Part shown: positions 1 to 49,955 of the stretch, piece by piece
Numbering within the stretch: the first letter of the stretch is position 1
Layout of the letters: each line of letters starts with the position of its first letter
Source of the DNA: a virus
Direction: 5' to 3' (one strand)
IMG/VR virus record: IMGVR_UViG_3300048833_000172
Location: 1 to 49,955 of that record
DNA: 49,955 nucleotides
Notes under the pieces: model-generated
What the model saw: only the letters and a program-made list of their open reading frames with translations
Databases searched by the model: none
Told to the model about the DNA's origin: nothing
Program-made: the position numbers and the translations under genes

Positions 1-195
1 CATCGACGCCTGCTCAGGGTCGAGCCCCCACGCCCCGTCGTCCATGCCCTGGTGGTAGGTGCACAGGAAGTAGTCGCCAGACTCGATCATCTTGCGGCAC
101 CCGCAGTTGTAGTCGTAGCACCCGAGGAGCTCGGTGAAGCTACGCGCACAGGCCAGGTCCACCTGGACGAGGACGTGCACCTCGTCGGCCCTCAC
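1..195 (-). CDS. Small hypothetical protein (3' part, runs off the left edge)
   Basis: A GTG-started frame reads from 195 to the window edge without a stop and gives at least 65 residues. It is Cys-rich in the middle (CYDYNCGC near residues 36-43, another Cys near residue 54), which suggests a small metal-binding or disulfide fold. The GTG overlaps the stop of the 30-residue gene at 192-284 as GTGA, the same coupling used along this minus-strand chain. No family is recognised. The C-terminus lies outside the window. Confidence 0.55.
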   Translation of the reverse strand, partial: MRADEVHVLVQVDLACARSFTELLGCYDYNCGCRKMIESGDYFLCTYHQGMDDGAWGLDPEQASM

Positions 196-284
196 GGCCG
201 CACCACGCTGAACCAGAACCCGGTCCCGTAGTAGCCGTTGCCGGTGTCGCCCTCGATAAACATGGTGGTGAGCAGCTTCTTCAT
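192..284 (-). CDS. 30-residue hypothetical protein
   Basis: A very short frame from ATG 284 to TGA 192 encodes a peptide starting MKKLLTTMF and rich in Gly, Tyr and Trp. It is supported by the TACAGT hexamer seven bases before its ATG and by the GTGA overlap with the next gene. It appears to be the first, leaderless gene of a minus-strand unit leaving the window. Function is unknown. Confidence 0.5.
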   Translation of the reverse strand: MKKLLTTMFIEGDTGNGYYGTGFWFSVVRP

Positions 285-291
285 GGCCGTC

Positions 292-310
292 ACTGTAGCG
301 ATCACGTCAA
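292..310 (-). promoter_or_regulatory. Leaderless promoter with TTGACGTGA upstream element
   Basis: On the minus strand TTGACGTGA (310-302) is followed after four bases by TACAGT (297-292) and after seven more by the ATG at 284. The same element with the same spacing occurs at 1182-1200, 6603-6621 and 22333-22351, so it is probably a phage promoter class. The element sits between this promoter and the plus-strand promoter at 317 and could serve both. Confidence 0.6.
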
Positions 311-316
311 GGGGCC

Positions 317-322
317 TATGAT
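317..322 (+). promoter_or_regulatory. -10 box TATGAT of a leaderless promoter
   Basis: TATGAT lies six bases before the ATG at 329, the geometry expected when transcription starts at the start codon. It diverges from the minus-strand promoter at 292-310. Confidence 0.5.
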
Positions 323-328
323 GCCCAC

Positions 329-514
329 ATGAAGCCTCATCGCATCACCTTGTACCGGGACGAAGCCGGTCGCTGGCGCTGGCGTCGGCAGGCGGGCAAC
401 GGTCGCATCGTCGCCGCCTCCGAGCAGGGGTTCAAGCGCCGCAAGTACGCCGAGAAGGACGCGATCAGCGAACTCCCGGCAGGCGTCGAGTACGACCTGC
501 TCATCCTGCCCTGA
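329..514 (+). CDS. DUF1508 (YegP-like) domain protein
   Basis: This 61-residue protein matches the short DUF1508/YegP fold: an aromatic strand with RWRWR near residues 15-19, then NGRIVAAS near 24-31, then GF, a Tyr and an AEKDAI helix. Family members are small alpha/beta proteins of unclear role found in bacteria and phages. It is the only plus-strand gene in the first 7.8 kb. It has its own leaderless-type promoter and its end overlaps the converging gene at 501-887 by 14 bases. Identification is by pattern only. Confidence 0.7.
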   Translation: MKPHRITLYRDEAGRWRWRRQAGNGRIVAASEQGFKRRKYAEKDAISELPAGVEYDLLILP

Positions 515-887
515 CTGCTGCCGTCATCGCCGCCTGGAGGGTGTTGTTGGCCTCCAACATCTGGTCGCCCTTGATGCCCTTCGAGCGCAGGCCGCGCACG
601 AAGCGCACGGCGTGGATGAGGGTCCGTTCGGCCTCCGACAGGTCGCCGACAGGCGCAGTCGACGCGCTGAACTCCTCCTGTTGCACCCGAGCCTTCGACG
701 TGGTGTGCCAGAGGTTCGAGTCGCACTGGTAGACGCGGACCCCGGAGCGGGCGTACCGGCCGGAGATCACCGCGTCCATCGCCCCGCTCTCGGTCTCGTA
801 ACCGAGCTTGCCGCATGGGCACTTGCGGGCCAGCCGCTTCACCGACGCCTTGGACGGTGGTCGCGACTGGCTGCGCTTCGGCCTCAC
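501..887 (-). CDS. Zinc-ribbon-like hypothetical protein
   Basis: The 128-residue product starts at a GTG that overlaps the preceding stop (GTGA at 884-887). The N-terminal 20 residues are basic and Ser/Pro-rich. Next comes a half zinc site, CPCGK, then a long helix, then VYQCDSNLWHTTS, where one Cys and one His could complete a metal site. This layout is seen in small actinophage proteins that read like degenerate zinc ribbons, possibly nucleic-acid binding. The C-terminal half is helical. No precise function can be given. Confidence 0.7.
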   Translation of the reverse strand: MRPKRSQSRPPSKASVKRLARKCPCGKLGYETESGAMDAVISGRYARSGVRVYQCDSNLWHTTSKARVQQEEFSASTAPVGDLSEAERTLIHAVRFVRGLRSKGIKGDQMLEANNTLQAAMTAAVRAG

Positions 888-1174
888 TGGAGGTCGGTGC
901 CCACGTCGAGCGGTGTCTGGCCGACGTAGCGCACGTACAGCACGCGTGTGTCGTCGACCATCCGAGATGTCGCCTCGTACTCGCCCTTCTCGATGCCCTT
1001 CAGGGTGCCGTTGTTGATCTGGGTGACCAGCGGGGCGATGTCCTTCACGTCCGGCACCGAGAGGCGAGCCCACTCGCCCGGGCGCTCCTGGAGGTTAGCG
1101 AGGACCGGGGCGTACTTCGGGGGTGCGCCGCGACCCTTGTTGGTGGTTGGTGGTTGTTCCCATGTGAGTTCCAT
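884..1174 (-). CDS. Hypothetical protein, possible small DNA-associated regulator
   Basis: The start at 1174 (MELTWEQ) is chosen over the in-frame ATGs at 1195 and 1183 because a TACCAT hexamer lies seven bases before it, giving a leaderless start and 96 residues. The start of the protein is Pro- and Lys-rich (GRGAPPKYAP). The rest looks like a compact alpha/beta domain with ITQINNGTLKGI-type segments followed by strands. Its position directly behind a dedicated promoter at the head of a two-gene unit suits a small regulatory or anti-host protein, but no family is recognised. Confidence 0.65.
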   Translation of the reverse strand: MELTWEQPPTTNKGRGAPPKYAPVLANLQERPGEWARLSVPDVKDIAPLVTQINNGTLKGIEKGEYEATSRMVDDTRVLYVRYVGQTPLDVGTDLQ

Positions 1175-1181
1175 GCGTGGC

Positions 1182-1200
1182 ATGGTAGGGCTCACGTCAG
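1182..1200 (-). promoter_or_regulatory. Leaderless promoter with CTGACGTGA upstream element
   Basis: On the minus strand CTGACGTGA (1200-1192), four bases, TACCAT (1187-1182), seven bases, then ATG 1174. The spacing is identical to that of the promoter at 292-310. Confidence 0.6.
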
Positions 1201-1204
1201 GCGG

Positions 1205-1366
1205 TCATCGCCACACGTAGTCCACGAGCACCTCGCGCCCCAGGCCCTCCATGACCGAGATGAGGTCGGCAACGATGATCGTTGGGCACGGGGCCGCGGG
1301 CAGGGTGAGCTCCATGAACGGGGCGGAGCTGATCCGCACGCACAGCACGGTCGCCTGGTCAGGCAC
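1205..1366 (-). CDS. 53-residue hypothetical protein downstream of the tailspike
   Basis: A GTG-started frame (VPDQATVLCV...) overlaps the last eight bases of the tailspike gene and ends just before the promoter at 1182-1200. It alternates hydrophobic strands with a short helix (VMEGLGREVLVDY), plausible for a small folded protein. Placement behind the tailspike suggests a partner or chaperone role, which is inference only. The frame is short, so it could be spurious. Confidence 0.5.
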   Translation of the reverse strand: MPDQATVLCVRISSAPFMELTLPAAPCPTIIVADLISVMEGLGREVLVDYVWR

Positions 1367-3293
1367 CCGGTGCCACCAACAGTGCCGCGATGTTGGCCGG
1401 GATGGGTTCGCGGGCGATCGATGCCGGCGGTGTGGCTCCCTGGTGATTGCGCCACCCGTTGGCGGCGAACGACGAACGAGAGTCCAGGGCGCCGGGGCCA
1501 GCCGATGTGGGGATCAGGTTGTACGACACCCGGCTGCCGTCCTGGTTCGTCTCCCCCCACATGCAGGCGGAGGCGCCGTTCGTGTTGCCGTCGGCAAACC
1601 AGTTGCCGGACAGGCGGGCGAACATCGTGTTGGCGGACGGCGGGTGGACGCCGTTCGAGTTCCAGGCAGCGAGCTGGGCGTAGCGGCTCGACGGGCCGAC
1701 GTCGTTGTTGCACATCTCGATGTCGTGCACCATGAAGTCGACGGCGCCGTAGCGGTAGCTCGTCGGGGCCGTCTCAGCGAGCCCGGTCGGCCGGTTGTCC
1801 TGGCGGACCATCACACACATGTCGCGGGCGGCCTCGATCGTGTTGCACCACACCTTCGTCCAGTTGGAGCCGAGCAGGCTCAGCCCGGCGTAGGTCACCG
1901 ACCCCTTGATCGTGTTGCCGACGATGTAGGACCAGTGCTGGGTGCGGGTCCCGGTGAGGGGCAGTAGGCCACCGCCGCTGATCTCCCACAGCAGACCCGA
2001 CTTCGACTCGCGACCGGGCGTCGAGATGATCGTGTTGCGGGCGACGACGCAGCGGGTGCACGTCTGGTCGAACCACAGCAGATGCACACCGGGTGCGTCC
2101 TCAACCACGTTGTCGGTGATGACGCCCTGGTCGGTCTTGCAGATCTTCACGGCGCCCGCGGTCGGCTCGGCGGGCCAGCCGCCGTGGTTCGACCGGTGGA
2201 ACACGTTGCCGACCAGCTTGAGGCCGTCAGCCCCGGTGGTCCCGCCGATCTGGGCGTGCGACTTGCCGGAGCGCACGAACACGTTGCCGGTGATCGTGAA
2301 GCCCGCCTTGGCGACGGTGAGCGGGATGCAGGCGTGGTCGACGAACGCGCACCGTTCGATGCGGGTTCCGGCGCTGAGGCCGCCGTAGTAGATGGCGGCG
2401 TAGCCCGAGGTGCTGCCGCTCTCCTGTGGTGATCCGTTGGCGTAGCGGCGCACGCCGATGCCGAGCAGGTTGACGCGGGCCGATGCGACCATGAGGCCGC
2501 GGTAGCGGGAGACGCGCACCTCTCTGCCGAGCGGGTTCGACCCGACGGTGATCGTGCCGCCCGAGACGCTGAACTCACCGGCTGCTGGCGCGCTGGCGAC
2601 GCGGCGCTGCAGGGCGCCGTCGATGAACAGTTGGTCGAAGTAGAACGTGGTCGAGGGCTTGTCGGTGGTGAACCCGGACGTGTTGCCAGCGTCGAACGTC
2701 CATCCCGGCACGGTCCACGGGCCAGTGCCCTGCCAACCGGCCACGACGGTCGATCCGTCGAACCACACCTGCTCGCCGGGGTACGCCTGGATGGTGAACG
2801 GCCGAGTGCTCGGCACAGAATGCCCGCCGCCGGTGGTGCCTTCCTCGTAGATGCCGCCACGCATCACGATCGTGCCGTCGACCGGCACCACCGAGTAGGC
2901 GCCACCGGAGCCGAACACGGTCCGCTTCGGTGCTGCCTCGGTACCGGGGTTCGCGTTGTTGCCTGCCGGGGACACGAAGATCGCGCCCGGCGGGATCGGG
3001 TAGTTCGAGGTGGGCACCGTGTTGCCGCTCTTGTCCAGCGACGGGGGGGGCGGGGGCGGCTCGGTCGCTTCGAGGGCAGCGATGCGCTCCAGCAGAGCCC
3101 CTGCGTCGGCCTCAGCCTTGGCTATGCGGCCCTTGAGGTCGACAACCTCGCCCTTCACCTCCGCCAGTTCGCCGTTCAGGGTAGAGATTCGGGAGGCCAG
3201 GGCCGCCGAGCTGATCGCCGTTGCGTCCTTACAGCGCTGCTCAAGTGCTGCGAGGACCGGGTCGAGGTCGGGATCGTAGGGCACGGTCGTCAC
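1359..3293 (-). CDS. Tailspike / receptor-binding protein with right-handed beta-helix
   Basis: The 644-residue protein has three parts. Residues about 20-75 form heptad-like repeats predicted to be a trimeric coiled coil. Residues 79-84 are a run of six prolines acting as a hinge. The remainder is a right-handed beta-helix of the pectate-lyase type, with the PAGNNANPGTEAAPKRT entry motif, repeated N-x-(F/V/I) turns (ITGNVF, LVGNVF, ITDNVV, ARNTI, VGNTI) and a final small domain. Such proteins bind or depolymerise surface glycans at the tail tip. The GTG start overlaps the previous stop (GTGA). It sits in an early-type minus-strand chain, far from the tail genes. A G8 tract at 3043-3050 encodes part of the proline hinge. 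Whether it is enzymatically active cannot be told. Confidence 0.85.
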   Translation of the reverse strand: MTTVPYDPDLDPVLAALEQRCKDATAISSAALASRISTLNGELAEVKGEVVDLKGRIAKAEADAGALLERIAALEATEPPPPPPSLDKSGNTVPTSNYPIPPGAIFVSPAGNNANPGTEAAPKRTVFGSGGAYSVVPVDGTIVMRGGIYEEGTTGGGHSVPSTRPFTIQAYPGEQVWFDGSTVVAGWQGTGPWTVPGWTFDAGNTSGFTTDKPSTTFYFDQLFIDGALQRRVASAPAAGEFSVSGGTITVGSNPLGREVRVSRYRGLMVASARVNLLGIGVRRYANGSPQESGSTSGYAAIYYGGLSAGTRIERCAFVDHACIPLTVAKAGFTITGNVFVRSGKSHAQIGGTTGADGLKLVGNVFHRSNHGGWPAEPTAGAVKICKTDQGVITDNVVEDAPGVHLLWFDQTCTRCVVARNTIISTPGRESKSGLLWEISGGGLLPLTGTRTQHWSYIVGNTIKGSVTYAGLSLLGSNWTKVWCNTIEAARDMCVMVRQDNRPTGLAETAPTSYRYGAVDFMVHDIEMCNNDVGPSSRYAQLAAWNSNGVHPPSANTMFARLSGNWFADGNTNGASACMWGETNQDGSRVSYNLIPTSAGPGALDSRSSFAANGWRNHQGATPPASIAREPIPANIAALLVAPGA

Positions 3294-3718
3294 GCTCGCT
3301 TTCCGGCGCCGTCGCCGTCATCGATCTGCTCCCAGAGTAGGGCGTATCCGATGATGTCCACGTACGAGTCATGTTTCGACCCGCCAGAGATGTTGCGCGC
3401 CATCTTCAGGGCGATCATGCAGGCCGCGACCTGGCCCGGCGCGACGCTGTCGAGGCCCAGAATCGGCGCCCAAAGGCGTGCGACGAGGCCGAAGGAGGCC
3501 CTCGCGTCGCCGTAGTCGTCACGCCGAGGCCCCGAGACCAGCATTTCGGCCTCCTGGGCGGTCGACAGGGGCTCCAAACCGCCGATTTCGGCGTTCGAGG
3601 CGGATTCGAGGGCCTTCGCGTGCGCGATGAGGGCTGGGATGGCGCCAGATCGGTGGCGAATGACGTCATCGGCGAGCTGATCGGTGATCGGTGAGGTCAT
3701 GGAGTGCCTTTCGGTCAT
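3290..3718 (-). CDS. DUF6378-like protein
   Basis: The protein has the signature layout of DUF6378-type phage proteins: RRDDYGDARASFGLVARLW, then a helix with ALKMARN, then HDSYVDIIGYA. Conserved Asp, Lys and His residues in paired helices resemble all-alpha nucleotide pyrophosphohydrolase (MazG-like) folds, so a nucleotide-handling role is possible. Two starts are plausible: ATG 3718, which overlaps the previous stop as ATGA (142 residues, chosen), and ATG 3700, which has an AAAGG ribosome-binding site six bases upstream (136 residues). It lies directly upstream of the tailspike and is probably co-transcribed with it. Confidence 0.75.
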   Translation of the reverse strand: MTERHSMTSPITDQLADDVIRHRSGAIPALIAHAKALESASNAEIGGLEPLSTAQEAEMLVSGPRRDDYGDARASFGLVARLWAPILGLDSVAPGQVAACMIALKMARNISGGSKHDSYVDIIGYALLWEQIDDGDGAGKRA

Positions 3719-3951
3719 GTGAGGTGGTCCTCGACCCACCAGTGGGCGGCGATACCCCACTGCAGGCCGTTGGTGACGAGGTAGGTGCCCCACGGGGCGG
3801 TCACGGAGCCCCCGTTGAGCAGGAAAGACACCCCTGACGGCACGATCGCACCCCCACAGGCGTCTGCTGCCTCCTGGGCGTTGTCGATGACGAGCGGCCC
3901 GAGGGCCTCGGTGAGCCCCAGGTCGTTCTCGGCGAGCGGAAGTCGGGTCAT
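3715..3951 (-). CDS. 78-residue hypothetical protein
   Basis: Start ATG 3951 overlaps the methyltransferase stop as ATGA and has AGGAG six bases upstream, so the start is well supported. The sequence ends in a Trp- and Gly-rich section (APWGTYLV, LQWGIAAHWWVEDH) after a helical N-terminus with two acidic patches. No conserved family is recognised. Confidence 0.65.
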   Translation of the reverse strand: MTRLPLAENDLGLTEALGPLVIDNAQEAADACGGAIVPSGVSFLLNGGSVTAPWGTYLVTNGLQWGIAAHWWVEDHLT

Positions 3952-4553
3952 CGTGGGCTCCTGAAGACCATGAGGGTGGAGAAGTTGCGAGCGGCGTGCA
4001 CCTGTCGGCGTCCGGGTGGCTGTGGGCGGTAGGAGGCGACGTGCAGCTCGTCGACAAGACGGCACCCCAGCGCCGTCGCGGCATTGGCGAACACCATGCG
4101 CTGCCAGCACACCTTCCCCGACACCACCATGTCCTGGCATTTGGCGAGGACGTAGCCATCGGGCCTCGTGACCCTCACCGCCTCGGCGAGACCGTCCAGC
4201 ATCAGCCTCAAGCGGTCGTCGACCGAGCGGTACTCGTGGATGCCGTACTTGCTGTCGAAGTGCGGAGTGGAGGTGCCTCGGAGGGCGTACGGGGGGTCGT
4301 AGGCGACCACGTCGAACACGTCGTCAGGGTAGGCAAGGCAGGTGAAGTCCATGACCCCGTCCGGGGCCTTCGCCGGGTCGAGGTCGTGGCGGTGTAGGCG
4401 TCCCTCCCACGGCAGCCACAGCTTCCACCAGTTGCCGAGGCCGTAGGTGGGGTCGAGGATGCGGTCGGTGGTGCGGATGTAGTCCAGTTCGACGCAGTCG
4501 AGGATCAGCTCGGCGTTCGTGCGCCGCCCGGTGTCGTAGGCGAGGACGGTCAC
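3948..4553 (-). CDS. DNA methyltransferase with DPPY motif (N6-adenine or N4-cytosine)
   Basis: The 201-residue protein carries a SAM-binding loop, DPTYGLG at residues 34-40, and the catalytic DPPY motif at residues 86-89, in a compact single-domain arrangement without a clear target-recognition domain. It should transfer a methyl group from SAM to an exocyclic amine of A or C in DNA. In phages such orphan enzymes commonly protect against host restriction. The GTG start overlaps the previous stop (GTGA). The DPPY tetrapeptide favours amino-methyltransferases over cytosine-C5 enzymes. The target sequence cannot be predicted. Confidence 0.8.
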   Translation of the reverse strand: MTVLAYDTGRRTNAELILDCVELDYIRTTDRILDPTYGLGNWWKLWLPWEGRLHRHDLDPAKAPDGVMDFTCLAYPDDVFDVVAYDPPYALRGTSTPHFDSKYGIHEYRSVDDRLRLMLDGLAEAVRVTRPDGYVLAKCQDMVVSGKVCWQRMVFANAATALGCRLVDELHVASYRPQPPGRRQVHAARNFSTLMVFRSPR

Positions 4554-4879
4554 CGTTCCCCCCCGTCACCCGACAGATAGGCAGCAGCCAACAGGTCGGC
4601 CATGCGCTTGCGGCTCGACGGCCCGAACAGCAACGCTGTGCTGCACGCCCACACCAGTGCTGCGGCGTCCTCTCGGGTGTCGTCGTCGGGTTCGGGGACC
4701 ACCCGAAACCCGGCGGCCACCAGGTGATCGATGTCGTCCTCGGCCTCCTCGACCAACCCTTGGCGCAACGTGGGCCGGACGTCGTCCCAGCCAACGAACC
4801 ACGGGTGGTCAGGCTCGAACTGCTCGGCCTCGTAGCGGGCACGGGCGAGCGCCTCGGCGGGTCCGCTGTCACTGGTCAC
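4550..4879 (-). CDS. 109-residue hypothetical acidic helical protein
   Basis: GTG 4879 has GAGGAG seven bases upstream and overlaps the previous gene by 11 bases. The product is acidic and mostly helical, with Trp residues in HPWFVGWDD and an EEAEDDIDHL helix. It contains no catalytic motif that can be recognised. It is coupled to the methyltransferase downstream by a GTGA overlap, so it may be co-regulated with it. Confidence 0.65.
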   Translation of the reverse strand: MTSDSGPAEALARARYEAEQFEPDHPWFVGWDDVRPTLRQGLVEEAEDDIDHLVAAGFRVVPEPDDDTREDAAALVWACSTALLFGPSSRKRMADLLAAAYLSGDGGER

Positions 4880-5078
4880 GGGTACACTCCTCGGCGGCGT
4901 AGACCTGTGCGGGCTGGGTCGGGAACGTCACCATCTCCTGCAACGCCTGATCGGTCTGCGGGGTGATGTCGTTGCCGAGCTTTGCCCGCTGGTAGGTGGC
5001 CGCGAGTTTGATCCACGCCACCATCTCGTCGCTCGGGTGGACGCATGGGCGCTTGGGGGTGGTGTCGGGGGTGGTCAC
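4869..5078 (-). CDS. 69-residue hypothetical protein
   Basis: GTG 5078 overlaps the previous stop as GTGA. The sequence begins with a Thr/Pro-rich stretch and then has an amphipathic helix (DEMVAWIKLAATYQRAKLG). No family is recognised. The gene is one link in the tightly packed chain between the DnaQ-like exonuclease and the methyltransferase. Confidence 0.6.
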   Translation of the reverse strand: MTTPDTTPKRPCVHPSDEMVAWIKLAATYQRAKLGNDITPQTDQALQEMVTFPTQPAQVYAAEECTRDQ

Positions 5079-5284
5079 GGGTAGCGCTCCAGGTTGTAGA
5101 CCTGGTCTTCCAGGATCTCGGCCAGCTCGCGCATCCCGTGAATGTCGAGCACCACACCGTCCTTCGACGCGCTGGGCGGCTTGATCTGGAAGCGGAGGAG
5201 GGGGGCGTTCGGGAAGCGGGTGACTTCCAGGGTCCGTTCCCCGTCGCTGCACTCGATGGTGGCGATGATGTTGGCGATGCTCAT
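5075..5284 (-). CDS. 69-residue hypothetical protein
   Basis: ATG 5284 overlaps the previous stop as ATGA. Alternating strands (IIATIECSDGERTLEVTRF, LLRFQIKP) followed by a C-terminal helix (GMRELAEILEDQVYNL) suggest a small beta-beta-alpha domain. No function can be assigned. Confidence 0.6.
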   Translation of the reverse strand: MSIANIIATIECSDGERTLEVTRFPNAPLLRFQIKPPSASKDGVVLDIHGMRELAEILEDQVYNLERYP

Positions 5285-5511
5285 GCGTAGCTCCAGGGTT
5301 GAGGGTTGAGGCGCAGCCACTCGGCGGACAGGTAGTCGCGGGTCCACGCACACACGGTGCCGCGAGCAACTCCGGCGTTCTTCGAGTCGGTCCACGGCCA
5401 AGCGTGGTGGCCGTTGCGTGGCCTGGGGTCGATGTCGTCGGCGTAGTGGGCGTCGTAGGACATGAAGTCAGTCATGTCCTTGCCGCAGCCGGGGCAGGCG
5501 AAGGCGCTCAC
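5281..5511 (-). CDS. 76-residue hypothetical protein with CxxC motif
   Basis: GTG 5511 overlaps the exonuclease stop as GTGA. A CPGCGKDM knuckle lies at the N-terminus. Possible further ligands are His residues in the middle and one Cys further on (GTVCAW), so a treble-clef-like zinc site is possible. Otherwise there is no recognisable domain. Confidence 0.6.
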   Translation of the reverse strand: MSAFACPGCGKDMTDFMSYDAHYADDIDPRPRNGHHAWPWTDSKNAGVARGTVCAWTRDYLSAEWLRLNPQPWSYA

Positions 5512-6101
5512 CGCCCCATCACCCGCTCGTAGATCGCCTTCGCCCATCGGGCGTCGGCAAGGGCGGTGTGGCGCACGTCATCGGCAGGCATCTCGATGCC
5601 GAGCGCCTCGGTGAGTTCGTCCGACTTCCACGGCGGCGCCACCGGCAACGGCTGGACGTAGCCACCAGGACGGACATCGCGAGGATCGGTGCGACCAGCG
5701 AGGTAGCCGATGGCGAGCGCCTCGACGTCGCAGATGTGATAGTGCCATGGGTACTTGCCCTCGGGGCGCCCGAGGTGGAGGTTGTGCATCCGCCGCAGCC
5801 GTTCCTCGTCGAAGGAGATGACGGCACCGACGAGGTGCAGCCCTTGCGACAGTGAGGCGAACAGCTCGGCTGACTCCTTCGGCGACAGGATCGGACAGGT
5901 CCCCTTGTCGTAGCGCTGCTCGAAGCCGTTGATCTCCAGGGCGATCGGCTCGGCGTTGTCGAGCACCGCCCGGGGCCACTTCACCTGCCAGAGATGCTCG
6001 GTGCCGTCGGCCTCGATGGCGGCGATCTCCCAGATCGGGTGACGCTCCGGGTCGAGCCCTAGGGTCTCAGTGTCGGTATACAGGACGGGGTGGTTGGTCA
6101 T
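5508..6101 (-). CDS. DnaQ-like 3'-5' exonuclease (DEDDh family)
   Basis: The 197-residue protein has the three exonuclease motifs in order: Exo I TDTETLGLD with Asp10 and Glu12, Exo II around VISFDEERLRR, and Exo III HTALADARWA with His178 and Asp183. These are the metal-binding and base residues of the DEDDh class. It would remove nucleotides from 3' ends, perhaps for proofreading, recombination or host DNA degradation. No polymerase is fused to it or lies nearby. Its start shares a base with the WhiB stop (TGATG). Confidence 0.8.
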   Translation of the reverse strand: MTNHPVLYTDTETLGLDPERHPIWEIAAIEADGTEHLWQVKWPRAVLDNAEPIALEINGFEQRYDKGTCPILSPKESAELFASLSQGLHLVGAVISFDEERLRRMHNLHLGRPEGKYPWHYHICDVEALAIGYLAGRTDPRDVRPGGYVQPLPVAPPWKSDELTEALGIEMPADDVRHTALADARWAKAIYERVMGR

Positions 6102-6565
6102 CAGTTCTCCTGGTTGAGCTGGTAGTGGAGCTTGTCGGTCGGCACGTCGTGACGACGGGTGGTGAGCCCTTGGCGGTAGGTGCGCAGGAGGGCGGCGTTG
6201 ATCGAGTTGCGGGGCCAGCGGCGGCCGGTCATCTCCAGGATGATGTCGTTCATCGTGTCAGCGGTGAACTCGGTGTCGGGGTGGTCCTCGAAGATCTCCG
6301 TGACGGCAGATGACAGTCCCTTGATAGCGCCCTTGCCGAGTCGGCCTCGCCGCCCGTAGCCCCGCTCCTCGGCGGTCATGCCGCCACGCACCCCGTAGGG
6401 CTCGGCGACCTGCTCGGCGCGACACGGCTCCTTCACGGGGCACGACGCGCAGACCTGCTTGGCGATCTCGTTGTCGCCGTCAGACTGGTCGTCGTCGTGC
6501 TCGGCCGGGAAGAACAGCGCCGTGGGGAACCCGCGGCAGGCGGCTTGCTCATGCCAGTCGCTCAT
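6101..6565 (-). CDS. WhiB-family iron-sulfur regulator with C-terminal extension
   Basis: The four iron-sulfur ligands of the WhiB family are present: Cys10, Cys39, Cys42 and Cys48, in the C-x2-C-x5-C arrangement. A GVRGG turn at 58-62 (the family usually has GVWGG) and the TAEER helix follow. WhiB proteins bind a 4Fe-4S cluster and regulate transcription by contacting the principal sigma factor. Phage copies can repress or replace the host's. Beyond the WhiB domain is a 75-residue extension with a possible second helical DNA-binding unit. A ribosome-binding site GGAAGG lies before ATG 6565, behind the promoter at 6603-6621. Confidence 0.85.
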   Translation of the reverse strand: MSDWHEQAACRGFPTALFFPAEHDDDQSDGDNEIAKQVCASCPVKEPCRAEQVAEPYGVRGGMTAEERGYGRRGRLGKGAIKGLSSAVTEIFEDHPDTEFTADTMNDIILEMTGRRWPRNSINAALLRTYRQGLTTRRHDVPTDKLHYQLNQEN

Positions 6566-6602
6566 CGCTCACCTTCCGCACGGACCATCCGTGCTCCATC
6601 GC

Positions 6603-6621
6603 ATCGTACGGATCACGTCAA
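6603..6621 (-). promoter_or_regulatory. Promoter of the WhiB unit, TTGACGTGA element
   Basis: Minus strand TTGACGTGA (6621-6613), four bases, TACGAT (6608-6603). Transcription should begin near 6596 and give a leader of about 30 bases before ATG 6565. It overlaps the end of the gene at 6613-6870, so it probably adds an extra input to the chain. Confidence 0.55.
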
Positions 6622-6870
6622 GCGGTTGCGCCACATCTCCTCGGCGAGCAGCTCGTCCATGTCGTACGGCTCGCCCGTCGCCGCCATCACGCGGGCTCGG
6701 CGCATCGCTCTCCGGCGGGCGTTGATGGTCAGGCGGTTCTTGCGCCGGTACTCGCGCATGTACCCCGCCCAAGCCTGAGCACACGGCGGGCAGTTGCAGT
6801 CGTGGTTGGTGTAGCCGTCGAGCGTCCCGTGTGGGACGGAGGCATCAGACGACCGATTGGAGGAGGTCAC
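6613..6870 (-). CDS. 85-residue hypothetical protein with Cys motif and basic helix
   Basis: The pattern HGTLDGYTNHDCNCPPC followed by a basic helix (YMREYRRKNR) recurs in small actinobacterial and phage proteins. The His, Cys, Cys and Cys residues look like a zinc knuckle attached to a nucleic-acid-binding helix. The only good in-frame start is GTG 6870, which overlaps the glycosyltransferase end by 26 bases. Function is unknown. Confidence 0.6.
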   Translation of the reverse strand: MTSSNRSSDASVPHGTLDGYTNHDCNCPPCAQAWAGYMREYRRKNRLTINARRRAMRRARVMAATGEPYDMDELLAEEMWRNRLT

Positions 6871-7840
6871 GGTACTGCTCCTTCATCAGCGACGTTCGGA
6901 ACCGGCGAGCATTGGTGCGGATGGCGTCGCGAGGGATCGCATCGGGGCCATCGTCGGCAAGTTCGCGCAGGATCTTCCACCAGGCGTCCGGGGCGTTCGG
7001 GAGTAGGAACCCGTCGATGCCAGGGGTGACGAAGCCCTGGTAGGCGGGCACGTTGGAGCACACCGGCATCGCCCCGGCGAGAGCGCCCTCCAAGGCTGCA
7101 ACGTGGCTCTTGGAGCTGTTGAAGCGGGTGTGCGCCAGAGGCGCCAGCACGACGTCGGGCTGAAGCTCGATGACCCGCCGGACGTGTGCTTCGGGGTCAG
7201 CGACCCACGGGAGGTGCTCTGCGTCGGGCACGCCGAGGTCCTTGCGGTAGTCGGCCCCGGCGAACACGAGCCGAACGTCGTCGCGGGCGTGCAGCTTCTT
7301 GGCTGCGTAGCGCAGCACCTTCACGTCCTCGGAGTGGGTGGGGCTGCCACGCCAGAAGATCGTGAACCGATTGTCGACCCGTGGCCGCAGCGACACCTGG
7401 TCAGCGAAGTCGAACAGCTCGTCGGGCAGGGTGTTCGGCACGACCGCCACACGGTGGGCACCCGCTGCCCGGGCTTCGTCGGCCAGCGGGGCGGTGGAGA
7501 CGGTGAACAGGGTGGTGTGGGTGATGAGCCACTCGAACCGCTTGGCGATGATCGGGTTGGAGTAGTGCGAGTAGGCGGGGTTGTCGGGGGTGAGCGCCCA
7601 CAGGAGGTCGTCGGCGTCGTAGACCCAGGGGCGTCGCTTCTGTGTGAACTCGTCGAGCACCATCATCGGTTTCGGGGCCGTGGAGCGCTGGAGCACGACG
7701 AGGCGGTCCGGTTCGTCGAGGACCGAGTGGGGCATGACGGTGCCGAACCCGACGTCATCCTCGGTGAGCGCGCCGAGCGGGATGCGGATGCGGTACCAGG
7801 CGCATCCACCTTCGTCGGCGGGCCATCCCCAGAGCTTCAT
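6845..7840 (-). CDS. Glycosyltransferase, GT4-like
   Basis: The 331-residue protein has the two-domain GT-B layout: an N-terminal acceptor half beginning MKLWGWPADEGGCAWYRI, the VVPNTLP hinge, and a C-terminal half with FTIFWRGSPTHSEDV, LVFAGADY and the donor-binding stretch SKSHVAALEGALAGAMPVC followed by a GIDGFLLP loop. It should move a sugar from a nucleotide donor to an unknown acceptor. ATG 7840 has AGGAGG five bases upstream. It diverges from the RHH regulator and portal unit. With the glycosyltransferase and epimerase at 9807-12569 it suggests glycan modification of phage DNA, virion or host envelope. Confidence 0.8.
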   Translation of the reverse strand: MKLWGWPADEGGCAWYRIRIPLGALTEDDVGFGTVMPHSVLDEPDRLVVLQRSTAPKPMMVLDEFTQKRRPWVYDADDLLWALTPDNPAYSHYSNPIIAKRFEWLITHTTLFTVSTAPLADEARAAGAHRVAVVPNTLPDELFDFADQVSLRPRVDNRFTIFWRGSPTHSEDVKVLRYAAKKLHARDDVRLVFAGADYRKDLGVPDAEHLPWVADPEAHVRRVIELQPDVVLAPLAHTRFNSSKSHVAALEGALAGAMPVCSNVPAYQGFVTPGIDGFLLPNAPDAWWKILRELADDGPDAIPRDAIRTNARRFRTSLMKEQYRDLLQSVV

Positions 7841-7853
7841 GTGCGCCTCCTGC

Positions 7854-7859
7854 TACGGT
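7854..7859 (+). promoter_or_regulatory. -10 box TACGGT of a leaderless promoter, head of the portal unit
   Basis: TACGGT lies exactly six bases before ATG 7866 in the 25-base divergent gap. There is no ribosome-binding site between them, so the mRNA is probably leaderless. Confidence 0.55.
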
Positions 7860-7865
7860 CTCGGC

Positions 7866-8372
7866 ATGGCGCAGCATAAGGTAACGACGGCGTCCATGCT
7901 GCGGGTGCGGATGCCCCAGGAACTCATCGACGCCTTCGACGTCCGCTGCAAGCGGCTGCGGGTGTCTCGGTCGGAACGGGTCCGTCAGCTCATCGAGCGC
8001 GAGGCCATGACCATGGATGGCCCCGGACCAGGCAAGGTTGCTCGGCGCCTACGTCGCCTGCGTCGCTGTGTCTCTTGCGGAGCCTTCGTGCGCAAGGGCT
8101 ACGCCTGCAAGATCTGCCGAGAGACCCTGATCGACTCCGTGGTCATCGCCGGGCAGGTGTTCCCTCTCCCAGAACTGCCACGCAGGGCTCTAGCGTCGCG
8201 CCCTGACACCAGAGACCCCCGCTGGGACGACGCCGAGGCCGTGATCCTCGACGCCTACGCTCCCCTGGTGGGGATCGTCTACGAGGCCCTGACCGGGGAG
8301 GACTCGCTCGAAATGACCGACCTGGACGACATCGCCGACCTGCTGGCGATGGCCGCATCGCTGCGCAACTGA
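7866..8372 (+). CDS. Ribbon-helix-helix / zinc-ribbon fusion, putative regulator
   Basis: Residues about 8-46 match a ribbon-helix-helix DNA-binding domain: a strand MLRVRMPQEL, helix A IDAFDVRCKRL, a turn at VSRSE, helix B RVRQLIERE. Residues 68-84 hold a CxxC...CxxC zinc ribbon (Cys68, Cys71, Cys81, Cys84) after an Arg-rich linker. The last 80 residues are acidic. Reading frames extend upstream of 7866, but the TACGGT box six bases before this ATG fixes the start. As the first gene of the plus-strand head unit it may bind its own divergent promoter region and switch between early (minus) and late (plus) transcription; that role is inferred. Confidence 0.75.
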   Translation: MAQHKVTTASMLRVRMPQELIDAFDVRCKRLRVSRSERVRQLIEREAMTMDGPGPGKVARRLRRLRRCVSCGAFVRKGYACKICRETLIDSVVIAGQVFPLPELPRRALASRPDTRDPRWDDAEAVILDAYAPLVGIVYEALTGEDSLEMTDLDDIADLLAMAASLRN

Positions 8373-8384
8373 GAGGCTGGAGCA

Positions 8385-9800
8385 ATGGCACGCATGGATC
8401 GCCTCCACCAGAACGCGTTGGTCGCCGCCATCAGCGCCGTTACGCCGTCGGAGGTCGCGACCTTCACGTCGAACTCCTCGGCGGGCAGGTACTGGAAGTA
8501 CTACCGCAAGCTGCCCGACATCCGCTACGTGGCGAACCTCAGTGGGCGCTTGCTCGCCATGAGTGAGCCGCGGCTGGAGCGGATGGACGACAACGGCGTC
8601 TGGCAGTACGTCGCGGACCCGCCCCCGGCTGCGCTCGGGGCGCTGACCACGGTCTACGACTCCCCGGGTGGCCTAGAGGACGTGGGGCGGCGCTTTGCCC
8701 AGCAGTACACGATCGACGGCGAGTCCTACCTGACCGGCTACTCCAATCGGGGCCAGACCGTCATCGAGGCGATGTCGACCACCGAGCTGTACGGGGAGGG
8801 CAAGACGTTCTACCGGCGCGAGTCGATCAACCAGTCGGGCCAGGCGCTCCCGGCAGGCACGAAGGTCAACCGCGTCTGGCGGCGTCATCCAGAGATCTCC
8901 AAGGCGGCAGAGACGCCGATGGAGGCGCTCGTCGACGACATGGAGACCCTGATCTTCCTGAACGACGCCCTGCGGGCTCGGGTGCGCTCCCGCCTCGCCG
9001 CCGCGGGCATCCTGTTCCTGCCGAACAGCGTCACCTCAGCCACCCCCGACGAACTCCCCGACGGCTCCGGCGCTCCGATCGACTCGGTCACCCGCCAGAT
9101 CTTCGAGGCGATGGCCGCCGCCATCCAGAACCCTGATTCCCCCGAGGCGGCGCTGCCGATCCTGTTGCGCGGCCCCGACGGGGTGGGCGACCTCATCAAG
9201 CACATCACCCTCGATCGTCTCATCGACGAGCAGGAGATGAAGCTGCGTCGGGAGCTGCGCGAGAACATCCTCAACGGCCTCGATGCCCCCGCAGAGATCG
9301 CGTCCGCACAGTCGAGGATGGTGAACACCAACCACTGGAACGAGTCGTCGGTGAAGATGGAGATGTGGGAGCACACCGTGGCCCCCATCGGTGACGCCCT
9401 CTGGGAGGCGCTCACCCAGATGATCCTCGTGCCGTGGCTCACCAAGAAGAACGTCGAGGGCCGCTATCGCTGGCGTGTCGACCGTGACTCGGTGCAGATC
9501 CGCAACAACCAGGACGAGAAGACCCGTGTCGCCCTGGATCGCCAGCTCATCGGCGACGCCGCAGCCCGCCGCCGCCTCGGCATCCCCGACACCGACAAGC
9601 CGTCGACCGAGGAGTACGTCCGCTCCGTCGGCCGCCAGCTCGCCATCCCGGAGCTTGCCTTCTACGAGATGGATCTCGGCATCGACCTGTCGACGATCGC
9701 GTCGGTGAAGACCGGGCCTCCCCGCTCCGGCGACGGACGCGACCTGCCCGGCGACACGCCCAACGATCGTCCGCAGGAGGGTGATCCTCGGGTACGGTGA
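8385..9800 (+). CDS. Portal protein
   Basis: The 471-residue protein has the length and order of siphovirus portals: a start region with WKYYRKLPDIRYVANLSGRLLAMS, a clip/stem helix region (MEALVDDMETLIFLNDALRARVRSRLAAAG), and the wing segment IKHITLDRLIDEQEMKLRRELRENILNGLDAP with NHWNESS. It forms the dodecameric ring for DNA entry at one capsid vertex and docks terminase. GGAG precedes ATG 8385. Unusually, both terminase genes are 34 kb away rather than just upstream. Confidence 0.85.
   Translation: MARMDRLHQNALVAAISAVTPSEVATFTSNSSAGRYWKYYRKLPDIRYVANLSGRLLAMSEPRLERMDDNGVWQYVADPPPAALGALTTVYDSPGGLEDVGRRFAQQYTIDGESYLTGYSNRGQTVIEAMSTTELYGEGKTFYRRESINQSGQALPAGTKVNRVWRRHPEISKAAETPMEALVDDMETLIFLNDALRARVRSRLAAAGILFLPNSVTSATPDELPDGSGAPIDSVTRQIFEAMAAAIQNPDSPEAALPILLRGPDGVGDLIKHITLDRLIDEQEMKLRRELRENILNGLDAPAEIASAQSRMVNTNHWNESSVKMEMWEHTVAPIGDALWEALTQMILVPWLTKKNVEGRYRWRVDRDSVQIRNNQDEKTRVALDRQLIGDAAARRRLGIPDTDKPSTEEYVRSVGRQLAIPELAFYEMDLGIDLSTIASVKTGPPRSGDGRDLPGDTPNDRPQEGDPRVR
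9793..9798 (+). promoter_or_regulatory. -10 box TACGGT before the glycosyltransferase gene
   Basis: TACGGT overlaps the end of the portal gene and lies eight bases before ATG 9807. It may give the glycan cassette a separate, leaderless transcript. Confidence 0.4.
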
Positions 9801-9806
9801 CGGCCC

Positions 9807-10544
9807 ATGACGCATGAGAGCGAACACGTCGTCGTGGGCACCACGATCCCCGCGTACGTACTCGATCAGCCCGATACCTGGGGGTCATGGCTCCGCAACG
9901 CGGAGGGAATGCTGGAGGAGCACCCGAACACCTCGTTCTTCGCCGCCCTGGAGGTCGACAGCCGGGGACTGGAGCCATTCCGCCCCTTGCTCGACCGCTT
10001 CGACGACCTCCGCACGAAGGGGGCGACCGTCGAGCACTTCGTGTTCCTGCTCGACGACGGGGCGACGGAGATCACCACCGGGAACCGGCTGCGGCGCATC
10101 ACGATGGGCCAGAACCTCGTCAATGACTACTGCCGCTCCGGCAACGTCGACTGGCTGCTGTTCATGGCCGCCGATTGCGCCCCCCCTGCCGACGCCATCC
10201 CCGAGCTGCTGAAGCTCAACCACCCGCTCGTCGGTGGTCATGTAGGCACCTACGTGCTCGATGGCCCGGTCGTCGAGAGGTACTCGGGGGTGCACGGTGA
10301 CCTGATCCGCGAGCACATGGCGACCGCCGCGTTCGTCATGCTGCACCGTTCGATCTTCAACCGCATCGGGTGGCGGTGGGACCGCGACATGGGCATGTCG
10401 GACGACCCATGCCTGGAGCGTGACGCCAAGGAGTTCCTCTCCACCCCGACCTACGTGCATCACGGGGTGATCGGCAAGCACTACCCGGAGACCATCGGGG
10501 CCATCGAGACCCGACACACTGCCGAGCAGCGGAGAATTCACTGA
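9807..10544 (+). CDS. Glycosyltransferase, GT-A / family-2-like
   Basis: The 245-residue protein has the features of a compact GT-A enzyme: N-terminal strands, a central VDWLLFMAADCAPPADAIPELL segment in which AADC sits where the metal-binding DXD motif is usually found, and a downstream section with MLHRSIFNRIGWRWDRDMGMSDDPCLERDA, resembling the acceptor and catalytic Asp region. It probably transfers a sugar from an activated donor. The canonical DXD is not intact, so either another Asp binds the metal or activity is altered. It follows the portal gene by six bases and leads into an HNH, a methyltransferase and an epimerase gene. Confidence 0.7.
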   Translation: MTHESEHVVVGTTIPAYVLDQPDTWGSWLRNAEGMLEEHPNTSFFAALEVDSRGLEPFRPLLDRFDDLRTKGATVEHFVFLLDDGATEITTGNRLRRITMGQNLVNDYCRSGNVDWLLFMAADCAPPADAIPELLKLNHPLVGGHVGTYVLDGPVVERYSGVHGDLIREHMATAAFVMLHRSIFNRIGWRWDRDMGMSDDPCLERDAKEFLSTPTYVHHGVIGKHYPETIGAIETRHTAEQRRIH

Positions 10545-11089
10545 TGGCCCCACCTCGTCGACTGTTCGTCCGGGCGGGAGACGCCTTCGGGGCACTGACT
10601 GTGGTTGGCGAGATCGAGGGCTCCCAGCCGCGAGTGGCGGCTTGTAGCTGTTCGTGCGGCGTTCCCGTGACGGTGCCGATCAAGGATCTACACAGTGGGC
10701 ACACGATCTCCTGTGGATGCGCGAAGGCGGGGCGGCTGGCGGCGCTCAACCGCTCAGGACACCACCCTCGTTCAACCCATGGACTTTCTAACAACGCGCA
10801 CTACGACCGCTGGTGCGGGATGATGAGTCGCTGCCATAACCCTGCGTCGAATAAGTGGGACAACTACGGCGGGCGCGGTATCACGGTGTGTGATGAATGG
10901 CACGACGTCACCCGGTTCATTGAGTACCTCTCCAATGTCCTAGGGCCATGTCCGCCAGGTCACTCGATTGACCGGATCGACAACAACTCCGGGTACCGCC
11001 CTGGCAACGTGCGCTGGGCTGACAGGTCCACGCAGAACAAGAATCGAAGGCCGTGGAAGCGGCGCAACCACGATCGGACGATCTACTGA
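10544..11089 (+). CDS. HNH-type homing endonuclease-like protein
   Basis: The N-terminal 60 residues form a short zinc ribbon (CSCSCG near residues 34-39 and SCGCA near 56-60). The rest matches the phage HNH-like family: HGLSNNAHYDRWCGMMSRCHNP, YGGRGITVCDEWHDVTRFIEY, then SIDRIDNNSGYRPGNVRWAD and TQNKNRR. Family members are free-standing endonucleases that move into intergenic spots. It shares a base with both neighbours (TGATG at 10542-10546 and 11087-11091), so it is transcriptionally part of the glycan cassette. Insertion into an existing operon is likely. Confidence 0.75.
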   Translation: MAPPRRLFVRAGDAFGALTVVGEIEGSQPRVAACSCSCGVPVTVPIKDLHSGHTISCGCAKAGRLAALNRSGHHPRSTHGLSNNAHYDRWCGMMSRCHNPASNKWDNYGGRGITVCDEWHDVTRFIEYLSNVLGPCPPGHSIDRIDNNSGYRPGNVRWADRSTQNKNRRPWKRRNHDRTIY

Positions 11090-11676
11090 TGCTGCGTGAG
11101 CGGGTGCGCCCCCAGTGGACCGACGACGAGCTGTCGAAGATCTACGCCGGGGCATTCGACCAGCGGGCGCTCGGCTGGGGTGGAGATGCCAGGGTGGTGA
11201 CGAGCGGGATGATCGGCAAGCTCCTGCTCCTCGACCATCCCGGGAACCCGAAGATCGTCGACCTCGCTGCTGGCAACGGGGCTATCGCCAGAGACATCGC
11301 CGCCAGCGTCGATGGGCACGTCGCGCTCGGCGACTACGGCCGGGGTTTCCCCATCCAGGGACGTATCGAGGACACGATCCTCGACCACCCGGGCGACCTG
11401 TTCGTGTGCTGCGAGACCCTGGAGCACCTGTGGGACCCTGACCTCGTCCTGCACCTCGCTCGTGAGCGGTTCTCGTTCCTCGTCGGCTCCGTGCCCCTGT
11501 GGGAGCGGGCCGAGCAGGAACAGAACGGCGAGCACTACTGGGCATTCGACAGGGAGGGCGCGGAGGCGATGTTCGCTGATGCCGGGTGGTCCGTCGAGTA
11601 CTTCGCCGAGGTCCCCGGGTACCCGGTTGGCGGCGCTGGTGGCACCTACCAGTGCGGGGTGTTCGGATGCATGTGA
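11089..11676 (+). CDS. Class I SAM-dependent methyltransferase
   Basis: Motif I, VDLAAGNG at residues 57-64, is the glycine-rich SAM loop. VALGDYGRGFP and a DLFVCCETLEHLWDPDLVL segment follow, the latter matching the motif IV/post-I region of small-molecule and sugar methyltransferases (CxxxxEHL type). At 195 residues it is a single Rossmann-like domain. Start ATG 11089 shares its A with the HNH stop. Between a glycosyltransferase and an epimerase, an O- or N-methylation of a sugar is the most natural job, though a small metabolite is also possible. Confidence 0.75.
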   Translation: MLRERVRPQWTDDELSKIYAGAFDQRALGWGGDARVVTSGMIGKLLLLDHPGNPKIVDLAAGNGAIARDIAASVDGHVALGDYGRGFPIQGRIEDTILDHPGDLFVCCETLEHLWDPDLVLHLARERFSFLVGSVPLWERAEQEQNGEHYWAFDREGAEAMFADAGWSVEYFAEVPGYPVGGAGGTYQCGVFGCM

Positions 11677-12569
11677 GGCGAGCCGTCATCACCGGCGGCA
11701 AGGGGTTCGTGGGGCGGCATCTACGCCACCACCTGCTGCGCAACGACTGGGACGTCACCGTCGTCGACATCACCGACGGCGGCACGGACGCCCTCGACTT
11801 CTTCCGCCACACCACCTACAGCTACGACCTGCTCGTCCACTGTGCTGCACTCGTCGGCGGCAGGGCGCGCATCGACGGGGACCCGTTGGCGATTGCCACG
11901 AACCTCGCCCTGGACTCCTGGGCGTTCCGCTGGGCGGTGCGCAAGGCGGAGCGCATGGTCTACTTCTCGTCCTCAGCCGCCTACCCGGTGGAACTGCAGG
12001 CCAGGGAGTGCCCTCAAGACCGACTCTCTGAGTGGATGATCGACCTCGACCACCCTCGAACGCCGGATGCCACCTACGGGCTCGCGAAGCTGACCGGCGA
12101 GATGCTGGCCCGCCAGGCGGAAGCTGAGGGGTTGCCGGTGCACGTCTTCCGGCCGTTCTCCGGCTACGGGTGGGACCAGGACCTCGACTACCCGTTCCCG
12201 TCCTTCATCCGTCGCGCCCACCGTCGCGAGGACCCCTTTGAGGTGTGGGGCGACGGCACCCAGACCCGCGACTTCATCCACATCAACGACGTGGTGGGCG
12301 CCGTCATGGCTGCCGTGGACCAGGACATACGCGGGCCGGTCAACCTCTGCACCGGCCAAGCGACGTCGTTCCTCGACCTCGCGGCGCTGTGCCTGCGCCT
12401 CACTGGATCGACGGCAGCGGTGCAGGCGCATCCCGACAAGCCGGTCGGTTGCTGGCGACGCGTGGGTGACCCGACGAAGATGTTGGAGTTCTACACTCCG
12501 ACCATCGACCTGGAGCAGGGCGTGTCGGCAGCCCTGCTGCGGCGGGAGCGCGGGTTCGACTGTCGTTGA
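11667..12569 (+). CDS. NAD-dependent sugar-nucleotide epimerase/dehydratase (extended SDR)
   Basis: The 300-residue protein has the Rossmann loop TGGKGFVG at residues 9-16, the SSSAAYP segment at 101-107 and the catalytic YxxxK, YGLAK at 137-141. Downstream are PFSGYGWDQ, the substrate-domain signature FEVWGDGTQTRDFIHINDV and a final NLCTG section, typical of UDP- or dTDP-sugar epimerases and dehydratases. It should supply a modified nucleotide sugar to the neighbouring glycosyltransferase. ATG 11667 overlaps the methyltransferase end by ten bases. GTG 11673 is an alternative start. Confidence 0.85.
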   Translation: MHVRRAVITGGKGFVGRHLRHHLLRNDWDVTVVDITDGGTDALDFFRHTTYSYDLLVHCAALVGGRARIDGDPLAIATNLALDSWAFRWAVRKAERMVYFSSSAAYPVELQARECPQDRLSEWMIDLDHPRTPDATYGLAKLTGEMLARQAEAEGLPVHVFRPFSGYGWDQDLDYPFPSFIRRAHRREDPFEVWGDGTQTRDFIHINDVVGAVMAAVDQDIRGPVNLCTGQATSFLDLAALCLRLTGSTAAVQAHPDKPVGCWRRVGDPTKMLEFYTPTIDLEQGVSAALLRRERGFDCR

Positions 12570-12601
12570 CCGCTCAGGCGTCGGCAGGGAGAGTGGTGGG
12601 C

Positions 12602-13768
12602 ATGGAACGTGGCTTCTACGCACCCGTGCACTTCGAGCAGCTCATGCTGCTGGACACCTGGACCCCCGACGGTCGTCGCATCGAGTCGAGCGGGTTCGGT
12701 ACGCGCAACATGCCGCGGCCGATCTACCTGATGGACACCCAGTCGGAGGGCGGACACCTCGGCTCGAAGATCGCCGGGCGCCTCGACTCCGTGACTGTCG
12801 AGGGCAAGGTCGTGTCCGGTGACGGCTGGCTGCTCGACAACGAGACGGGCCGCAACGCCGCGCTGTACCTCGACACGAAGTGCATCACCGGCAACTCCGT
12901 CGATCTCGCCGACGTCGACGCTGAGGTGGTCACCTACGCGCCGGAGGAGGGGGCGGAGGAGCGCATGGGGGTGTCCTTCGCGAAGGCGAACATCGGTGCC
13001 ACCACCCTGGTCGGCATCCCCGCCTTCCCCGACGCGACCGCCGACCTGCTGGGCGGGTTGTCGACCGGCAGCCTCGACCACATCGGGGCGTTCGGGTCGA
13101 CGACGTTCAAGGTGGCGTCCCCGACGGCTCCGGAGCTGCATGTCACCGACGTTCCGCTGGCCTGGTTCCAGGGTGAGGAGGGTCGCGGGGCGTACCCGCT
13201 GACCGTGGAGGCCGACGGGCGGGTGCACGGTTACCTCGCCGACTGGAAGCACTGGCACCTGTCGGCCGCTGGACGGGTGCGAGCCCCAAAGGGCAGCGGC
13301 TACTCGTACTTCAACGCGTCAACGGTGCTGACTCCCGACGGCCCGGTGTCGACCGGACCTCTGGTCATCGGCGGCGACCATGCCGACGTGGGCCTGAACT
13401 GGTCCGACGCCCGCGACGTGTACGCCTCCACTTCGTTCGCCTGGGCCGACGTGCACGTCACCGACGATCGTCACGGCATCCGGGTCAATGGCATGGTGCG
13501 ACCCGGCACACCCGCCGACATCGTGCACGCCGGGCGCGCCTCGCGGCTGTCGGGTGACTGGCGGCGCATCAAGAACCGCATGGAGCTGATCGCCTCGCTC
13601 TCAGTGAACACTCCGGCGTTCCCGGTCGGGCGTTCGTTCGCCGCGCCGAACGGCGAGCTGGGGGCGCTGGTCCTCTACGCACCCGACGCGCCGTCGGTCG
13701 ACGGGGACGCCTCAGCTCTCGCTGCTGCCCGGGCTCGCATCGCCCGCATCCGCCTCGCCGGGCTCTGA
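12602..13768 (+). CDS. Capsid maturation protease
   Basis: The 388-residue protein begins MERGFYAPVHFEQLMLLDTW and has a prohead-protease-like core with GDGWLLDNETGRNAALYLDTKCITGNSVDLADVDAEV and KANIGATTLVGIPAFPDA, a combination seen in actinophage capsid maturation proteases. The C-terminal half repeats beta-rich sections around GYLADWKHWHL and YAPDAPS. It would cut the scaffold region of the major capsid protein at 17243. A weak AGGGAG lies ten bases before ATG 12602. It is separated from the capsid gene by an inverted replication block, an unusual arrangement. Catalytic residues are not certain. Confidence 0.75.
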   Translation: MERGFYAPVHFEQLMLLDTWTPDGRRIESSGFGTRNMPRPIYLMDTQSEGGHLGSKIAGRLDSVTVEGKVVSGDGWLLDNETGRNAALYLDTKCITGNSVDLADVDAEVVTYAPEEGAEERMGVSFAKANIGATTLVGIPAFPDATADLLGGLSTGSLDHIGAFGSTTFKVASPTAPELHVTDVPLAWFQGEEGRGAYPLTVEADGRVHGYLADWKHWHLSAAGRVRAPKGSGYSYFNASTVLTPDGPVSTGPLVIGGDHADVGLNWSDARDVYASTSFAWADVHVTDDRHGIRVNGMVRPGTPADIVHAGRASRLSGDWRRIKNRMELIASLSVNTPAFPVGRSFAAPNGELGALVLYAPDAPSVDGDASALAAARARIARIRLAGL

Positions 13769-14029
13769 GTCGAACAACCCCAGTGGCTCGGCCCCGACGA
13801 CGGGTCGTTCCTCGATGGGCGCGACGTCCTTCCCGTCGATCAGCGCCAGCAGCCGCTTCGCCTCGTCGTGGTTCGGTACGACGGCGTCGATCTGATACTC
13901 GACCTGGAAGAACAGGGAGCCGTCCCTGAGCCGGTGAGTGCCCCTGGACTGCATGGTGACTTCGGCGGTGCGCCACTGGTCCAGGGCGCGCAGGGTGCCG
14001 ATGAGCTGGGTGATGTCGGAGTCAGCCAC
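13712..14029 (-). CDS. 105-residue hypothetical protein of the replication block
   Basis: GTG 14029 overlaps the previous gene by eight bases. The protein has a beta-rich middle (GSLFFQVEYQIDAVVPN) and a low-complexity acidic C-terminus. Its last 57 bases overlap the protease gene tail to tail, so expression of the two could interfere. No family is recognised. Confidence 0.6.
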   Translation of the reverse strand: MADSDITQLIGTLRALDQWRTAEVTMQSRGTHRLRDGSLFFQVEYQIDAVVPNHDEAKRLLALIDGKDVAPIEERPVVGAEPLGLFDSEPGEADAGDASPGSSES

Positions 14030-14318
14030 GGCGGGCCTCCGCTTCAGCGAGACGGAGGTGGTTCTCGAACTGCCGGGTGTTGCCGAGCGCGGCGCGAGGC
14101 CACACATCGTTGACGAGGGCGTCCCAGTCGCCGTCCGTGATCGCCAGCAGGTTCGCTGCAAGCATGACGGCGGCGGCTTCGACCTTCGGGTCGGTGGCGT
14201 CCTCGGGGATGGGCTTCGTCGTCCCTCGCAGGGAGAGGATGCGAGTCACCATGGCGTTGACGTCCTCGACGAAATCGAGGGACTCCTGGCAGAACTCCGG
14301 TGAACGATGGCTGGGCAT
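14022..14318 (-). CDS. 98-residue hypothetical helical protein
   Basis: ATG 14318 shares its base with the preceding stop (TGATG). The sequence is almost entirely helical (CQESLDFVEDVNAMVTRIL, VEAAAVMLAANLLAI), with a conserved-looking DWDALVNDVW. It sits downstream of the helicase gene and may be a replication accessory factor; that is positional inference only. Confidence 0.6.
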   Translation of the reverse strand: MPSHRSPEFCQESLDFVEDVNAMVTRILSLRGTTKPIPEDATDPKVEAAAVMLAANLLAITDGDWDALVNDVWPRAALGNTRQFENHLRLAEAEARRG

Positions 14319-14605
14319 CAGCGGCCTTTCTTCTTGCTGTACTTGCGGGTGTTGCGGGCTCGCAGTTTCTTCATGCGTGCGGCGGACTCGGCGAGCGCCT
14401 GCTCGTCGACTTCCTCGGGCGGGCGGAAGACCTTGCCGGGGACGTACTGGCAGCCGCGTGCGTGGCGTGCGGTGATGCGCAGCAGGTTGCGCCTCGGGTC
14501 CTGCTCGTAGAACGTGACCTGCGGCGTGCAGGTGCAGCCCCACGCCTTGGCGATGTTGTAGGCCGTCTCGCGGATCTCAGCGGGAACCCTGTACTGCTCG
14601 GTCAC
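14318..14605 (-). CDS. 95-residue basic hypothetical protein
   Basis: GTG 14605 overlaps the helicase stop as GTGA. The protein starts with a helix (IRETAYNIAKAWG) and contains CTCTPQVTFYEQD and ARGCQYV. It ends in a strongly basic helix (RMKKLRARNTRKYSKKKGR), which suggests nucleic-acid binding. No family is recognised. Confidence 0.6.
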   Translation of the reverse strand: MTEQYRVPAEIRETAYNIAKAWGCTCTPQVTFYEQDPRRNLLRITARHARGCQYVPGKVFRPPEEVDEQALAESAARMKKLRARNTRKYSKKKGR

Positions 14606-15813
14606 CACTCCTCCGAGGAGACGAGACGGCCGAGCGGCGACCACATGAGGCGCCGGGATGGTTCGTGGTGGCGCGAGTCGCCCCACTGCATTTGCGTGGG
14701 CATCATCACAGGTTCGCGGGGGTAGCGCCACGGGGTCACCTCTGCCAGGGAGCGGCGGTTGTCGTCCAGGGTGATGCAGAAGCCGAAGTACGGCCAGGAG
14801 GCCCACGACGAGTCGCCCTTCGGGGCACCAGAGCCGTCACCCTTCGGTGGGTGACCCTCGATGAGGGTGGCGAAGTTGTAGCGGCGACGTACCCGGTCCA
14901 CCCAGGTCTGCACCGAGCGGGCCTCGGCACGCCACGAGTCTTCGTGGCCGTTGCCGTCGTACATCTTGTAGATCGGGCCGAGCACGACCATGTCGGGCTC
15001 GAACGACTGCATGTGGTGCTCCAGCCGGAGGCGATCGGCGGGGTCGGCGAGGTTCACGCCGCCGAAGCGGAACCGGATGTTCGCCACATCGGGGTCGTCG
15101 CCAAGGTCGACCATCTTCGCCGCGATGCGTTTCTTGCGGGCCACGACACCGGGCGAGTTCTCGGCGTCGATGTAGAGCACCCGCCTGCGCTCGATGTCCT
15201 GGGCGGTCCATGGGTGCACACCGATGGCTGCGCTGACGGCAAGCTGTAGGCAGAGCGTCGACTTGCCGCCGCCGTTCGGCCCCGTAACCATCACGACGTG
15301 GTCGCGGTCCAACAGGTCGGGCAAGATCCAGTCGGGCTGGAAGTCCTCCTCCGCCAGCTCGCTCCACGTCCACAGCTTCTCGCCGTGGGCAGCGGCTGGG
15401 TCGATCTCGTCGATCTCCCGCTTCAGGTCGGAGACGAGCGTGGCCGACTGCTCGGGGTTGACCGCGAGCGTGTCGATGGCCCGCTGGGCAGCCCTCTGTA
15501 GCCTGCGGGCGCGTTCCAGGGACTGGAGCTTCTCGATGATCGGGGTGACCGTCGGGGAGTCGTAGAAGTAGGGGGCCAGTTCCGTGCGGTCGAGCACGTC
15601 CTCGCGCATCAGCTCCGTGAACACGTCGCGGGAGTCGGCGGGCAGTGCGCCGCCCATGTAGCGGTCGAGCACCCACTCGAAGACCCGCTGGTTGCGCACG
15701 TCGTAGAAGTCGGAGGCGCTGACCTGGGCGAACACGACGTCGCGGGTGCGTTCCACTGCGATGGCGGACCCGATCAGCTTCGCCTCGGCCTCGGCGTCGT
15801 AGTAGGTCTTCAC
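14602..15813 (-). CDS. Replicative helicase-like ATPase (DnaB N-terminal domain plus RecA-type AAA_25 core)
   Basis: Residues 1-110 resemble the DnaB N-terminal domain: AEAEAKLIGSAI, DFYDVRNQRVFEWVLDRYMGG. A linker with helices follows. Residues about 155-400 form a RecA-like RepA/AAA_25 ATPase, with Walker A GPNGGGKST at 178-186, RVLYIDAENSPG, a Walker B strand MVVLGPIYKMY near 270-280, and an IEGHPPKG sensor-type loop. It should be a ring-forming helicase that unwinds or loads onto phage DNA. The start is GTG 15813, coupled to the initiator-like gene (GTGA). It is the main visible replication enzyme; no primase or polymerase is present. Confidence 0.8.
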   Translation of the reverse strand: MKTYYDAEAEAKLIGSAIAVERTRDVVFAQVSASDFYDVRNQRVFEWVLDRYMGGALPADSRDVFTELMREDVLDRTELAPYFYDSPTVTPIIEKLQSLERARRLQRAAQRAIDTLAVNPEQSATLVSDLKREIDEIDPAAAHGEKLWTWSELAEEDFQPDWILPDLLDRDHVVMVTGPNGGGKSTLCLQLAVSAAIGVHPWTAQDIERRRVLYIDAENSPGVVARKKRIAAKMVDLGDDPDVANIRFRFGGVNLADPADRLRLEHHMQSFEPDMVVLGPIYKMYDGNGHEDSWRAEARSVQTWVDRVRRRYNFATLIEGHPPKGDGSGAPKGDSSWASWPYFGFCITLDDNRRSLAEVTPWRYPREPVMMPTQMQWGDSRHHEPSRRLMWSPLGRLVSSEEW

Positions 15814-16256
15814 CGGAGCACCACCTTCGGGGCGAAGGGGTTGTGGACGTCAGCGAGTTGCGCCCAGTACTTGTCGAGTCCACCCGGGGTGGGCCAGAGC
15901 CTGAACCTCTTGTAGAGGTTGCGGGCACGGGCACGCACCTCATCCGGCGTGGCCCCAGCCTCCAGCAGGTCGGCGGCGACCTTGGCGACCAGCTTGTGGT
16001 CGGCTGAACGCATGGACGGACGGTGCATGTCGCACGCCTCGATGATGGCGGCCTGCAGCTCACGGGCCGCCGAGCGGTCTGTGGTCGGCAGGGCGTCGGC
16101 CTTCGCCAGTGACTGCCGCACCGAGGCCACGCCCATCGACAGGGTTTCGGCGATCCTGTTCGGGTCGGTGCTGTCGAGCACATGCGCGGTCAGCAGCACC
16201 AGCTTGTCCTTCTGCGTGAAACGCTCCTCGGCGAGGAACGTCAGGTCAGACACCAT
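15810..16256 (-). CDS. Putative replication initiator / helicase partner
   Basis: The 148-residue protein starts at ATG 16256, which has a perfect AAGGAGG five bases upstream; a longer frame to 16295 is rejected. A helix-turn-helix-like stretch, PNRIAETLSMGVASVRQSLAKADALP, lies near residues 30-58. Further helices follow and a C-terminal section with PTPGGLDKYWAQL. Stop-start coupling to the helicase gene suggests it loads or recruits the helicase, as in phage replisome organisers. This is inferred from position and the HTH-like region. Confidence 0.6.
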   Translation of the reverse strand: MVSDLTFLAEERFTQKDKLVLLTAHVLDSTDPNRIAETLSMGVASVRQSLAKADALPTTDRSAARELQAAIIEACDMHRPSMRSADHKLVAKVAADLLEAGATPDEVRARARNLYKRFRLWPTPGGLDKYWAQLADVHNPFAPKVVLR

Positions 16257-16280
16257 GCCTGCCTCCTTCGTGTGGACCCG

Positions 16281-16286
16281 TATCAT
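16281..16286 (+). promoter_or_regulatory. -10 box TATCAT before the RusA gene
   Basis: TATCAT lies seven bases before ATG 16294 with no ribosome-binding site between, so a leaderless transcript is likely. It faces away from the replication block across a 37-base gap. Confidence 0.5.
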
Positions 16287-16293
16287 CGGCACC

Positions 16294-16653
16294 ATGTCAA
16301 CCTGGGTACTGTCCTACGACGCGAAGCCGTGGTCACTGAACCAGGAGCGCACGAAGCACTGGGCGTGGCGCCGGGAGCGTGTCGAGGAATGGCTCGCCGC
16401 CTATTACTGGATGGCGAAGGACGCCCACATCCCCCGCTGCGAGCGCATCGCCGTCACGGTGGACCTGCAGATGCCGGGAGTCGTGCAGGACATCGCGAAC
16501 TGCTACCCAGCGGTGAAAGCGTCTATCGATGGGCTCGTGCAGGCGGGGGTCATCGAGGACGACACGGCGGAACACCTGGTGTCGATCACGTTCAACGCCC
16601 CCACCCACGCGAAGCAGCCAAGGCTCACACTCACCGTCGAGCGGGTGGATTAG
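16294..16653 (+). CDS. RusA-like Holliday junction resolvase
   Basis: The 119-residue protein fits the short RusA family: N-terminal PWSLNQERTKHWAWRRERV, a strand IAVTVDLQMPG, then QDIANCYPAVKASIDGLVQAGVIEDDTAEHLVSITF. Asp66, Asn69, Lys75, Asp79, Asp89 and Asp90 occupy the places of the family's metal-binding aspartates and catalytic lysine. It would cut branched DNA before packaging. The start is set by the TATCAT box; upstream in-frame starts lie inside the opposing gene. Its stop and that of the SSB gene overlap in the four bases TTAG (16650-16653). Confidence 0.8.
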   Translation: MSTWVLSYDAKPWSLNQERTKHWAWRRERVEEWLAAYYWMAKDAHIPRCERIAVTVDLQMPGVVQDIANCYPAVKASIDGLVQAGVIEDDTAEHLVSITFNAPTHAKQPRLTLTVERVD

Positions 16654-17132
16654 TCGAGCATCCGCTCCGGGTAGGAACCGAACACGCCGGGCTGCCAATC
16701 GCCTGCTGGCACGACGAACGGCTCCTCATCCGTCGGGGGCGGACCCAGACGCTGCTGGTACCCGCCGTCGCCCTGGGAGCGCTCCGTGCGGCTCACCTGC
16801 GCGGTCGCCCAGCGCAGACTCGGGCTCACCTCGTCGGCCGTGATGGAGACCTTCGAGCGCTTCTCGCCGTTGTCTGTCTCCCAGGTACGGAAGTTGAGCT
16901 TGCCGATGATGACCAGGCGGGCACCCTTGGTGATCGACTCGGCGACGTTCTCGGCCAGCTCCCGCCAGCAGGTGACGTCATAGAACTCGGGGTCACCGTC
17001 GACCCACTTGTCACCGTCCTTGCGCCGGGTGTTCACGGCGACGCCCAACTCGCAGAGCACGGCGCCGGAGGATAGGAACTTCAGCTCGGGCTCGCGGACG
17101 GCGTTCCCGATGATGGTGACCGTCGTTGTCAT
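16650..17132 (-). CDS. ssb: Single-stranded DNA-binding protein (SSB)
   Basis: The 160-residue protein has the bacterial SSB OB-fold: TTVTIIGNAVREPELKFL, LGVAVNTRR, EFYDVTCWRELAENVAESITKGARLVIIGKLNFRTWE and VSITADEVSPSLRWA. The C-terminal tail is Gly/Pro-rich but ends in ERMLD rather than the usual acidic DDDIPF tip, so interaction with host repair proteins may differ. ATG 17132 has GGAGGG four bases upstream, and a TATGAT box at 17160-17165 gives a short leader. It binds ssDNA made by the helicase and the ERF pathway. Confidence 0.9.
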   Translation of the reverse strand: MTTTVTIIGNAVREPELKFLSSGAVLCELGVAVNTRRKDGDKWVDGDPEFYDVTCWRELAENVAESITKGARLVIIGKLNFRTWETDNGEKRSKVSITADEVSPSLRWATAQVSRTERSQGDGGYQQRLGPPPTDEEPFVVPAGDWQPGVFGSYPERMLD

Positions 17133-17159
17133 TGGACCCTCCGTAGGTAGTGTCCGCCC

Positions 17160-17165
17160 ATCATA
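17160..17165 (-). promoter_or_regulatory. -10 box TATGAT of the SSB promoter
   Basis: On the minus strand TATGAT lies 27 bases before ATG 17132. With a GGAGGG site in between, this is a leadered promoter. The opposite strand of the same 110-base gap must hold the major capsid promoter, which could not be identified with confidence. Confidence 0.45.
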
Positions 17166-17242
17166 GGGGACGTGATGGGCTTGCGTGTTCGTCGTCACGC
17201 CACTCCACTGTGGCAGTACGACGTCCTCGAAGGAGCCATGCT

Positions 17243-18982
17243 GTGGAGCGTCCCGAGATCCCCGAGAACATCGAGAGCCTGACGCTCTCCGAGCTGCGCG
17301 ACCTCCTGGGTGCGCTCCAGCCCTTCGTGGACGCGGCCCTGGCCGCCGACGAGGTGACCGACATCGACCTGCTGACCTCCTACGCGGAGATCGGTGAGGC
17401 GGTGATGGCGAAGACCGAGGCCGAGGCTGCCGCCCTGGCCGCCCGTGAGCGTGCGGCGAGCATCGCTGCTGCCATGTCCGACGAGGGCGAGCCCGAAGCC
17501 GATGAGGCCGCCGACGAGGAGCCCGCCGAGACGGCCGATGAGGCAGCCGAGGACGAGGACGAGGCCGACGAGGAGACCGAGGCGGAGGCTGCGGCCGATG
17601 AGACCGAGGAACTCGCCGACGAGACGCTGGACCATTCCGCCGAGGAGGCAGAGGATGGCGAGGCCGAGATGAGCGACACCGGCACCGAGACCGAGGAGTC
17701 CGAAGTGGACAAGCCCAGCACCGACGACCTGAGCGGCGACACCGACACCACCGAGGTGGAGACCCCCGGCGTCGTCACGACCGCCCGGGTGCTGCCCGGC
17801 GTCCCCGGCTTCGAGGCGAACGCCCCCGTCGACTCCCGCCTGGACGTCGCCAAGGCCCTGGCCGCCAAGTGGCAGACCGTGGCCGAGTCCGGCACCGGCG
17901 AGCGCTTCGCCGTGGTCAGCATCAAGGCCGAGTACCCGGACTTCGCCGACTTCACCAGCGGCGACTTCTCCGGCCTGTACGACGACGCGATCGTCGCTGC
18001 CTGCGCTCCCCTGGAGCCCTACTACGGCGTCGGCTTCTACTCGTCCGAGGCCCGGCCGGTCTTCGGCTCGATGCCGAAGTTCAACGCCCCCCGTGGCGGC
18101 GTGAAGATCTACGCCTCGCCCCGGTTCTCCGACGACCTGATCCCCGATGGTGACGGCTTCGGGCAGTGGACCCGCTCCGACGACAACAACCCGTCGGCGT
18201 CGAAGAACGACTGCTACGACTTCGAGTGCGGCGAGACCACCGACTACGAGGTCTACGGCGTCTACCGCTGCATGAACATCCGCAACCTGGACGCGATCAC
18301 GTTCCCGGAGCTGGTGGCGGCACACCAGAACCAGCTCGGGTCGAAGTTCGCCCGCTACGCCGACAAGCTCCTGCTCGACGCGATGGTGGCGACCGCCGAC
18401 ATCGCCGTGCACGCCTCGGCGACCTACGGTGCGACCCGCACGATCCTGTCCCGCATGGACCAGATCGCTGCGCAGTACCGGGAGAACGAGCGTCTCGACG
18501 ACACCCCGGTGCTCGACATCTGGCTGCCCCGCTGGATCAAGAACGCCCTCCGCGAGGACGTCATCCGTGCGGCGAACGACTCGGGCGTGCCCGAGGTGGT
18601 GGTCGACGCCACCATCGCCTCCTGGTTCGGTGACATCGGCCTGGTGCCGCACTTCACCTTCGACAACCCGACCGCTGCGGGCGACCTGAGCGTCCAGAGC
18701 GGCGGTGTGGTCAACGCCTGGCCGGACACGACCTGGTACATCCTGTCGGTCCGGGGCAACCTGGGCATCCTCGACCTGGGCAGCATCAACATCGGTGTGA
18801 GCCCTAACGGGTCCTTCCGTGACTCGGCGCTGACGAAGCGCAACCGCTTCCAGATGTTCATGGAGTCCTTCGAGGGCCTCGTGAACCGTGGGGCGCCCGT
18901 GTGGCGTGGCGAGGTGACGGTCCTGGCGAACGGCGCACAGCCCGCCGGTGTGACCGCCATCAGCGACAACGCCACCGTCTGA
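17243..18982 (+). CDS. Major capsid protein with N-terminal acidic scaffold region
   Basis: The start is GTG 17243 (VERPEIPENI), with AAGGAG seven bases upstream; a longer frame to 17150 lacks support. Residues 1-80 are helical. Residues about 85-175 are extremely acidic Glu/Asp/Ala/Thr repeats that look like a scaffold or delta domain. The remaining roughly 390 residues form the shell domain, with SRLDVAKALAAKWQTVAE, SIKAEYPDFADF, PRFSDDLIPDGDGFGQW and a C-terminal NRFQMFMESFEGLVNRGAPVW. The protease at 12602 probably removes the scaffold near residues 170-190. A strong terminator hairpin follows, as expected for a very abundant product. Confidence 0.85.
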   Translation: MERPEIPENIESLTLSELRDLLGALQPFVDAALAADEVTDIDLLTSYAEIGEAVMAKTEAEAAALAARERAASIAAAMSDEGEPEADEAADEEPAETADEAAEDEDEADEETEAEAAADETEELADETLDHSAEEAEDGEAEMSDTGTETEESEVDKPSTDDLSGDTDTTEVETPGVVTTARVLPGVPGFEANAPVDSRLDVAKALAAKWQTVAESGTGERFAVVSIKAEYPDFADFTSGDFSGLYDDAIVAACAPLEPYYGVGFYSSEARPVFGSMPKFNAPRGGVKIYASPRFSDDLIPDGDGFGQWTRSDDNNPSASKNDCYDFECGETTDYEVYGVYRCMNIRNLDAITFPELVAAHQNQLGSKFARYADKLLLDAMVATADIAVHASATYGATRTILSRMDQIAAQYRENERLDDTPVLDIWLPRWIKNALREDVIRAANDSGVPEVVVDATIASWFGDIGLVPHFTFDNPTAAGDLSVQSGGVVNAWPDTTWYILSVRGNLGILDLGSINIGVSPNGSFRDSALTKRNRFQMFMESFEGLVNRGAPVWRGEVTVLANGAQPAGVTAISDNATV

Positions 18983-19008
18983 TCCTCCTCCAGAGGGAAC
19001 GGCTGATG

Positions 19009-19036
19009 AGGGCGGGGACCTCCGGGTCCTCGCCCT
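19009..19036 (+). terminator. Terminator hairpin after the major capsid gene
   Basis: A 12-bp stem (19009-19020 with 19025-19036, one G-T pair) encloses a four-base loop 26 bases after the capsid stop. There is no T tract, which is common for high-GC hosts. Confidence 0.65.
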
Positions 19037-19058
19037 TCGTCGTTCACGGAGACTGTCC

Positions 19059-19064
19059 TACCCT
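19059..19064 (+). promoter_or_regulatory. Possible -10 box TACCCT after the capsid terminator
   Basis: TACCCT directly precedes a CTGACGTGA copy (19063-19071) in the 111-base gap, 30 bases before ATG 19094, which has its own GAGGAG site. A restart promoter here would offset the terminator. Spacing differs from the four well-formed TGACGTGA promoters. Confidence 0.3.
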
Positions 19065-19093
19065 GACGTGAGACCTGATCGAGGAGCCTTGCC

Positions 19094-19873
19094 ATGACCA
19101 TCGGGATGTTCGAGTCTCGTATCCTCCCGTCGCACCGCCCCCGCCCGTACGGGCTGCTGCAGGTGGCGGACGTGACGATCTACGGCGACGGCACGACCCG
19201 CTGGTTGGCGGGTGTGGACGCCGTGGCACTCGATGTGGAGCGCCTGACGGGTATCGACCTGACGGCGTGCGACCCGCCCGCCTCGGGCGCCTGGGACCTC
19301 TCGGCAACTGCCTCGGGTGGCCCCTACGAGTTCCGGGCCTTCTCCTCCATCATTAGGGCGCAGTGCGGCACCACGTCAGGGCCGGACACGCTGGAGGCGA
19401 TGGTGACGAACACCCGCGCCGAGCACCTCGCGAAGCTGCCCGACATCCTCGATGACGAGCTGATCCTCGGGTCGGTCTCGGGGGTGACGACGAACTCGCT
19501 GAACACGCTGGCGACGGGGTCAAACCCGACCGGCGCCGTGACAGGTGCGGCACTGGTCGGCCACGCCGAGGCACTGGCGACCTATGAGTCGATCATCATG
19601 GTCCCGACGGCCCTGTTCCCCGCCGCTGCAGATGCTGCGGTGCGCGACGGTGACGTGTGGCGCACCAGGATCGGCAACGTGCTGGTGCCGCAGTCCGCCG
19701 ACGCCAACGTGTACGTCCTGCCCGCCCCGCTGACCGTGCGACTCATCGAGCCCGACGTGTCGCCCCGTTCGTGGGTCCAGCGAGACCTGAACGACGTCGA
19801 GGCCCAGTCCACGATCATGGGCCTGTTCGAGTTCCGCGCCGACGAGGTCGCGAAGTTCGACCCGACGCCCTGA
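19094..19873 (+). CDS. Putative virion structural protein following the capsid gene
   Basis: The 259-residue protein is translated from ATG 19094 behind GAGGAG. It starts with a beta-rich region (YGLLQVADVTIYGDGTTRWLAGVD), then has a helical middle with NTRAEHLAKLPDILDDELILG and a C-terminal half with VPTALFPAAADAAVRDGDVW and GNVLVPQSADANVYVLP. Length and location directly after the major capsid gene resemble a second capsid or head-associated protein of actinophages. No exact family was recognised. Confidence 0.6.
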   Translation: MTIGMFESRILPSHRPRPYGLLQVADVTIYGDGTTRWLAGVDAVALDVERLTGIDLTACDPPASGAWDLSATASGGPYEFRAFSSIIRAQCGTTSGPDTLEAMVTNTRAEHLAKLPDILDDELILGSVSGVTTNSLNTLATGSNPTGAVTGAALVGHAEALATYESIIMVPTALFPAAADAAVRDGDVWRTRIGNVLVPQSADANVYVLPAPLTVRLIEPDVSPRSWVQRDLNDVEAQSTIMGLFEFRADEVAKFDPTP

Positions 19874-19903
19874 TCCCTGAACACCTACCCCTAGGAGAAT
19901 CCT

Positions 19904-20215
19904 GTGGAACAGTTCGTCGCAGTGGCGGTTGTGGTCGCCTTCGGCCTCAACCTCATCAACATCTTCAAGCTGGCCTCGGCCGGTCAGTGGCAGCGGGTGA
20001 GCACGGCAGTGTTCTCCTACGCCGTGTTCGTCGCCCTGACTTTCGTGCTGCGCGAGAGCGACTTCGCGGGCTCCGTGGCGGTCGGCGACTTCAACCTCGA
20101 CTCACTGAACGTGTGGTCGACAGTCCTGTTCGGCGTGTCCCTCGCTGGTGCTGCTGGCACCGCTTACGACGCCCTGCCGATCAGCACTCCCTCCCTGGGC
20201 GACCGCCAAGACTGA
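19904..20215 (+). CDS. Small membrane protein, holin candidate
   Basis: The 103-residue protein has three hydrophobic segments (about residues 3-21, 32-49 and 70-87) separated by short polar turns, and a short Ser/Asp-rich tail. GTG 19904 has AGGAGA five bases upstream. Its size, topology and position two genes upstream of the endolysin make it the best holin candidate. Competing candidates are the membrane proteins at 28048 and 28408. Confidence 0.6.
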   Translation: MEQFVAVAVVVAFGLNLINIFKLASAGQWQRVSTAVFSYAVFVALTFVLRESDFAGSVAVGDFNLDSLNVWSTVLFGVSLAGAAGTAYDALPISTPSLGDRQD

Positions 20216-20216
20216 C

Positions 20217-21116
20217 GTGACGATCTCCACCTGGGAACGTTTCCTCCACTCGATCACCGGGTGGAGCACCTACACGCTGCCCAACGCCGAACAGGTGCGG
20301 GTACCGAAGGCGCGTTCCCGGGTGGAGGAGTCCGCCCCCTACGACTGGCCCGAGGCGTTCAGGGGCCTGACGTACCGCACCAGCAAGCTCTGGACCGCCA
20401 ACTCGAAGGGGGTGGGACCGGGCCAGCCCATGCAGAACGGCCTCGCGTCGACGAGGTCGCTGACCTGGGGCTGGGCCGAGTACGGGGAGCGCAACTCCAC
20501 GGTCATCCCTCGCCCCGTGTCGGGTTGGTACTGGACGACGGGATACCCGTCGCCGTACTTCGACCGGCACTGCATCATCGCCGCACCGGATGGCTCGGTG
20601 CACGAGATGATCCAGCTCGACCCGTTCGCCCCGACCAGGCAGCTCCCCTTCCCGAACCAGGCCCTGGGCTGGGGTCGGTGGGTGGACGGAGTGTGTCGCC
20701 AAGGCCGTCCATCGTCGGCGGTGGGTCGCCCCATCCATCAGTACGTCTGGACGCCATGGTCGCACCTGGAGCCCCACGAGCAGCGCCTCGTGTTGCACGA
20801 CTACGTTGGAGCGGACGGGGCGCTCACCGACGGACCGAGTGTCGGTAGTCGGTTCCGCCTACGGCCCGGGTCGCCATCACACACTCGCAACCTCGCTCTC
20901 GGCGGGGACTGCGCCGCACGGGCGAACGCCCTGGTCGACTACGGCTGCGAGCTTCAGGATCGCTCCGGGTACCTCGATGCATCAGTCGAGTCTCGCAAGG
21001 TCGGCACGCAGCCACTCCCACCATCGCTGGCAACGCAGCCGGGGCGGCAGTGGAAGGCCATGAACGCCCACCTGTTCAGCACCGACCTCGCCGACCTCGA
21101 ACTGGTCACCCGGTAG
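20217..21116 (+). CDS. Hypothetical Trp-rich protein between holin candidate and endolysin
   Basis: The 299-residue product starts at GTG 20217, two bases after the previous stop. It is unusually rich in Trp, Tyr, Pro and Gly (WTANSKGVGPGQPMQ, SGWYWTTGYPSPYFDRHC, NQALGWGRWVDGVC, YVWTPWSHLEPHEQRLVLHDYVG), a composition typical of carbohydrate-binding or secreted beta-rich proteins. No signal peptide or catalytic motif is clear. It may be a virion surface or lysis-associated protein. The function is not recognised. Confidence 0.6.
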   Translation: MTISTWERFLHSITGWSTYTLPNAEQVRVPKARSRVEESAPYDWPEAFRGLTYRTSKLWTANSKGVGPGQPMQNGLASTRSLTWGWAEYGERNSTVIPRPVSGWYWTTGYPSPYFDRHCIIAAPDGSVHEMIQLDPFAPTRQLPFPNQALGWGRWVDGVCRQGRPSSAVGRPIHQYVWTPWSHLEPHEQRLVLHDYVGADGALTDGPSVGSRFRLRPGSPSHTRNLALGGDCAARANALVDYGCELQDRSGYLDASVESRKVGTQPLPPSLATQPGRQWKAMNAHLFSTDLADLELVTR

Positions 21117-21119
21117 CCT
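21114..21119 (+). promoter_or_regulatory. -10 box TAGCCT before the endolysin gene
   Basis: TAGCCT overlaps the stop of the preceding gene and lies six bases before ATG 21126. The endolysin transcript is probably leaderless. Confidence 0.5.
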
Positions 21120-21125
21120 GCACGC

Positions 21126-21842
21126 ATGACGGTTGCACACTCCGGCCGCTGGGCGGGCGGGACCTGGAAGCTCGCCCCCTGCCTTGTGGCGCTGGAGGCG
21201 GAGGCCGACCGGATCGCCCCAACCAGACGGCGTGGCAGCGACGGCTCGATCGGTGACCGGGCGCACGCCGCCAGACGCTCCGATCACAACCCCGACGAGG
21301 AAGGAGCGACGGACTGGGTTGATGCGCTGGACATCACCCATGACCCGGAGCGAGGCATGGACATCCACGCGCGCCTGCGCGTCGTTGCCCAGAACGTGCG
21401 CAACGGCATCGAGCACAGGGTCAGCTACCTGATCTCCAACAAGCAGATCTTCTCCGAGAAGAACGGAGTGTGGGCCTGGCGGCCCTACGGCGGCGACAAC
21501 CCCCACACCCAGCACGGTCACATCTCGGTCAACGACGCGCATCGCGGTGACACCAGCGCCTGGTTCAGCACCCCACCTCTGCCGACCCCCCCACTGCAGC
21601 TCCCCTTCCTCAACGGCAAGCCACACCAAGGACCCGACATGCGCTTCTTCATCACCGACCCCGCCTACGGCATCCGCCTCGTCATCTGTGACGGCCACAC
21701 CGTCATCGACTTCGGCGTCACCAACGTGTTCACCCAGCTCCGGCCCGGAGAGGTAGGCGGGGCGATGTCCCCTGCAGCCTTCGCTGCGTTCTGGGCGAAG
21801 TACCCCGGCGGGCGGATCGCCATGGGCCACCTCCCGACCTGA
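21126..21842 (+). CDS. Endolysin, M15-type peptidase
   Basis: Residues about 1-140 match the peptidase M15 family: RRSDHNPDEEGATDWVDALDITHDPERGMD, then NPHTQHGHISV. His54, Asp69 and His132 are the expected zinc ligands. It would cut peptide bonds in peptidoglycan stems or cross-bridges. A Pro-rich linker (PPLPTPPLQLP) near residue 150 leads to a C-terminal domain of about 80 residues (RFFITDPAYGIRLVICDGHTVIDF) that may bind the cell wall. There is no signal peptide, so release needs a holin. A leaderless start and a following hairpin make it an independent transcription unit. Confidence 0.85.
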   Translation: MTVAHSGRWAGGTWKLAPCLVALEAEADRIAPTRRRGSDGSIGDRAHAARRSDHNPDEEGATDWVDALDITHDPERGMDIHARLRVVAQNVRNGIEHRVSYLISNKQIFSEKNGVWAWRPYGGDNPHTQHGHISVNDAHRGDTSAWFSTPPLPTPPLQLPFLNGKPHQGPDMRFFITDPAYGIRLVICDGHTVIDFGVTNVFTQLRPGEVGGAMSPAAFAAFWAKYPGGRIAMGHLPT

Positions 21843-21868
21843 TCCTCACCCGGAGAGTGGAAGTTGGC

Positions 21869-21923
21869 GGGTTGGAGACAGCGCCCCGCCCCGTTTCTGG
21901 AGCAGGGGCGCAGCGTCTCACCC
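21869..21923 (+). terminator. Structured hairpin after the endolysin gene
   Basis: Paired blocks GGGT/ACCC, GAGAC/GTCTC and GCGCCCC/GGGGCGC stack into one imperfect stem starting 27 bases after the endolysin stop. It is probably the endolysin terminator, without a T tract. Confidence 0.5.
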
Positions 21924-22140
21924 ATCGAGCATCAGCCGTAGGGGTCATCGTCGTGCGGCCGACGGGAATTACTCGTCGGCACTACCGGGCATCTCTCGAC
22001 GAGCTGGGCTGCGTATCTGGGCAGCGTGGTCACCAACCACGATCGTCCGGGTGTCCCTTCACCGATCCTGTCGTCGAGCACGGAGGAAGAATCCGGCTCT
22101 AACCCGGGACGTCAACGGTGGTGAACCGTCAGCCTCGTTC

Positions 22141-22237
22141 TGATACAGTGAGGCCCGCTGTTGGTGCAGCACGCAGTGTAGCCTCACGGGGCGATCACGC
22201 AAGGACGACCCCCGGACCCACCCCCGGGGGTCGTCTG
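22141..22237 (+). ncRNA. Candidate small RNA 1 (extended -10 promoter to terminator hairpin)
   Basis: TGATACAGT (22141-22149) fits an extended -10 element (TGnTAnnnT). An RNA starting near 22156 would run about 80 bases into the strong 12-bp hairpin at 22204-22235. No start codon with a ribosome-binding site lies between. The blocks GTGAGGC (22148-22154) and GCCTCAC (22181-22187) can also pair. Existence is inferred from these signals only. Confidence 0.3.
22204..22235 (+). terminator. 12-bp GC-rich terminator hairpin
   Basis: GACGACCCCCGG (22204-22215) pairs perfectly with 22224-22235 around an eight-base loop. It is the strongest perfect stem in the gene-free region. No T tract follows. 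Confidence 0.6.
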
Positions 22238-22250
22238 CTGTCCGGGCTTC

Positions 22251-22316
22251 TGCTAGAGTGGTCGTCGCTGGTTGGTAGATACATCCGGTAGCGGCCGTCC
22301 TTCGGGGCGGCTGTTG
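22251..22316 (+). ncRNA. Candidate small RNA 2, ending in a TTCG-loop hairpin
   Basis: TGCTAGAGT (22251-22259) is a second extended -10 element. A transcript from about 22266 would end in an 11-bp hairpin (22290-22300 with 22305-22315, three G-T pairs) closed by a stable TTCG tetraloop, giving an RNA of about 50 bases. There is no coding potential. Evidence is structural only. Confidence 0.3.
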
Positions 22317-22332
22317 CCGTTCTGGACCACGG

Positions 22333-22351
22333 TTGACGTGATTGTTACGAT
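22333..22351 (+). promoter_or_regulatory. Promoter of the Rpf lipoprotein gene, TTGACGTGA element
   Basis: TTGACGTGA (22333-22341), four bases, TACGAT (22346-22351): the same geometry as the three minus-strand copies near 300, 1190 and 6610. It would give a leader of about 65 bases containing a hairpin and a GAGGAGG site before GTG 22423. Confidence 0.6.
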
Positions 22352-22371
22352 CGTCGTCACATAACCAGCTC

Positions 22372-22396
22372 CGGCCACCAGCATCCCTGGTGGCCG
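22372..22396 (+). other. 10-bp leader hairpin before the Rpf gene
   Basis: CGGCCACCAG (22372-22381) pairs perfectly with 22387-22396 around a five-base loop and lies between the promoter and the GAGGAGG site. It could act as an attenuator, an mRNA stabiliser or a terminator for upstream transcripts. Confidence 0.4.
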
Positions 22397-22422
22397 TTGC
22401 GCGTCCAGAGGAGGTCGCTGCC

Positions 22423-22857
22423 GTGCGCCGAATCATCCTGCTACTCGCCACCACGCTGCTGATCGGCCTCGCCGCCTGCACCCCGGAGCAGGTCGCCATG
22501 TTCCACACACTGTCTCCCGATGACCAGGCCAAGGTCGTCGACGCTCTCCGGGCACAGCATGGTCCGTCGCTACATCCGTTCCTGGTCTGCGTCCGCCGCC
22601 ATGAGTCCGACCGTGGCCCATATCCTCATGCGAACGGCTACCGAGCCCAGAATCCGTCGTCGAGCGCCAGTGGCGCCTATCAATGGCTGGACGGTTCATG
22701 GGCCACCGTCAGCCGCATGGCCGGGTACCCCGGCTACCCGACCGCATCGTCCGCTCCCCCGTGGGTTCAGGACGCGGTGACCTTGTACGTCATCAGCAAC
22801 CCAAGCCAGACCGGAGGGAAGCGACATTGGGCTGGTACCGGCTGCCCTGGGAGCTGA
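22423..22857 (+). CDS. Lipoprotein with Rpf/transglycosylase-like domain
   Basis: GTG 22423 has GAGGAGG eight bases upstream. Residues 1-19 form a lipoprotein signal ending in the lipobox LAAC with Cys19. Residues about 50-144 match the actinobacterial Rpf/lysozyme-like transglycosylase fold: FLVCVRRHESDRG with Glu61 as probable catalytic acid, NGYRAQNPSSSASGAYQWLDGSW, and a final GTGCPG. Cys56 and Cys141 may form a disulfide. The product would be exported and anchored outside the host membrane, where it could cleave glycan strands. It may assist lysis, alter the wall against superinfection or stimulate dormant hosts. Confidence 0.8.
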   Translation: MRRIILLLATTLLIGLAACTPEQVAMFHTLSPDDQAKVVDALRAQHGPSLHPFLVCVRRHESDRGPYPHANGYRAQNPSSSASGAYQWLDGSWATVSRMAGYPGYPTASSAPPWVQDAVTLYVISNPSQTGGKRHWAGTGCPGS

Positions 22858-22895
22858 CCGCTGCGTCATCATTGCGGTTCTGGCACACTGTCGTG

Positions 22896-23285
22896 GTGAG
22901 CTGCGACCCGTACTACGGCCTGGACCCGGTGCCCTTCGAGGGGCTCACTCGGGGTGACACCTACGCCTTCCCGTTCCTCTCCGAGGAGACGACGGATGAC
23001 GAGATCACTGAGGCGACCGTGTGGACGCCACGCGATCTGTCGGGCGGAGCGTTTGCCGTGACGGTCCGTGTGGGCTCCGAGGACGGGGACGAGTGGGCCG
23101 ACGCCACGATCGCCGTCGATGACATAGGCGCAGGGTCAGGCGCGTACGTCGTGGGGCTGTCAGACACGACGACGGCCGTGCCCGGGTACCAGTACTTCTT
23201 CGATGTCGAGTACACCGAAGGTTCGATCATCGAGACGCTCGTGAAGGGGTACTTCACGTTCGAGGCGGACGTGACCCGTGCCTGA
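22896..23285 (+). CDS. Beta-rich virion-associated hypothetical protein
   Basis: The start at GTG 22896 is chosen because CACACT lies six bases upstream and the longer frame overlaps the Rpf gene. The 129-residue product looks like an immunoglobulin-like beta-sandwich (FAVTVRVGSEDGDEW, YVVGLSDTTTAVPGYQYFFDVEYTEG). Proteins of this size just upstream of tail fibres often form adaptor or decoration domains. Its end overlaps the fibre gene by eight bases. Confidence 0.6.
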   Translation: MSCDPYYGLDPVPFEGLTRGDTYAFPFLSEETTDDEITEATVWTPRDLSGGAFAVTVRVGSEDGDEWADATIAVDDIGAGSGAYVVGLSDTTTAVPGYQYFFDVEYTEGSIIETLVKGYFTFEADVTRA

Positions 23286-24852
23286 GTACATCGTCCGCAC
23301 CCTGCCCGGCGAGACGACGGTGCGGGTCTCCCGGCCCGGCGGCACCAGCCGCGTCCGCACCCGTCTGACGTCGTCGACGGTCTACGTCACGGGCGGGGGT
23401 GGTGGCGACCACAACGACACAACGAACCGTGACGCTGCCGACGCCCACCCCATCTCAGCGATCACCGGGCTACAGGATGCCCTCGACGCCCTCACTGGTG
23501 GTGGCGGGTCGAACCTGCGCGTCGACGTCGCGGTCGTGGATGACACCGACAGCATCGACCTGGACGGCGCGGCGCCGGGTGACGTGCCCGCCGTGCTCGT
23601 CTGGGGACGCGCGTCGGGGAACGGCGTGTACGAGGCGTCGGTCGCTGATGGGTGGACGCTGCTCGACCCGCAGCCGACCCTGGTGGTCGCCGATGCGCTG
23701 GTGCAGGCACCGTCGTTCGACCCGGTGTTGGACACGGGTGTCGCGTCGATCTACGACTACTCGGACACGGCGGGCTGGCAGCCGGTCGGGTCGGTGCCGA
23801 CGCTGGACGGGAACCCGTCGCAGGTGTGGGGGCCGTCGGGTTGGGTCACCCCCGACGGTGGTGCATCTGCGCTCGCTGACCTGACCGATGTCGACGTCGT
23901 CTCGGACCCTCCCGCTCAGGACGATGTGCTCGCCTGGGACGACACCGCCGAGAAGTGGACCCCAGCCACGTTGGATGGTGGTGTCGCACTGTCCGACGCC
24001 ACCCCGCAGGATCTCGGCACCGCAGCAGCGGGTGTGTCGGAGGACGCGGCTCGGGCCGATCACGTCCACGACATGCCGAACGCCGCGGACATCGCTGTCG
24101 ATGCGTCGGGGTTCAACGGCAACCTCACCACGTCGGACGACACGGTGCAGGAGATCGCCCAGAAGCTCGACGACCTCGTCATCCCCGCAGCAGGGATCGC
24201 TGATCCTGGCGGCAGCAACGACGACTTCCTGCAACGCAAGTCGGGGGCGTGGACGAACCGCACCGTCGCCCAGGTCCGCACCGACCTCGGGGTGGCGAGG
24301 GGTGGCATCCTCAACCACGGTCAGAACGCCCTGCCGTCGGGCCGGTACATCTCCAACTCGCTCACCCAAGCATCAACGGCACAGAACTTCACGCCGAACA
24401 ACCTGTGGTTCTGCCCGTTCGTGGCACCGTTCGACGTCACCATCGACCGGCTGTGCGTCGAGGTCACCACCGCAGGCGCCGCCAGCTCCCTCGGTCGTAT
24501 CGGCATCTACGCCGTGACCGGCGGTGTGCCCGCGGCGCTGATCCGCGACGCCGGAACGTTCGACGGGTCCGCGCTCGGGGTCAAGGAGTTGACGCTCGAC
24601 CCGACCGTGACCCTGTCCGGTGGCACCAACTACGCGTTCGCGTTCTTCCACAACAGCGGGTCGAACATGGCGATGCGTGTGTTCTCGTTCGTCGGCGCCA
24701 TGCAGCTGAGCGAGGCGGCAGCGGGCGGCAACGTCACCAGCCCTCGCCGGAGTTGGAACCGCTCGCTGACGTTCACGACGCTGCCCGACCCTGCCGGGAC
24801 GGTCACCCATGAGACGGTGCTGCCGGTGTCGTTCTACATGAGGGGTGTGTGA
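23278..24852 (+). CDS. Tail fibre / minor tail protein
   Basis: The 524-residue protein starts at GTG 23278. Its N-terminus is a short beta region followed by a Gly-rich hinge (TGGGGGDHND). The middle contains tail-fibre repeats with GVSEDAARADHVHDMP and SALADLTDVDVVSDPPAQDDVLAWDDTAEKW, the latter a shaft motif common in phage fibres. The C-terminal roughly 200 residues are a beta-sandwich (APFDVTIDRLCVEVTTAGAASSLGRIGIY) that may bind host glycans. It leads a run of fibre-associated genes. Confidence 0.75.
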   Translation: MPEYIVRTLPGETTVRVSRPGGTSRVRTRLTSSTVYVTGGGGGDHNDTTNRDAADAHPISAITGLQDALDALTGGGGSNLRVDVAVVDDTDSIDLDGAAPGDVPAVLVWGRASGNGVYEASVADGWTLLDPQPTLVVADALVQAPSFDPVLDTGVASIYDYSDTAGWQPVGSVPTLDGNPSQVWGPSGWVTPDGGASALADLTDVDVVSDPPAQDDVLAWDDTAEKWTPATLDGGVALSDATPQDLGTAAAGVSEDAARADHVHDMPNAADIAVDASGFNGNLTTSDDTVQEIAQKLDDLVIPAAGIADPGGSNDDFLQRKSGAWTNRTVAQVRTDLGVARGGILNHGQNALPSGRYISNSLTQASTAQNFTPNNLWFCPFVAPFDVTIDRLCVEVTTAGAASSLGRIGIYAVTGGVPAALIRDAGTFDGSALGVKELTLDPTVTLSGGTNYAFAFFHNSGSNMAMRVFSFVGAMQLSEAAAGGNVTSPRRSWNRSLTFTTLPDPAGTVTHETVLPVSFYMRGV

Positions 24853-25088
24853 TGGCAGTCAACGAGGTCTACGGTCAGGGCGGGTACGACTCAGGCCACC
24901 CGAACGGCAACGTGGTCGAGCGGACAGTCGACAACCTCGACGGGACCGGCACCCGCACCACCTACACACCGGAGGGTGAGGTGGAGTCGGTCGAACAGCT
25001 CACCGGTCTGCCTGTACCACCCCTGCCCACCGACGACCTGCTCACCGCGGTCGACCCTCGCGACACCACCACGATCAGGAGAACATGA
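24852..25088 (+). CDS. 78-residue hypothetical protein in the fibre cluster
   Basis: ATG 24852 shares its base with the fibre stop (TGATG). The sequence is Gly, Asp and Thr-rich with a hairpin-like section (RTVDNLDGTGTRTTYTPEGEVESVEQL) and a Pro-rich end. No family is recognised. Its position implies a fibre accessory role. Confidence 0.55.
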   Translation: MAVNEVYGQGGYDSGHPNGNVVERTVDNLDGTGTRTTYTPEGEVESVEQLTGLPVPPLPTDDLLTAVDPRDTTTIRRT

Positions 25089-25387
25089 TGGCAACCCTCG
25101 CCGAATCCGCCCAGTACGCAGAGGACCCGGCGTTCATCCGTCGCGTCCGCCAGGCGATGACGAAGGCCGCGCAGAACGTGGCGTCGGAATCGGACCAGAC
25201 CGCGAACCACACCGACCGGGTGAAGCTCGCTTCGACGGTGCTCGCCCTGCCGAACGAGTGGGCGCAGAACTTCGCGATCGGCTGCGCGAACAACGGCAAC
25301 GTCGGCACCGGCACCTCCGACCCGCTGGTCGACGATGGTGCGTTGGAGTTCGTCGTCGCGTCGCTGTGGGACGCATTCTCGGGCTGA
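25085..25387 (+). CDS. Small helical protein of tail-fibre clusters
   Basis: Two adjacent ATGs (25085, 25088) overlap the previous stop; AGGAGA is just upstream. The 100-residue product is helical, FIRRVRQAMTKAAQNVASES, then HTDRVKLASTVLALPNEWAQNFAIGCANN. This pattern appears in small proteins near fibre genes of many phages; their role is unknown. Confidence 0.65.
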   Translation: MMATLAESAQYAEDPAFIRRVRQAMTKAAQNVASESDQTANHTDRVKLASTVLALPNEWAQNFAIGCANNGNVGTGTSDPLVDDGALEFVVASLWDAFSG

Positions 25388-25426
25388 TGGCACGCGACAC
25401 CGACCTCGGCTCGGACAGGTGACCTG

Positions 25427-25957
25427 ATGGCTGCACGAACGATCACGGTCGGACTACCGACAGGCGTTGTCACCGACGACGACAGCCGCCTCACCGACGC
25501 CCGCACACCAACCGCGCACACGCACACCGCCAGTGATGTGACGACAGGGCTGGCCGCGGTCGCGACGTCAGGGGATTACGGGGACCTGTCGGGCAAGCCG
25601 ACGATCCCCGACAGCGCCGACGACATCGGCGCAGCCCCAGCGACCCGCACCGTCGGCACCGGGTTGGGCACGTCGGGCACGGTGAACCTGGACATGGCGT
25701 CGGTGCACGGCACGATCCAGACCATCGCCGCGACTGGGGCGATCACGTTCACGACGTCGAACCGGGCGGCGGGCCGCGAGGTCACGCTCTTCATCTCGGC
25801 GGGCGGCTCGTCGCGCACCCTGACGTGGCCCGCCTGGATCGCGGTCGGTGCCGCACTGCCGACCACGTTGGCGTCCGGCAAGACGCTCGTCGCCACTGTC
25901 ACGTTCGTCGACACGACCGACGCAGCAGCGGTCGCAGCAGCGGCAGCACAGCCGTGA
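25427..25957 (+). CDS. Tail fibre-like protein
   Basis: The 176-residue protein opens with the fibre motif DDDSRLTDARTPTAHTH, then GDYGDLSGKPTIPDSADDIGAAP, which are collagen- or shaft-like repeats of phage fibres. A C-terminal beta domain (AITFTTSNRAAGREVTLFISAGGSSRTLTW) and an Ala-rich tail follow. It probably joins the tail tip or a short fibre. AGGTGA lies before ATG 25427. Confidence 0.7.
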   Translation: MAARTITVGLPTGVVTDDDSRLTDARTPTAHTHTASDVTTGLAAVATSGDYGDLSGKPTIPDSADDIGAAPATRTVGTGLGTSGTVNLDMASVHGTIQTIAATGAITFTTSNRAAGREVTLFISAGGSSRTLTWPAWIAVGAALPTTLASGKTLVATVTFVDTTDAAAVAAAAAQP

Positions 25958-26739
25958 GGACACTCACCATCGGCGACCCGGCGCTGCTCGGGACCGTCAC
26001 CCCACGGACACCTCCCGCCGTCGCGTCGACCGCTGCAGTGTGGTGGGCAGGCGACCTGTCGCTCGCTGACGGCGACCCGGTCAGCACGTGGACCGACCGC
26101 ATCGGCGGCGTGTCGATCGCCAACTCGCTCACCGCCCGCCCCACCTACCGCTCAGCACACATCGGCGGCCGCCCCGCGGTCGACTTCGACGGCAGCAACG
26201 ATGTCTTGTACGCGTCCAACCCACTGAGCACTGCGGCATCCGGCGCAGTCGTCGCCGTGGTGCTGGTCGACACCACGTCAGGGAGCCGCGGCGTGTGGTC
26301 CAGCGGCGACGAAGCCTCAGCGTCCTATTACCTGCTCGGCACGTCATCTACGTCGGCTAGTGGCGGAACCGGTCGAATCTCGCTCGAAGCTGCCCAGACG
26401 AGTTTGCAGCCTCACATCCGCGGCAACACCACGACCCTCTCCACCGCCACGCCCTACCTGCTGGAGTGGTCGAGCAGCGGCTCCGCTCACGCTCTCAAGG
26501 TGAACGGTGCTGGAGAGTCGATCACGGTTCTGTCTGGCACCAGCAACGGCCGATGGTTCTCTGGCGTGTCGTTCCGCGACTCGTTTGCTTTGGGTGCTCT
26601 CAAGTTCAACGGCACCGCCACCGCCTACCTCGACGGCGCCATCGCGTTCCTGTTGGTCACCACGGCACCGCTCAGCAGTGGAGATCGCACCGCCCTCCAC
26701 TCCTGGGTCGCATCGCACTACGGGATCGCGGTCTCGTGA
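25954..26739 (+). CDS. LamG / concanavalin A-like lectin-domain tail protein
   Basis: GTG 25954 overlaps the preceding stop as GTGA, giving 261 residues. After a short N-terminal arm, the rest is a LamG-like beta-sandwich: VWWAGDLSLADGDPVSTWTDRIGG, RPTYRSAHIGGRPAVDFDGSND, LLEWSSSGSAHALKVNGAG, and a final FLLVTTAPLSSGDRTALHSWVASHYGI. Such domains bind sugars and serve as receptor-recognition modules at phage tail tips. A second, unrelated-looking lectin-like protein follows at 26846. Confidence 0.75.
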   Translation: MRTLTIGDPALLGTVTPRTPPAVASTAAVWWAGDLSLADGDPVSTWTDRIGGVSIANSLTARPTYRSAHIGGRPAVDFDGSNDVLYASNPLSTAASGAVVAVVLVDTTSGSRGVWSSGDEASASYYLLGTSSTSASGGTGRISLEAAQTSLQPHIRGNTTTLSTATPYLLEWSSSGSAHALKVNGAGESITVLSGTSNGRWFSGVSFRDSFALGALKFNGTATAYLDGAIAFLLVTTAPLSSGDRTALHSWVASHYGIAVS

Positions 26740-26846
26740 CCTCCAGCGACTTCGCAGCCCTGCTGCTGGCCGCCTGCCTCACGAGCTGGCTCTACGCTGT
26801 CGGACCCGCCGCAGTGATCGGCGCCCTCGTCCGACTGGTGGGCTGA
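26736..26846 (+). CDS. 36-residue membrane peptide
   Basis: GTG 26736 overlaps the lectin stop as GTGA and its own stop shares a base with the next ATG (TGATG), so both ends fit the chain exactly. The peptide is almost wholly hydrophobic (ALLLAACLTSWLYAVG, AAVIGALVRLVG), one or two membrane spans. It may be a tiny holin-like or assembly peptide; too short for family assignment. Confidence 0.5.
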   Translation: MTSSDFAALLLAACLTSWLYAVGPAAVIGALVRLVG

Positions 26847-28009
26847 TGGCGTCGCTCGCCCGCTGCACGACCGTCACTTTCGACCCCGGGACAGACGTCC
26901 CCCAGGGCAGCGATGGCGCCGTGGTGTACAGCTCGGGTGTGCTCGACTCGTTCGGAACCGTCGACACACCGGTCGACTGGCCGACCACGGGCGCGAAGAT
27001 CAAAGCGATCGAGGTCGAAGTCACAGCGACCGACGAGTTCACTGCCGACGGGCAGATCCAGACCGTCGTCTGCCAGCCAGGCAACCTCACCGCCCCCATC
27101 TCCGGTGCCACGTCGGACGCATCAGGCACATGGTCAGGCTGGGACGGGGGGGTCGGTCAGTACCGCTCGTCAGGGGTCGACGCGTTCTACTTCAACAAGA
27201 TCGGTGGCTGGCGCACCGACTACCTGAGTCCCACCAGCGGTGCCGCGACGGTGAACGGCATCTCAACCCCGGATCGCGCAGATCTGCGTGTCGGCGGTAT
27301 CGACCTGCGTGCCCGTGTGCGACTTGCGGACTGGGATGCTGCCGCCAGCGATCGCCGCACCATCGCCGCCCGCTACTCGGGTGCAGGAACCGGGTCGTGG
27401 ATCTGGGCGGTGACCGGCAGCGAGTTCTACTTCATGGTGCACCGCGGCAGCGACTTCGAGTTCGTCGGTACGTGCGCCCAGTCGCTGGTCGGTGTGGTCG
27501 ACGGGGAGTGGGCTGACCTGCGCGTCACCTACGACAACACGAACCGGATGCGCTGGTACGACGTGACGGGCGCGCTGGTGGAGACGGACAACGTCACCGG
27601 CATGACCACCATCCACCCGGGGTCGGCACCACTGTGGCTCGGGAACAACCGCAACGCCGGTGGCCGATCTGCGGGGGGCTTGGACGGCGACATCGAGTGG
27701 TTCGAGATGCGCGATGCCTCAGGAACGCTGATCCAGACGTTGTCGGTCGACGCGATGGACTCATCGGGTGACACCGGGTGGACCCCGTCTGTCGGTGCTG
27801 ACTGGTTCCGCGGTTCCGGCATTGGGGTCACTGGGGCCTCCATCCCCGCCACCCAGCGTGTCCGGTGGGTGGCCGACACTCCGTTCCCCGCCGATGAGGT
27901 GCGCCTCATCGTGGACGCCCAGACGGGTGTGTTGACGGTGGACGAGATCCTGATCGAAGCCGAGTGCGGCGGTGGCATTTACCGCGACGGGCGCGTGCAC
28001 CTGAGTTGA
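26846..28009 (+). CDS. Lectin-like tail tip protein
   Basis: The 387-residue protein has an N-terminal beta region and a central concanavalin A-like domain with LRARVRLADWDAAASDRRTIAARY, WADLRVTYDNTNRMRWYDVTG, APLWLGNNRNAGG and GDIEWFEMRDASGTLI, the repeating strand pattern of LamG/pentraxin folds. The C-terminal part (SVGADWFRGSG, VDEILIEAECGGGIY) is also beta-rich. A sugar-binding receptor role at the tail tip is likely. It is coupled to the peptide gene upstream by TGATG. Confidence 0.7.
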   Translation: MASLARCTTVTFDPGTDVPQGSDGAVVYSSGVLDSFGTVDTPVDWPTTGAKIKAIEVEVTATDEFTADGQIQTVVCQPGNLTAPISGATSDASGTWSGWDGGVGQYRSSGVDAFYFNKIGGWRTDYLSPTSGAATVNGISTPDRADLRVGGIDLRARVRLADWDAAASDRRTIAARYSGAGTGSWIWAVTGSEFYFMVHRGSDFEFVGTCAQSLVGVVDGEWADLRVTYDNTNRMRWYDVTGALVETDNVTGMTTIHPGSAPLWLGNNRNAGGRSAGGLDGDIEWFEMRDASGTLIQTLSVDAMDSSGDTGWTPSVGADWFRGSGIGVTGASIPATQRVRWVADTPFPADEVRLIVDAQTGVLTVDEILIEAECGGGIYRDGRVHLS

Positions 28010-28047
28010 GCCTCGCTCAATCGCCGTGGAGGGGCCAGGATGGCGAT

Positions 28048-28407
28048 GTGCTGTCAGCTATCAACCCCAACATCGAGCCGTCATACTGGTGGCTCACCGC
28101 CCTGACGCTGCCGTTGTGGGGTTGGGCGATCTGGTGGAACATCGACGCCACCCTGCGCGGCATAGTTGAAGGCGTGAAGATGCGCGCCGCGACATCGGTG
28201 CTGTCAGTCATCTACCTCGTCGCCAACTGTGTTCTGTTGTTCTCTACCGTGAGTCCCGGGGCCTGGTCCGATGTGATGCGAGGGTTTCAGCTCCTCACCA
28301 TCCCGATCGTGTGGGTGCTCCCAGCACGGATGTCGGTACGGATGGCGGACAAGATTCGCGAGACGGACCGGCGGGCCATCGAGAAGTACGACGGGGAGCT
28401 GGACTGA
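28048..28407 (+). CDS. Membrane protein, possible holin
   Basis: The start is GTG 28048 (VLSAINPN) behind an AGG eight bases upstream; the frame is open earlier but without good starts. The 119-residue product has three membrane spans (WLTALTLPLWGWAIWW, VLSVIYLVANCVLLFSTV, LLTIPIVWVLP) and a charged C-terminal helix, a class-I holin-like topology. It is 6 kb from the endolysin, so the link to lysis is uncertain. Confidence 0.55.
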   Translation: MLSAINPNIEPSYWWLTALTLPLWGWAIWWNIDATLRGIVEGVKMRAATSVLSVIYLVANCVLLFSTVSPGAWSDVMRGFQLLTIPIVWVLPARMSVRMADKIRETDRRAIEKYDGELD

Positions 28408-28719
28408 ATGGAGCCCATCACCGCTGCCGTCATCGCCTTCCTCGGGGGGGGCGGTCTTGCCACCATTGCCACCCTGTGGGCCGATCGGCGCCGCAAGGAG
28501 GCGGAGACCACCGAACTCATCACATCCTCGGCGGAGCGGATCATCGAGCGCCTGGAGCGCATCATCGAGCGCCTGGAAGCAGAGAAGTCGCGCCTGGAGG
28601 CTGAGCGCGAGAAGGAGCTGAGAGATCACCGGGCCGAGCTGGAGAAGCTGCGCGCCGAGATCGCCTCGCTACGAGCAGAGGTCCGGCGCCTCCGTAACGA
28701 GGCCGGTCTCGCCGACTGA
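28408..28719 (+). CDS. Membrane-anchored coiled-coil protein
   Basis: ATG 28408 follows the previous stop with no gap. Residues 3-24 form one glycine-rich membrane span (AAVIAFLGGGGLATIATLW). The rest is a long charged coiled coil (ERIIERLERIIERLEAEKSRLEAE...). The shape is that of a spanin-like or holin-partner protein. It pairs with the three-span protein at 28048. An 8-G tract lies in the membrane-span codons near 28444-28451. Confidence 0.6.
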   Translation: MEPITAAVIAFLGGGGLATIATLWADRRRKEAETTELITSSAERIIERLERIIERLEAEKSRLEAEREKELRDHRAELEKLRAEIASLRAEVRRLRNEAGLAD

Positions 28720-28721
28720 CA

Positions 28722-28727
28722 TAGCCT
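28722..28727 (+). promoter_or_regulatory. -10 box TAGCCT before the minor tail gene
   Basis: TAGCCT lies seven bases before ATG 28735 in a 15-base gap without a ribosome-binding site. Confidence 0.5.
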
Positions 28728-28734
28728 GTTCCCT

Positions 28735-30786
28735 ATGGCGACCCTGAGCGTCCGGCTACGCAACGAGGCGAACACCTCCACCACCGCCACGCTCACCAGC
28801 GCGTTCGACGTCAGCTTCCAGGTCGAGCGCAACAAGCCCGGGTCCGGGGAGTTCAGTCTCGCCACTCGCGACCCTGTCGCCGCCACGGTCGACGACGGTG
28901 CCGTTGTTCAGTTCCTCGTCAACGGGGTGCCGCGTCTGGCGGCACGCATCAAGAGTCACGACGCGACGCTCATCTCCGTCAACGACGAGGGCCAAGAAGT
29001 CACGACCTACGAGTGCGTCGGCCTGCTCGGCGACTGGGACGGTGCCGTCGTTCAGCTCTCCACCCTCCAGTGTGACGTGGTGCCAACCATGGACGAACGC
29101 ATCTGGAACTGGGCATCAGGCGAGTACTCCACGAACGTGCTGTCCTCGCCGTGGGCCGACGCGGTCGAGATCGCTACACAGGGTTGGGCGTCGCCGTTCT
29201 ACACGGGCCAGCCTGCCGGTTGGTCGGATGGCGACGCGAAGTACCTGTGGGCCGCGAACGGGGCGATCTCCGGCTACGACCTCGACGAGAACGCCCTGCC
29301 TGGCAACTGCTACTTCTATGAGACATTCCTCGTTGACGCCGGGAAGAAGGTCCTGGACTGGTCGGCTGACAACTACGGCCAGCTCTACGTCAACGGCAAG
29401 AAGATGCAGGAGGGGGGCGACTTCCGCAAGAAGCAGACCTACGAGTTCGAGACGACCGCCGGTTTCCTCACCCTCGGCTTCCTTGTCCTCAACGCCGAAG
29501 ATGACGGCCCCCCGGGCGGCAACCCGGGCGGGCTCATCTGGTCGATGCGTCTCAATTCACCAGAAGGGCCGATCCACAGGTCCAGCTCCGATTCGATGCG
29601 CGTGCTCGGCTATCCGTCGTCTGAACCGACGATGTCGATCGGCCAGATCCTCCGTCTGACGCAGGAGTCGAACCTGATCGACACCACATGGACGGTCGGG
29701 GGCACTGACACCACCGACTCGACTGGTGCGTCGTACGCCCCGGAAGCGGCCGTTGGAGAACTCACGTTCAAGATCTACACCGACACACTCCTCGACGTCA
29801 TCGAGGCTATGACCGAGGTGTGGATCGACGTGGTCGTCGCCGTCGACGGCAAGACCCTGTCGCCGTACAAGAAGGGCACCCTGGGCTCGGTGTCGCCACT
29901 TCAGCTCATCACCGGCACCTCGGATGCCGGTGTTGCCGCACCAGGGGCAGTCAACGTCGTCGACCTGTCCTGGGAGGTCACCGAGGCGCAGTTCACGAAG
30001 CTCGCCGCCCGCGACGCCGACGGCTGGTTCGTAGTCGGTTCCGGCGACTCGTGGGGCACGTTCCGCATGGAGCAGATCAACTCCAGGGCCACTGCGGCAG
30101 CGATAGCGAACCGGGTCCTGTCGTTGTACGGACAGGAGAGGCGCACGGCGTCGTTCGAGTACATCCCGCTCAACGAGGCGACCGACCTGCCCTTCATCGC
30201 CTTCGGTGTGTTCGACACCATCAACGTCCCCATCGATGACGAGGGGACGACCTCGCCGCAGTTGGTGCAGGCGATCACCGTCACAAGCGACGAGGACGGC
30301 ATTGCATCGTTCGCTGTCGAGGTCGGGGACCCGGTCACCGAGGAGATCCAGGCGATCGAGAGAGCGTTGAAGCGCGGAGCCCCGGGAACGATCAGCGGCC
30401 TTGCCGCCTCGGCATCCCCAACCTCCGGCAAGACGGCGCACCACACTCTCGCCCGCATGTCGGTGTCGACGCCGACAGCCTCCTCCCCAGCGCACTGCAT
30501 CGCATCTGCTCCCAGTCCATCGCCTGGGACATCCACGGCTCCGTGCCTGTTCATTGGCCTTGTCACGTCGCTACGACTGATTGGCGAGGGGTCCACGGGG
30601 ACCTCGACGGTCACCGTGTCGGACGGCACGACCACATGGACCTTGACGGGCAGCGCGAACGGGTTGGTCGACTTCGAGGGTATCGGCGATCGCTCGTGGA
30701 CCACCAGGACCCAGCTCACAGTGGAGATCGTCGCCGTGGGCCACACCGCCCTGCACGTCTACGCCGACGTCGCCGAAGTGTCCTGA
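28735..30786 (+). CDS. Minor tail protein, Gp37-like (tail tip / baseplate)
   Basis: The 683-residue protein starts with a beta-rich region of the siphovirus ReqiPepy6 Gp37-like type: FDVSFQVERNKPGSGEFSLATRDPVAATVDDGAVVQFLVNG, then an RIKSHDATLISVNDEGQEVTTYECVGLLGDW strand set. A central insert (residues about 130-280) resembles a carbohydrate-binding sandwich. A helical hub section (TDTLLDVIEAMTEVWIDVVV) follows, then a C-terminal beta domain after a Ser/Pro-rich linker. It likely forms the distal hub beneath the tape measure. Here it precedes the head-tail adaptor, contrary to the usual order. Confidence 0.75.
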   Translation: MATLSVRLRNEANTSTTATLTSAFDVSFQVERNKPGSGEFSLATRDPVAATVDDGAVVQFLVNGVPRLAARIKSHDATLISVNDEGQEVTTYECVGLLGDWDGAVVQLSTLQCDVVPTMDERIWNWASGEYSTNVLSSPWADAVEIATQGWASPFYTGQPAGWSDGDAKYLWAANGAISGYDLDENALPGNCYFYETFLVDAGKKVLDWSADNYGQLYVNGKKMQEGGDFRKKQTYEFETTAGFLTLGFLVLNAEDDGPPGGNPGGLIWSMRLNSPEGPIHRSSSDSMRVLGYPSSEPTMSIGQILRLTQESNLIDTTWTVGGTDTTDSTGASYAPEAAVGELTFKIYTDTLLDVIEAMTEVWIDVVVAVDGKTLSPYKKGTLGSVSPLQLITGTSDAGVAAPGAVNVVDLSWEVTEAQFTKLAARDADGWFVVGSGDSWGTFRMEQINSRATAAAIANRVLSLYGQERRTASFEYIPLNEATDLPFIAFGVFDTINVPIDDEGTTSPQLVQAITVTSDEDGIASFAVEVGDPVTEEIQAIERALKRGAPGTISGLAASASPTSGKTAHHTLARMSVSTPTASSPAHCIASAPSPSPGTSTAPCLFIGLVTSLRLIGEGSTGTSTVTVSDGTTTWTLTGSANGLVDFEGIGDRSWTTRTQLTVEIVAVGHTALHVYADVAEVS

Positions 30787-30808
30787 TGAGTGCTCACATC
30801 GCCGCCGC

Positions 30809-30814
30809 TACGCT
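30809..30814 (+). promoter_or_regulatory. -10 box TACGCT before the adaptor gene
   Basis: TACGCT lies six bases before ATG 30821 in a 34-base gap; a leaderless start is likely. Confidence 0.5.
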
Positions 30815-30820
30815 GGTCCC

Positions 30821-31522
30821 ATGCTGAGCGACTACCCCGAGCTGATCTGCGCCGAGGACCTCCCGGTGTCCGGTGACTGCATCGAGAACGCGTCGCTGAG
30901 CGCTGTCGAGGAGGCGGTCGCGGAGGCGAACGTCATCATCTACCGCATGTCGGGCGGCCGTGTGTTCGGCATCCGCGCCGCCACCGTCCGCCCGGCCGTG
31001 CGCTCCAGTCTGACGAGTTGCCAGGAACTGCCGTTCGTGAGGCTGGCTGAACCCGTGCACCGGGTCCTCTGGGTCATGGTCGACGGAGCCATGGTCCCGC
31101 CCGGCAGCTATCGGTTGATGGACCGCAACAAGCTGATCCGCACCGACGGCGAAGCGTGGCCCGCTTGGCAGGACCTGACGAAGGGCCTGAGCGAGGTCGG
31201 GACGTTCGCCGTTCGCTACGAGTACGGCTCCCACGTCGACGCGGTCACGAAGCGCGCAGCGATCGACACGGCCGTCGAGCTGCTCAAGCTCGCCCAGCCT
31301 GACACCGGCAACCGGCGACTTCCCCCGAACGTCACCTCGACCAGGGCGTCGGGCGTCTCACTGACCCTCCAGGACCGCAACCAGCTCATCCGCGAACTCG
31401 GTTCCTACCTGGAGTCGGTCAACCGCTTCATGGCCCTGCACAACCCGCACGCCGAGCCCGCCACGGCCATCTATTCGCCTGACACGTCACCGGCCTTGCA
31501 CGTCCTCGACCGAAACGGTTGA
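30821..31522 (+). CDS. Head-to-tail adaptor
   Basis: The 233-residue protein has the helical core of actinophage head-tail adaptors, SLSAVEEAVAEANVIIYRMSGGRVFGIRAATVRP, then beta strands (VHRVLWVMVDGAMVPPGSYRLMD) and a C-terminal helix pair. It docks onto the portal ring and starts the neck. Its place just before the major tail gene fits. Its residue pattern, not a search, supports the call. Confidence 0.7.
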   Translation: MLSDYPELICAEDLPVSGDCIENASLSAVEEAVAEANVIIYRMSGGRVFGIRAATVRPAVRSSLTSCQELPFVRLAEPVHRVLWVMVDGAMVPPGSYRLMDRNKLIRTDGEAWPAWQDLTKGLSEVGTFAVRYEYGSHVDAVTKRAAIDTAVELLKLAQPDTGNRRLPPNVTSTRASGVSLTLQDRNQLIRELGSYLESVNRFMALHNPHAEPATAIYSPDTSPALHVLDRNG

Positions 31523-31580
31523 TTGATCGACCTGGACCGCCTCAACTGTCGGTAGTTCTGAACAACAGGAGAACGGTCAC

Positions 31581-32303
31581 ATGGCAACCAACCTCGTCGC
31601 CACCCCGGGTCAGCTCCAGGCGTGCATCCTGCGTGTGTCCCGCCTCGATGCGAGCTGCGTCCCCCAGTCGGGCTCGAACAACCAGGTCGTGACCGCCGGT
31701 CTCGCCTCGGTCCAGGCCACCCCGGATACGGAGGAGGCCACCAAGTTCGAGCAGAAGAACGGCTGTGGCACCATCGCATGGCAGGCCGAGGAGGGTTGCG
31801 ACAAGGTCAAGCGGTACACGCTGACCATGGAGCTTGCCACCTTCGACTACGAGCTGCTGGAGCTGCTCACGGGCGGCACGCTGATCCTCGCCGACAACTC
31901 CAACGCCCCGGCCTCGTGGCGGAACAAGGTGATCGGCTTCGCCTCCCCTGGCAACGACACCACCTGCCCGAACGGTGTGTCCCTGGAGGTCTTCACGAAG
32001 GCCGCCTACAACTCCGGCACCTGCTCCTCGCTCGCTGAGGGCACGCCGCAGTACGTGCGTCACATCTTCCCCAGGGCGTTCTTCGTCCCGTCGGACCGCA
32101 ACTTCGAGAACGACATCGCTGTCGCCCGGATGAGCGGCTACTCCACCCCGAACCCGGCGTGGTCGACGGGTGCGACGTCCGACTGGATCGGTGCGACGAC
32201 CCTCCCCGAGGACACCCCGTACGCCCAGATGTTCACCTCGGCCCTGCCGACGGTCTCGAACGCTGGCACCTACGGCGTCCTCGGCGGCGGCTACAACGCC
32301 TGA
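31581..32303 (+). CDS. Major tail protein (tail tube)
   Basis: The 240-residue protein begins MATNLVATPGQLQACILRVSRL and has the alternating strands of siphovirus tube proteins (KRYTLTMELATFDYELLELLTGG, NKVIGFASPG, GVSLEVFTKAAY, YVRHIFPRAFFVPSDRNF). ATG 31581 has AGGAGA eight bases upstream in a 58-base gap, and a very strong terminator follows, as expected for the second most abundant virion protein. A promoter in the gap is likely but no box stands out. Confidence 0.85.
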   Translation: MATNLVATPGQLQACILRVSRLDASCVPQSGSNNQVVTAGLASVQATPDTEEATKFEQKNGCGTIAWQAEEGCDKVKRYTLTMELATFDYELLELLTGGTLILADNSNAPASWRNKVIGFASPGNDTTCPNGVSLEVFTKAAYNSGTCSSLAEGTPQYVRHIFPRAFFVPSDRNFENDIAVARMSGYSTPNPAWSTGATSDWIGATTLPEDTPYAQMFTSALPTVSNAGTYGVLGGGYNA

Positions 32304-32320
32304 CCCGGCTCTCCCGACAA

Positions 32321-32354
32321 CGCAACGGCCCTCGCTTCGGCGGGGGTCGTTGCG
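32321..32354 (+). terminator. 15-bp terminator hairpin with TTCG loop after the major tail gene
   Basis: Bases 32321-32335 pair with 32340-32354, with two G-T pairs, around a TTCG tetraloop closed by C-G. It begins 18 bases after the major tail stop. Next comes a separate promoter at 32366, so expression is reset here. Confidence 0.75.
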
Positions 32355-32365
32355 CGCCGGGCCGG

Positions 32366-32371
32366 TAGTGT
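32366..32371 (+). promoter_or_regulatory. -10 box TAGTGT after the tail tube terminator
   Basis: TAGTGT lies six bases before ATG 32378 and 12 bases after the terminator stem. Confidence 0.5.
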
Positions 32372-32377
32372 GACGCC

Positions 32378-32929
32378 ATGATCCCCGACGTCTCCGAGTG
32401 CGCCGATGCCGTCGAGGCGGCATGTCCAGGGCTCTACAACGACCTCGCCACCCTGCGCGACATCGCCCATGCGGCGGTCGTCGAAGCGGTCGGTGACCTG
32501 CCATGCGGCCGTGACCTGTCGAAGGGTGTGGTGCTCGACCCTGTGGCGGTCGGCCCCGGTAACCACGTCCTCGTCATCCCCGGCCCCGTGAAGCTGGAGC
32601 GCCGTCAGGGCAAGGCTGCACCGCTGATGCAGCTCACCCGCCTCAAGGTGTCCGCGGTCGTCGCCGTCATCTTCGACGGCTACCCGTTGGCGGAGATGGA
32701 GGGTGAGCACGTCTACATCCCTGACTCGGACACCTACGACCGGGCGTCGAAGTTCGTGCTGTCGATCGGCTGGTGCGTCCTGTGCGCCGTGCGCGACGCG
32801 ATCAGCGCCGGGAACCTGCTCGCCACTGTGGACCCCGGCCAGGACATCTCGATCTCGAACGCCACCTTCGAGGACTCCGGTGGCGGTCAGGCGACGGTCG
32901 CCATGAACATCGAGTGGCTGGCACCGTGA
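32378..32929 (+). CDS. Tail terminator / neck protein, putative
   Basis: The 183-residue protein follows the major tail gene and precedes the gp10-like protein and chaperones, the usual neighbourhood of tail terminator or connector proteins. It has an N-terminal helix pair (CADAVEAACPGLYNDLATLRDIAHAAVVEAV), a beta middle (NHVLVIPGPVKLERRQ, VSAVVAVIFDGYPL) and a final strand region (ISISNATFEDSGGGQATVAMNIEWL). Assignment is from context; no signature residue is known. Confidence 0.55.
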   Translation: MIPDVSECADAVEAACPGLYNDLATLRDIAHAAVVEAVGDLPCGRDLSKGVVLDPVAVGPGNHVLVIPGPVKLERRQGKAAPLMQLTRLKVSAVVAVIFDGYPLAEMEGEHVYIPDSDTYDRASKFVLSIGWCVLCAVRDAISAGNLLATVDPGQDISISNATFEDSGGGQATVAMNIEWLAP

Positions 32930-33498
32930 GCGGCAAGACCGAGGTCGAGTTCAACCTCGACAAGGAGTTCATCCTCCCCCTCGATGCGTACCTGAAGGGT
33001 GAGGCCACTCGGGCGGTGCGCAGGGGCGCGTACCGCAACGCCAAGGCGTTCATCTCCCGCCAGATGCGGGTCGCTGTCGACATCGCCCAGAACATCACGG
33101 ATCGCCAGTACCCGAATGCGTACGCCCGCGACGAGCGTCGTCGTCCCATCCCGGGGGCTCCACATCTCAATGACCGCTGGTTCTACACGGTCTCATCTGA
33201 CCCGGAGCGGGGAGCATCGCTCGTGAACGACCACCCGAAGGCGGCCATGCTCATCAAGGGCTTCGACACTCCGTCAGTGATCGAGCCCAAGAACTTCACG
33301 TCCTTCCGCACGGGCAAGCCGGTGCTCATGTTTCCGAAGGGCACGAATGGCGTCGAGTTCGTCTCTACGGGCCGCACGATCCAGCTCCACGATGCCGTCG
33401 TGCGCCCGGTGCCGGTCTCACAGTTGCCCAAGAAGGACAGCGAGACGATCCCGTACCGTGCGATCCGACAAGCACTCCGGCAGGGGCGGCGCGCCTGA
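32926..33498 (+). CDS. Head-tail joining protein, HK97 gp10-like
   Basis: GTG 32926 overlaps the preceding stop as GTGA. The 190-residue product has the gp10-type pattern: a basic N-terminal helix (RAVRRGAYRNAKAFISRQMRVAVDIA), a WFYTVSSDPERGASLVNDHPKAAMLIKGF strand-helix section, and IEPKNFTSF followed by VLMFPKGTNG. HK97 gp10-like proteins complete the neck or tail end. It is followed by the chaperone genes. Confidence 0.7.
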   Translation: MSGKTEVEFNLDKEFILPLDAYLKGEATRAVRRGAYRNAKAFISRQMRVAVDIAQNITDRQYPNAYARDERRRPIPGAPHLNDRWFYTVSSDPERGASLVNDHPKAAMLIKGFDTPSVIEPKNFTSFRTGKPVLMFPKGTNGVEFVSTGRTIQLHDAVVRPVPVSQLPKKDSETIPYRAIRQALRQGRRA

Positions 33499-33511
33499 TC
33501 CAGTGTCACGG

Positions 33512-33517
33512 TACGAT
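33512..33517 (+). promoter_or_regulatory. -10 box TACGAT before the tail chaperone gene
   Basis: TACGAT lies six bases before ATG 33524 in a 25-base gap, no ribosome-binding site between. Confidence 0.5.
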
Positions 33518-33523
33518 GCGCGC

Positions 33524-33868
33524 ATGACCGACGCGAAGATCACCACCTCTGGAGATATGCCCGACCTCGACGCCATGGCTGCCGCCGGGCGCGAGCGGGC
33601 CAAGGAGACCTACCCGTTCCGGTACCTCGGCCGCGAGTGGCACGCCCGCAACGCCGTGCCGTTCGGCAAGCTTGTCGAGACCATCTCCGGTGAGGTCACC
33701 CTCGACTCCGCCCTGGACGCCATCGTCGCGTACCTCGTCGAGGACGAGCGCGAGGAGTTCCGTGAGGCCATCCTCGCCGACGAGAACGTCACGCCGTCAG
33801 AGCTGGCGATGCTCTCCACGTTCTTCAACGAGAAGTCCCAGGAGTCCGTGGGAAACGCCGATTCCTGA
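33524..33868 (+). CDS. Tail assembly chaperone, short form (gpG-like)
   Basis: The 114-residue acidic helical protein (REWHARNAVPFGKLVETISGEVTLDSALDAIVAYLVEDEREEFREAIL) lies immediately before the tape measure, where siphoviruses encode gpG. The start is set by TACGAT six bases upstream of ATG 33524; the longer frame overlaps the neighbour. It holds a canonical slippery heptamer in its last codons, so a fraction of ribosomes continues into the gpT frame (see 33524-34203). Confidence 0.85.
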   Translation: MTDAKITTSGDMPDLDAMAAAGRERAKETYPFRYLGREWHARNAVPFGKLVETISGEVTLDSALDAIVAYLVEDEREEFREAILADENVTPSELAMLSTFFNEKSQESVGNADS

Positions 33869-34203
33869 CGTGGTTCCCGGTCCTCCGGGTCTACTGGACA
33901 CAGATCGAGGGTGACCTGCTGCGCCGCGGCATCGACCCGTTCGAGCTGACGGTGCGCCAGATGGTCTCCGTGGCGGAGTCATGGTTCCTCTCACACTTCG
34001 CGCCCCACGAATGGGGTGAGATTCGCGAGAAGCTGGAGGACTCCACCTCCGGCGAGTCGACGACGATCACTGACGCTCAGGGCGCCCCGATCCCGGTGTC
34101 GCGCAAGGCGCTCGACGACATGAACGAGATGCTCGCCGCCGCCGGAGGGTTCGGTCCCCCGCCGGAGCCGGACCCTGGAGCAGAATCACTCGATCCCTCC
34201 TAA
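33524..34203 (+). CDS. Tail assembly chaperone, frameshift product (gpGT-like)
   Basis: The product is a join of 33524-33856 with 33856-34203 after a -1 shift, giving about 226 residues. The shifted part begins RRFLTWFPVLRVYWTQIEGDLLRRGIDPFELTVRQM and ends in a Pro-rich acidic tail; its SWFLSHFAPHEWGEI stretch is typical of the T domain. It has no good independent start near the slip site, which supports frameshifting as the only route. gpG and gpGT coat the tape measure and recruit tube subunits. The stop TAA forms the first bases of the tape measure promoter TAACCT. Confidence 0.85.
33850..33856 (+). other. Programmed -1 frameshift slippery site GGGAAAC
   Basis: In the gpG frame the bases read as G GGA AAC, the standard X XXY YYZ layout for -1 slippage. 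After the slip, translation resumes at C33856 in a frame that stays open to 34203. The unshifted frame stops at 33868, 12 bases later. Confidence 0.9.
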
Positions 34204-34206
34204 CCT
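34201..34206 (+). promoter_or_regulatory. -10 box TAACCT before the tape measure gene
   Basis: TAACCT includes the stop codon of gpGT and lies six bases before ATG 34213. Confidence 0.45.
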
Positions 34207-34212
34207 GTCGCC

Positions 34213-37200
34213 ATGGCGCAGCAGGTAGGTGACGACTTCGTCGTCAACGTCGACGCACTCATCGCTGTCGGCATCGACCCCGCAACGCTGCGCACCGCCG
34301 TCAATCAGGCGGAGCAGTTCGGCAAGAACTTCGGGTCCAGCATCGCTGGTGCCGCCAACAAGTCCTTCGGCTCGATGGCGGAGGACCTCACCAAGGCCCT
34401 GACCGGCGCCAAGACCAAGGGCGAGCGCGACCGCGCCATCCGTGAGATCTCCCGGCAGTACGAGAATCTCGCCAAGGAAGTGCTCGCTGCCGCCCAGCAG
34501 GTGGGCCGTTCCGTCGGGGGGATGGACGAGGGCCTTGGCAGGACGGCGTCCCAGGCGCGCGCCACCAGTGATGCTGTCGGTGGGGTCGGTGACGCTTTCG
34601 ATCGGGCTGCTGCATCTGCTCGCCGCATGGCCGCAGGGACGGACAACACGTTCGATCGCTCGGCCACTGACGCCGACGCGTTCGCCGCATCCATCCGCAA
34701 GATCAATGCCGCCGTCGACGGCATGGAGCAGAACTTCGCCTCGCTGTCGAACATCATCTCGGCGTCACTCGGCAAGGCGCGCACGGAGTTTGCCGTCATC
34801 GAGCAGACGGCACAGCAGTTCCGCGGCATCGCGAAGCAGCAGGAACGCCTGCAGGCCCAGGCGGCAAAGGACCAGGCGCGGGTCTCGTTCCAGGAACAGA
34901 AGGCCCTCGACCGTCAGCGCGAGCAGGAGCGAGCAGCGTCACTGCGCTCCAGTCTCACTCAGCAGAAGTCAGCGCTCGCCCAGGAGAACGCGGCCTTCAA
35001 CGCGTCGCTCCAGTCGAACCTCGTCGCCGAGAAGGGCTTCCAGCAGCGCCGCACCGCCCTCGTGCAGGCCGGGCTGCTCGCCACCCGCTCCCTGTATCAG
35101 GGGCTTGCCTCCGGCACGTCGTCGGTCGTCTCTGCCGCGTATTCAGCAATTGTCTCCGCCACCAAGCGTGGCGAGGATCAGGTCACCGCAGCGAACCGTC
35201 AGGGCCTCCAGGAACGACGGGCACAGCAGGAGCGGTTTGCTCAGCAGTCCATCGCCGACGTCCGCCGTCAGCAGGGTGCTGCTGCCGCGGTGCAGGCCCA
35301 GGTCAATCAGGGTGGTGTGATCGGTGCCGTCACGGGGCAGTCTGCCGCTGGCAACCTCCTGCGCGGCGGACTGTTCGGCGCCGGAGCGGTCGGCGGGGCA
35401 TTGGGTCTCCGTCAGCTCACTGAGGCGGCCTCTGGCTTCGAGGCCAACCTCCGGGTGTTCGCCGCCCTGAACGATGAACTCGGTGATACGCCAGGGCTCC
35501 TGGAGCAGATCCGTCAAACATCTCTCGATCTCGGCAACGACATCGCGCTCCCGGGAGTTTCTGCGGCAGATGCCGCCTCGGCCATCACGGCGCTCGCGAA
35601 GACTGGCCTCGACCTGGAGGACTCGATGGGCGCGGCGAGGGGGTCGCTGCTCCTCGCCCGGTTCGCCGGGATCGATTTCGCCGAGTCTGCCCGCACCATC
35701 GGCTCAACTCTCAACGCCCTCAAGCTGGAGGGCTCCGATGCGACCGCTGTTGTCGACGGCTTCTCTGCGGCGCTGAAGAACTCCGGCGGCGCCACGTTCG
35801 ATGAGTTGCGGCAGGCGCAGTCGCAGTCGCTGCTGGTGTTCCGCAACGCGTTCGCCGGTGCTGAGCGGCCGCTGGAGATCATGAACAACCTCAACGCGTC
35901 GTTGGCATTGTTCTCCCGGAACGCCCTGCGAGGGTCTGACGCGGGTACGTCGCTGAAGACCTTCATCTCATCGCTGTCGGGCCTGTCGGACAAGACCAAG
36001 GGGATGATCGAGGATCTCGTGCTCTCTGCCGACAGGGCGCTGGCGGGTACCGGCAAGTCGTTCGGCGGTGGCAACTTCTTGTTCCGCGCCAACGGCGAGG
36101 CCCGCACGTTTGCTGAGACGATTGATCTCATCAAGGTCGCCTTCAGGACCCTCGACCCCAAGCAGCGGGCCGAGGATATGCGGACCATCTTCGGCTCCGA
36201 CGCCATCCGTGCAGCGCAGATCTTCTTCAACACCCAGGAAGACGAACTCGCTAACCTCGTTGCGGAGATCGAATCGGCCGGTGGGCTCACCGAGAAGCTG
36301 GCGAAGGCCCAGAACCAGGGCCTGAAGGCATCGCTTGATGCCTTCATCTCCACCATCGAGACGGCGTTCATCAAGGTGTTCGCTGTCGTCGACAAGCCGC
36401 TCGGAAAGATCATCACCGCTGTCTCTGACGGCATCGGCGCCCTCGTCAATGACAAGGCGTTCGGTGGTCTGCGCACGGCCCTACTCGGGGTTGCGGCAGC
36501 CCTCACAGCAGTGCTCGCGGCGAAGGGTGGGCTGGAGGTTCTGCGGCTGACCGGCATCCTCCTGTCGTCGTTCGCCTCCCCGCTCGGTGCCGTCATCCTG
36601 GCCCTCTCCGCTGTCGGTGCGGCCATCGGATTCGTGCTGGGCCAGTCGGAGCCACTGCGTCAGGCGCTGGGCCGCCTGTTCGACCGCATCCGTGAGGGGG
36701 GGGCGAAGGCGGCGGAGGGTCCACTCGGCAAGATCGGCGAGGTCTTCCAGCGCGTCCGCGCCCAGGTGGAGCGTGCCGCTGAGGTCGTCGGCTTCTTCAT
36801 CACCCTGCTCATCGACTCCGACATCCGCAAGCGTTTCATCGAGTGGCAGGAGCTGGACCCCAACGTCGAGAAGGAGGGGCTGCTCGGCTTCTTCCTGAAC
36901 CTGATCGACGCCGTGCCGAAGGTCGTCAAGGCGATCATCGACGGCTTCAAGGAGGCCGTGTCGTTCATCAAGCGGGTGGCGACTGACCCATCGTTCGAGA
37001 CGTTCCGCAAGGCAGTGCTGGGCGCCGCTGCTGGCGTCGGGGCACTTGTCGTCGCCATCAAGGGCATCAACGCCGCCAAGGTGGCGCTCACCGGCCTGCG
37101 CACCGTCGCAACTGTGGCGGCGGGGTTCGCCTCACCGTTCGGCATCGCCGCCATCGCCATCGGCGCCCTCGCCGCCGGGTTCGTCATCCTCTACCAGAAG

Positions 37201-40200
37201 TCCGAGCCATTCCGCCGCCTAGTCGATGGACTCGTCGAGGGGGTCAAGGAAGTCGCACTGACGGTTCTGCGTGCGGCGATGCCAGCCCTGGAGGCGTTCG
37301 CCGGGGTCATCAAGGACTCGGCAGGCAAGGCCCTGGAGGGGTTGCAGGGGGTCCTAGAGTCGGTCGTCGCCTTTGTCGGCTCAGCCGGGTTCACGAACGC
37401 CCTCACGAAGGTCGGAGAGATCGTCGGCGGCGTCATCGAGCGCATCGCCGCAGGCTTCCAGCGCGTCGTCGACTTCATCACCGCCGTGTCCCGGGTCATC
37501 AGTGACCTTGGCGTGTTCGAGGGGCTTCGTGGAGCGGTCGTCGTCGCCTTCGAGGGCATCACCGGGTTCATCGGCGACATCTTCTCGACGATCGGCGAGA
37601 CGATCGCTGGGTTCTTCTCCGGCATCGACTGGGCCACGGTTGCAGCTACCGCGGCAGCGGGCATCTTCAACTTCTTCCGCACGATCGGCCGCACCGTCGG
37701 CCGGTTCATCGGCTCCAAGGAGTTCCTCACCACCGTCGCTGCCGCTCTAGCCGCCCTGGCCGCCACGATCGCGTCCGCCGCCGGTGGGCTCGTGACTGGC
37801 CTCATCGAGGGCCTACGGGACTCCGACGCCGGTCAACAGATCATCGACTTCTTCGGCGAACTCATCGGCCTCGGCTCAGACGAGATCGAGGGCTCAGGTG
37901 ATGTGGTTGCTGAGGCGGTCCGCAAGGCAACCGTCGACGGCCTCACCCTTGCCCTGTCGGCAGCCTTCCCGCCGGAGCTGTTCCGTCGCCTGTTCACCGA
38001 CCCGCTCGGCTCCGCCCTTGGTGCCGCCGTGCTGCTGGTCGAGGTGCTGTTCATCGGCAAGATCGTCAAGATGTTCGTCACCGGCTTCCAGACGGTGCAG
38101 CGGACGATCCAAGGCATCGCCTTGGCGCCGAAGGTCCTGCAGGGCGGCCTCGCATCCATCTCAGACGACCTCCGGAACACTGGAGCGGCGGCACGCAACA
38201 ACGCCCAGGATCTGAGTAGGGTCAACCAGCAGTACGGCACGTTTGCCGGGCGGATCGTCAAGGTCGCCGACACGGTCAACGGGTTCGGCAAGGGCCAGGA
38301 GCAGGTCGCCTCTACGACCCAGGCGGTCTCGAAGAACATCGACGGCCAGACCGCCGCCCTTCTACGCAACGAGGCAGCGGCCCGCGGCAACCTCGGGCAG
38401 GTCAGCGACCTCACCAAGGCTGAGCGCGACCGGGCGTCGGTGCTGACCAACGTCAAGGACAACTACCTGTCCCTGGCTGGGGCGATCGCTGGTGGCGCCG
38501 TGGCGGGAGTCGGCATCGGCACGGCGCTCACCGCGGATGACCCGCTCGGCAAGATCGCCAGCATCACCGCCGCCATCGGCGGCATCGGCACCATCGCCGT
38601 GACCACCGCCCAGGTCGTCGCCGCCAGCGGCCTCACCGCCGGCCTCCTCACCGGCGGTGTCGGGCTGGCCGTCGCGGCGATCACGACGGCCATCGCCTTC
38701 TTCACCTCGCGGCGCAACGAGGTGGAGGCGGCGGCGCGAGCGGCGGACGCGGCCCAGGACTCCTACGTGCAGGCGTTCAAGGCGATCTACGACGCGGCCC
38801 AGGGCAGCTCCGCTCGGGCGACCCTGGAGTTCCTCTCGGAGCTGGAGGACTCCTCGTCCGGTGCCTTCGCCGAGGTGCGCGGGCAGGCCGACGAGCTTGG
38901 TATCACCTATCGTGACCTTGCCCAGGCGATCACTGGGGTCGGTGGGGCGAGCGACGACTTCCTGGCCGACATCGAGCAGCAGACCCGCACGGCGAAGGAC
39001 GAGCTGGCGAGCCTCGTTGAGCAGTTCGGCAAGTACGGCCAGTTCGACGTTGACCGCCAGCAGGACCTCGGCATCGACGCCGAGGCGGAGATCGCCCGGC
39101 TCCGGGAGCTAGTGTCCCTGCTGGAGAACTTCCAGGGGAACGTGGACGCCCTCCGGGGCGCCTACTCGACCATCTCCGAGGACGCGTCGGCTGAGCTGCT
39201 GATCCGTCGCGAGTTGAAGAAGATCGAGGAGGAGCGCCAGACGTCGCTCGACTCGGTCGTCGAGAAGACCCGCGACGCACAGACGGCACTCGAAGCGCAG
39301 GTCTCCGCGCTGCAGACCATCGCGGATCTCGAAGCGGGCCGGACCGACGTGCCCCGCGCCGAGCGCGAACTTCGGCAGGGGCTGCGCTCCATCGTCGACA
39401 GCTTCCTGCCGACCAAGGACGAGAACGGCAACGTCATCGCTCCCGAGGCGTCGTTCGCTGCGCCGATCAACTCGGCAGAGTTCGACGCGGCCCTGGAGAT
39501 CACGGAGCGCTACCGCACCCAGATCGCCACCATCGCCGCCGACACGGCGAACAACGCCGCCACCCAGGAGGAGTACAACCAGAAGATCCGGGAGCAGGCG
39601 GCGGCCTACCAGAGGCTCCTGGAGGAGTCGGGTGCAACCCCGGAGGTCGCCAACCAGATCGTGCAGGGCCTGTTCAACGGCTTCACGTCGGGCAAGCAGG
39701 TCATCAACGCCTTCCTCACCGAGTACAAGGACGACATCGGTGCGCTGCAGGCCGCCCTTGAGCAGCCCTGGGTCACCGAGATCGTCGCCACGGTTGACGA
39801 AGGTCCGGCCCGCTCCGCCCTCGAAGCCTTCATCGCCAGCCCCGACGCCAAGAGCGTCGAGGCGCTGTTCGACCTGGGCATCCCGAAGGAGGTGCTCGCT
39901 GCCTTCATTCGCGAGCCCTCCGAGAAGACGATCCAGCCGATCATCGCTGCGCTCACCGGAGCCGACGAGCAGCAGCTCGCCGCTCTCGTGGCGGCCGCCA
40001 ACAAGCCCATCGTGCCCTTCGTCGATCAGGCGGCACTCGCCCGCGCCCGCCAGCAGCTCCAGGCGGGCATCGGGGTCGGCGTGTACCGGATCGACGTCCA
40101 GGAGTCGGCCCTCAACCGCGACCTCAACGGCAACGGCATCATCGGCTCGAAGTATGGCCGCATCATCACCGAGCCCACGTTGTCGTGGCTCGGCGAGGAG

Positions 40201-40536
40201 GGCCGCAAGGAGGTCGTCATCCCCCTGACGATGCCGAACCGCGCAGCCCAGCTCTACCAGCAGTCGGGGCTCGCGAATGTGCTCGCCAAGGCGGGGGTCA
40301 TGGCACCCGGCACAGCGCCAGCCGTGCAGCGCGTTGTCGCCACGACCGGCGGCAGCGGGCCGACCCGTCAGGAGTTCGACAGGGTCGTCGGCGTCCTGGA
40401 GTCGTTGCGGGGTGACCTGCGCGAGGACATGGACACCCGACGCGACAACGTGTTCCTCATGGAGGGCGTCGAGAAGCCGTACCCGACCGCCCGCGAGACC
40501 GCCAGTAAGCTCCGCCGCAAGCGCCGCCGGAGGTGA
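34213..40536 (+). CDS. Tape measure protein
   Basis: The 2107-residue protein is the longest in the window. Residues 1-350 are helical and coiled coil. Residues about 395-600 match the TP901-type PhageMin_Tail core (FEANLRVFAALNDELGDTP, ALAKTGLDLEDSMGA, GTSLKTFISSLSGL). Hydrophobic membrane-active stretches lie near residues 750-810, 935-1000, 1170-1200 and 1420-1500; the first two sit in a duplicated module. Near residue 1970 is an EF-hand-like loop (NRDLNGNGIIG), followed by SWLGEEGRKEVVIPLTMPNRA, a common tape-measure end. At about 0.15 nm per residue a tail near 315 nm is expected. An 8-G tract lies at 36696-36703. Confidence 0.9.
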   Translation: MAQQVGDDFVVNVDALIAVGIDPATLRTAVNQAEQFGKNFGSSIAGAANKSFGSMAEDLTKALTGAKTKGERDRAIREISRQYENLAKEVLAAAQQVGRSVGGMDEGLGRTASQARATSDAVGGVGDAFDRAAASARRMAAGTDNTFDRSATDADAFAASIRKINAAVDGMEQNFASLSNIISASLGKARTEFAVIEQTAQQFRGIAKQQERLQAQAAKDQARVSFQEQKALDRQREQERAASLRSSLTQQKSALAQENAAFNASLQSNLVAEKGFQQRRTALVQAGLLATRSLYQGLASGTSSVVSAAYSAIVSATKRGEDQVTAANRQGLQERRAQQERFAQQSIADVRRQQGAAAAVQAQVNQGGVIGAVTGQSAAGNLLRGGLFGAGAVGGALGLRQLTEAASGFEANLRVFAALNDELGDTPGLLEQIRQTSLDLGNDIALPGVSAADAASAITALAKTGLDLEDSMGAARGSLLLARFAGIDFAESARTIGSTLNALKLEGSDATAVVDGFSAALKNSGGATFDELRQAQSQSLLVFRNAFAGAERPLEIMNNLNASLALFSRNALRGSDAGTSLKTFISSLSGLSDKTKGMIEDLVLSADRALAGTGKSFGGGNFLFRANGEARTFAETIDLIKVAFRTLDPKQRAEDMRTIFGSDAIRAAQIFFNTQEDELANLVAEIESAGGLTEKLAKAQNQGLKASLDAFISTIETAFIKVFAVVDKPLGKIITAVSDGIGALVNDKAFGGLRTALLGVAAALTAVLAAKGGLEVLRLTGILLSSFASPLGAVILALSAVGAAIGFVLGQSEPLRQALGRLFDRIREGGAKAAEGPLGKIGEVFQRVRAQVERAAEVVGFFITLLIDSDIRKRFIEWQELDPNVEKEGLLGFFLNLIDAVPKVVKAIIDGFKEAVSFIKRVATDPSFETFRKAVLGAAAGVGALVVAIKGINAAKVALTGLRTVATVAAGFASPFGIAAIAIGALAAGFVILYQKSEPFRRLVDGLVEGVKEVALTVLRAAMPALEAFAGVIKDSAGKALEGLQGVLESVVAFVGSAGFTNALTKVGEIVGGVIERIAAGFQRVVDFITAVSRVISDLGVFEGLRGAVVVAFEGITGFIGDIFSTIGETIAGFFSGIDWATVAATAAAGIFNFFRTIGRTVGRFIGSKEFLTTVAAALAALAATIASAAGGLVTGLIEGLRDSDAGQQIIDFFGELIGLGSDEIEGSGDVVAEAVRKATVDGLTLALSAAFPPELFRRLFTDPLGSALGAAVLLVEVLFIGKIVKMFVTGFQTVQRTIQGIALAPKVLQGGLASISDDLRNTGAAARNNAQDLSRVNQQYGTFAGRIVKVADTVNGFGKGQEQVASTTQAVSKNIDGQTAALLRNEAAARGNLGQVSDLTKAERDRASVLTNVKDNYLSLAGAIAGGAVAGVGIGTALTADDPLGKIASITAAIGGIGTIAVTTAQVVAASGLTAGLLTGGVGLAVAAITTAIAFFTSRRNEVEAAARAADAAQDSYVQAFKAIYDAAQGSSARATLEFLSELEDSSSGAFAEVRGQADELGITYRDLAQAITGVGGASDDFLADIEQQTRTAKDELASLVEQFGKYGQFDVDRQQDLGIDAEAEIARLRELVSLLENFQGNVDALRGAYSTISEDASAELLIRRELKKIEEERQTSLDSVVEKTRDAQTALEAQVSALQTIADLEAGRTDVPRAERELRQGLRSIVDSFLPTKDENGNVIAPEASFAAPINSAEFDAALEITERYRTQIATIAADTANNAATQEEYNQKIREQAAAYQRLLEESGATPEVANQIVQGLFNGFTSGKQVINAFLTEYKDDIGALQAALEQPWVTEIVATVDEGPARSALEAFIASPDAKSVEALFDLGIPKEVLAAFIREPSEKTIQPIIAALTGADEQQLAALVAAANKPIVPFVDQAALARARQQLQAGIGVGVYRIDVQESALNRDLNGNGIIGSKYGRIITEPTLSWLGEEGRKEVVIPLTMPNRAAQLYQQSGLANVLAKAGVMAPGTAPAVQRVVATTGGSGPTRQEFDRVVGVLESLRGDLREDMDTRRDNVFLMEGVEKPYPTARETASKLRRKRRRR

Positions 40537-40542
40537 CCAGGA

Positions 40543-41037
40543 GTGCGACTACCCCTAGAGAGCCCTGACTTCGGGCTCGCCACCATCGGCGGCATCAGCC
40601 TGCACACACCGGCATGGCAGTGCACGAACACCTACCTGCTCACTGACCCTGCGCCTCGTCGGCGCAACAACCGTGTCCGCCCAGGTGTTGCTGGCACCTA
40701 CGGCGGCCCCGGTTTCAGGGACGAGTGGCAGGTCGAGCTGGAGATCGCGGTCAACGGCTGGTGGAACTTCAACGGCACCCCGGCAACAGACCCAGCGGCC
40801 ACCGCCGAGGCTCACTACCTGTACCTCGTCGAGAACATTCTCGACGCGTCAGACGTCTCGGTTTCGGGCGACGCCCAGGGCCGACTTGCCTGCACCGTCA
40901 CCTCGGCGATCACTGGTGGGCTCTACAGCGGGTACGTCCAGATCGACAGCATGACCCGTGAGCCCCTCCGCCACGCCGCCTGCGTCTACATGAACGTCAC
41001 CCTGCCTTCTGGTGGGCTCACGTACACGGGGCCGTGA
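40543..41037 (+). CDS. Minor tail protein following the tape measure
   Basis: GTG 40543 with GGAGG nine bases upstream. The 164-residue protein is beta-rich with a middle EWQVELEIAVNGWWNFNGTPATDP and repeated strands (RLACTVTSAITGGLYSGYVQIDSM, ACVYMNVTLPSGGLTYTGP). A small beta-sandwich directly after the tape measure fits a distal tail or tail-tip component. Position is the main support. Confidence 0.65.
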   Translation: MRLPLESPDFGLATIGGISLHTPAWQCTNTYLLTDPAPRRRNNRVRPGVAGTYGGPGFRDEWQVELEIAVNGWWNFNGTPATDPAATAEAHYLYLVENILDASDVSVSGDAQGRLACTVTSAITGGLYSGYVQIDSMTREPLRHAACVYMNVTLPSGGLTYTGP

Positions 41038-41679
41038 GTGCCACGCGAGGCTGACGTCCCCTACTTCAACTTCCGCTCCGGGGGGCCGGAGGAGTGGCGT
41101 GAGGCTGCGGCGTGCGGCCCTGTGGGAACGAAGTACCCGTGGACGGCGAATGGCCCCGGCTCAGCGCAAGCCATCAAGGTTGGCAAGCAGATCTGCCACG
41201 ACATCTGCCCGGTGCGCCTGCACTGCCTCGCCTACGCCCTGCGTGCAGGGATCAACCACGGGACGTGGGGCGGCATGACCGAGTCGGAGCGCAGGCGGAT
41301 GCGTCAGGTCGAGCGGGCTCGCGTCCTCAACGTAGGTCATGTGACGCGGTACACTCTCCCGCAGAACCACAGGAAGATGGAGTACGCGATGGTCGTCGTG
41401 ATCGCCAAGACGAAGTTCGTCCCACACCTCGCACCAGGCGAGGTCGGGGAGGTTGAGGACCCACTCGCCCGAGCAGCCGTGCGCAACGGCTACGCCAGCC
41501 TCGTCGGCGACGTGCAGAATTTCGACGACTGGATGTATCAGGGCGCCGAACTGATCGTCGCCGGGCGCACCGCCACCAAGAACGAGAAGGCCCGAGATGC
41601 GAGTCGCAAGGCGGGCGGCAAGAAGGTGCAGACCGACCTCGTCGCTCCCCCTGTCGCCATGAGCGAGGAGTCGGCATGA
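41038..41679 (+). CDS. WhiB-like domain fused to a second small domain
   Basis: Residues 1-100 are WhiB-like: Cys26, then Cys53, Cys57 and Cys63 (spacing x3 and x5 instead of the usual x2 and x5), and GTWGG at 75-79. Residues from 118 form another domain (KFVPHLAPGEVGEVEDPLARAAVRNGYASLVG), common as a separate small phage protein. An internal start at ATG 41389 has GGAG six bases upstream and a TACACT box at 41350, so the second domain may also be made alone (96 residues). This is either a true fusion or two genes whose separating stop was lost. It lies among late genes, an odd place for a WhiB. Confidence 0.7.
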   Translation: MPREADVPYFNFRSGGPEEWREAAACGPVGTKYPWTANGPGSAQAIKVGKQICHDICPVRLHCLAYALRAGINHGTWGGMTESERRRMRQVERARVLNVGHVTRYTLPQNHRKMEYAMVVVIAKTKFVPHLAPGEVGEVEDPLARAAVRNGYASLVGDVQNFDDWMYQGAELIVAGRTATKNEKARDASRKAGGKKVQTDLVAPPVAMSEESA

Positions 41680-41954
41680 ACCTGGAGAACGCCATCGTCA
41701 CCGCCGACAACGACGACGTGTGGACCAAGGCGACCGTCGTCTACGCGGGCTCGAAGCTGCAGGTGCTCGTCCCGTTCGACGGCGGCGGGGTCAACATCGT
41801 CGCCACCTTCTCGGGCGTCGACTACTACGAGACTCACGGGCGCAAGCACATCTTCCGCTCGTCGACGGAGATGACCAACCAGTACGGCGACAGCTACACC
41901 GAGGTCATCGTCGTGCCCCAGTCGTCCGGTTGCGGCTCTTGTTCGGGGCGATGA
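41676..41954 (+). CDS. 92-residue hypothetical protein
   Basis: ATG 41676 overlaps the previous stop as ATGA. The product is beta-rich (ENAIVTADNDDVWTKATVVYAG, VLVPFDGGGVNIVATFSGVDYYE) and ends in CGSCSGR, a CxxC that may bind metal or form a disulfide. Possibly a small virion decoration or stabilising protein. No family is recognised. Confidence 0.6.
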   Translation: MNLENAIVTADNDDVWTKATVVYAGSKLQVLVPFDGGGVNIVATFSGVDYYETHGRKHIFRSSTEMTNQYGDSYTEVIVVPQSSGCGSCSGR

Positions 41955-42268
41955 TGGAGAACCTGTCCGGCCTCTGGCTACTCGTCACCGTCGCGGCGGT
42001 GTGGCGGGTCATCGTGTTCATCCGTCAGGACGCCCTCATTGAGGGCACCCGCAACCGGGTCAACCTGTTCCTGATGCGCAAGGACTCCCTGGTGCGCAAC
42101 AAGCTGCTGTACCTCATCGACTGCCCCTGGTGCCTCGGCATCTGGATCTCGGCGGCGGCCGTGGCGGCGTGGGAGTTCGCCCCCTGGGCGTGGGTTGCAC
42201 CGATCATGGCGTGGCTCGCCGTGGCCGCGCTCGCCGCTGCTGCCGACCAGTTGGCCGACAAGCTGTGA
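41951..42268 (+). CDS. DUF1360-like membrane protein
   Basis: ATG 41951 overlaps the previous stop as ATGA, giving 105 residues. The sequence has an N-terminal span (LWLLVTVAAVWRVIVFI), a polar loop with Arg, Asn and Asp residues, the hallmark CPWCLGIWISAAAVAAW and a last span (MAWLAVAALAAAADQL). This matches DUF1360, a small membrane family found in many siphoviruses near structural or terminase genes; its role is unknown. Confidence 0.8.
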   Translation: MMENLSGLWLLVTVAAVWRVIVFIRQDALIEGTRNRVNLFLMRKDSLVRNKLLYLIDCPWCLGIWISAAAVAAWEFAPWAWVAPIMAWLAVAALAAAADQLADKL

Positions 42269-42618
42269 GCGACCGCCCGTGGTCGCCTGCCGAGGCCGAG
42301 ATGCGGCTCAACGAGATCATCGCCGAACTCGGCGAGGCGGTCACGAACCTGCGCTCCATCGCCATCGACGCTGCCCGCAAGGAGCACGAGTTCAAGCGCC
42401 TGGAGGCACGCGAGTACGCCACCCTGCGTTCGATGGGCGTGCCGGTCGGTGAGGCGTCGAAGACGGTGATGAACAACGACGAGGTGTCCGCCGCCCACCT
42501 CGACCATGTCATGTCGGAGGCGGTGGCGAAGTCGTCCTACAAGTACGTGGACGTGCTCAAAGCGCAGGCCGATGGCCTACGATCGTTGCTGGTCTCCGCC
42601 AGAGGAGTGAGTTCGTGA
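42265..42618 (+). CDS. 117-residue hypothetical helical protein upstream of the terminase
   Basis: GTG 42265 overlaps the previous stop as GTGA. The product is helical (EAEMRLNEIIAELGEAVTNLRSIAIDAARKEHEF, VMSEAVAKSSYKYVDVLKAQADGLRSLL) and probably forms a coiled coil. Position upstream of terminase suggests a packaging accessory. No family is recognised. Confidence 0.65.
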   Translation: MSDRPWSPAEAEMRLNEIIAELGEAVTNLRSIAIDAARKEHEFKRLEAREYATLRSMGVPVGEASKTVMNNDEVSAAHLDHVMSEAVAKSSYKYVDVLKAQADGLRSLLVSARGVSS

Positions 42619-42824
42619 CCACCGACATCACCGAAGCCCTGCAGCAACTCGTCTCCTACGAGGAGATCGCTGCCATGCTCGGCGTGCAGAAGGCAACGGT
42701 GTGGCGCTGGAAGTCCACTGACGTGCTCCCTGACCCGGTCGGCCAGATCAGCGGCCAGTGGCTGTGGACCAGAGAGGCGATCATCGAATGGGCGATCTCG
42801 ACCAGACGGACGATTCTCTACTGA
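42615..42824 (+). CDS. MerR/excisionase-type helix-turn-helix protein
   Basis: The 69-residue protein is a bare winged helix-turn-helix: VSYEEIAAMLGVQKATVWRWKSTDVLPDPVG followed by WLWTREAIIEWAIST. GTG 42615 overlaps the previous stop as GTGA and its end overlaps the small terminase gene by 37 bases. The fold is used by excisionases and transcription factors. As no integrase is present, DNA recognition for packaging or regulation of the terminase genes is more likely. Confidence 0.7.
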   Translation: MTTDITEALQQLVSYEEIAAMLGVQKATVWRWKSTDVLPDPVGQISGQWLWTREAIIEWAISTRRTILY

Positions 42825-43303
42825 CCGTCTCCGGCCTCTCCGACGTGGAGAAGGCGGAGGTGTGTGCGGAGATCGCGAAGGGGCGCGGCGTCGCCCACGC
42901 CCTGGCGCGCCTCGGGCGCTACATGGATGACCTGGATGTGGCCCTGGCTGCCGACCAGACGTTCCAGCGGGAGTACGAGATGGCTCTTGCCCTCCGCGAC
43001 GACGAGGTCGAGCAGGCGCTGCACAAGAAGGCCCGCAAGGGCAACGTGACCGCCCAGAAGTTCTGGCTCACGAACCGTCGCCCGGACCGTTGGGTCGAGG
43101 CACGCACCACACGACACGTCGGCCACAACGGTGGGGCCATCGAGGTCGCCACCACCATCGCCGCCCTGCGCGACGTGTTCACCAGCGAGGAGACCCGCAA
43201 TGCCGCAGTCGAGTGGGCAGGAGACGACATCATCGACGTCGACCCTCTCCCAGAGGGAGAACTCTCTACTGGAGAAGGTGAAGTCACCGGCGAGGCTGGC
43301 TGA
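42788..43303 (+). CDS. Terminase small subunit
   Basis: ATG 42788 (MGDLDQTDD) starts inside the HTH gene. The 171-residue protein has a helix-turn-helix-like start (DVEKAEVCAEIAKGRGVAHALARLGRYMDDLDVALAAD) and then FQREYEMALALRDDEVEQALHKKARKGNVTAQKFWLTNRRPDRWVEAR, a classic phage small terminase signature. The end is acidic. It recognises phage DNA for packaging and hands it to the large subunit, whose gene overlaps by 104 bases. Confidence 0.8.
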   Translation: MGDLDQTDDSLLTVSGLSDVEKAEVCAEIAKGRGVAHALARLGRYMDDLDVALAADQTFQREYEMALALRDDEVEQALHKKARKGNVTAQKFWLTNRRPDRWVEARTTRHVGHNGGAIEVATTIAALRDVFTSEETRNAAVEWAGDDIIDVDPLPEGELSTGEGEVTGEAG

Positions 43304-44723
43304 GTACATCTCCGGCGGCACCTGGAAGCCGTACCGACACCTCGTCTACATCAGCAACCACCTCGTTCGTGCCGTCGCGAACCAGGAACAGACCTTCTTG
43401 TCCATCCAGGTCAGCGTGAGGGCGGGCAAGTCGGAGCTGACCTCCAAATACTTCATCGTCTGGTTCCTCGGGCTGTTCCCCGACAAGAACGTGCTGATCG
43501 TGTCCTACAACGAGGACTTCGCGAAGAAGTGGGGGCGTGTCACCCGTGACCTCTACGCCGAGTGGGGGCCGGAACTGTTCGGCCACACCGTGCGCGACGA
43601 CGCCTCGTCCACCACCGAGTGGCTGACCACGGGTGGCGGGGGTCTGCGGGCGGTCGGTGCAGGTGGCTCGATCACCGGCCTTGGCTTCGACCTCATCGTC
43701 ATCGACGACCCGATCAAGAACTCCGAGGAAGCGGCGAGCCCCGCAGCGAACGAGAAGATGCGCGAGTGGTACGACACCACCCTGCGCACCCGCCTCATGC
43801 CGGGCGGCACGATGATCCTCACGATGGCCCGCTGGTCCGACTACGACCTCGCCGCCTACGTCACCGGGGAGATGGAACGCGAGATCGCACAGCAGTTTCC
43901 CGACCCATGGCAGACCCTGAAGCTGCCCGCCATCGCCGAAGCGCCCGCGGACGCGCCCGACGACTGGACCGACGAACTGGGGCGCAAGGAGGGGGAGGCG
44001 CTCTGGCCGGAGGTGTGGCCCGTCGAGGCACTGCGCCCCATGATCGGCACGTCCGGCTGGGACGCCCTCTACCAGCAGAACCCGATCCCGAAGACTGGCG
44101 GCATGTTCCCGAAGGAGAACTGGCAGACCCGCACCTACCCGTCGGAGGCGGCGGGGTGGCGCAAGGTCAGGTTCTGGGACACCGCTGCGTCGAAGGGGAA
44201 GGGTGACTGGACCGTCGGCGTGCTCATGGCGATCGACGGGGCGAACAACGTCTGGGTCCTCGACGTGGTGCGCGAGCGCGTCGACTCCGCTGGGGTCGAG
44301 CATCTCCTCGTCAGCACCGCAGCGAGGGACGGCAGGGCGGTGGCGATCCGCTATGAGGAAGCGAAGGCTGCTGCGGGCAAGGCGACGACCCAGGCGTACT
44401 CCCGACTGCTCATCGGCTACGACTTCAAGGGCATCCCCGTGGAGGGCAACAAGGCCCAGCGTGCGGCCCTCTATGCCGCCGCCCAGCAGAACCGGCTCGT
44501 CATCCTCGCTGATGCACCCTGGAACGGGGTGTTCATCGACGAGCACACCCGCTTCCAGCGCACGAAGCACGACGACCAGGTCGACGCAGCGTCGGGAGCG
44601 TTCAAGGAACTGACCGCCGGTGGCCCAGTGACGATCACGTCCCCCTCGCAAGTCATCGTCGCCGACCCCGCCGAGATGGTGCGTCAGCGTCTGGCAGCCA
44701 GAGAGGCTGACCGGATCGCCTGA
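43200..44723 (+). CDS. Terminase large subunit
   Basis: The start at ATG 43200 has GAGGAG seven bases upstream; the longer frame is out. The 507-residue protein has an ATPase domain with a Walker A variant SVRAGKSE at 72-79 and Walker B LIVIDD at 165-170. Its nuclease domain follows, with RFWDTAASKGKGD (Asp327), VAIRYEEAKAAAGK and KHDDQVDAASGAF (Asp458, Asp459), matching the RNase H-like triad. It pumps DNA into the capsid and cuts concatemers. It ends the late block and meets the minus-strand HNH gene end to end. Its distance from the portal is unusual. Confidence 0.9.
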   Translation: MPQSSGQETTSSTSTLSQRENSLLEKVKSPARLAEYISGGTWKPYRHLVYISNHLVRAVANQEQTFLSIQVSVRAGKSELTSKYFIVWFLGLFPDKNVLIVSYNEDFAKKWGRVTRDLYAEWGPELFGHTVRDDASSTTEWLTTGGGGLRAVGAGGSITGLGFDLIVIDDPIKNSEEAASPAANEKMREWYDTTLRTRLMPGGTMILTMARWSDYDLAAYVTGEMEREIAQQFPDPWQTLKLPAIAEAPADAPDDWTDELGRKEGEALWPEVWPVEALRPMIGTSGWDALYQQNPIPKTGGMFPKENWQTRTYPSEAAGWRKVRFWDTAASKGKGDWTVGVLMAIDGANNVWVLDVVRERVDSAGVEHLLVSTAARDGRAVAIRYEEAKAAAGKATTQAYSRLLIGYDFKGIPVEGNKAQRAALYAAAQQNRLVILADAPWNGVFIDEHTRFQRTKHDDQVDAASGAFKELTAGGPVTITSPSQVIVADPAEMVRQRLAAREADRIA

Positions 44724-45086
44724 CTACTCGCCGGGTAGCAGGAGCCCGAGTTCCTCGGCGAGGGCGGGGTTGCGTCCCACCCATTCATGGCATGGGCGGC
44801 AGATCGCCGTGCAGTTCATGCGGTCGAGGATCGACCCTCCCCTTCCGCGGGAGCGCAGCTCATGCACGTCAGCGACGTACAGGCCGCAGCGGTGCGTGGG
44901 GTCCACCTGCTGGATGAGCAGGATGACCTGGCACCAGTTGTCGCCCGCCGAGTTGTCGAGCATCTCGGCGACCAGTTCACGGCGACGGCGGTACGTCGCC
45001 TCCATCTTCTTCGAGCGCGGCTTGAGCTTCCCCGAGGATGACAGCCCGGACGTGCGCCGTAGCGGCGTCTTGCGTTGCAGGGTCAT
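44724..45086 (-). CDS. HNH endonuclease
   Basis: ATG 45086 has GGAGG eight bases upstream. The 120-residue protein begins with a basic arm (KTPLRRTSGLSSSGKLKPRSKK) typical of phage HNH proteins, and has the HNH core DVHELRSRGRGGS, LDRMNCTAICRPCHEWVGRNPALAEELG. It probably aids terminase cutting, as HNH proteins next to terminases do, or acts in DNA metabolism. It overlaps the next gene upstream by 110 bases in a different frame. Confidence 0.85.
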   Translation of the reverse strand: MTLQRKTPLRRTSGLSSSGKLKPRSKKMEATYRRRRELVAEMLDNSAGDNWCQVILLIQQVDPTHRCGLYVADVHELRSRGRGGSILDRMNCTAICRPCHEWVGRNPALAEELGLLLPGE

Positions 45087-45594
45087 GGTCGATGCCTCCA
45101 GCGGTGGCGAACGAGGGACGGAACATCTCTGTGGCTGGCCGTGGAAGCCCGTGGCGCATCGGCTCGAACAGCCATGAGGTGGCGATCGTCGAGCCCAGCC
45201 GCAGTTTCGTGGACACCAGGTAGCCCTCCTCACCGACAGGCTCCAGGGAGTACATGCGGTGCGGGTAGGGGTCTCCGGTGGCCCAGCAGGAGATCGGCAG
45301 GGTGCGGGGCTGGCCGAGCATCCCGTGGCCCCACATGGCGGGGTGGGAGTGCAGCTCGGCGAGGTTCGTGGCGATCTTCGTGTGCAGCTCGATGAGCGTC
45401 GTCGGGTAGCCGAGGCCGAAGTGTGCATGGCAGCGCCCCAGCCAGTGCCCGAAGGCCGCGGCGTGACGCACTGGCACGATGATCGACGGTTCCGTCACCG
45501 AGAGCACGTCGTGGACGTAGCGGTTCGGCTCCCCGACGTCGAGGGTGTCTCGGAGCAGCGCCCGCCGACGCTGCCCGAGCTGTACCCGGATCAC
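44977..45594 (-). CDS. 205-residue hypothetical protein
   Basis: GTG 45594 overlaps the ERF stop as GTGA. The protein has a mixed alpha/beta appearance, with PSIIVPVRHAAAFGHWLGRCHAHFG, LIELHTKIATNLAELHSHPAMWGHG, PISCWATGDPYPHRMYSLEP and LVSTKLRLGSTIATSWLF. The several His residues could be a metal site. No family is recognised. Its last 110 bases are shared with the N-terminal coding region of the HNH gene. Confidence 0.65.
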   Translation of the reverse strand: MIRVQLGQRRRALLRDTLDVGEPNRYVHDVLSVTEPSIIVPVRHAAAFGHWLGRCHAHFGLGYPTTLIELHTKIATNLAELHSHPAMWGHGMLGQPRTLPISCWATGDPYPHRMYSLEPVGEEGYLVSTKLRLGSTIATSWLFEPMRHGLPRPATEMFRPSFATAGGIDHDPATQDAATAHVRAVILGEAQAALEEDGGDVPPSP

Positions 45595-46313
45595 TCGAAC
45601 GGCGCCCCGTCGGCGCTGAGCAGCAGATCGGCCATGCCGGTCAGCTTCTCGAAGTTCACGGCACTGATCGATCGCTCCGGCTTGAAGTCCTGGCCTCCGA
45701 CCCACTCAGCGAACTGTGCCTTCAGGGCGTCGTCGGCAAGGAGCTGGGCGCGCTTGGTCTCCCAGGCGGCCCAGTCGGCGGCCGACACCTCGTTGTTCGC
45801 TGCGGGCTTCGCCGCCTTGCGGGCAGGCTTGGGCTCCGAGTGACTGTCGCTGTCGTCCTCCGGGTCGCCGATGCACAGGGTCTGCAACAGGGCGTACTTG
45901 AACGCCGCGGACATCGCCTTGTTGCCACCTTTGTCATAACCGTCCACCCCCTCACCTACCGTGGTGGCGGTGACGTAGGAGCCGTCCTCGGCGTAGAAGC
46001 TGTAGGACGCCTCGATCATCACTCGATGGCCCTTGTCGGGCTGCGGGACGTCAGCCACGACGCGCATCTGCGGCACGACGACGATGCCGACCTCCTTGAA
46101 GATCGGGGCGCACGCCTGGGTGAGCTGCTCGATGCCGCGGAACTTGAACTTCTGGGCGCTGTTGTAGCCCCCCTTCTCGACCCCCTCCATGAGGCGAGCA
46201 GCCTCGATGAGCTTGCCGTAGATCAGCCCGCCCGGGAAGGTGGGTGAGGGGATGTTCCAGGAGATCTGGCCCCAGTCGGCGTCCAAGGTCTCGGTTGTGG
46301 ACTCGATCGTCAT
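45591..46313 (-). CDS. erf: ERF-family single-strand annealing protein
   Basis: The 240-residue protein (ATG 46313, GGAGG six bases upstream, ATGA overlap) has the ERF-family core. LIYGKLIEAARLMEGVEKGGYNSAQKFKFRG and LTQACAPIFKEVGIVVVPQM come first, then ASYSFYAEDGSYVTATTVGEGVDGYDKGGNKAMSAAFKYALLQ at residues 102-145. A charged linker (PKPARKAAKPAA) leads to a helical C-terminus. ERF proteins anneal single strands and promote recombination or circularisation. It probably works with SSB, RusA and the DnaQ-like exonuclease. Confidence 0.85.
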   Translation of the reverse strand: MTIESTTETLDADWGQISWNIPSPTFPGGLIYGKLIEAARLMEGVEKGGYNSAQKFKFRGIEQLTQACAPIFKEVGIVVVPQMRVVADVPQPDKGHRVMIEASYSFYAEDGSYVTATTVGEGVDGYDKGGNKAMSAAFKYALLQTLCIGDPEDDSDSHSEPKPARKAAKPAANNEVSAADWAAWETKRAQLLADDALKAQFAEWVGGQDFKPERSISAVNFEKLTGMADLLLSADGAPFE

Positions 46314-46720
46314 GTGGTTCCTCCGTAGGTGTAGGCAGTGGCGAGGCGCTCGGTGCTGTTGCACGTCTCGCACACGCCGGGTGGCTGGGTGTTGCCGACG
46401 CGGGTCCAGATGAACCCCCGCCCACAGGTGGGCTCGGCGCACACCGAGTACCGCTGGCCGTTGTCGAGGCGTCGGCGCTCGGAGTAGTCGAACCCGCCGT
46501 AGATGTAGTGGCGGGCGTCGACGAGCAGGCCGTAGGCGAGGCAGTGTCCGCGCACTGGGCACACGGCGCAGAGTGTCCGCATGTCGTCGTCGGCGGCGTC
46601 GTCCAAGTCGGGAGCGGAGGCCCAGGTGCAGGCACCGTGGCGCATCCATTCCCCCGCAACCAGTTCGACGGCTTCCTCGCTGGTCAGGACCGGCAGCACA
46701 TCAACCTCATCACAGGTCAT
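46310..46720 (-). CDS. WhiB-like protein with C-terminal zinc ribbon
   Basis: The 136-residue protein holds the WhiB cysteines Cys31, Cys51, Cys54 and Cys60 with the usual C-x2-C-x5-C spacing. YIYGG follows at 72-76 and an YSERRR helix. A second CxxxxC...CxxC unit (Cys94, Cys99, Cys117, Cys120) forms a zinc ribbon, an addition not usual in WhiB. ATG 46720 has GGAG seven bases upstream. It should act on host or phage promoters with the host sigma factor. It is the third WhiB of the window. Confidence 0.8.
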   Translation of the reverse strand: MTCDEVDVLPVLTSEEAVELVAGEWMRHGACTWASAPDLDDAADDDMRTLCAVCPVRGHCLAYGLLVDARHYIYGGFDYSERRRLDNGQRYSVCAEPTCGRGFIWTRVGNTQPPGVCETCNSTERLATAYTYGGTT

Positions 46721-46883
46721 TGTACGGCTCCGGTGTGACAGTTGACAGGATCAACCGGAGGTCCAGAGCGAAGTCGGCGACGTCTGACTGGGTGACGATC
46801 GTCTGGTGCGAGATGTCGGCGAGGAACTCGTCGATCTTCGCCAGTGCCTCGTCAGTGCACGGCCGTTCTGTGGTCATGGTCAT
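46710..46883 (-). CDS. 57-residue hypothetical helical protein
   Basis: ATG 46883 shares its base with the preceding stop (TGATG). The product is mostly two helices (EALAKIDEFLADISHQTIVT, SDVADFALDLRLILSTV). It overlaps the start of the WhiB gene by 11 bases. Function is unknown. Confidence 0.6.
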   Translation of the reverse strand: MTMTTERPCTDEALAKIDEFLADISHQTIVTQSDVADFALDLRLILSTVTPEPYNDL

Positions 46884-47146
46884 CAGTCTTGTGCCTTCCG
46901 GTCGTTGAGCAGCAGGGCAGCGCGCTCGGTGTAGCCCTGCTGTGAGAGGCGCAGGGTGTGGGGTGCTGTCTTGTGCTGGTTGCCTCGCTTCATCAGCCAG
47001 CGCCTGTCCAGGTAGCGGTTGATGACCGCCACCACCGTCGGTTCGCTGACGCCGAACACGGGGGCCAGCTCGGCGGCCCACTGTGAGATGCGCTTCGGTG
47101 GCTCGGTGGGGATGGTGCGCAGGAGGTGCTCGGCGATCGGGTTCAC
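46883..47146 (-). CDS. Winged helix DNA-binding protein
   Basis: The 87-residue protein reads as one winged helix: ISQWAAELAPVFGVSEPTVVAVINRYLDRRWLMKRGNQHKTAPHTLRLSQQGYTERAALLL. The recognition helix region is EPTVVAVINRYL and the wing HKTAPHTLRL. GTG 47146 overlaps the previous stop as GTGA. A transcription-factor role in the early region is likely. Confidence 0.7.
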   Translation of the reverse strand: MNPIAEHLLRTIPTEPPKRISQWAAELAPVFGVSEPTVVAVINRYLDRRWLMKRGNQHKTAPHTLRLSQQGYTERAALLLNDRKAQD

Positions 47147-47733
47147 TTCTCGCCGCCCGTCAGCTTCAGTGAGTGGCCCTCAGGGCGCTTCGTCTCGCAG
47201 TAGTCGTCGATGTCGATGCCCAACTCCTTGAGCGCCGTGGTGCGCCACCCCATAGACGGGGTGAACGGTGCTGCGGCGGTGAGGGCGTCGACGACACGGC
47301 GGATGGCGGACAAGGTGTCCTGGTCGGGCACCTCGCCGGTCTCGGCGTCGACGATCGCGCCTCGCACGATGCGGCCAACCAGCTCCTCGGAGTCCCATCG
47401 ACGCGTCGCCGCGCGTCGCACGACCTCGAACGTGCCGACCCCTTCGATGGAGAACGGGTCCCGGTACTCGCGTCCCTTCTCGTTGACCTGCACGGGGACG
47501 GTGTCCACGATGAGGTCCGAGATGATGGTGAGCACTGAAGTGAGGTCGCGCTTGAGCAGGGTCAGCTCGGCGTAGCCCCGTGCGAGGGTCTCGTAGTCGC
47601 CAGCGAGAGCGATGTCCTTGGCCTCGTCCTCCAGTAGGGCGAGCGCCTGTCGGATGGCGAGCAGGGCTCCCGTCGGGGTGGGCTGGCCGGAGCGTTCGAC
47701 GGCGCCGTAGCGGTCCGGCAGGTTGTCGCTCAT
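47143..47733 (-). CDS. 196-residue hypothetical protein
   Basis: ATG 47733 overlaps the preceding stop as ATGA. The N-terminal half is helical (ALLAIRQALALLEDEAKDIALAGDYETLARGYAELTLLKRDLTSVLTIISDLIV) and the rest alternates strands with helices (DPFSIEGVGTFEVVRRAATRRWDSEELVGRIVRGAIVD). Similar proteins sit next to ERF or RecT genes in actinophages, hinting at recombination. The function is not recognised. Confidence 0.65.
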   Translation of the reverse strand: MSDNLPDRYGAVERSGQPTPTGALLAIRQALALLEDEAKDIALAGDYETLARGYAELTLLKRDLTSVLTIISDLIVDTVPVQVNEKGREYRDPFSIEGVGTFEVVRRAATRRWDSEELVGRIVRGAIVDAETGEVPDQDTLSAIRRVVDALTAAAPFTPSMGWRTTALKELGIDIDDYCETKRPEGHSLKLTGGEK

Positions 47734-48404
47734 GTCGCCACCGCCTGGATGACCGAGGACACCTGGGCGAGCAGGAGGACCTGCGTGCCGTCGGTGTCGG
47801 TGCGCCGCAGCACGATCTGGTCACCGACCATGGCGCCCGCCGCCTCGACCGCGTAGCTCGGAGCGAGTGGAGCGGCCGGAGTGGTGACCTCGCGGACAAC
47901 CTTCGGCTCGGTGTCGTCCTCGACGACCCGGTGCTCGAACTGCACGATCGGCTTGCGGGCGGGCTCCGTCTTGGCGGAGCGCACCGGCATCGCGTTCCTG
48001 ACGCTGGCGGGCGGGTGGTGCGCCCAGCGGTTGTCGTGCAGCACGACCCCGGCGACTGTGCGCTTCCATGCCGCTGCGGTGTCGAGGATGTAGGTGCCCC
48101 GCTTCACCCGGTAGAAGGCCCCACCGGCACGCAGCAGCTCCTGGAGCCACACCGTGTTGCGTGACGGTGCGGCCTTGTCGGGCTGCTGCGGAAGCAGCAC
48201 TGCCGAGGCGAGGTGCCCCAAGCGGGAGCCGACGCGCTGCGCGACCCGCTCGTCGCTCGATGCGCCCCAGTCGATGTCCCGGCTGCGGTGCGGCCAGGCC
48301 AGGTAGGAGCCAATCGTGATCTCGGTGTTCGGGTGGTTGGTGATGTAGTCGACGAGGTCGAGGTACTGATCCTCGGACCGCTGGTACTCCTGGGCCTTCG
48401 TCAT
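47730..48404 (-). CDS. 224-residue hypothetical protein, possible DNA-binding
   Basis: ATG 48404 follows the 13-residue leader frame with an ATGA overlap. The first half is helical, with LDLVDYITNHPNTEITIGSYLAWPH and GSRLGHLASAVLLPQ, and a winged-helix-like LLRAGGAFYRVKRGTYILD. The C-terminal half has a Pro/Ala-rich linker and a final beta-rich segment (AMVGDQIVLRRTDTDGTQVLLLAQVSSVI). No family is recognised. Confidence 0.65.
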   Translation of the reverse strand: MTKAQEYQRSEDQYLDLVDYITNHPNTEITIGSYLAWPHRSRDIDWGASSDERVAQRVGSRLGHLASAVLLPQQPDKAAPSRNTVWLQELLRAGGAFYRVKRGTYILDTAAAWKRTVAGVVLHDNRWAHHPPASVRNAMPVRSAKTEPARKPIVQFEHRVVEDDTEPKVVREVTTPAAPLAPSYAVEAAGAMVGDQIVLRRTDTDGTQVLLLAQVSSVIQAVAT

Positions 48405-48442
48405 CGTGCGACCCCTGTGGTGTAGGTCGTGGTCATGGGCAT
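48401..48442 (-). CDS. 13-residue leader peptide, tentative
   Basis: A minimal frame (ATG 48442 to TGA 48401) encodes MPMTTTYTTGVAR and overlaps the next ATG as ATGA. AAAGG lies eight bases before its second ATG. It could couple ribosomes onto the gene at 47730. It may equally be a chance frame in a 63-base gap. Confidence 0.3.
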   Translation of the reverse strand: MPMTTTYTTGVAR

Positions 48443-48467
48443 TGCCTTTCTGTTGGTCGGGCGGGGA

Positions 48468-48629
48468 TCAGGCGATCTCCCGCCAGCACTGCTTGCAGCA
48501 GAGCGTGGTGTCATGGAAGGTGACGTAGGCGCCGCAGCACGTCGTCACCGCACGGTTGTTGCAGAGTTCGTGGACGTCGTCGCTGCGCGGTGGCAGCGGC
48601 GGAAGCGTCTCTGATCTCGGTCGTTTCAT
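48468..48629 (-). CDS. 53-residue Cys-rich hypothetical protein
   Basis: ATG 48629 has GGGGAGGAG just upstream and overlaps the previous stop (ATGA). The product has a Pro-rich start and four clustered metal-binding candidates: CNN, CCGAY, then LCCKQCWRE. The pattern suits a small zinc ribbon. No family is recognised. Confidence 0.6.
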   Translation of the reverse strand: MKRPRSETLPPLPPRSDDVHELCNNRAVTTCCGAYVTFHDTTLCCKQCWREIA

Positions 48630-48868
48630 GGCTCCTCCCCGTCACCCGACAACAGGTCCGCGGCTCGATGCAACGCACACGATTCGTGCCACTGCCAACA
48701 CGCCTCCGAATGCGTCGACGCGGTGCGGCCGTACATGAGGTCGTCGGCGATCTGACGCAGACGGTCAGGAAGGGAGCCAGGAGCGTCGTCGGGGAAAGTG
48801 CCACGGGTCAACGTCCAGCTCCCACTGCTGGCCCCTGCACCCAGCCAATCGCACGGCGACGTCGTCAC
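48626..48868 (-). CDS. 80-residue hypothetical protein
   Basis: GTG 48868 overlaps the preceding stop as GTGA. The end of the protein holds a helix (SLPDRLRQIADDLMYG) and a CWQWHESCALHRAADLL section in which two Cys and two His might bind metal. Function is unknown. Confidence 0.55.
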   Translation of the reverse strand: MTTSPCDWLGAGASSGSWTLTRGTFPDDAPGSLPDRLRQIADDLMYGRTASTHSEACWQWHESCALHRAADLLSGDGEEP

Positions 48869-49158
48869 TCCCACAGGTCGGACAGGCGGGAGTGGTCGAC
48901 CGTGTCCTCCCAGTCCACGGTGTAGAACTCGGCTTCCTCGTCGGGGTCCAGCCAGACGATGCGGGTTCGTCCGTTGTGACCGTGCACCGCTTCCAGCGAC
49001 TCGACACCTCGGTCGTGGAACACCACCGAGGTGGGCCACTCAGACGTCCAGCGGAGAGCCACCGGGCCGCCATCGCTGAACGCGACGCCCTCAGCGACCA
49101 CGCCCGTGCCGGACACGCCGGACACGTCCTCGTCTCGGTGCAGTTCAAAGCGTCGCAT
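48865..49158 (-). CDS. 97-residue hypothetical protein, beta-rich
   Basis: ATG 49158 (MRRFELHRDED) has AGGG eight bases upstream and is preferred over GTG 49167, which lacks a ribosome-binding site. The sequence is a run of short strands (GVVAEGVAFSDGGPVALRW, TSVVFHDRGVESLEAVHGHNGRTRIVWLD) ending in an acidic tail. No family is recognised. Confidence 0.55.
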   Translation of the reverse strand: MRRFELHRDEDVSGVSGTGVVAEGVAFSDGGPVALRWTSEWPTSVVFHDRGVESLEAVHGHNGRTRIVWLDPDEEAEFYTVDWEDTVDHSRLSDLWE

Positions 49159-49399
49159 CGTCGTCACCCTGGGTCGTGTGGATCATCGGTCGGCCCTGCT
49201 CGTCGTAGCCGCAGGCACCCCGGCTGCCGCACTCGGGGCACGGGTCAGTGAGGTGCAGTTCGGCCATCTCGATGTGGTCGGGCACGTCAGGCTCGTAGTC
49301 GGGGCCGGGGTCGTAGTCGAGCAGGTTGCAGCCGACGCGCTCCCAGAACTCGGCGTCGGACAGCGCGGCGCGCTCGTCGGCTTCTGGGCAGAGGCTCAT
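49145..49399 (-). CDS. 84-residue zinc-ribbon-like protein
   Basis: ATG 49399 has AAGGAGG upstream and overlaps the previous stop as ATGA. The N-terminal half is acidic and helical. The C-terminal part holds CPECGSRGACGYDEQGRPMIH, a single zinc knuckle. Function is unknown. Confidence 0.55.
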   Translation of the reverse strand: MSLCPEADERAALSDAEFWERVGCNLLDYDPGPDYEPDVPDHIEMAELHLTDPCPECGSRGACGYDEQGRPMIHTTQGDDDATL

Positions 49400-49686
49400 C
49401 GGCCCTCCTTGGGGTCACCGACAGCCACCAGGGCGTCGACCGCGTCGGCGATGCGGCGTAGGTAGGGCAGGTCGAACGTGTCAGCGAGCAGACGCAGCTC
49501 GTCGGGGTCGCCGATGGCGGCTCGGAGCGTGTCGAGCTGTTCGCCCTGCCGCCGCAACAGCGCAGCCGCAGCACGCAGGTCGGGGCACTGTGGGCACTGG
49601 CAGAGGCCGATCTTCCCGCTCGGCGAGGGGTGCTGGTGCTCGATGCTCAGTCGGTCGGCGAGTTCGTTGGGTGTGCGGTCAGCCAT
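49396..49686 (-). CDS. 96-residue helical protein, first of a duplicated-start pair
   Basis: ATG 49686 (MADRTPNELADRL) has GGAGG four bases upstream. Two CxxC units, LCQCPQCPD, are followed by long helices (LRAAAALLRRQGEQLDTLRAAIGDPDELRLLADTF). Its first seven residues and ribosome-binding site are the same as those of the next gene upstream, at 49679-49849, because a 127-base sequence is repeated here. Confidence 0.6.
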   Translation of the reverse strand: MADRTPNELADRLSIEHQHPSPSGKIGLCQCPQCPDLRAAAALLRRQGEQLDTLRAAIGDPDELRLLADTFDLPYLRRIADAVDALVAVGDPKEGR

Positions 49687-49849
49687 CTGTCCTCCATCCA
49701 TGCAGCGGGCATGTGCTGGTCATCCAGAACACGGCATCCTCGCCGCGGGAGCCTTGTGCCCCGAGGCCGTGGGCGTTGTCGATGACCGGGCAGTTGCACC
49801 CCTGCTCGCGTGCTTCGTCGCTGCCGGGGTTGGGTGTGCGGTCAGCCAT
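49679..49849 (-). CDS. 56-residue phage protein with GCNCPVIDN motif
   Basis: ATG 49849 with GGAGG four bases upstream encodes MADRTPNPGSDEAREQGCNCPVIDN and, near the end, FWM and CPLHGW. The pattern GCxCPxxDNxHGxG...FWM...CPLH recurs in small actinophage proteins and may form a one-metal fold with two Cys, one Cys and one His. Its stop overlaps the start of the next gene. The sequence lies largely inside the direct repeat. Confidence 0.6.
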   Translation of the reverse strand: MADRTPNPGSDEAREQGCNCPVIDNAHGLGAQGSRGEDAVFWMTSTCPLHGWRTDG

Positions 49850-49955
49850 CTGTCCTCCATCCATGCAGCGGGCATGTGCTGGTCATCCAGAACACGGCAT
49901 CCTCGCCGCGGGAGCCTTGTGCCCCGAGGCCGTGGGCGTTGTCGATGACCGGGCA
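49842..49955 (-). CDS. Partial second copy of the 56-residue protein (runs off the right edge)
   Basis: The frame 49955-49842 gives the last 37 residues, from CPVIDNAHG to the end, identical to the gene at 49679-49849. It indicates at least one more tandem copy beyond the window, or the same copy read twice by the assembler. Confidence 0.5.
   Translation of the reverse strand, partial: CPVIDNAHGLGAQGSRGEDAVFWMTSTCPLHGWRTDG

Follow-up and report, generated by a model that had tools for sequence, protein, structure and literature searches.

Four places in this virus record carry the same short box at the same distance from a TACNNT hexamer, which raises the question of whether they form one class of promoters and, if so, what reads the box. 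The window, that is, the whole stretch of DNA that was analysed, is the entire virus record of 49,955 bases (GC 67%). Exactly four matches to YTGACGTGA-N4-TACNNT are present in it (Table 1), at the positions and on the strands that a first-pass annotation had given, while 0.00 were expected from 100 dinucleotide shuffles, the pattern itself having been derived from these four sites. There are no sites with one or two mismatches in the window, so the four-site set is sharply bounded; with up to three mismatches allowed, we found 12 matches as compared to 13.7 expected.

Read in its own direction, the element consists of the box (T/C)TGACGTGA, four bases, TAC..T, seven bases and an A, at four of the four sites. 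Numbered from this A as the inferred +1, the hexamer occupies -13 to -8 and the box -26 to -18, with the box centre at about -22. The first-pass annotation had noticed that the hexamer lies exactly 7 nt ahead of the ATG at sites 1 and 2, which is borne out (ATGs at 284 and 1174), and had missed that an A also follows 7 nt after the hexamer at sites 3 and 4 (6595 and 22359). All four hexamers are noncoding, and each site is on the same strand as a gene that starts 7–71 nt downstream of the hexamer (7, 7, 37, and 71 nt at sites 1–4). The two further copies of TGACGTGA previously reported to lack the full layout are indeed there, at 19064 and 20213; the latter is probably incidental, since it lies in the overlap of a stop codon with the next GTG start.

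Table 1. Boxed sites, inferred transcription starts, the genes behind the sites, and the RHH protein gene (coordinates in the window).
Feature	Position	Strand	Details
Site 1	292..310	-	box TTGACGTGA 310-302, spacer TCGC, -10 TACAGT 297-292
Site 1 inferred +1	284	-	A of ATG; leaderless
30-aa leaderless ORF MKKLLTTMFIEGDTGNGYYGTGFWFSVVRP behind site 1	192..284	-	stop overlaps next GTG start (GTGA)
Site 2	1182..1200	-	box CTGACGTGA 1200-1192, spacer GCCC, -10 TACCAT 1187-1182
Site 2 inferred +1	1174	-	A of ATG; leaderless
96-aa gene behind site 2	884..1174	-	phrog_2660-like, no assigned function
Site 3	6603..6621	-	box TTGACGTGA 6621-6613, spacer TCCG, -10 TACGAT 6608-6603
Site 3 inferred +1	6595	-	A; 30-nt leader with GCACGG/CCGTGC hairpin and Shine-Dalgarno-like GGAAGG
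WhiB-like gene, first behind site 3	6101..6565	-	4 Cys, PF02467 E=1e-15
Site 4	22333..22351	+	box TTGACGTGA 22333-22341, spacer TTGT, -10 TACGAT 22346-22351
Site 4 inferred +1	22359	+	A; 64-nt leader with perfect 10-bp hairpin 22372-22396 and AGGAGG
Predicted lipoprotein, first gene behind site 4	22423..22857	+	lytic-transglycosylase-like features, by sequence reading
Ribbon-helix-helix (RHH) and zinc-ribbon-like protein	7866..8372	+	RHH_1 E=7e-5

The ORF behind site 1 resembles the coupled leaderless small ORFs known in mycobacteria (PMC4633059), and the predicted lipoprotein behind site 4 had no match among PHROGs. At site 3, the final TGA of the box doubles as the stop codon of the upstream gene, and the leader hairpin has a z of -2.1 (36-nt stretch); the hairpin of the site 4 leader has a z of -3.3 (67-nt stretch). 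The -10 of site 4 happens to carry a TGn extension, so that this promoter could work alone. Site 4 is part of a 580-bp noncoding stretch (21843–22422, plus strand) that also holds two similar extended -10s (TTCTGNTANAGTG at 22138 and 22248), with a strong hairpin after each -10 (22204–22235; about 22286–22315, with a UUCG loop; and 22372–22396), and tandem promoters with short RNAs or terminators are possible in this region.

The hexamer itself can be judged from the starts of other genes. TANNNT lies 6–8 nt ahead of the start codon in 10 of the 72 called genes, against 0.6 expected from the TANNNT rate at 12–59 nt before starts, and the peak at 6–8 nt is sharp despite the uncertainty of single starts (the gene calls come from a home-made hexamer model followed by manual correction, and individual starts may be wrong). 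From this excess, the TACNNT hexamer is very probably a -10, and the phage appears to use leaderless promoters without a -35; leaderless promoters of a similar kind are common in mycobacteria (PMC4633059). Sites 1 and 2 have the form of a leaderless actinobacterial -10 (TANNNT 6–8 nt before ATG/GTG), while sites 3 and 4 have leaders. None of the four sites has the layout of an ordinary sigma-A promoter, in which a TTGACA-like -35 stands 16–19 bp from TANNNT, as no such -35 was found 16–19 nt upstream of TACNNT. There is also no TANNNT 15–20 nt downstream of TTGACG at any of them, and TTGACG as a classical -35 is ruled out on spacing. A translation signal is rejected on spacing as well, the distance from the box to the start codon being variable. 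This spacing check supports the earlier view that the repeated promoter element is no normal -35, and the genome-wide leaderless pattern supports the hexamer as a -10. Among conventional promoters, the best candidate in the noncoding regions is the promoter-like TTGTCA-N16-TAGTGT at 17125–17165 (plus strand; -10 at 17148), which precedes the capsid gene by about 95 nt.

Not all of these promoters carry the box. It is present at two of the ten leaderless TANNNT starts, those of sites 1 and 2, which also account for the only two occurrences of TACNNT-N7-ATG in the window. The eight other leaderless starts (7866, 9807, 21126, 28735, 30821, 32378, 33524, and 34213; all rightward) belong mostly to virion genes, plus the RHH protein, and have neither a -35 nor the box, which makes the box an add-on to a basic -10 promoter and not a universal part of it.

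We propose, with about even confidence, that the four sites are promoters of a single class specific to this phage, activated by a regulator that sits at about -26 to -18 and contacts the holoenzyme. Host RNA polymerase with its housekeeping sigma factor would recognise TACNNT as the -10 and would start at the A located 7 nt downstream of the hexamer, leaderless at two genes. The asymmetric box T/C-TGACGTGA of these -35-less promoters would be bound by a regulator that the phage itself probably encodes. This regulator would contact the holoenzyme much as PafBC and AfsR do in sigma adaptation or T4 MotA/AsiA in sigma appropriation, and would coordinate one rightward transcript with three leftward ones, those of the WhiB-led operon, the 96-aa gene, and the 30-aa ORF. 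Such contact with the polymerase is suggested by the spacing, which is exactly 4 bp at all four promoters, dissimilar as they otherwise are. In Actinobacteria, there is precedent for activators that sit upstream of the -10 where the -35 is poor (PMC11804915, PMC10936776). Against an activator class, the eight leaderless -10s without a -35 or box indicate that the box is dispensable for promoter function, and it may equally be a repressor operator.

This is the main rival to the activator reading: the box would be the operator of a phage repressor, e.g., the RHH protein, that blocks sigma-A at a self-sufficient leaderless -10 promoter. Judging from the boxless promoters, the basic promoter can do without a box, and the RHH gene has a boxless promoter of its own at 7866; the box is nearly palindromic (TGAC/GTGA, three of four pairs), as single RHH-dimer sites can be, and a protein at -26 to -18 would occlude RNA polymerase. 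However, a repressor does not need the exact 4-bp spacing between box and hexamer that all four sites have, and among the genes examined, on a contig that is maybe incomplete, none was recognised as an integrase or as part of a repressor/immunity module. We consider an operator possible although somewhat unlikely, and an activator bridging to sigma-A, being more likely than a repressor, is our best reading.

The statistical standing of the motif depends on the DNA searched. When four-site motifs (any four sites with an 8-mer and flanking columns in common) were sought without bias across the whole genome, the element was not above shuffled genomes and fell outside the top 40, whose lowest score was 91.1 (shuffle maxima, 83–104). 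The motif is thus statistically unexceptional without restriction to noncoding DNA, which, together with there being only four sites, speaks against the activator class. In a search of noncoding DNA only, which is where promoters are to be expected, it was the top motif with a score of 89.4, which none of 300 dinucleotide shuffles reached (highest shuffle scores, 74.4 and 76.2, for seeds of 7 or 8 bases). Noncoding positions with a same-strand gene start 5–90 nt downstream make up about 1.5% of strand-positions, and all four hexamers are among them.

These searches bear on the possibility that, next to real -10s, the boxes resemble one another by chance or for reasons other than transcription, favoured, for example, by stop/start overlaps (GTGA). 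Two TGA and one GTG fall within TGACGTGA, as is natural where genes adjoin; the 20213 copy is exactly such an overlap, the site 3 box supplies the upstream stop codon, and the whole-genome search does not pick out the element. Chance is disfavoured by the noncoding-restricted search and by the spacing to TACNNT and to the +1 A, which is identical at four of four sites although only one box overlaps a called stop, and a translation signal is disfavoured by start codons that lie at varying distances past the hexamer. We regard the motif as real, and a coincidental box on real -10s as decidedly improbable.

Within the collections searched, the box is private to this phage. The scan of viral contigs returned 111 stretches as compared to at least 120 for the reversed control, i.e., no enrichment; the 35 terminase/capsid relatives had no match to the pattern; and for the exact word TTGACGTGA in the literature, the best-ranked among the matches listed were all unrelated. 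The scan of related phages proposed in the first-pass annotation gave no match: close relatives are absent from the collections searched and distant ones lack the element. That a host regulator reads the box, the phage having borrowed a host regulon signal, is most improbable: the layout is like that of the host PafBC promoter, with a TTGNC-type block just upstream of a -35-less -10 (PMC5656591), but the spacing and sequence are unlike the PafBC motif, and the idea is already largely refuted by the 397 actinobacterial genomes (four matches, at most one per genome, against one for the reversed control) and by the GTDB set (54 matches to the leaderless form, 0 in Actinomycetes), in neither of which the box recurs upstream of several genes.

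The host is likely actinobacterial, judging from the portal protein, which matches chiefly portals of actinobacterial phages, the capsid, which matches mainly Microbacterium and Gordonia phages, and the WhiB-like genes. Three different WhiB-like genes are found in this one 50-kb phage (6101–6565, minus; 41038–41679, plus; 46310–46699, minus). Searches with the terminase and capsid gave distant matches only (best about 39% identity), and the relatives checked were without WhiB. No close relative turned up among phage records, a megablast search with the first 25 kb returning no match; queries with the helicase, WhiB, tape measure, and 96-aa proteins found no relative among viral contigs, and Rfam and tRNA scans of the sequence had no match. 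An exact 127-nt direct repeat (49666–49792 and 49829–49955, 163-bp period) ends at the contig end; because 127 is a common assembler k-mer length, the contig probably breaks off within a tandem repeat or an assembly loop and may not hold the complete genome.

With no actinobacterial regulon, no widespread viral element, and none in the 35 relatives, the reader of the box is probably phage-encoded, and the four boxed promoters look like a small virus-specific control network. In line with the suggestion of the first-pass annotation, the WhiB-like protein behind site 3 and the RHH protein are candidate regulators. The WhiB-like protein has a C-terminal extension of about 75 aa in which no family was detected. 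Its nearest phage relatives, Sparky gp75 and P1312_083, have shorter tails, to which this extension does not align. In a structure model of the protein (mean pLDDT 53), the extension is weakly modelled as helical or winged-HTH-like; Foldseek matches to this model were insignificant (E>1), several of the top ones being winged-HTH folds, which gives a hint of such a fold. The RHH gene, leaderless and boxless with an extended -10 (TGC-TACGGT), may encode an early regulator. To our knowledge, the working of phage WhiB proteins is largely untested. A rather improbable form of the activator reading makes this WhiB-like protein itself the reader: its WhiB domain would sit on sigma-A region 4 and its winged-HTH-like extension would read TTGACGTGA, giving a two-domain sigma adaptor for -35-less, 4-bp-spaced promoters that drives its own gene from site 3.

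As far as its sequence indicates, the element would work like a phage- or regulator-specific box that replaces the -35, yet it departs from the defining sequence or spacing of each such class tested. PafBC-dependent (RecA-NDp) promoters of mycobacteria, at which PafBC activates by sigma adaptation (PMC11804915, PMC5656591), also have an asymmetric box just upstream of a TANNNT -10 and a poor -35, but their motif is tTGTCRgtg at 8 nt from the -10 (PMC5656591), as compared to TTGACGTGA at 4 nt in the phage. In T4 middle promoters (MotA box and AsiA), a phage-specific box replaces the -35 and the host -10 is kept, whereas the MotA box is centred near -30 (PMC6755090) and the box described here, of another sequence, at about -22. 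AfsR/SARP promoters of Streptomyces are -35-poor with an activator box in the -10/-35 spacer, but SARP boxes form direct repeats spaced at 11-bp intervals, the last repeat lying 8 bp from the -10 (PMC10936776), and by inspection the phage element has none. The Cluster K start-associated sequences (SAS) and Cluster A stoperators of mycobacteriophages are likewise short asymmetric repeats, many of them in small intergenic gaps and mostly transcription-oriented (PMC3203893, PMC4351075). They differ in sequence, have many copies, are tied to start codons (SAS) or transcription silencing (stoperators), and are not at a fixed spacing to a -10: the SAS is GGGATAGGAGCCC near start codons (PMC3203893), while the phage box has a different sequence and a variable distance to the start codon. 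A stoperator is an asymmetric repressor site, oriented with transcription, that silences by halting it; the phage box is asymmetric and oriented, whatever its function, and its fixed -10 is not a stoperator feature. In the WhiB7 regulon, a WhiB protein that binds sigma-A, together with a DNA module, gives an autoregulated promoter class (PMC3905903), and a phage WhiB gene lies directly behind one box. WhiB7 promoters, however, need an AT-rich element immediately upstream of a real -35, and the phage sites have neither; the DNA upstream of sites 1 and 2 is GC-rich (58% and 67% over 45 nt). Sigma-54 promoters have GG at -24 and GC at -12, and the phage sites share their block-N4-block layout but lack these invariant dinucleotides.

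The roughly ten leaderless, -35-less promoters in one phage are a by-product that is useful for annotation. If the box is an activator site, the four promoters would represent an actinophage counterpart to the T4 middle-promoter system, compact and with the box unusually close to the -10, and would offer a self-contained set in which to study how the actinobacterial housekeeping polymerase is redirected by WhiB or RHH proteins of phages.
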